33,089 bases of DNA from positions 1-33,089 of the forward strand of contig ML213543.1 in NCBI GenBank assembly GCA_004369045.1, written 5' to 3'. Positions 1-33,089 of the stretch are shown one piece after another. The notes under the pieces are model-generated. The model was not told the DNA's origin, searched no databases, and saw nothing but the letters and a program-made list of their open reading frames with translations. Source of the stretch: Heliocybe sulcata (Eukaryota > Basidiomycota > Agaricomycetes > Gloeophyllales > Gloeophyllaceae). How positions within the stretch are numbered: the first letter of the stretch is position 1; each line of letters begins with the position of its first letter. A program made the translations under genes and the position numbers.

Positions 1-159
1 CCGGAGTTTCAATAAAGTGTTATCGAGACTACACTTTTAATTCCCACAGTTTCTCGGCATTATCGTGGGAGTATCTGCATTGTTCGGCGTCGACCCGGTA
101 AAGACTCTTCCTTCGTAAACTCAGGACTCGTAACCTGTGACCCTCCGTCTTGGCCGGAT
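1..159. other. window edge, no feature seen
   Basis: I see no gene or motif here. Similarity to the 6.2-8.0 kb repeat only starts at about position 160. Confidence 0.3.
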
Positions 160-1990
160 TAATTCTCTTGCTGTACTCAGTGCCTACGCTATGGCGCCAT
201 GCTGTCTGGTACTTGTCAAGGAAGTCGGAAGAGTTGCTGTTTGTTTTCAAAGTCATATCTTTGGTCCCCACGACGTTGTCTCACTCCGATCTGCTCGATG
301 GCCTATACGCACTGCTGCTTCAGTACAGATCACGTATTGGATTAAACGTTCTTTGGAACCATATGCATGGCTTTTCTCGACTGGACGATGCAAGTGCCCC
401 TCTCCTTTGTGGCCAGGTCTCGTTGAAGGAGGAGGATGAAATCTGTGGAAGTGAAGACATAGGACTTATGGTATACGATAAATTTTCAGTCGTCCTTCTA
501 TGGTGCGTTTCAGCCAAATCTCGCTGGTCGTTTGCTTACAGCGTTTCACGCACTACATCAACATCGTATGTCTGACGTATATCAAGTTGGTAGCGTTTGC
601 TGCACGAAACTCGACGCCCGCATCTGCGTGCCAGCAATATCTGGAACTGTCTCAGACCCCTTGACGCTAGTTCAGTTTGTTATCCAACTTCTCCCAGTCT
701 ATCCTCGCTCTCCCTATGCGACCTTCCTGAGCTCATCTACATGCTCCTATCTGCTAGTGACTCCTGTCCCCCGCCTTCTCTATTCTCAACATGTCTGTGC
801 CTCCGCCAGTCTTGTGAATTCTTGGCCGGTAGACTCGGTGGATAAAGCCCCAGATGCATTCTACGGCTGCCTGGTCCTCGGGATTGACTGTCCGATGTTT
901 CCGCTTCCGCATTTTTATTTACCTCTAGTGCCGCGAGCGACCTATGAAAGTGGACTTTCGTCGCACGAGTGTTTGCTCGCTTTTTTCACTTACCTACTCG
1001 AAGCCCGTGTCTCTGTTCAGTTCAGCCATCACTGAGCTGTCTGTCTCTCCCGGCGAGATATCCTGTTATCCGTCACCTATTTATTTGAGACGCTGTCCCC
1101 TAAACAACATCAGGTACGAATCCACGGTGTATTCGGGCAATGGCCTCAATATCCGTCGTAGGCTTGGAGCCTTGGTTGTGGTTCCTCGGTATTCCCGATG
1201 CAACCATTCAGGCGGCGCTGTCCTGAGGGTTGATAATGACTCTGGCTTGACAGTCGTAGCTGGACCGTGTTGGGCTCGGCTGCAAACCAATCGCGCGAGC
1301 TCCTTGTATCCGGTCAGGCTTGACTCTTCGAACCACACGCTATCGCAAAGCGCTACCCGCACAACTCGTGTCTGCTGCTGTGAAATGCCCAGATGTTCAC
1401 CACGGCCGTCTGCGAGCCTCGTGTGGGAGCAGCGGCATTAGGCAGGACAACCCGCTTCAAGTTCTCCTGACGCGTTCCTTCACCCATGCGTCTCTTTTGG
1501 TTTTTCTGATCCAATATACGCAACTAAGTCATTGCTCCTAAAGCCTTGAGTACTCTTTTCGTACTTCAGCAGTTGAACTCTCTACAGTCGACGTTCCAAC
1601 GCTGGTTCCGATTCCACACAATCAGCTGAGCGTGCGGGCTCAGAACCGCCCTTTCTGCTCCATCGGAATGGACCGACATTGTGGACCGATTTTCTTCCAG
1701 CTCGGAAGCATCTGCTCTTTCAGCATCTTAATCTCGGCCGTTATCATCAGGAGGAAGGTGTTGGAATAAGGCATACACGATCAATAGTGGGTGGGTGCCT
1801 AGTTAGGCGCCGGCCCGAGTATGTCCTCCATCAGTGTGTTCCTTCAATACTTTGACTGGAGTCAGAATGCGATTGACTGCTCATGGAATGCGCTATTGTA
1901 GGCTTGTCCGGTGGGCACTTATCCTCGTCCCGATACATAGGTCGCAAACTCTGTACTTGTCACCAGTACCCGGTGGCCACTGACCTCATC
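160..1990 (+). repeat. 1.8-kb segmental repeat, copy 1 (downstream flank of gene A)
   Basis: This stretch aligns almost colinearly with 6293-8026. From about 780 to 1320 the two copies are roughly 95% identical by eye, including long identical runs around 800-960. Copy 1 has about 50 extra bases near 610-660. No long ORF is convincing on either strand; the short ORFs are simply carried along by the DNA similarity. It lies on the 3' side of family gene A, as copy 2 lies on the 3' side of gene B. It contains an imperfect hairpin near 1805-1825 (TGCCTA-GT-TAGGCG core). It could be a non-autonomous element or an old segmental duplication; I see no terminal repeats that would decide. Confidence 0.85.
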
Positions 1991-2256
1991 TAGAGGCGAT
2001 ATAGAAGGCGAAGATGAAAAGCTAATAGCAAATCGGATGGCGTGTTAGCGGTGCGTACAACATTTTGACAAGCGCAACTCCGATGAACCATCAAGAAACT
2101 CCTAATTGAACGGTCTGCCGAGTGGTGATGGGCGCTACGCGGAAGGGCGAATACACATCTCGTCCACCTGGCCCTTTACCTCATCCTTGCTCCACCAGAC
2201 TTGACACCCATCGAGTGATAGTGGCCAAAATCGCCTCTGCCGAGCGACAGAATTAG

Positions 2257-2500
2257 CCTAGTCTTTCGAGAATAAACGGGGTATAGAGACTGTCACTCGG
2301 CGAATGGGAAAGATCACAACTTAGTGCCCGTAGTTCCGCAGCGACGCGCCGGACGGGTAAGTAGTCACGAAATCCCGCTTGCTCGTCTTTCAAGTACGCT
2401 AACAGGACTTCCAGAGCATTCTCGGACGAACTAGACCTGACATGAAGTCGATAATGTATTCCTGAGAATCATTGTGCTGAAGCGCTCTTTCGTAATGTAT
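2257..2500 (-). pseudogene. decayed remnant of a second unknown gene (inverted relative to the copy near gene B)
   Basis: Read on the minus strand, this segment is similar to plus-strand 8035-8150. Both encode LLAYLKDEQAGF (here the complement of 2371-2406), preceded by an S/E-rich stretch and by a D-S-Q-E-Y-I-I-D-F-like stretch (complement of 2443-2469). In this copy the two blocks are one base out of frame, between about 2425 and 2445. The 8.1-kb copy has its own one-base loss at a different place. Independent frameshifts around a shared protein-like core suggest an ancestral coding exon. I do not recognise the family. The surrounding 1991-2256 and 2501-2793 show no further convincing exon. 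Confidence 0.45.
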
Positions 2501-2793
2501 GATCTGGTGTGTGTCGTTGATCTATATGTATTTCCTGGAGTTCCTGTCTATTACATGTACAATAGGCCATCATGGAAGAAGCAGTACATGCGATTGCACT
2601 AAATACAAGCCATAGTTACGAGAAAACTGAGTACGTGCTGTGTCTACGTCGAGCTCTGATCTAAATTGACCTATGCGACTGGGAGACGAGATGCAAAATG
2701 AATGATAGCGGAGCACTTGGTCTGGGGATCCACCGCGGACACCGCCAGTGCTCGCAGCGTGTACATTGATTCTGTACGCTATCTAGTCCAAGA

Positions 2794-3969
2794 TTATATA
2801 GCCCTGTACCGGTTACCATACTCCGTGCCGCATGGAATAATATATTGCTGCAGGAATCGAGAGTGAGCAAAGTATCAGAACCACAGTCACTGCCTCATGC
2901 GTACGATGTGTTCCATAAACTCTCGCATCTCAAATTGCATCCTCTTGTCATTGATGTCACCGTCCACCCACTCATACCATTTCTGTACTTCCAATTTCAA
3001 GGCACATTCGAGAGGGTTGGGATCTGGCGCAAGTCGATATAGCCTTGAGCCGACGACCTGATTCGCTTGCTCCACGGCTTCAAGGTCAGATCTTGTGTGG
3101 ATGCGAAGGCATTGGAGTCCGAGACTCCACACCCAGAAATAGTGTACTAGCGAAGACGCCATGTCTTCGGAGGAGCCTCTTTAGTATTCGGACACATTCC
3201 AGTGAGTCAGCACGCAGGTGATACACAAAATGGGGGTGCGTACATGATGACAGCCGGTACTTCCTTGGCATCACAAGTTGTAATACACATCAGGTCCTCC
3301 TTGAATGTCAAAACCTCCTGCAATGGTCGCAATGTGGAAGGTTTGATACCGTGCCGGGACCCTTCTTGGCAAATGCGCGATAACACGTCGTGGAAGAGTG
3401 GGACGAACGCACAGAGACGGGAGAACTTTAGAAGGATTAGAAGGTAATAGGCGGCGGTAAGACGGACTGATATGTGATAGCGCCTGTCACTACGTGGTAC
3501 ATGCCTTGTAAGTCCGAATCAGCAGGAGTGATCAGCAGCAGACTCACATCACGAACTGCACCAGCCTCGAGATATCGCGGTTGTGATAAAGATTACGATA
3601 TACACCTAGCCTTATGGGAGGGAAAATATACGCGAGATCCTTAATCCACCAGCTGAGGCGTTTAGTACGCCTGTATCTACTGTCCAAAGGATCGTTGCGC
3701 CGCATAAGCCTAGTGAAAATTGCATCGGGTCCATTGCCCAAGAGATCGGAGCAGAAGCTGAGGAACATCTCCACTGAAGCAGCCATACGCTTGACGAGCT
3801 TTCCAAATGTCCTTCCAGGGCCGACGGCGTCGTCGATGGAGTCGTCGTCGGCGTCCGAGTCGGCGTACTCGTACTCGACACCCTGGATGGTGATTTGGCC
3901 GCCCGAGCCGAGCCATTCGACGGCGGCACCACGGAGCTCGAGAATGGAGTTGTCGTCGGTGGGAGGCAT
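2794..3969 (-). CDS. unknown family protein, copy A (4 exons, truncated C-terminus)
   Basis: Four exons are inferred by comparison with copies B and C: 3969-3548, 3489-3244, 3178-2905 and 2847-2794, giving 331 aa. Introns are 58, 65 and 57 nt, with GTGAGT, GTACGC and GTACGC donors. The ATG at 3969 is chosen because it aligns with the starts of B and C; the open frame runs upstream only through a GTG. The N-terminus (about residues 1-60) is conserved: an ELRGAA-x-EWLG-SGG segment, then an acidic ADSDADDDSIDDAVGPG run. A KLVKR/EMFLSFCSDLLGNGPDA segment follows. Exon 2 is hydrophobic and helical (YYLLILL). Exon 4 has lost about 40 bases relative to B, so it ends at TAA after YRAI and misses the cysteine-rich tail. 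No known domain is recognised and function is unknown. The copy may still be expressed in shortened form. Confidence 0.7.
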
Positions 3970-4008
3970 GGCAGGGTGGGGATGCACTTTTGCGAGGTCC
4001 GAGCTTGT

Positions 4009-4063
4009 CTTTATAGCAGACTAAACATTAGCATCTAATCTTATCAACCATGTCAGCCAATCA
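4009..4063 (-). promoter_or_regulatory. TATA box and CCAAT box of gene A
   Basis: TATAAAG lies at 4015-4009 on the minus strand, 40 bp upstream of the ATG. TGATTGGCT, an inverted CCAAT box, lies at 4063-4055. The same 9-mer lies upstream of gene C (23509-23517) and between genes B and D (10096-10104). Confidence 0.6.
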
Positions 4064-4424
4064 TGATGCAGTACCAGATCACATCTGTTCGAGGGGTTCT
4101 TTGGAATCGTGATGCTGCACCGTCTTGCCGGACAGCGTTTCGTTCACTGTTCTGTCCTGATACTGCCCTCCGTAGCCGTTGCTTAATGTTTACTTCCCCT
4201 TTTCTGCAACTCTCTGCCTCGACTGCTTTTCCCTTGCTGGCGACTGGCCGTCTACGGAGACTTTCTGTCCGAAACTGCTACCCCAGTCCTGGTTCTGCTT
4301 CAGCCCCAATTGCTGTCAGGATGGAGCCGACGCAGGAGGTTGCTTTCAGCATCGCGCACATTCATGCATCATGATCCGAAATATCGCATCTTTGATGCTG
4401 TCAGATCGGCATTCCCTTATTCTC
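4064..4424. other. no gene seen
   Basis: This is upstream sequence of gene A. Short overlapping ORFs exist on the plus strand but none has support. No repeat or RNA gene is seen. Confidence 0.3.
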
Positions 4425-5036
4425 TTACATGGGTGCTAAGCCTTTGAGGTATGTCCACAGTAACGGTTCGCGTCCTATATTCTCGTATACCTTGACATTA
4501 GCGGTGCTAGGAGTATCAAACGGAGTGCGCACTCCGCCTTTGAGATACATCGCCTCTGGACGCCTCCTCCGCGATCTCGGGTCGGACTTGAACTGTACGA
4601 GCACTTTGTCCGCGACGATCGGCACTGCAGCCTCTCCTACCATGCTCTCATACTTGACAGTGCCATCCGCCTCCATTATAGCTGTGCGCGACATTTGCAT
4701 CACATGATCCATTGGCCTTCCCCTCCCATGAGTCCCATTTGCCAGGGTGGACACGGACGGAAATGCCGGTCGGAAAACTGAACTCGGAATCCTGTTGACG
4801 GAGAAGGTCCATCCATTTTTCTCTGTCTTACTACTGCTGTGTTGCCAATATGCCGTATGGGTTTGCCCGATCATCGATCTGCTACATCCCCGGGCTGTGC
4901 CGACTGTACTGCAGGCTTCCGCAAGGTGTGCTCCTGGCCTCCGGAGGTTCACAGCGCGCACCGTATCCTCTACCCGTCCTCGACGCCGTCTCGGATCTTC
5001 CTGGCACGAGATGGAGGAGCTCTTAAGGCTTACCAT
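4425..5036 (-). CDS. possible unknown protein or C-terminal exon
   Basis: An uninterrupted minus-strand frame of 203 codons runs from the ATG at 5036. The last 80 or so residues look protein-like: a segment with VADKVLVQFKSDPRSRRRRP, then GGVRTPF and a short YLKGLAPM end. The first half is less convincing. Between about 4810 and 4670 a second minus-strand frame is also open and protein-like (it includes VRVHPGKWDSWEGKANGS), so a frame change through an intron or an indel is possible. I do not recognise a family. A 195-codon plus-strand frame overlaps (4747-5334) and is considered less likely. It lies between the A and B units and has no counterpart elsewhere in the window. It may be a gene fragment. 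Confidence 0.3.
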   Translation of the reverse strand: MVSLKSSSISCQEDPRRRRGRVEDTVRAVNLRRPGAHLAEACSTVGTARGCSRSMIGQTHTAYWQHSSSKTEKNGWTFSVNRIPSSVFRPAFPSVSTLANGTHGRGRPMDHVMQMSRTAIMEADGTVKYESMVGEAAVPIVADKVLVQFKSDPRSRRRRPEAMYLKGGVRTPFDTPSTANVKVYENIGREPLLWTYLKGLAPM

Positions 5037-5087
5037 TCTGGCCCTATACTCCAGCCGTATGCCCCCATTCCTCGGGTACAATCATTG

Positions 5088-5130
5088 GCATCTCATCTTC
5101 TCGTCTCGTCTCGTCTCATCTCACTCATCC
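5088..5130. repeat. TCTCG/TCTCA short tandem repeat
   Basis: A short imperfect run of TCTCGTCTCG and TCTCATCTCA units. It is a low-complexity tract with no gene. Confidence 0.5.
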
Positions 5131-6229
5131 ATGCCGCCCTATTGGGTCATATGCGCTGACACTGCTCAAAATGCCGACTCTGATACGTCCTCGTGGTCCT
5201 TACATTGTTCAATTGATCGTTCTTTGATTCAGTTCAACGTAATACTTAATAGCCTCGTCAACTGCGCTTGGTACTTGGAAATAACGCGAGCATGGATCTG
5301 TCATACAGCCCCTCGTGCACGTCTGCGTATTTGAGTCATCCCGTATCCTCGTTCGTCAGCTCTCACCGCTCACAGCTCCGAATAGCTACCTCGTCCGATC
5401 GGGTACTTCCACTCCGCCTCATCCCAGCCTAACTGCTTTTGGGGACAGACCAGAGCGTGGCAATGTCAAGAGTCCTCGCGCGATGCATGACCCGTCTGAA
5501 TAAGCACATACGGGGGCGCTGCCTAGATGGATACGGTATCTCCTTACCGCGTCCACGAGAGAATGTCCAACGTCCAGAAATGGATGGACTGTACTCGACT
5601 CGTTCTACTGAGCGCCTTCCTCCCTTGATGCGTCGGTACCTCATCTCCTCAGATCGAAACTATCCTCGTACGATAACTACTCTTCAAGACAGGACACCCT
5701 CACCTTTCGAATCCTTGTCTCGTTCTCTTCCTCGTACGCCCCGTATCTGACTCCATCCATCAATCCGGAGTCGGATGTTGAGCTCTCGATAGCTGGACTT
5801 GACAGCGTCTCGCACCTGGGCCTACTTGCCGACGGTCGCGCCAGACCAGAATCTATTTAAGTGATCAATCATTCTGTCTATTGTCGTGGTACAAGAGGAT
5901 GTCGTGGTATCGTGTCCTTCATCATTCTCTTTTGCTGATCCAGACTGTACTCGGGCGTAGACGTCGGACTCCGATACGCTCACCTCCACGACGCCGCTCG
6001 AGGAATAACTGAATTCCTCGAAGCGCTCACAGTATCTGCAGACCTCATCAATTCTCAAACCTCTAGGCGCTCTTCCTGTCTGAGGCGCGAGTCAGATCAT
6101 GGCTGTCGTACTGCAAAGAGGCTTTCGACGACGAGCCTATGATAGTCAGACGTAGGCTTCTGGTAGAGTATGGATCTTGGAGCCACCTTTGTGTGGCGTA
6201 CGTCTATAGGAGCGCATCGCGACTGAGTA
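5131..6229. other. no gene seen
   Basis: Pyrimidine-rich sequence with several short overlapping ORFs in both directions, none with domain-like or splice support. No similarity to the A/B repeat units starts before about 6230. Confidence 0.3.
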
Positions 6230-8026
6230 TTGCACGGACAAGCCGTCCATCCAATCACAAACCCGGCGCAAATTTCCGAGAGCGGGCGTTTCTTTTTCTC
6301 TTCCTGCTTCGCAGCTACCGTACTCAGTTCCTACGCCACGGGACCACGCTGTCTGGTACTATCAAGGAACTGGGAAGAGCTGCTATCCGTCCTCAATTCG
6401 CATCCTTGGTCTCTGCGACGTTGTTTCACTCCATAGGCCGGAACCGTCGATCTGCTGGATGCCCTATACGCACTGCTACTTCACTACAGACCATGACCGC
6501 TGGAATTTGTGGCCAGGTCGCGTTGAAGGTGAACCATGCGCTCCTTCCAGCGCGAGTGAACGGCGATGGGACGAGGATGAATTCTGTGGAAGTGGAGACA
6601 CAGGACTTATGGTATACGATAAGTTTTCCAGCCGTCCTTCTATGGTGCGTTTCAGCGAAATCTCGCTGGTCGTTTGCTTACAGCGTTTCACGTAGTACAT
6701 TAACATCGTATGTCTTACGTATATCAAATTGGTAGCGTTTGCTGCGCGATCGACTAGTTCAATTCGTTATCCGACTTCTCCAAGTCTATCCTCGCTCTCC
6801 CTATGCGTCTTTCCTGAGCTCATCTACATTGTCGTATCTGCTAGCGACTCCTGTCCCCCGCCTTCTTCTATCCTCAACATGTCTGTGCCTCCGCCAGTCT
6901 TGTGAATTCTTGGCCGGTAGACTCGGTGGATAAAGCCCCAGATGCATTCTACGGCTGCCTGGTCCTCTGGATTGACTGTCCGATGTTTCCGCTTCCGCAT
7001 TTTTATTTACCTCTAGTGCCGCGAGCGACCTATGAAAGTGGACTTTCGTCGCACGAGTGTTTGCTCGCTGTTCTCGCTTACCTACTCGAAGCCCGTGCCT
7101 TTGTTCAGTTCAGCCATCAGTGAGCTGTCTGTCTCTCCCGGCGAGGTCTCCTGTTATTCGTCATCTATTTATTTGAGACGGTGTCCCCTAAACAACATCA
7201 GGTACGAATCGACGGTGTACTCGGGCAACGGCCTCGATATCCGTCGTAGGCTTGGAGCCTTGGTTGTGGTTCTCCGGTATTCCGGATGCAACCATTCAGG
7301 CGGCGCTGTCCTGACGGTTTGACAATGACTCTGGCTTGAGAGTCGTAGCTGGACCGTGTCGGGCTCGGGTGCGCGAGCTCCTCGTATCCGGTCAGGCTTG
7401 AGTCTTCAACGAACCACATGCTATCGTAAAGCGCTACCCGCGCTGTGCAGGGCCTGGATCTTCACCGCAGCCAGTCACGAGTCTCGTGTCGGAGCAACGG
7501 CATTAGGGAGGACAACCCGCTTCACGTTCTCCTGACGCGTTCCTTCACCCGTATAAGCAGCTAAGTCATTGCTCCTAAAACATTGAGTACTCTTTTGGTA
7601 CTTCAACAGTCGAACTCTCTACAGCCGACGTTCCAACGCTCGTTCCGATTCCACACAATCAGCTGAGCGTGCGGGCTCAGAACCGCCCTTGCTGCTCCGT
7701 CGGAATAGACCGACATTGTGGACCGATTTTCTTCCGGCTCGGAAGCATCTGCTCTTTCAGCACTTTAATCTCAGCGGTTACCGTTAGCAGGAAGGTGTCG
7801 GAAGAAGGCATACACGGTCGATAGTGGGCGGGCGCCTAGTTAGGCGCTCGCCCGAGTGTGTCTTCCATCGGTGCGTTTATTCGGTACTTTGATTGGAGTC
7901 AGAGTGCGCTCGACTGCTCATGGAATGCGCAATCGTAGGTTTGTACGGTGGGCACTTGTCCTCTTCCTGGTACAGAGGTCGCAAACTCTGGACTCGTCAC
8001 CAGTATTCGGTGGCCACTGAACGCAT
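6230..8026 (+). repeat. 1.8-kb segmental repeat, copy 2 (downstream flank of gene B)
   Basis: Positions 6293-8026 match 160-1990. The first part, from about 6240 (CGTCCATCCAATCA), also matches copy 3 at 26113. It ends where both copies share GTCACCAGTA-x-x-CGGTGGCCACTGA (about 1960-1985 and 7996-8021). A hairpin with a perfect GCGCCTA/TAGGCGC inner stem and a GGGCG/CGCCC outer stem lies at 7826-7853. No protein-coding gene is supported. The repeat stands in the same relation to gene B as copy 1 does to gene A, so repeat plus gene was probably duplicated as one unit. Confidence 0.85.
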
Positions 8027-8029
8027 GGT

Positions 8030-8363
8030 CAGAACATGGATTCTCGGGAATACGTTATCGATTTAATTGTCGGGTCTGGTTCGTCCGACATGCTCTGGCA
8101 TTCTTGTTAGCGTACTTGAAAGACGAGCAAGCCGGATTTTGTGATTCTGATCGCCAGGCGGTAAGTTACGCTCCTCCGGTGTACCGTGTGGAGGTGTTTG
8201 CATCCTTCCATTTGCTAGTCTCCCATTTTCAGGAGACTACGTGAATTTCTCTCTTCGATGGGATCGATTTTGTGCAGTGTCGATTGCATGGTATGAACAA
8301 GGACGGCGATATCGACTGGACGTGCATTCGGCTCACGGGGTACCTACGATTCGCACTCAATGA
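8030..8363 (+). pseudogene. decayed remnant of a second unknown gene
   Basis: The plus strand encodes a D-S-R-E-Y-V-I-D-L-I-V-like segment from 8039 and LLAYLKDEQAGF at about 8105-8140, separated by a one-base deletion relative to the inverted copy at 2257-2500. A GTAAGT donor follows at about 8161 and possible acceptors lie near 8219 and 8232. Behind them, a protein-like frame containing VNFSLRWDRF and EQGRRYRLDVHSAHG runs to a TGA at 8361-8363; a second frame is also open for part of the way. The exon joins are not resolved. Family and function are unknown. Confidence 0.4.
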
Positions 8364-8650
8364 AGGGTATGGCAAGGAGTTTTGTGGCGATCAGCTCGAG
8401 TTACCTTTGTCGAATGCTGTATGCGACGCTAATTCCACCTACGCATTGCCGCCAGCTACTTGCCTTCCCCTTGTATGCTGCGAGCGGCAAGGTGTCGTCG
8501 GTCCTGATGTTGTTCCTCTCCATGTTATATACAAAATATGATTGTAGAAGGCGTGCATGCCACTTGACGAAATACGATGTATAACTACCAGAGGGAGACC
8601 GGGTACCTGCTGCCTCCACCTCGAACTCCGATCTGAATTGACCTAAGAAA

Positions 8651-9966
8651 CTATGAGAAGAGACGAGGAATTACTGAGCGCGGAGGACCTTGCTCGTGGA
8701 CGCACTGCGGGCACCATGGGAAAATGCAGCCTGGACATTGATTGTGCATGCTGTCTAGTCCAAGGATATCTTCTTGCCAATAATGGGATCCAACATCGTA
8801 GCAAGCTCTGGCCGTGTACCGGCTACCATACTCCGTGCCACATGGAATGGTATATTGCTACAAAAATCGGGAGTGAGTAAAGAAGAAGAAGCACGGTTAT
8901 ACTCTCATGCGTACCATGCGCTCGATGAACTCTTGCATCTCGATTTGTCCCCTCTTTTCAGTAAGCCAACCTGCAAAATAGTCATACAATTGCTCTCCTC
9001 TCGGTGCCGAGGCAGGTCCGAGCTGGCTGGGATCTGGCGGAAGTCGATATGACCTTGAGCAAATGGCCTGAGTCGCTTGTTCCGCAGCTTCAAGGTCGGA
9101 CCTTGTGCGGATCTCGTAATAACTGTCCCGTAGTCCATACACCCAGTGTTGGTGTACTAGCAAAGATGTCATGTTCTCCGACGAGCGTCTAGCAACGAGA
9201 CACATTCCAATGAGAGTCAGCGCAGCGGTATACGCAAAGTGCGGGTGCGTACATGATGGCAGCTGGTATTTCCTTTAGCTTACAGCTCCCGATACGTGTC
9301 AGGTCCTCCTTGGATGACACTGCTTCTTGTAGCGGTTGCAAGATCATCGAGGCAATGCCGTTTCGGGACCCTTCCTGGCAAAGCCGCAATAGGGGGTCGT
9401 GGATGAGCGGGAGGATAGTACAGAGCCTGTGCGATACGGTCCACTGCAGGAGGAGGAGAAGGTAATAAGCAGCAGTAAGACGGACTGATAGGTTGTATCG
9501 CCTGTCACTACATGGTGTACGTCTCGGTATACATTATGGAAAGTGATCAGGAGCAGACTTACATCACAAACTGCACCAGCCTTCCAATCCCGTCCTTGGA
9601 TAAAGGCCATATGTGCTGCGGATTGAGCTTAGACTCGTGAATCCACCAGCTGAGGCGCTTGGTCCGTTTGTAATGCCAGAGAGAAGGGTATTCGCGACGC
9701 ATAACTCTAGTGAAAGTAGCATCGGGGCCATTTCCCAAGAGATCCGAGCAGATACTGAGGAACATCTCCAGTGGAGCTGACACACGCTTCACGAGCTTCC
9801 CAAATGTTTTTCCAGGGCCGACGGCGTCGTTGATAGAGTCGTCGTCCGCCTCAGAGTCTGCGTACTCATACTCGACGCCCTGGATGGTGATTCGACCTCC
9901 AGGACCGAGCCATTCGAAGGCAGGACCGCGGAGCTCGACGAGGGAGAGGTCGTCTGCAGATGCCAT
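8651..9966 (-). CDS. unknown family protein, copy B (4 exons, complete)
   Basis: Exons are 9966-9563, 9507-9253, 9188-8915 and 8857-8651, giving 379 aa. Introns are 55, 64 and 57 nt, with phases identical to copies A and C. The ATG (CCATGG on the plus strand) is aligned with the starts of C and D. The N-terminus has ELRGPAFEWLGPGG, then the acidic ADSEADDDSINDAVGPG run, then KLVKR and EMFLSICSDLLGNGPDA. Exon 2 begins DRRYNLSVRL and has a hydrophobic YYLLLLLQW helix. Exon 3 contains SDLEAAEQATQ. Exon 4 ends in NQCPGCIFPWCPQC, a CxxC-x4-CxxC pattern that could bind a metal. No signal peptide or convincing membrane span is seen, and no known domain is recognised. It is divergently arranged with copy D across a short shared promoter. 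It is the most complete member in the window. Confidence 0.75.
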
Positions 9967-9998
9967 GGGTAAGACTATGAATTACAAAGAGGGGTCAT

Positions 9999-10185
9999 CC
10001 TTATACATGAAAAGCTGAGTGAATGTACAGCACTTGCAACGACGCGTCGGAAGGCTCTGCAGCATCAGTAATGCAGGTCATTGCTGTGCTTCATCTGATT
10101 GGCTCCATATTGAGATCAGATCGAACTTTATGCATTTATGCTTTGTGCTTGGCGTCGACGACAACTCTTTGTCTGCAGGCATATA
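9999..10185. promoter_or_regulatory. shared B/D promoter region with CCAAT box and TATA boxes
   Basis: The TATA box of B is TATAAGG at 10005-9999 on the minus strand. TGATTGGCT (inverted CCAAT) lies at 10096-10104. The left part of D's TATA box, GGCATATA, ends at 10185, where a Tc1-type element is inserted; the right part, TATAAGAG, resumes at 11740. Without the element, the starts of B and D would be about 260 bp apart, so this was probably a bidirectional promoter. Confidence 0.55.
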
Positions 10186-10213
10186 CACTGGCCTCAAAAA
10201 GTATCCGGACAAG
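10186..10213 (+). repeat. left terminal inverted repeat of the Tc1-type element
   Basis: 28 bp, the perfect reverse complement of 11712-11739. A TCCGG pentamer follows just inside. Confidence 0.95.
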
Positions 10214-10445
10214 TCCGGTTTTCATACATTCTCGGAAATGTAGCAGGGTAACTACTGGAGATTTTCTGTGTCATACAATATTATAACAAGCTAATCATAC
10301 ATGCAAAAGTATACTGTACAAGTTGAAGAACTGAATATTACAGTATAAAAACAGGACTTTTCTTGTGGAGGATAACCTCAAGATCTGCATGTCAGTAAAT
10401 TTGGCATTATTCTCGGGCAAGCAGGAACACAGGGACTCACCCATT

Positions 10446-11531
10446 TCAATATTCAGTATGACCTCCCTTGGCCCTCTTCAGAGCAGCAACCCAGTTGGGC
10501 AGACTTGCATAGAGTTTGTCGATAACAGCCCGATCAATCCGGTACCACTCCTCCTGCACAATGGCCCACAGCTCATCCAAGGAGGCCAGTTGAGGGTCAT
10601 GTTCACGTAGTTTACGCTTCAAATGGTCCCATAGAGCCTCGATGATGTTCGTATCAGGTGACTGAGCAGGCCATGGAAGAATATGCAACCTGCTATTCTC
10701 CAGCCAGGTCCGGGCCACCTTCGAACAATGCTTGGAATCATTGTCCTGCTGGAAGAAGTAGTGCTGAGGCTTCATATTATGGTCGGCAAGGGATGGGAGA
10801 AGATGATCATTAAGAATTTGGACGTAATCCGCACCACGCATGATCCCTTTCACCCGATGAATCCATCCGACACCTTCAGAGGTGATGCAGCCCCAAACCA
10901 TCAAGCTCCCACCACCGAATTTCTTCACCCCTTGAGTGTATCTCTCCTGAAGTGCTTCTCCAGGCCTCCTCCAACAGTATTCCCGACCATCGGACCCCAC
11001 CATGTTAATCTTCGTCTCATCTGAGAAGATGACCCTCTGCCACTCCCGCTCCGACCAACAGCTCACTCCCGCAGCCCACATGCACCGCGCGCGTTTGTGC
11101 TCTGCCTGCAGAAAGGGCACCCTCCTATGAACCGCAGACTTCAGCCCTTCTACCCTGAGGGCATCACGAACCGTGTTCTCGGAGACATGAGGGAAGTACT
11201 CCCACTGCAGTTCTGCTGCATTGCTTGCACGGCCACGGTCCATTTGTAGAACAGCAAATTTGCGCTGGGGTGTCCTGAGCAGCTTCGGACAACCAGGCTT
11301 AGGCTGTGGATAACAGGTTCCAGTTTGCTCGTAGCGCTTGATGAGGTCATAGATGGTGGATCGGGGAATCCCAAGCTCTTCTTTAATTTCCAGTACTTTC
11401 ATGCCAGCGCGGTAGTAGCCAATGATACAACCAGCAGTAGATGGTGTGGTATAGCCCATAGTGCAGTACAGAATAGGGTACACAGGCGGCGGTTGTGTTT
11501 GGCGCGAGGAAACGTTGAGAAGGGACCGCAT
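10446..11531 (-). CDS. Tc1-type transposase (DD34E)
   Basis: A 361-aa intronless frame. The N-terminal helix-turn-helix region contains MKVLEIKEELGIPRSTIYDL, as in Tc1 DNA-binding domains. The catalytic triad is visible: D171 in IFSDETKIN, D263 in FFQQDNDSKH and E298 in WPAQSPDTNIIE, with 34 residues between the last two. KFGGGSLMVWGCI is the usual core block. The enzyme cuts and pastes the element at TA sites. The start is uncertain: ATG 11531 is the first ATG, but ATG 11459 (MGYTTPSTAG) would give 336 aa, closer to the usual Tc1 length of about 340. No stop or frameshift is seen, so it may be active. Confidence 0.93.
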   Translation of the reverse strand: MRSLLNVSSRQTQPPPVYPILYCTMGYTTPSTAGCIIGYYRAGMKVLEIKEELGIPRSTIYDLIKRYEQTGTCYPQPKPGCPKLLRTPQRKFAVLQMDRGRASNAAELQWEYFPHVSENTVRDALRVEGLKSAVHRRVPFLQAEHKRARCMWAAGVSCWSEREWQRVIFSDETKINMVGSDGREYCWRRPGEALQERYTQGVKKFGGGSLMVWGCITSEGVGWIHRVKGIMRGADYVQILNDHLLPSLADHNMKPQHYFFQQDNDSKHCSKVARTWLENSRLHILPWPAQSPDTNIIEALWDHLKRKLREHDPQLASLDELWAIVQEEWYRIDRAVIDKLYASLPNWVAALKRAKGGHTEY

Positions 11532-11711
11532 CAAACACGCCCGTTATCGGCATCTCTGCACGTGACCACATTTTGTCGCTCCCTGCAGCGACTATTCTCA
11601 TGCTCTTTGTGCGCATATGTAGGATTGTATTTGTATTGTATATAGAAGTAAAATAAAGGTACATCAGTAATCTAATTGGTGTGATCCAAGGTCAGGAAGT
11701 TCCGGATGTGG

Positions 11712-11739
11712 CTTGTCCGGATACTTTTTGAGGCCAGTG
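11712..11739 (-). repeat. right terminal inverted repeat of the Tc1-type element
   Basis: 28 bp, a perfect match in inverse orientation to 10186-10213, followed by the TA target duplicate. Confidence 0.95.
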
Positions 11740-11780
11740 TATAAGAGAAGTTTGTCCCTCTCGGACTACTATATACTCCC

Positions 11781-11932
11781 ATGGTTTCTACTGACGACAA
11801 CTCCCTCATCGAGCTTCGCGGTGCCGCCTTCCAATGGCTCGGTCCTGGAGGTCGAATCACCATCCAGGGCGTCGAGCACGAGTACGCCGACTCGGACGCC
11901 GACGATGACTCTATCGATGACACCGTTGTCCT
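11781..11932 (+). pseudogene. unknown family protein, copy D/E: 5' part (codons 1-50)
   Basis: Begins at ATG 11781 with ELRGAAFQWLGPGG, a GRITIQG segment and the acidic ADSDADDDSIDD run, clearly the N-terminus of the A/B/C family. After codon 50 the similarity stops abruptly at the inferred left end of the KDZ element; the frame runs on into element DNA to 12047 as unrelated sequence. The missing continuation is found at 18968. Its promoter is also interrupted, by the Tc1-type element just upstream. The gene was therefore disrupted twice. Confidence 0.85.
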
Positions 11933-12253
11933 CAGAAAGTCCGGCTATTGGAAAAACCACCAGCAATCCATGAAATCCACCGTTGGCCACGTTGCCTTCG
12001 TGGTTTGCCTTCGTGGACTGCACAGAACATGTGTCACACTATTGTAGATGTGACATCGGCGATTGCCCTCAGCTGCCGCTTGTCATCATCGTCATCAGCA
12101 CCCTTCACGTCCTGTCGATGCATTACCCTAGTATCTTCATGAATCGTGCGATTCGTGACAGGATCCTTCCTAGTCTTTGCACATATAAGGGCCAAAAATA
12201 CTGGTACATGCTGCCCTCCTGACTCCTCACTCTCGTCGCGCTACCTGCCTGCC

Positions 12254-14352
12254 ATGCCTCGCATTACTCGGGCAAAATCCAAGGCGTCCTATATCCCGTG
12301 TCCTGGCAAGAAGATTGGAAAAAAGAAGAGGATACCATGTGGGCATCTTATCCCTGCACGTCTGCAGTGTCGAGGAGCTAGGACAGCTGAACATGATGGG
12401 TATTATTATCAGCAGGTGCGTCTTTGTCAGTACAGCTTCTTCCGGCTCATTGTTCGATCATATATCTAGTGTGGTCACTGCGGTCATTTCGACTGGGTTG
12501 CCCCTCCACAGGATGACATCGGAGGCAGTGATGTCCATGAAGATCAGCCTCCTACAGGCTATCCCTCGCCTCCAGCATCAATGCTCCAGGGACCATTTGC
12601 ACCACTCCACCCAGCAATGCCACCACCTCCGCCATCACCGCCACCACCTCCGCCATCACTGCCACCACCTCCGCCGTCGCCATCACCTGTCCCATTGTCA
12701 CCTGCACCAATCCTATCATTGTCAACAGCATCTATCCCCGTATCTTCCACTCCCCATATTGCACCCAAGAGGATCTGTGTCTTGTGCAAGCAGGCAACAT
12801 CTCCAGCAACCTGCAAAAGGTCCTTATGCAAGACCTGTTGTCTCGTACAGCCTATGCCATGCAATTACAAGAATCATCAGCCTGTGAGCGTGACTCCACT
12901 GAGCCAGTCTTGTGAAGATCCCTGGAAATTCAACTACCCTCCCCCAGCCCATCCTCCGTCCGCTTCTGCTGCCGCACCTCCCCAGCCTTTGACCTCACAG
13001 CCACCACCTCCTATCACCCGTCCATCATCAGCTGAGGCCCAGATCGACGCTTCGCCTCCTCCATCCACGGAAGTCTCATTGGCAAAGCCAAAGATATACC
13101 ACAAAGCTGCCCCGAGTGCTCTTTGTGAGGACTGGGATCAACACATGAATGAGCGGGATGAGCAGCTGGCTTTGCAGAAGGAGAAGTCAGAGTACGAGCG
13201 GATGGTCAATAACCAAGTTCTCATTATCTTCTGGGGTCAGGTATGTGGCTGCTGATACATTATTTGACTGGGATGGCTTCTGATATCTGTATATTGCAGG
13301 AGAACACATGCCCCAAGCGTATCCGCGTACAGGATGTCAAGCCGTGGCCAACCCTTGATCTCAAGAGGCGACCAGATGTGTTGTCAGAGATAGGACTTAC
13401 AGTGGACTCTCCGATCGAGGTCTATTCTGTTCGTTCAGGGCAGTGGTATGAGAATATAGCACGATGGGTGTTTAAGGTGGAGAAAAGCGAGCAGCATGTG
13501 TTGATCCGAAAGAGCGGAGTTGAGGAATGCCTGCAGTTGAGTGAGTATATTGCTGCTGAGGATGGGTCGAAGCGACGCCGCGGTATGAAGCGTCCTGTCC
13601 ACGATGTGGATGGCTCTGCCTCCCATCATGACTACTCGCCACGAGTCCGGTACACTCTGACACCAGATGGGACATCCCTACAGCACGTATCACCATCGCA
13701 TACCACCCCACAGCTCTATGTGCAAGGCACACCTTTCATGCCCTCCAGCTCTGGCTCACCTTATACAGTTTCACCTCTCCGTCGCTGCTTTTCATCTCCT
13801 GGTCCTTCTTCTGGTATCAGGCGACCATCTGAGATGCCTAAGGGCCTCTTCGCTGAACTCTTCGACTTTGGACATGGCTCGCAGCCTATCACCGACTTGA
13901 CTGGCAACTATTCTATGGAGGAAGCACTGGAGCTGCATGCTCGTGAAGCGATCACTTCGTCAGCCTCTGACCAAGTGCCTGTACCTGCTTCACCTGCTCT
14001 TGAGCCTCATTCATACCTTGATCCTTATTCCCATGATCCTTATGCTCAGTACCCTCTAAAGACTCCCTCGGTCTCTCCAGGCTTCCCTTCAGTATCTCAG
14101 CTCCTTGAACAGGTGCATCACCGTCGTCAGTCCTTAGTCAACACTCCTCCCATTGTAAACGAGGATACCCGCGATGAGCTCTGGAAGTGGAATCGAGTTT
14201 ACGTTCCAGAGGGTTCAGGCACCTGGCCAGATGGCATGTACGCTAGAGATATGGGTAAAGCATTCCATTTTATCGACAAGGGCAATGAGGCCCAGTTCCA
14301 GGCAGTGTTTCCAGGCGTGAAGTGGCCTCGCACTACGTTCTTTCAGCAATGA
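12254..14352 (+). CDS. KDZ-element accessory protein with GRF-like zinc finger and second cysteine cluster
   Basis: Three exons: 12254-12415, 12470-13240 and 13300-14352, giving 661 aa; introns are 54 and 59 nt and phase 0. Joining exons 1 and 2 creates a finger-like module at about residues 29-64 (CGH...C...GYYYQQCGHCGHFDWV), which resembles GRF zinc fingers (Cys/His ligands, an aromatic GYYYQ and a final FxW). A proline-rich stretch follows (about 100-140). A second cluster, CVLCK...CKRSLCKTCC...C, lies at about 157-185. A charged, probably coiled segment (NERDEQLALQKEKSEYERM) comes before the last intron. The C-terminus has tryptophan-rich KWNRVYVPEGSGTWPDGMY. The role is not established; carriage by the element suggests DNA binding or help in transposition. 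All frames are intact. Confidence 0.75.
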
Positions 14353-15269
14353 CAGGCCTGGAAACAGTCTACACTGGAAGAACGTGAGGCAGCAATGCAC
14401 CTTCCACGAACTAGCGATGGCCTGTGGACAAGATGGAGGGCGTCCGCATCTGGCTGGAAAGTTGTCCTGGACGCGAAGAGGCATGGGGCTCAGACGCACA
14501 TCAGCTAATTATATTTATAAATCATCCTATTCGCATATAGCTCCCTGTAGTTTGTTACCTTACTGTTATTAATCGATGTGTATATGACGGACGTGCAGTC
14601 TCACCCGCGCACCTGGACTATGTGGCTGTGTATTAGAGCGCTTGCTCTTCGCCATTTACCCTTCTCCTTTCACTACTTACTCGTGCATGCTCTCTGCAGT
14701 CCCCGACCCTGGCGGACTGATTGAGCAGCACCAAGGACTATCATGTTGAAGAACTTCGAGATATCGTCAATTTGCTGGTGGCAGAGGCTGGCGGATTGGT
14801 CTGGGTAGCAACAGGAATGACGGGTTGGCACTGACATAGTGACACATCATCTGCCGAGAGAGGCCTCATGATTACAGGAGCTGCTGTATGGTGCGTTGTA
14901 TCCCAGCATATTTCTATGTTCTATTTTGGCACGATTTCGTCCTCCCTGGTGGTTCAAGGCTAAGCTAAGCTTGCTCGGCATGCCTGCAGTCGTCTTGCGG
15001 CATAGACCATAGGTGTGGGCACACACGCCAACCCTTAGGTCTTTGCTGCTGGACATGCCTACATGTGCTGAGTTTGCACGGCTTCAGCCGCTGTTTTTTC
15101 TACTTTGGTCATTCTTTACTTATTTCACGAGGAGGCTGACTGATGGCGTAACGCGCACTCGATTGAAGGAATGTATGTGAGACCCGGCGATACGACACCT
15201 ACAACATGATTGGTTCGATATCGACATTGCCTGCCACCACTGTGGCCGCACAACATCGACAGGGACAAA
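14353..15269. other. KDZ-element interior, no gene seen
   Basis: Sequence between the accessory gene and the next coding-like region. No ORF above about 70 codons has support. No repeats are noticed. Confidence 0.3.
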
Positions 15270-16503
15270 GCAGGCAAACCGCATCGCTCGAGACCGCGAA
15301 CAACCAATGGCGAGAACTCTCACCACACAACCCGTGCTCGTGCAACCACCCGTGGCCGCCGTCGAGGTCTCTCTGCCGCCACTGCGCCACACAATCACCC
15401 CGCCATCGTAGAAGACACTCCTGTTGACATTGACGGTCCAAGCTGGCAGGATACCTACGTTCACATCACTGAGGATATCGCCTTGCATGCCTCTACCCGC
15501 GACCGCCTCCGTTGACAAGCCCAACATTGGCGCGGTATCACCGCCCTCTGTGCCGACTCTCCCGCTCCCACCTCGCCCGTCTTCATCCCGGATAATCCGC
15601 CTGGTCTCCGGCGCAAGCTCGAAGACGTGCGCGTTTAACCGGATGGCGGAGTTTCTCAACGGAGAGGAGCCCGCACCCTCTCGCCGCAGATGGACGGGTG
15701 TGCGGGTGTCAGCAGTGTAAGTAGAGACTGGAAAGACAAAGGTCAAAAGGCCGATCTCGATGGGTTCGGAGGAAGTAGGGATTGTGGTGCGTCATGCCTT
15801 CTCTCCAGCTGTAAAATCTACTGACTGTCGTCTCCGAACTCGACGTACAGCGAGACCTGCGTTGAACGGCCTAGGGCTGAATATTCCGCTGTCGCGCCCG
15901 CACTCCCAATCACCATTACCCCACCACGCAAATGCGTACCCGATGCCGAACCCTTGCCACTCGACTTCCCCGCCCCTGAGCTCGAAAGCTCACCTACCGG
16001 GCCCTGGTCCAGGGTTTCGACTTCATGCTCATTCCTCATACCCTACACCCCGCCCCGATACCCAGCAACCCTTGCACGGCTTTCAAGTCTCATGGACAAC
16101 GGGACATGTCAGTAGTAGTGGTGCCGAGCAAGCCCTGATGGAGATCCGTACAGACGGCAATACCCCAGATGCGCAAGAGATGGATGAGGGCGGCAGTGGA
16201 GAGGCATCGGGAGATGTATAGGGACCGAATCGGGAGGGAGGAGGCTTTGTACAACGGAGATGGGATGGGTATTGATACAGGGGAGAAATCGGAGCGAGGC
16301 GCAAGGGCGGAGGAGTCGAGAGAGGAGACAAGGAAGGAGGAGGATATGATGGATGTCGACGGTGTTCAGGAGATGTCCAGAGGTGCGTATCGTACCATTG
16401 CCAGTCAGAACGTAATGTTCTAATCTGTCCAGAGCAGAAGGTCGCTCGGCGCCACCTCCTACACCCATCATCGAATCACACATGCAGCTCGACTCTCCCA
16501 TCT
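15270..16503 (+). pseudogene. unrecognised gene inside the KDZ element, apparently decayed
   Basis: One plus-strand frame is protein-like from about 15290: basic RARATTRGRRRGLSAAT, then DIDGPSWQDTYVHITEDIAL and RDRLR. It is stopped by a TGA at about 15513-15515 and continues in the same frame (WRGITALCADS...IPDNPPGLRRKLEDV). It then shifts by one base near 15637 into MAEFLNGEEPAPSRRRWTG. A GTAAGT donor at 15717 and an acceptor ending at 15850 join in phase to ETCVERPRAEY. A plausible final intron (GTGCGT at about 16392, acceptor near 16440) leads to an end containing PPPTPIIESHMQLDSPI and TGA at about 16503. The middle joins around 16100 are not resolved. No family is recognised. It ends about 65 bp from the convergent transposase gene. 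Confidence 0.4.
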
Positions 16504-16567
16504 GAGGCATAGGCATAGGCAAGAAGGTTGCGGACAATGATACCTACAAATCAATGTACTATACATA

Positions 16568-18681
16568 CTACTGGGAAGGAAAGAACTTCATGTCGGGAAT
16601 ATAGCTAGGGATGTGACCGTCCTTCTGAAGCTTTGCTTTAGTGATCCGGTTCTTCCTCATGATCATTTCGTCAAGGAAGAAGTTGTACTTATCTACGCCC
16701 ATCTCTCCCGAACTATAGCATGGTAGCCACCCAGCCAGACATTGATCTGCTCTGCTATGGAAGAGTTGAACCGCCACTTCCATGACTTGCCACCCTCTCC
16801 AGGTACAAGAAGCTCAGGAAAACAGAATGGGTTACAGTGAAATGAACATTCAACATCGTTCTTCTTGTGCTTGCACTCCCAGTGAAAGACATCAACCGGG
16901 AAACCAACAGTGTTAATGAGAGGATCGCCTATGGCCTTGAGATGCTTGTAAAGCCCGCAGTTATTATCGTAGAATATGATGTCGGGCATAGACCCTGGAA
17001 CAGGGAATGTCTTGTATAGCATATCGCGGACTTGTGCAAGGCCTTCAGCTCCATAGAAAGTAGCACAAGCAACAATGATACCACAAGGCCGAACAAAGAT
17101 CTGTTCATTGTGAGTCCGGCGGCGACCGAAGAGAGCTCTGAGCTTGCGATTGCCAGAGGTAGACTTAGATGGACAAGACGGAAGCGCAATCTCCTCAGTC
17201 TCCTCGGCAGGAGCATCAGGGTCCATGGAGTCGACAGGGTTGGCAACAGTCGCACGTTCAAGTCTAGCCTTAAGCGTAAACATCGCACCATCACGTCTCT
17301 CGTAGTTTTGCTCCAAAAGGCGGTGCGTAGGATCTGCGCAGGTCATCCGATCATCAACGACTGAGGAATCACAGCCCTCTACAGAGCAGATATTCTCGAA
17401 GTCGGCATGGTAAGCACAGAAGCGGTCCTTGGTTCGCCTGAGAGGGTGATGACAGTTGTGGACAGCGCAGCATGGATGGCCAATAGTGAGGCCGTCAGTT
17501 ACAAGGACATGGAGTTTGTCTATAACATGCAAATCAGTGCCACGGTGATTTCTCATGGCCATAAATTACGTACATGTTGTGCCATCTTCATCCTTGGAAA
17601 ATGCCATGCATTTCTCGCAATAATGAGCCCACTCTGGCTGTCCCGAGCGGCAGAACCGGAGATTACGTTCGCGGACAGCATCCAGGTACCGATCTTTCTG
17701 ATCACCAGTATGTGGGACACGGAGAAGCTCATCCCGTCTTGTATAGTCCTCCAGAAGTGAAAGGATAAGGAACCCATCCCAAACGTGCTCTGTGCACAGG
17801 GAGAAGCTGAATCGCCAGCCTTCTGGTTGGTTCTCTGGATGAGAGAGACAGGTATCGTAGGTCCGAGCTCCATTTGTTGCGGAGGACCATGAAATGAGCA
17901 TGAGTCCGACAAAGAGATTCAGGACTTCGCGCTCAACATACTGGTGCTCCCCGACTTGGATAACTTGTGGGACGCCTTGGTAATATGTTCGAATACCTTG
18001 GTAGACAGAGTAGTTGTGGTAATAAGTGGTTTGGCAACGTGAACAGTAGAGATGGTAAGCGAAAGTAGCACAGGCACCTGCCGCCAAGGTGAACAGGACA
18101 GCCTCACGCTCGCCATCCTTGTTCCTGAGCAGGTGAATATTGCAGCATAGTGGATTCTGACAGGTACGCATAGGTGGATAAAGCATGTTTGGAGCGAGTC
18201 GCTGGGTGATTCCGTGTTGGCGAAAGAGGGCGTCATTCGTACCAGTACACCAGCGGCTCTCCCCGTAACTCCATATTGTATCCCGAAAGGCCCTCCAGCA
18301 GACATCCACATAGTCCAATGGAATGCAGCTAGCCGCAGAAAGGAAGTCGCGGTAATTTTCCGGCAGATGCTCAAGAGCTTCATTTTCAGGATCATAAGCA
18401 GAGGGCCGTCCAGTATGAACAAGTGCTACTTTAAGCTGAGATGCCAGTTCAACGAAGCGGATGGCCTGTTCCATAGTCATACATTCAAGAATGCCAGGTG
18501 CAGAATTCAGAATATCGCAGATCGCAGCAAGACTAGTGCCAGCCGACATGAGTGGTTGTCGCAGGGACTGAGTCAGCCACAGCTGGATACATCGGATCGT
18601 GACATACACCTGCACCGAGCAAGCGAGCAAGCACTGGTCAGACGTTGGAATGGCCACATGAATCTCATATTCCATAGTCAT
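16568..18681 (-). pseudogene. KDZ transposase with CxC5/CxC6-like cysteine clusters, frameshifted near the C-terminus
   Basis: Exons 18681-17574 and 17519-16693, with a 54-nt intron (GTACGT donor, TATAG acceptor), give 644 aa up to a premature TAG. Cysteine cluster one lies at about residues 175-230 (CQNPLCC...YCSRC). Cluster two is at about 385-435 (HPCCAVHNC...CSVEGCD...C). The RNase H-like acidic triad is probably D378 (VTDG), D554 (FYDNNCGL) and E626 (AEQINVWLGG). The usual family C-terminus continues in another frame: MGVDKYNFFLDEMI and onwards to a TAG at 16568-16570. The shift is explained by one extra GA unit in GAGAGATG (complement of 16701-16708). The N-terminal start is uncertain, because the open frame extends upstream to 18807 without an ATG. 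The copy is probably no longer fully functional. Confidence 0.8.
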
Positions 18682-18967
18682 ATGCTTAGCGACGCCATGT
18701 ACGGCATGGAGAGCTTCGTATTCGGCATAAAGTGTACACGACGTCACTGACGCAGCAGAAACACAATACTGTACTAGGGCGAAGCTGGACGATTGCGCTC
18801 GGGGCACCAGGTGGCTAACGGGCGGTGGTGTCGGTCCACGGGTCCAAATCGGGATGTGGCGGTGGGGGCCCCTTCACAGCTGTCTGATTAGCAATTCCAC
18901 GAGATCTCCACCCAGTTCACCCAGTCCGCCGTGGAATCCGTGCATTTTCCAACTCACGGTTGTCCTC

Positions 18968-19300
18968 GTTGTCCTAGGCAGGACTTTTGGAAGAATTGTG
19001 AAGCGGGTCGCTGCTCTGCTTGAGATGTTCCTGAGCTTTTGCTCTGATCTCCGGGGCCATGGCCCCGACGCGACTTTCACTAGACGTATGCATCGCAAAT
19101 ACCCTTGGCCAAAGGAGTACAAGCGCCTAAGCTGGTGGTGTAAGAAGTATATGTCCTGTCTGTAGTATACAGGACCTAAGGATAATGGTGAGATCGGCAG
19201 GCTGGTGCAGTTGCAATGTAGGTCTGCTATGAATGGTATCCGGATATTGGATAACAAGACACATACTGTTCAGTGAGAGGCGGTAGACACTCTCGTCTGA
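18968..19300 (+). pseudogene. unknown family protein, copy D/E: 3' part (from codon 49)
   Basis: From 18968 the frame reads GRTFG, IVKRVAALLEMFLSFCSD, HGPDATFTRRM and RLSWW, matching copies A, B and C residue for residue in position. With one copy of the 8-bp duplication removed, the codon number equals that of copy B (G52, T54, F55, G56). A TAG at 19163-19165 stops the frame shortly before the expected exon end. The exon 1 donor is still visible at 19218 (GTAGGT). An acceptor at 19271-19273 would give a 56-nt intron like those of the other copies, followed by a short exon 2 remnant (TGAGAGGCGG). Exons 3 and 4 were not found. Confidence 0.8.
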
Positions 19301-19335
19301 TGACAGGGATCGAGGGGATGCACCGATAGAGGGCA

Positions 19336-19353
19336 TAGTCGGGCGCCCGACTA
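19336..19353. repeat. 18-bp perfect palindrome
   Basis: TAGTCGGGCGCCCGACTA is its own reverse complement. It lies just downstream of the E pseudogene remnant. Function unknown. Confidence 0.6.
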
Positions 19354-20265
19354 GTAACTGGGCACCCGCCTTGCGATCCCGGGGAAAATCATCCAGACTC
19401 GCGCCTCGCAGCCAAGGCTCTGATGTGACGAGAGTCAGCAATGCCTACCTCAAATAAAACCGGTCTAGCGAGGAGAATATCCGACCTGGGAGTTGTATGA
19501 CTGGACTAAATGTGACATTGAGTACTGGGATGCGGCTAAGCGCGAATGGACGCAGCAGCTAGTCCACATAGATAAAGCCTCAGGGCACAACGGCGGACGA
19601 CAAAGTTTATGATTTCTGGACGCAGCCCAACTCCGGTAATACGCCCTACGTGTCTCTGAGCGCCGAAAACGCATTTTCAGACCATTTACGCAGATTCCCA
19701 GGCTCTGAGCGATAGTGAGCGTATCCGCGGCGTCGCGCTACGAGCGATATTCGAGTTTCTATGGATTTCCCTGTTCTTTCCTGGCTTTTCCAGAGCTCCG
19801 ACTTCGCCCGACAACCTCTCCGAATCATTCCACAGGCTGTCGCTGGCCTCTCGATAGGCAGCGGCGCTGCGTCGCTGTCGGCATCAGCGTCGGCATCGCT
19901 GTCGGCGCCGGCGGCACATCGTAGCGGCGCGGTGCAGCGACGCAGCGACGCTTCGGCAATGGCCGGCAGGCTTGTTCTAGGTCATCTCAGTCAGTTCGAG
20001 TCATTTCCGAGAGTGTGCGTGCCTTGCCGGCACCGTTCGTCATCCGGCAGCGCTTTTGATGCGACGAGCGCACATTCCCACGCTTGCATCGGCCAGCGGC
20101 CGCCTCCGTATATGGACGCTGCAGCTCCTCACCGGAGGGAACCAAATATACGTGATCGCTGTAAATGCCGACCTAAATTGAGATGTGGGCTTTGATATAT
20201 AATATTCACCGGAAATGGCAGGTTATTTTTTATATATGTTATATTGTGTATAGGAATTTATATAT
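19354..20265. other. no gene seen; GC-rich patch
   Basis: No gene is supported. Around 19855-19965 there is a GC-rich run of GTCGGCATC/GTCGCTGTCGGC-like units and inverted CGACGC motifs. Sequence becomes AT-rich (TATATA runs) just before the assembly gap. Confidence 0.35.
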
Positions 20266-20900
20266 NNNNNNNNNNNNNNNNNNNNNNNNNNNNNNNNNNN
20301 NNNNNNNNNNNNNNNNNNNNNNNNNNNNNNNNNNNNNNNNNNNNNNNNNNNNNNNNNNNNNNNNNNNNNNNNNNNNNNNNNNNNNNNNNNNNNNNNNNNN
20401 NNNNNNNNNNNNNNNNNNNNNNNNNNNNNNNNNNNNNNNNNNNNNNNNNNNNNNNNNNNNNNNNNNNNNNNNNNNNNNNNNNNNNNNNNNNNNNNNNNNN
20501 NNNNNNNNNNNNNNNNNNNNNNNNNNNNNNNNNNNNNNNNNNNNNNNNNNNNNNNNNNNNNNNNNNNNNNNNNNNNNNNNNNNNNNNNNNNNNNNNNNNN
20601 NNNNNNNNNNNNNNNNNNNNNNNNNNNNNNNNNNNNNNNNNNNNNNNNNNNNNNNNNNNNNNNNNNNNNNNNNNNNNNNNNNNNNNNNNNNNNNNNNNNN
20701 NNNNNNNNNNNNNNNNNNNNNNNNNNNNNNNNNNNNNNNNNNNNNNNNNNNNNNNNNNNNNNNNNNNNNNNNNNNNNNNNNNNNNNNNNNNNNNNNNNNN
20801 NNNNNNNNNNNNNNNNNNNNNNNNNNNNNNNNNNNNNNNNNNNNNNNNNNNNNNNNNNNNNNNNNNNNNNNNNNNNNNNNNNNNNNNNNNNNNNNNNNNN
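20266..20900. other. assembly gap (635 N)
   Basis: An unbroken run of N. Nothing can be said about its content; open frames crossing it are artefacts. Confidence 1.
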
Positions 20901-21194
20901 CACATTTACAGGGCAGTCATATATTCGGTTACTGGAAGTGTCCTGGAGCTTGTTCCGAGGTTTGGGGTTTTGATCTAGTCTGTCTTATTGTTTTGCACAT
21001 AGCTATTGTTCTTATTCTTTAGCACATGGACATCGGATATTTGGTTTAGGCAGGTAGACTACTAGAGTAGCACCTCCTGTACTCGTAGTTCAGGTTCCTG
21101 AGTCTACCAGAGTCCCCCAGAGCTTGTATCTCGTCCTCCCTGCGCAATCCAGTGTTCCCCTCTCTATCCTGCGTCTCTGTCTGAGTTTCCTGCG
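20901..21194. other. no gene seen
   Basis: Sequence between the gap and the TCGCT-rich tract. No gene or repeat is recognised. Confidence 0.3.
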
Positions 21195-21617
21195 TTGCCG
21201 TCGCTAATCCCGCTCTTCGTCGCTAATCGTCGCTAAAGCTGCTGCTTGTCGCTAAACTCCTGGCAAGCGTCGCTCACTACCTTGCGCTTCTCGGAATCGT
21301 CGCTGCTCCGCATCCCCAGTCGTCCCGAGCTATTGCCAACTATTGGGCGCTGTCGCTACACCCGCCGCTGTCGCTTCGTCATATTTTCCCACGCATCGCT
21401 GTTTCGCTTATTGTGCACTTTCCGTCCGTTTCTTTCAGAGCTTTTGCTGTCTGTGTTCCGCCAGACACCAGAGGTCTTTTCGCTTTGTTCTATTTTTAAA
21501 GTCTACATCTATTTTTAGCGTTTAGCGCCTTTTCGCTTCTATAGCGCTCTACGTCGCTTCCGGTCGCTTTTGCCGCTTGTTCTATTTTTAGCGCTTCGCT
21601 ACGTCGCTCTTGTGGTT
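21195..21617 (+). repeat. TCGCT-rich interspersed motif tract
   Basis: TCGCT occurs 16 times on the plus strand in about 420 bp (for example CGTCGCTAATCGTCGCTAA and TGTCGCTACACCCGCCGCTG). Spacing is irregular, so it is not a simple tandem repeat. Two GTTCTATTTTTA stretches also occur (about 21488 and 21578). No coding frame is convincing. It could be part of a degenerate retroelement LTR or a protein-binding array. Confidence 0.5.
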
Positions 21618-23508
21618 TTGTGGTCTCGGTCCTATATTTCCCATTGACTCCCCCCGAACTACATTCATACCCTTCGATTCCCGGGGCCTCGCAGCTGCGG
21701 CAGCACCAAGGGATTGGTGCTGGTGTGTGGTTGTTGTTGTTTGTTTAGGTCTTCCTCTTTCCAGGTTTCGTCGTGTGTTCGTGTTCATCACCGGTCCATT
21801 CTAACGAAGGAGCAATCGAGAGACGACATTTTCAGTTGACTATGTCGAGCAGAAACGAATCCAGGGGCGGCGAGAGTGCCTGCGTCCAGAGTCCTGAACG
21901 CGGGACATGTCCGTTTCTGTATATTTTGACCTGTAACATGCACAATATAAGCACCTATATGGACAGAAAGACCGCCAATATGCACCATTCGCAGGCACAG
22001 GCATGGTGCTCTGACCGCATCGACAGGAGAGGGCATTGGGCGGATTTTATCGCGGATTGTCGCAGCCGGCACTAAACCGAATACACCGCCAGCGTGCCAC
22101 GCCAAATGCAGTACTCTACTTCAATCGGGCAGGTGAGAGACAGCATACCGAACATGATTCGCACAAAAATGATGCCCACTGGAACATTCTGATGTCAATC
22201 ATATCACGCGGGCATTTCCACGACAGAGGATTATGTAAGACTTGTTTCAGTGCGAAGTTTGAACATGGCATGGCGTAACCACAGGTCCACAGGTCGCCTC
22301 TTCCTGACATCCACGAGATACTGCTGTAGCGACATCCGTCAGACCTGGACAATAGCGCAGACGCTGAGGGGCCGGTTGATATATAATTTGCTGCTTGAGA
22401 TGCTCTCGTCGAACAGGTTCACCTGTTTGCTTCAGGATATCAATTCCGTAGTTGGATGAGATGAAAGAAGATCTGAGCGTACCACACCTTCGTCTGGCGC
22501 AGGATCTCAGTCCAACAGAGCTGTCGGGGTCTTCAGCAAGAGCCTAGTCGGCGACAAAGTCAGGCCGCGTGGACAGCTTGCGCCAATATCGAGAGGGCAG
22601 GACATGATCTCATACCGGGGTAATAAAGGCAGCAAAGCCAAGTGCGATATAAAAGGGGACGGACGATCCATGTTAAAGCATAGCCCAGGAATAGGACGAG
22701 GACTGATGCATTTGAAGGCCGAGAGGATAGCCTACGCAAGGGGAGCAGCATAGTCGATAGCATCCCAGCATAGAGCAGATGGATAAGCAGACGGAACTAA
22801 ATAGCGCACTGGAAGACACAGCATTCTGACAGGATGTGCCTTGTGTTGGACACGCGTGCCTCAAGTAGCACCCCTATTCCTCTATGTTGATCGGAACCGG
22901 AATACAGCAGCCTCATCGCTGGGTCTATTTACGTCAGCGTCCACGTTGGCAACTCGATGGTGAATGCAAAGAGATGCTCTTGACGCACGGGGCGCGCACG
23001 GTGGCAATGGAGACGGGTGGCACCGTCGTACACGAGACATAGAGAGGGGACCCAACCGCAACAATTTCAAACCACAGATCAGACGCAAAGTATCCAGAGC
23101 AAAGCTATGTATCTTGGAGGCAGTGCAGAGATACCGTTAGCAGCGTCGTAGTCGAGGACAGAGAAGGACGTGGCAGTGCCCGAAGCATGAGGCAGACAAT
23201 GTAAACCATTGCTGTGAATGATAAACCTGACCTAGAAGAAAAACATATAGCATGAGCGAGCATCGAGTTCACAGCATGAAAGATACAACATGCCGGAAGT
23301 ACAGACACCGTGCAAAGACTCCAAAGGGCCCTCTTGCTCAAGCCCGTCCAGACACATTTCAATGTTGAAGTAGAACCAAAGTTTGCATAGCAGATTTGGA
23401 CAGAAAGTCTCTAGGGACTGACCTATGCCAGCAAGGGGAAGTCTCTCAAGGCGGTGAGTGACAGAGTGCGCAAACCTTCGGACAGACCCGATCAGTGTTG
23501 CTGCATTC
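21618..23508. other. no gene seen
   Basis: No supported gene. Around 22285-22460 one plus-strand frame looks weakly protein-like (LPDIHEILL, ALVEQVHLFASGY) but holds three stops, so at best it is an old remnant. Other ORFs overlap on opposite strands without support. Confidence 0.3.
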
Positions 23509-23517
23509 TGATTGGCT
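23509..23517 (+). promoter_or_regulatory. CCAAT box of gene C
   Basis: TGATTGGCT (inverted CCAAT), the same 9-mer as upstream of A and between B and D. It lies about 140 bp before the ATG. The following GATTAGAT also resembles the A upstream region. No clear TATA box is seen. Confidence 0.5.
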
Positions 23518-23655
23518 GACTAACCTCGAATGATTAGATTCTATCTTTAGCGCATATTGTGCCTCTCAAAGCGCGACGTGAGAGCTGTACCGCGCCTATA
23601 CCAGCAGCTGTGACCTCCTCAAGTAATGTTAGAGCACCAACATTCCCTCCCTACC

Positions 23656-24901
23656 ATGGCTTCCAGCGACAACTCTGTCGTCGAGCTACGCGGCTCCGCT
23701 TTCAAATGGCTCGGGTCAGGCGGTCGAATCACCATCAACAATATCGAGTACGAGTATGCTGACTCTGACGCAGATGACGACTCCATCGAGGACGCCCTCG
23801 GCCCTGGAAGGACAGTAGGGAAGCTCCTGAAACGTGTCTCCGCTCCGGTAGAGATGTTCCTGAGCTTCTGCTCTGACATCCTCGGCAATGGTCCCGACTC
23901 GATTTTTACTAGGCTTATGCACTGCCACTTCCCTCATCGCAAAACGTACAGGCAAACTAAGCATATAAGCTGGTGGTTTAATGAGTTTGGACTCTGTCTG
24001 CTCGAGACTAGCTCTGAAGACGATCATCAGGCTCAGAGGCTTGTACAGTTCGTGATGTAAGTGTGCTATTGATCCCCTGTGGTCATGTATAACAATAAAT
24101 GTGCTGTCCAGTGACAGGCGATATCACCTATCAGTCCGTCTCACCACTGCCTATTACCTTTTACTTCTTCTGGAGTGGACCCAGTTGGCTGATCTCTGTC
24201 ATACCGTCCTACTCATCCATGACGTGCTATTGCAGTTCTGCCAGGAATGCTCCCGGAAAGGCATCACGTCCACTATTTTGCGTCCGTTAGAAGATGTGGT
24301 GTCATTCAGAGAGGATGTGATACGTATCGGGAGCTGTGGGAACAAGGAAATATCAGCCGTTATTATGTACGTACCCATACTTCCTGTGTACCATCATGCT
24401 ATCTCTAATTAAAATGTGCTTGTATGGCAAAGCAGCTCTTCTAAGAATAAAATATCTTTGCTGGTACAGCATCACTATGCATATAGGCTAATATGCAGTC
24501 ACGACATCCGCACTATGTCCGACTATGAAGCCACGGAACAAGCATGTCAACTCATTTGCTCGACCTTACGCTGCTGCTCGGCTAATACCAACCCTCTCAC
24601 ATCTGCTCTAAAATCGAGAGTACAGCTCGACTGTGACAATTTTCTACGTCGCATCAACTACAAGAGGAGTGCGATCGAGACGCAAGAGTTCATCGAGAAT
24701 ATGGTATGTATAAGCGAGTAACGGCGCTCATGATATTTTGCTGACTCTCAAGTTCTGCAGCAGTATATCATTCCTTGTGGCCTGGACTATGGTAGCTTGT
24801 ACAGGGCTGACTCTTGCAGTGGTCGTGGATACGAGTACTGGTATCACGATATTTCTGTACTAGACAGTGTGCAGAATTCATGTACAGGCTGCGAGCTCTG
24901 A
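23656..24901 (+). CDS. unknown family protein, copy C (4 exons, complete)
   Basis: Exons are 23656-24056, 24112-24366, 24436-24703 and 24761-24901, giving 354 aa. Introns are 55, 69 and 57 nt, with GTAAGT, GTACGT and GTATGT donors. The exon 3 acceptor could also lie 3 bp earlier. The ATG at 23656 (CTACCATGG) aligns with B and D and is preferred to the in-frame ATG at 23626. The N-terminus has VVELRGSAFKWLGSGG and the acidic ADSDADDDSIEDALGPG run, then EMFLSFCSDILGNGPDS. Exon 2 begins DRRYHLSVRL with a YYLLLLLEW helix. Exon 3 (YEATEQACQ) is much less conserved. Exon 4 ends after NSCTGCEL, so it keeps only the first CxxC of the pair seen in B. Function is unknown. It stands alone, without the 1.8-kb repeat directly downstream. 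Confidence 0.72.
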
Positions 24902-26109
24902 TGGTGTCCACGATATATCCCTAAGTAAATGCTTTGTGCTGGATAATTCCTCATTCCATCTCATAGTTGCTCAGTCAAATCCGAGTCGAGCATATACTCA
25001 GTGGTCTAGTAGCTTGTATTTCGGGAAAGTGCTCGCAGCACTTATACGATCCTTTTTTTACGCACGACAGACAGAACATTCAGAAGATCCATGAAAGATC
25101 TGACGCGCCAGCAGCGGTAACGTCCAATAACAAACCTTCCGGAACGAAAATTGAATGATGAATAACGTGGCATGCAGCATTTGACAAGTGCGACGCGGAC
25201 TTACCACCACAGAACGCCTTATTCAACGATCCATCGAGTGCCGTTGGAAGCTGTTCTGCGGATCAAATGGACATCCAGCCCATCGGGCGCTCCTGCTCAT
25301 CGTCATTGCACCAGACGGGCATGCACAAAGATCGAGGCTGCCTAGATTCAATCTCACCTAACGTAGAAATATGCCTTGTATTCTGAGGATCAATGAGTAG
25401 AGAGATAAGCGGAGGGATAGCCCACTCGGCTCAGCAGAGCAGTCCGCGGGGATGAGCAAGACGGGAGAACCACAGAGTTTCACGTGCTCTGCTAGCTCGA
25501 AGACCTGAAGGAATCCTATAGCATGGCGCATAAACAGATCATGTCAACATGAAGTCGAAGCTGCAACCCGAGAGACCGTCCAATTGATCTCTGGTTGAGG
25601 CTCAACGAGTAGCGTCATAAGTACAGTAAACCTTAACGGCTTAGACGAAACGGACTATCATATAAGGATTGAAGAAGATACCGAATGCCATGAATTCCTA
25701 GTTGCCCTTCAGAGTCCTATCCCCGTGTCAGCATATTTCAGCAGCGTTGATTCGAGCGCAGCATACACCTTCTACGAGATCTGATCATTGAGAGGGTGTC
25801 ATTTTCTGTTGTTCAAGAACTCAAGGAGCCCTTCGCTGCCAGTGACAACGGAATATCTGGATTATACATCCATAGCGATGTAGCGTAGCTGAAGTAGCAG
25901 TACTCGGTGCGAAATAAGCGGTTCCGGCGTAGCAGAGACGATCCGGAGGCAAGTATAAGGACGGACAGCAGCACATACATAAGCTCAAGAGATATGCAGC
26001 TGCCAGAGCACAGTCACAGAGCAGGAGATGCAGGGTATGAGTGTATTGGTGAGGCCAAGACGTGGCTGTAGCAAATGGGAAGCACCGGTTGGTGGAATCT
26101 TATCTTTTG
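24902..26109. other. no gene seen
   Basis: Downstream of gene C. No ORF above 75 codons and no recognised repeat until the repeat copy 3 similarity starts near 26110. Confidence 0.3.
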
Positions 26110-26837
26110 ATCAGTCGTCCATCCAATCAGGAAGCCAGCGCAGATCTCTGAGAGCAGGCGCTTTTTTCCTTCTCGTGCGGGCTTCGTTTCTTTGCTGGTA
26201 CCGTGCTGTACCCAATCCTTAGGCCTTACTCGCAATGACGTGACTCTGCTCTACTCGCTTGAGTTCTTTATGACCCTTCCTCTGGTCCGTATCCTCGCCT
26301 CCATGATGTTGTCTCTTCGAATGCAATACGCCGGAGCTTCTGGATTCTCTTTTACTGCTGTTTTAGCCATGTGTCACGTCTTTTAGAACATAATCCACAT
26401 GCTTGGTTGACCCGCCCACTCAGGGCTTTTCTGGACTGTAAACTTGCACGTACGAGCAGCTCTCTTCGTCAACTCTTCATTGCGGCCAGATCTCGTTGAA
26501 GGCGGACCATGCGCTCGATCCAGTGCGAGTTCGGGATTAGGATGGCATTATGAGCGCTGAAACTTGCGATTTTATGGCATATGATAGTTACGTGAGCCAT
26601 GGTGTCATTGTGCATTCTACTTACATCTCGGTGTTCGATCTCGGTGTTCGTCTCACCCAAATCGTTTCACGCACTACCGTAGTGCTGTCCTATGCCTATC
26701 ACACTAGTAGTAGCACTAAGTGTGCGACAGTCGACGACTACTCTGTACTGCAACACACTCTATGATCGTCTCGGAGTACCTTCTTTCACTGGCTCCAGTG
26801 GCTATCTGACTTCTACCATTCCATCCTATGTCTTGCT
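26110..26837 (+). repeat. segmental repeat, copy 3 (partial, diverged, cut by the copia element)
   Basis: CGTCCATCCAATCA at 26113 and the following bases match about 6240-6330, and the GGCCAGATCTCGTTGAAGG region near 26485 matches about 6510 and 415. Similarity is lower than between copies 1 and 2. It stops where the copia element is inserted (26838); clear continuation beyond 31400 was not found. It is in the same plus-strand orientation as copies 1 and 2. Confidence 0.6.
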
Positions 26838-27043
26838 TGTTGATATGCGCACCGAGAATAGACGAGCAAGTAGACAGGAAATGATAGTCGATTGCAGTAG
26901 TGAATAACTACGGAAATACAGTCCTTTTATACCATGCCCATTCTGCCACCGCAGTCGTGCCACCAGTGGCATGACTCTTTGTTCTACATGCCACTCGGTC
27001 TAGAACAGTAACATTCCCTCTTTTGCCACATTACACTCCAACA
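26838..27043 (-). repeat. 3' LTR of the copia element
   Basis: 206 bp, differing from the other LTR at four positions, all transitions. The stop codon of pol lies within its first 13 bases. Confidence 0.95.
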
Positions 27044-29802
27044 CTCCCCCTTAATGTGGTCATCCCGAGACGACCCCGAAGATCAATGAACTTGGTCGTG
27101 CCTAGTGGCTTGGTAAGGATATCGGCTAGGTTGTCGCCACTTCGGACATGCGGTACTTCAATAGACTTTGTGTCGGTAATGTGATCGCGTACGAAATGAT
27201 ATTTGATATCGATGTGTCGGGCGCGTCCATGGTCGACTGGGTTGTGCGCGAGTGCTCTTGCAGCGGCATTGTCCTCGAATATTGTCGTGGGTCCGTTCTG
27301 GGGAAAACCTAATTCCAGGAATAGGGCACGTAACCACAGTGCCTGACTTGCTGCCGCGGCGAGAGCCATATACTCGGCCTCCATAGAGCTGAGCGCAACA
27401 GAGCGCTGTTTCTTTGAACTCCAAGTGATTGCGGCGGCCCCGAGCATGAAGATGCTCCCGCTAATAGATTTCTGATCGTCAAGATTTGCGCCCCAGTCCG
27501 CATCCACATAACCGACGGGGATGATCTCCCCCTGAGATCTATATTCCAAGGCCAGGTCCCACGTCCCCTTGAGGTATCGGAAGACCCGTTTGACGGCAGT
27601 CCAGTGTTCTGGTCCGGGATTCTGCGAGAATTGAGCGAGAGTTTGAACGGCATATGCGATATCTGGTCTTGTGCCGACTACCAGGTACATCAACACTCCG
27701 ATCGCCTCTCGGTAGGGTACAGCGCCCATATCTGGATGTTCAGTCGTTAGCCTTCTGAACTGAACACCAGCCTCCATAGGTGTTGGACTAGGATACGCAT
27801 CGGTCATGTTGAAGCGGGCGAGGACTTTGTCGATACATGCCTTCTGACAAAGCTGCAGCATCTTGTGGACCCGGTTGCGTACGATTTCTATGCCTAGGAG
27901 ATGCTTGATTGGCCCTAGTTTGCTCATCTCGAAGTTGGTTTCGAGTTCCGCAGTCAAGTCCGCTATAAGCTCCTGGGTCTTCGCGGCGGCTGTAAGATCA
28001 TCGACATGTACAGCGATGAAACTAGGGCCACATTCCGTATCACACCGGTAGATGCAGTGTTCGATGCTAATAATGACCCATCCATGGTCCAAAAGGAATT
28101 CGTCCAATACTTCGTGCCATTCGCGACCTGCCTGTTTGAGTCCGTACAAGGTTCGAAGGAGGCGACACACCCTATCTGTGCCGTCTTCATAACCGTGAGG
28201 TTGACGCATATAAATTTCCTCTTTGAGGAAGCCATTCAGGTAGGCTCCGACAATGTCGAGTTGCTCTATTTCGAGGTCGAGTATCGTTGAGATAGCAATG
28301 ATGATGCGTAAGGGCTCGGTCCGCACGACTGGTGAATATGTTTCCTTGTAGTCGACTCCATGTTGTTGTGTAAAGCCTTGCGCGACCAATCGAGCTTTGT
28401 CTTTGACAAATTTTCCATCAGCATCGTATTGGGTTTTGAAGACCCACTTGTTTCCGATTGCCTTAGGCCCCTTCGGCAGCTCAACCAACTCCCAGGTACG
28501 CATAGACTCCAATTGCGAGATCTCCGTCTGCATTGCCGCCACCCATCTTTCGCCGTCGGTTCTGGCCAGTGCTTCGTGAAAAGATGTCGGCTCTTCTTCT
28601 GATATCTGTCCTAAGTACGCAATCTCGGCCAGGTTCTTCAGTTCCTCTGTTGTCTGTTCGGGTAGCGCCTGCATCTGATTGAGTGTAGTATTCGGCGTCC
28701 CGTGTTCGAGCGTGTTGTAGTTAATCTTGGGCTTTGCGGCGATCCGTTCACTTGGCGCTCGCGGGGGCACAACGAGTTTTGTGCGTTGCTTGTTGGTGGC
28801 GACATCTTCAGTAGGCGGGCAGGCTGTAATGCTCGGATTGGTGCCTATAGTGCTCTCTCCCTCAATCCGGGCAAGGGGTACAAGGATCTCATCATCAGGT
28901 TCGGCTGTACGTGGAGGAGTAATGAAAGTGACATTTCGCGATTTCCCTATGCGCCGCTTGCCCTGGTCCCAGTAGCGCCATGCTTTTGAGTTGTCAGCCA
29001 TACCAACAAAGACAACCTCGATTGATTTGGAATCAAGCTTGCGACGGTCATTTGACTGATCCAAGACCCAACATTTGACACTGAATTCTTGGAGTATGGA
29101 GATGTCCGGCTTTCTGCCCGTGAAGGCTTCCTCAGGCGTCCGGTTGCCAAGCACTCGCGTGGGCGATCGGTTCTTGATATAACAGGCATATGCTATGGCT
29201 TCGGGCCAGAGGTACTTGGGAAGATTGTGGGCAAATAGCATAGCGCGAGCATGTTCCACAAGTGTTCTATTGAGCCTTTCTGCAACGCCGTTCTGTGCAG
29301 GTGAATGTGGAGCCGTAGTTTCAAGGATAATGCCGAGGTTGTCCAATTTGGCTCTGAATGCCTGGTTGATGTATTCTCCACCATTATCTACACGAAAACG
29401 CTTCATCTTCTTTTCAGACTGTGTTTCGATATAAGCACGGTAGTGATCGAAGCGGCCCTCGATGATATTCTTAGTGTGTCCAAAATAGAGCATTGTTCGT
29501 TGTGTCTTCAGATCGGTGAATGATACGAAATAGCGCTCGCCTTGAATGCCCTCGATCTGTGCGGGGCCCCATACGTCGGACACTGTGACTTCAGCAATGT
29601 CTTTGACAGGCGTCGAGGATTCTTGTGGAAATGCTTCGACATGTTGCTTTGCCCTGACGCAGGCTTCACATGTCTCGTTGGAATCAGACCCTTGATCAAC
29701 TTCCATTCCATTGACCATGTTGCTCTGTTTAAGCTTCCTGACGGCCCCCATCCCGATATGAGCCAGAGTGCGATGCCAATCGCGCCACGATCTGGGCTTT
29801 GA
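27031..29802 (-). CDS. pol: copia pol: integrase, reverse transcriptase, RNase H
   Basis: This frame follows directly after the in-frame TGA at 29805-29803. The first ATG is at 29751, and counting from it the frame has 906 residues. The WHRTLAH of the integrase zinc-binding motif lies before that ATG, its CxxC partner at about 28-31. The integrase triad is D59 (SDVWG), D122 (VDNGGEY) and E158 (NGVAERLN), with 35 residues between the last two. Reverse transcriptase spans about 400-640: KARLVAQGF, LDIVGAYLNG with D499, and the catalytic HVDDL (D584, D585), where most copia elements have YVDD. RNase H spans about 745-880: YVDADW, SSMEAEYMAL, EDNAAARALAHNP and ADILTKPL. The frame ends inside the 3' LTR. 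No other stop or frameshift is seen. It has no ATG of its own before the WHRTLAH motif, so it would need readthrough of the TGA to be made whole. Confidence 0.93.
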   Translation of the reverse strand, partial: SKPRSWRDWHRTLAHIGMGAVRKLKQSNMVNGMEVDQGSDSNETCEACVRAKQHVEAFPQESSTPVKDIAEVTVSDVWGPAQIEGIQGERYFVSFTDLKTQRTMLYFGHTKNIIEGRFDHYRAYIETQSEKKMKRFRVDNGGEYINQAFRAKLDNLGIILETTAPHSPAQNGVAERLNRTLVEHARAMLFAHNLPKYLWPEAIAYACYIKNRSPTRVLGNRTPEEAFTGRKPDISILQEFSVKCWVLDQSNDRRKLDSKSIEVVFVGMADNSKAWRYWDQGKRRIGKSRNVTFITPPRTAEPDDEILVPLARIEGESTIGTNPSITACPPTEDVATNKQRTKLVVPPRAPSERIAAKPKINYNTLEHGTPNTTLNQMQALPEQTTEELKNLAEIAYLGQISEEEPTSFHEALARTDGERWVAAMQTEISQLESMRTWELVELPKGPKAIGNKWVFKTQYDADGKFVKDKARLVAQGFTQQHGVDYKETYSPVVRTEPLRIIIAISTILDLEIEQLDIVGAYLNGFLKEEIYMRQPHGYEDGTDRVCRLLRTLYGLKQAGREWHEVLDEFLLDHGWVIISIEHCIYRCDTECGPSFIAVHVDDLTAAAKTQELIADLTAELETNFEMSKLGPIKHLLGIEIVRNRVHKMLQLCQKACIDKVLARFNMTDAYPSPTPMEAGVQFRRLTTEHPDMGAVPYREAIGVLMYLVVGTRPDIAYAVQTLAQFSQNPGPEHWTAVKRVFRYLKGTWDLALEYRSQGEIIPVGYVDADWGANLDDQKSISGSIFMLGAAAITWSSKKQRSVALSSMEAEYMALAAAASQALWLRALFLELGFPQNGPTTIFEDNAAARALAHNPVDHGRARHIDIKYHFVRDHITDTKSIEVPHVRSGDNLADILTKPLGTTKFIDLRGRLGMTTLRGSVGV
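27044..27054 (-). promoter_or_regulatory. polypurine tract
   Basis: AAGGGGGAG directly before the 3' LTR in element direction, the usual position for plus-strand priming. It also encodes the residues just before the pol stop. Confidence 0.75.
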
Positions 29803-31125
29803 TCAGGCAACATTGGCGACTTCTCTGGGCTGGCCGGCAGCAGTGATGCAGTCCATGATGTAAAGCTGGCCGCGTCCACACTGCTTGGTTCCGATGGCTA
29901 TGACTTTCTGTCCTTTAGTCTGGATGCGGAGTTTGCTGTCACCGCCCAGGTACTCTAGCCCCGCATCGTCGACCATGCACAGGGACAATAGGTTATTGGG
30001 AGCGTTGGGAGCATGTGCGACATTGCGAAGTGTAATGTAATTCGTAGAAGCGCCCACTTTGCATTCGAGCCTAATGTCACCACGCCTGATGATCGGACAG
30101 GGTCCTCCGACGCCATTGATGTTTCCATCACTCCCAGGTGTATATGTTAGGAAATCTTCGCGACGGATAGCGATGTGTGTGGAGGCACCCGTATCAGCAA
30201 ACCAAGTGTTTGCACCCGGATCTCTGGCGCTGTGCACCAATTCCGTGGGCGCGTCAGCGCTGATGGGGGAATCCAAGATTGCAAATGCATATTCGTCCTC
30301 TTGAGCCTGTTGTACAGCAGTGCTTTGTGACTTCCTGGGGCCTTGGCCTTCCATGCCTCCCCCTTTCGCCCAGCAGTGTTCCTTCGTATGACCACGCTTG
30401 CCACAATTGGTGCAGATAGTACGACCCCTGGCACTGTCCCGCTTCGCAAGAAGGGCAGTTTCTGAGTTCTTGGATTCACGGCGTCGGGATTCATCGAGGA
30501 TCCTCACAATAAGCTTTTCGGAAACAGTGAGGCTGGAGGTATCGACACATTGGATGAACGTGTCCCACCACTGGGGAAGGGACGTCAGGAGCGCATAAGA
30601 GAATTCCTCATCATCGATGATTCGCTCGCCAGCGCGGTGGATCTCAGCAAGAAGCTCCCACATCATGCGAATATGCTCCCCGATGTCGGTCCCCTCCTCG
30701 CACTCGGCGCGATAGAATTTTCGACGGGCAGTGACCATAGCCATGGTGCTGGAAGCCTGAAACATGGTCTTCACAGCACGCCATGCAGTGTAAGCAGTAG
30801 TACAACCGGCAACATACACAAGATGTGAATCGGCCACCCTGAGACGGATATACGAGAGAGCCATCATGTTCTTCTGGTCCCAAACATCGGGAGTCATGGT
30901 CGGGGTGGTGGCTTGGGTCCGAGGCGGGGCGTCCTTATCGGTGGCAGCCGGTACTGCAGCAGCGATCCTGGGTTCGCAGTCGGCACGAATAATTGCGCCA
31001 GACGCGACTTCCCAAAGACCGGCGACAGTAAGAATATCCTGCATCTTGATTGCCCAGGTGGTGTAATTATCGCCACGCAAAGGTTCGATGCGGAAAACGG
31101 AAGAGGCAGTATCGGAATTAGACAT
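29803..31125 (-). CDS. gag: copia gag and protease
   Basis: A 440-codon frame from ATG 31125. The gag part contains a UBN2-like retrotransposon capsid region (about 80-220). A CCHC zinc knuckle, CTNCGKRGHTKEHC, lies at 238-251. The aspartic protease motif WFADTGASTHI has its catalytic D at 311. The frame ends at TGA 29805-29803, a few residues after ITAAGQPREVANVA, and the very next in-frame codons encode the start of the GAG-pre-integrase motif. In most copia elements this is one continuous polyprotein. The stop is best explained as a CGA to TGA change, though readthrough cannot be excluded. Confidence 0.92.
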   Translation of the reverse strand: MSNSDTASSVFRIEPLRGDNYTTWAIKMQDILTVAGLWEVASGAIIRADCEPRIAAAVPAATDKDAPPRTQATTPTMTPDVWDQKNMMALSYIRLRVADSHLVYVAGCTTAYTAWRAVKTMFQASSTMAMVTARRKFYRAECEEGTDIGEHIRMMWELLAEIHRAGERIIDDEEFSYALLTSLPQWWDTFIQCVDTSSLTVSEKLIVRILDESRRRESKNSETALLAKRDSARGRTICTNCGKRGHTKEHCWAKGGGMEGQGPRKSQSTAVQQAQEDEYAFAILDSPISADAPTELVHSARDPGANTWFADTGASTHIAIRREDFLTYTPGSDGNINGVGGPCPIIRRGDIRLECKVGASTNYITLRNVAHAPNAPNNLLSLCMVDDAGLEYLGGDSKLRIQTKGQKVIAIGTKQCGRGQLYIMDCITAAGQPREVANVA

Positions 31126-31181
31126 GGTGTCCTCGGTGATTTCGACTAGAATAGTAGTGACTAATAAGCATCTAGGAGCAC

Positions 31182-31193
31182 GGGCTCATAACC
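31182..31193 (-). promoter_or_regulatory. primer-binding site (half-tRNA iMet type)
   Basis: GGTTATGAGCCC abuts the 5' LTR. It is complementary to the anticodon arm of eukaryotic initiator tRNA-Met (GGGCTCATAACC) rather than to a tRNA 3' end. Drosophila copia is known to prime from a 5' half of this tRNA. Confidence 0.7.
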
Positions 31194-31399
31194 TGTTGAT
31201 ATGCGCACCGAGAATAGACGAGCAAGTAGACAGGAAATGATAGTCGATTGCAGCAGTGAATAACTATGGAAATACAGTCCTTTTATACCATGCCCATTCT
31301 GCCACCGCAGTCATGCCACCAGTGGCACGACTCTTTGTTCTACATGCCACTCGGTCTAGAACAGTAACATTCCCTCTTTTGCCACATTACACTCCAACA
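31194..31399 (-). repeat. 5' LTR of the copia element
   Basis: 206 bp. It matches 26838-27043 except for four transitions. It would contain the element's promoter; TATAAAAGG can be read on the minus strand near 31288-31280. Confidence 0.95.
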
Positions 31400-32361
31400 T
31401 CGCTACGCAGGTGGCCTTCAGGTTTATCAATATGGCACATACTGTTTGCAGCTATTGTTGCTCGACTTCCCCTCTATCTCTCACACAGCCGCACGTACGC
31501 AAATTTCGCCGAGGTTGGGACATCGGACATCCGCGGGTACGCCTGTAGACCTGTCTTGATGCACTACACGGATCCCGACAGTTCCTGTATATTCCAGAAC
31601 TTGTGGAAGTGGGCCACTGCTGTGCATGGCATGATACAGGTCCTGAGTTTGAAATTTTCTGAAGTAAATTTGGCACATGTCACTCAAATATGAGTAGGAA
31701 AAAATATTTAATTGCATACCTCACATGCAGTTACTACAATATCTACATATAGTGACAAGGATGCTATCTGCAAGAAGAACCAAAGTACAACAACCCATAC
31801 CTAGATACTAAGGAAAAGAGATAAGTTAATAAGCAAGGACAGACACATGTGGGTGTACAGGCATGCAAGCTTGACAACCAGATCCAAAATGAAAAATTGC
31901 TATTCCACATATTCCACCACATATTATCTAGATGACCTTCAAGGATACACTGTCCCCAGTTTGTGCACAATTATTTCTGCTTTTAGTAATAAACCTACAT
32001 GTGAAGTGGAACTCACCAAAGTATATTGTTGCTCCTTCTATATCCAGGCTACGAGATGGTGCCAGCCACAATGAGCAGCAATATTCACTTTAAAAATTCA
32101 CTACTTTATTTGTAGTGGTATCTGTTCTTATCTGAGCAGCAATACCTGCTTACCTGAGTGTTCTTGGCTATCCTGAATTTTTGTGCATTTTTAATCACTT
32201 GTTTCAGTTTATTTATTCTGGCAGGGCGTATCCCACATTGTTCATGTTCTTATGTAGGCAGAGACCGAAATACAGGTGAGTACTCTTGAATCTTCTGATT
32301 TTTGGGCCGTTTCCCACTCAATTGAGACTGCTAGAAGACATGCAGCACAACTTCCATGCTT
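31400..32361. other. no gene seen; AT-rich from about 31690
   Basis: The first 290 bp after the copia element are of average composition, with one 145-codon plus-strand frame (31256-31693) that starts in the LTR and has no support. From about 31690 the sequence is AT-rich with no gene. Confidence 0.35.
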
Positions 32362-32428
32362 ACATAAGCATGATTCTCAGGTGGCTGAGTATTGGCTGAT
32401 TATCATCATTTTTCGGCGTATTTTTATC
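32362..32428 (+). repeat. diverged direct repeat, unit 1
   Basis: ACATAAGCATGATTCTCAGG and about 45 further bases recur, with substitutions, at 32638-32704, 276 bp downstream. The shared features include GAGTA-TTGGCTG and a T-rich end with GTATTTTTA. Confidence 0.6.
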
Positions 32429-32637
32429 TATTTATTGAGTTGAGTTCAACAACCCAGAGCTCTTATACAGGGCTCCATGCATTTCCAGGTGCTAATAACA
32501 GCTGATATAGTACTGCCCTTGTCTCCGGGAATATTTTATGATTTATTATGATTTACCCCATCCTTTTGGGCAATGGTTGGGGCATTTTGTTCCTCAAGTG
32601 ATTTTGCTGGATGCCATACAGGTCTGCTTCTGTGCAC

Positions 32638-32704
32638 ACATAAGCATGATTCCCAGGTGATTGAGTACTGGCTGCTTATTCTGATTTTTTTGGTGTATTT
32701 TTAG
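32638..32704 (+). repeat. diverged direct repeat, unit 2
   Basis: Second unit of the repeat at 32362-32428. The sequence between (32429-32637) holds no gene. Confidence 0.6.
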
Positions 32705-33089
32705 GTAGTTCAACAACAAAGAGCACCGCAAGTAAGCGAATATATGAGTCCGCTGTAAATGCCTTGCTGTATCGGGAAACGTCCTTTGAAATTTCCCAGC
32801 AGATTGAAATGCCATTGTATATTTAGAATACAGCATGTGAGCCAAATATGGGAATATATATCCAATTTGGGCGATAATACGTCCTTTCGGGAAATAATGG
32901 CACATATAACAAATTTACGTGGGATAGGAATGTCTATGAGTTTTCCCGATATCCGCGAAACTTTGGCATCAGAGGCAAATTAAAAATACTTATTACTTAA
33001 CAGGGGTAGCAGTATTTCATATTTGTGACAAGATTTGGACACAATTGGGAATTAGCTCCGAAATTACATATTCACGGTCTGCTGCAAAT
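32705..33089. other. AT-rich window end, no gene seen
   Basis: Contains CGGGAAACGTCCTTT at 32770 and CGTCCTTTCGGGAAA at 32880, short look-alike motifs. No gene is supported. Confidence 0.3.

Follow-up and report, generated by a model that had tools for sequence, protein, structure and literature searches.

Copies of an unnamed four-exon gene family with alternating conserved and variable segments in Heliocybe sulcata

The HNWD genes (het-d/het-e/het-r) of Podospora anserina encode STAND proteins with their specificity in WD repeats (PMC2873952). In hetA-D of Aspergillus fumigatus (PMC11138114), the divergence centers on the coding region and the adjacent few hundred bases, and the flanks beyond are ordinary; the sequences compared there are alleles of a single locus sampled from a population, and incompatibility was tested. 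In regards to somatic incompatibility in basidiomycetes, the mechanisms remain unknown according to PMC8229728. We analyzed a stretch of 33,089 nucleotides from Heliocybe sulcata (contig ML213543.1; the window), in which several copies of a real fungal host gene family, unnamed to date, are located. The family resembles HNWD in being paralogous with constant and fast-changing parts, whereas it lacks such a Pfam profile, no tandem repeats were found inside copies A, B, and C, and copies J and L carry the head twice. A possible resemblance to hetA-D is that the divergence among copies A, B, H, and I is higher in the gene than in the flanks, but here paralogs of one genome, known from sequence alone, are compared, and no domain is shared. 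FunK1 (PF17667), with 114 exon-level matches and members near copy L on C27, is likewise a large family in the same genome, but the present family shows no kinase similarity and none of the 10 members scanned matched PF17667 in Pfam-A.

Copies A, B, and C are paralogs of four exons each, and their introns are in phases 2, 2, and 0. Copy A (2794..3969, minus strand; exons 3969-3548, 3489-3244, 3178-2905, and 2847-2794) encodes 331 aa with a short exon 4, copy B (8651..9966, minus strand; exons 9966-9563, 9507-9253, 9188-8915, and 8857-8651) encodes 379 aa, and copy C (23656..24901, plus strand; exons 23656-24056, 24112-24366, 24433-24703, and 24761-24901) encodes 355 aa. The intron lengths were 58/65/57, 55/64/57, and 55/66/57 nt for A, B, and C, respectively. 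Intron 2 of copy A, placed automatically at phase 1, was moved by hand to the homologous donor and acceptor; the donor of intron 3 of copy B, placed automatically to give 45 nt, was moved by hand to that homologous with the other copies; and the acceptor of intron 2 of copy C was shifted 3 nt by hand. Exon 1 of B was 64% identical to that of A and 61% to that of C (E 4e-46 for both), 57% to E (E 1e-22), and 80% to D (E 6e-16). Exon 2 of C matched those of A (E 8e-30) and B (E 2e-28), and exon 3 of B was 50% and 45% identical to those of A and C, respectively. The homologous exons and common phases agree with the preliminary description of a multi-copy family with a conserved four-exon structure, and the outermost positions, 2794 and 24901, are also the same.

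In the host genome (31.6 Mb, fungal), 16 exon-1 matches formed 13 loci, which sit among transposons; seven of these loci are on the contig of the window. Introns were kept in 11 of 11 family gene models, and the proteins are approximately 331–432 aa long, with no clear membrane segment by hydropathy and no leader by eye. Intact and broken loci are both present, in agreement with the earlier claim of clustered copies of differing integrity. Copies D/E, H, and N are broken, H by stops, and copies K and M lose similarity in exons 3–4. In several copies, exon 4 retains a QYxIPCG...LDSxxNxCxGC core, and its end varies among the copies: that of A is 17 residues and a stop, that of B extends 22 residues past that of C, and that of F diverges.

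A KDZ-associated element separates D and E, which are pieces of a fifth copy, and the earlier reading of them as one split copy is borne out. Copy D (11781..11932, plus strand) is the 5′ part of exon 1 and ends in the 8-bp repeat GTTGTCCT, and copy E (18968..19213, plus strand) is the remainder of the same exon and carries an in-frame stop; tblastn detected neither exon 2 nor exon 3. The interrupting element (11933..18967) contains the cysteine clusters CxC5 and CxC6 and has the repeat on both sides, and no clear terminal inverted repeats were found in it. A Tc1/mariner-type element (10182..11743, minus strand), with a DDE_3 frame at 10446-11534 and 32-bp terminal inverted repeats, lies between the divergent copies B and D. 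Transposons are abundant on the contig (Tc1/mariner, KDZ-associated, copia, and Plavaka).

A Pfam-A scan of 10 members at E values up to 10 gave two chance-level families (best E 0.15, below the cut-offs), which upholds the earlier statement that the family has no known domain; NACHT, NB-ARC, HET, or other named domains were absent from the 10 members. A Pfam search with single members likewise gave no significant match. The copies did not prove to be pieces of a known transposon protein, as transposase, integrase, gag, and cysteine-cluster profiles in Pfam gave no match, and the same library did detect transposon profiles in the neighboring elements. The PADLOC prokaryotic defence profiles gave no family for 10 members at E values up to 1, and the best PDB sequence-profile matches had E values of 0.53 (whole protein) and 0.54 (exon 1). 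Neither the 11 pattern matches in IMG/VR nor the 61 in GTDB genomes encoded a relative by tblastn. We use the term undescribed for the absence from Pfam, PADLOC, PDB, IMG/VR, and GTDB, which are collections without a fungal protein database. The titles and abstract openings listed in literature searches contained no description of the family, which cannot show that none exists.

We determined pooled pN/pS values with bootstrap ranges for segments of the gene from the 15 pairs among six open copies. The silent divergence was even along the gene (pS 0.49–0.54). Residues 1–90, the head, were conserved (pN 0.12; pN/pS 0.25, bootstrap 0.18–0.34), whereas residues 91–135, the exon-1 tail, were the most variable segment of the protein (pN 0.43; pN/pS 0.79, bootstrap 0.63–0.98). 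Exon 2 was conserved (pN 0.24; pN/pS 0.46), exon 3 was variable (pN 0.38; pN/pS 0.72), and exon 4 was intermediate (pN 0.29; pN/pS 0.55). The most variable segment thus has the two most conserved ones as its immediate neighbors. These values shorten the conserved N-terminus, previously given as 110 residues, to approximately residues 1–90, and replace the proposed conserved head with a variable tail by an alternation in which the head is indeed conserved and exon 2 is conserved again. The strong divergence ascribed to exons 3 and 4 stands for exon 3 and for the differing ends of exon 4, but exon 4 is otherwise intermediate and keeps its core. A dN/dS above 1 in variable segments supports balancing selection but is not required for it; none of the pooled segments exceeded 1, the highest being 0.79, and single pairs did so in 5 of 97 computable values.

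Codon-position bias was present in all four pairs for exon 1 and in all four for exon 2 (uncorrected P <0.05), which indicates that the family signal is not chance; exons 3 and 4 (0/4 each), introns (0/4), and flanks (0/5) gave none. Frame-breaking indels accounted for 4 of 20 in exon comparisons versus 32 of 43 in flanks. The trees of five gene segments were poorly resolved, with 18 of 20 supports below 70.

Among copies A, B, H, and I, the non-coding flanks were 86–95% identical, whereas the introns and exons 1–3 were 68–77% identical. For A and I, the identity was 0.947 over 1199 far-flank sites versus 0.754 at 175 intron sites (Fisher P 5e-14), and that of the 5′ flank drops from 95–97% to 68% just before the gene. 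For A-B, A-H, and B-H, the F2 flanks were 0.86–0.91 identical versus 0.68–0.77 in exons 1–3, and the 3′ flank likeness is lost before reaching the gene. Close to the gene, the 5′ flank of A-I has an identity of only 0.80, and over its 54 exon-4 sites, A is 0.82–0.85 identical to I, B, and H; the contrast is therefore no clean step between gene and non-gene. It is also limited to these four copies, as pairs such as C-G and C-F gave the ordinary picture of a common gene without a common flank. Block F2 lies in the 3′ flanks of A (667..1985) and B (6754..8020; 0.911 identical to 667-1985 over aligned sites), and its other matches are beside H and in 51 bases approximately 3 kb upstream of I. Block F3, the 5′ flank of A (4564..6201), has its counterpart upstream of copy I at C46:21209-22844, with 89.8% identity. 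The genome-wide matches, themselves included, numbered four for F2 and two for F3, each near a family member. No coding signal was found in either block: each of the six F2 frames contains 10 to 23 stops, the three F3 frames shown contain stops as well, and codon-position bias was absent from both blocks. The A and B versions of F2 share an ATG frame (165 and 96 codons, respectively), which we take as chance because its 43 substitutions lack codon bias (P 0.52); it could still encode a short peptide. A two-haplotype assembly behind the contrast of A and I is unlikely, since one 8-kb control region of C7 (one region only) was single-copy and the likeness between C41 and C46 is limited to the unit and scattered short stretches, without a longer collinear block.

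This picture of old cores in young flanks, absent from the preliminary description, appears to fit the pattern seen at recognition genes, although the sequences compared here are the paralogs A, B, H, and I of a single genome and not alleles. We assign a probability of about 40% to a long-maintained recognition or genetic-conflict family, in which selection keeps the diversity and recombination keeps the flanks alike. The constant head, doubled in J and L, would be a shared module for interaction or signalling, the specificity surface may consist of the variable linker and exon 3, and selection would keep diversity between copies, and probably between alleles, as at recognition or genetic-conflict loci. 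We counted in its favor the uneven pN/pS with even pS, the flank contrast, the doubled head, the clusters of intact and broken copies, and the F2 and F3 blocks that match only near family members. Against it, pooled pN/pS never exceeds 1, the contrast is limited to A, B, H, and I, no domain places the family in a known pathway of recognition or death, and one genome was seen without any allele. Furthermore, amino-acid selection alone cannot give the high pS and intron divergence of the core, and homogenization of flanks by ectopic recombination gives the same contrast without a recognition role. The self/non-self or defence role proposed earlier therefore gains the pattern of the kind left by long-lived diversity, but neither a pooled pN/pS above 1 nor a relative of a known recognition gene; a recognition function is a hypothesis from the sequences. 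The narrower proposal, in which intracellular recognition proteins combine a constant head with two variable segments, owe their diversity to selection, and act in somatic (non-self) incompatibility, is unlikely.

An ordinary lineage-specific birth-and-death family is a serious candidate, somewhat short of even odds. Its variable segments would merely be less constrained and have no recognition role, and non-allelic gene conversion or unequal crossing-over would have homogenized the flanks of cores already too diverged to convert. Such a neutral family would explain the old cores and young flanks equally well, and the variable segments at or below a pN/pS of 1, the common broken copies (D/E, H, and N of 13 loci), the poorly resolved trees, and the introns and synonymous sites that share the flank contrast are in line with it. 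By itself, it leaves unexplained the fall of 5′ likeness near the gene in A-I, the loss of 3′ likeness before the gene in A-B, A-H, and B-H, and the position of the most variable segment. Fast-changing, clustered, and partly broken copies amid transposons would also suit a selfish family, such as spore killers or meiotic drivers, whose copies multiply and decay through biased transmission, which we consider improbable, as there is no significant profile match and nothing favors drive in particular. It is quite improbable that the family is dying, with most copies becoming pseudogenes and the mosaic as residual constraint: the short exon 4 of A, the diverged exon 4 of F, the stops in H, the broken D/E and N, and the lost similarity of K and M point that way, but the head pN/pS of 0.25, the codon bias of exons 1 and 2, and the indel ratio indicate constraint lasting through high divergence. 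Spread by an element, as its cargo gene or an undescribed element protein, is very improbable; the contig is transposon-rich and some units have common flanks, but the flank blocks match only near family genes, introns are kept, and the two elements lie inside or beside copies without carrying them.

If selection keeps the cores diverse, mushroom-forming fungi would have in these genes tangible candidates for recognition or conflict loci. If the neutral reading is true, they would still be a clear case of flank homogenization around diverged paralogs. Because of their young flanks and old genes, the A/B/H/I units lend themselves to typing across a panel of strains.

Rfam gave no match on the window, and the assembly nowhere contains four TTAGGG repeats (telomere). 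An AlphaFold2 model of exon 1, from five window rows, gave a mean pLDDT of 50.5 and a best Foldseek E value of 0.51, with none ≤0.001, and was not used. Exon 2 alone was predicted to form three helices (pLDDT 60.2).

The copies A, B, C, D and E named in the preliminary description were all recovered by tblastn inside the window: exon 1 of B found A, C, D and E; with exon 2 of C the matches were A and B, and with exon 3 of B they were A and C. The spliced models of A, B and C encode 331, 379 and 355 residues, respectively, and have equivalent splice phases, as first described; these are 2, 2, 0, with intron 2 of A set by hand. We modeled eleven loci, that is, every locus except the broken copy D/E and the fragment N. 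The automatic spliced search gave phase 1 for intron 2 of A and I, took a different intron-3 donor in B and in F, and returned no model for H, which carries two in-frame stops. These were set by hand at canonical sites homologous to those of the other copies, so that this placement partly accounts for the shared phases throughout H and at intron 2 in both A and I. Introns 1 and 2 were in phase 2 in 11 of 11 models (A, I and H with this qualification), and intron 3 was in phase 0 in 10 of 11, H by hand placement. Exon 4 of A was short, and exons 3–4 of K and M were uncertain.

In the whole assembly (31.6 Mb, 51 contigs), exon 1 of C gave 16 matches with E ≤ 0.001, which grouped into at least 13 loci: A, B, C, D/E, F, G and H on C41 (75,113 bases, the contig that begins with the window), I, J and K on C46, L on C27, M on C7, and N on C8. 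All matches of exon 2 (11) and exon 3 (8) lay within these loci, and with the diverged M and L as queries the sole additional rows were on C10 and C29 (E 0.2–0.35). The number of loci is a lower bound because only the best candidates were scored and C41 and C46 contain long N runs. N runs occupy window 20266–20900 and C41:33090–49143, and family copies may be missing from the count. Exon 1 contained two heads in both J and L, with 46% and 38% identity between them, respectively, over 61 columns. The family may be called undescribed in that it had no significant match in the collections searched (Pfam, PADLOC, PDB, IMG/VR, and GTDB genomes).

We compared segment divergence among the six open copies (A, B, C, F, G, and I; 15 pairs, pooled). 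The pooled pS values of the head (about residues 1–90), exon-1 tail (linker, residues 91–135), exon 2, exon 3 and exon 4 were 0.485, 0.544, 0.526, 0.531 and 0.537, and the pN values were 0.121, 0.428, 0.242, 0.380 and 0.294, respectively. The corresponding pN/pS values, with codon-bootstrap intervals, were 0.25 (0.18–0.34), 0.79 (0.63–0.98), 0.46 (0.36–0.57), 0.72 (0.61–0.84) and 0.55 (0.40–0.75). The constant head proposed earlier thus held, but the single variable tail did not: a constant head, a variable linker, a constant exon 2, a variable exon 3 and a partly constant exon 4 alternate. Addition of H (21 pairs) left the order of the computable dN/dS values unchanged (medians 0.14, 0.71, 0.31, 0.57 and 0.41); single-pair values exceeded 1 in 5 of 97 computable cases, three in the exon-1 tail, one in exon 3 and one in exon 4. 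Positive selection is unsupported because no pooled segment among the five (15 pairs) had pN/pS above 1. None of the 4 pairs showed codon-position bias in exon 3, and none of the 4 indels in this exon was frame-breaking. Among rows with a letter at the position, the cysteines at B positions 317, 330, 352 and 355 were kept in 8/8, 4/6, 4/5 and 4/4. Hydropathy revealed no clear membrane segment, the highest 19-residue means being 1.74 in M, an uncertain copy, and 1.62 in A and H. The structure models made for the family were of low confidence.

Flank blocks were more alike than the genes beside them. Across the whole genome, F2, the 3′ flank of A (667–1985), matched at four places: one is the block itself, one lies next to B and one next to H, and the fourth is a fragment of 51 bases some 3 kb upstream of I. 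F3 (5100–6200) matched at two, upstream of A and of I. F2 identities were 0.911 (A-B), 0.860 (A-H) and 0.889 (B-H), against 0.68–0.77 for exons 1–3 of these pairs; exon 4 of A (54 sites) gave 0.81–0.85 across its three pairs. For A-I, identity was 0.947 in the far flank, 0.796 in the near flank, 0.754 in introns, and 0.751, 0.699, 0.697 and 0.833 in exons 1–4 (exon 4, 54 sites). In 150-base windows it was 0.95–0.97 from −2331 to −1431, 0.91–0.92 to −1131 and 0.82–0.89 to −381; it next fell to 0.77 and 0.68 before climbing to 0.76–0.83 over the gene start, with 0.67–0.78 beyond. C-G and C-F have the gene but no flank in common, and flank likeness in A-C and A-G was limited to short weak pieces. 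F2 and F3 gave no coding signal, with stops in all frames examined, and their substitutions were without codon-position bias in five comparisons; indels not a multiple of three made up 32 of 43 in the flank blocks, whereas they made up 4 of 20 in exon comparisons. The F2 frame that opens with an ATG common to A and B spans 165 and 96 codons, respectively, and no codon bias was found in it.

Amino-acid selection alone cannot produce the excess divergence of the genes, because introns and synonymous sites carry it too. The likeliest reading of these profiles is that the gene cores separated earlier than their flanks, through recombination. The one control region checked, on C7, was single-copy, so a two-haplotype assembly does not readily explain the pattern. 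The evidence supports a family of host genes, with both constant and variable parts, that recombines as a cluster. Recognition and conflict loci typically show long-kept diversity. All our comparisons are of paralogs within one genome, and on these sequences we put the probability of a recognition role, as the preliminary description proposed, or of a conflict role at about 0.4. An ordinary family with homogenised flanks is rated just as likely. At het genes of Aspergillus fumigatus, Tajima's D falls below 2 no more than 500 bases away from the coding sequence (PMC11138114), and a 2021 paper calls the mechanisms of basidiomycete somatic incompatibility completely unknown (PMC8229728). Somatic incompatibility in particular, the boldest reading remaining, would be an unlikely role.

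Transposons lie among the window copies. The element between D (11781–11932) and E (from 18968), the two parts of one broken copy, bears KDZ-associated CxC5 and CxC6 profiles and has the 8-base repeat GTTGTCCT on both sides; no clear terminal inverted repeats were found for it. A Tc1/mariner-type element between B and D (10182–11743), with perfect 32-bp terminal inverted repeats and an open 362-aa transposase frame, is probably a recent insertion. Plavaka and KDZ-associated elements were detected in the genome and, together with its many FunK1 matches, suggest a mushroom-forming basidiomycete. A Copia-type element (26838–31399) contains gag and pol frames and two 206-bp terminal repeats (26838–27043 and 31194–31399) that are 98% identical.

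Other genes lie near the copies on C46 and C27. A second unnamed family had only two genome matches, L043 (C46:26337–28495) and L047 (C46:64633–66706), each about 1.5–1.65 kb downstream of copies I and J. FunK1 kinase sequences occur near copy L (L049, C27:309.5–312.6 kb); FunK1 had 114 exon-level matches in the genome, with pairs scoring equally on C42/C50 and within C6.
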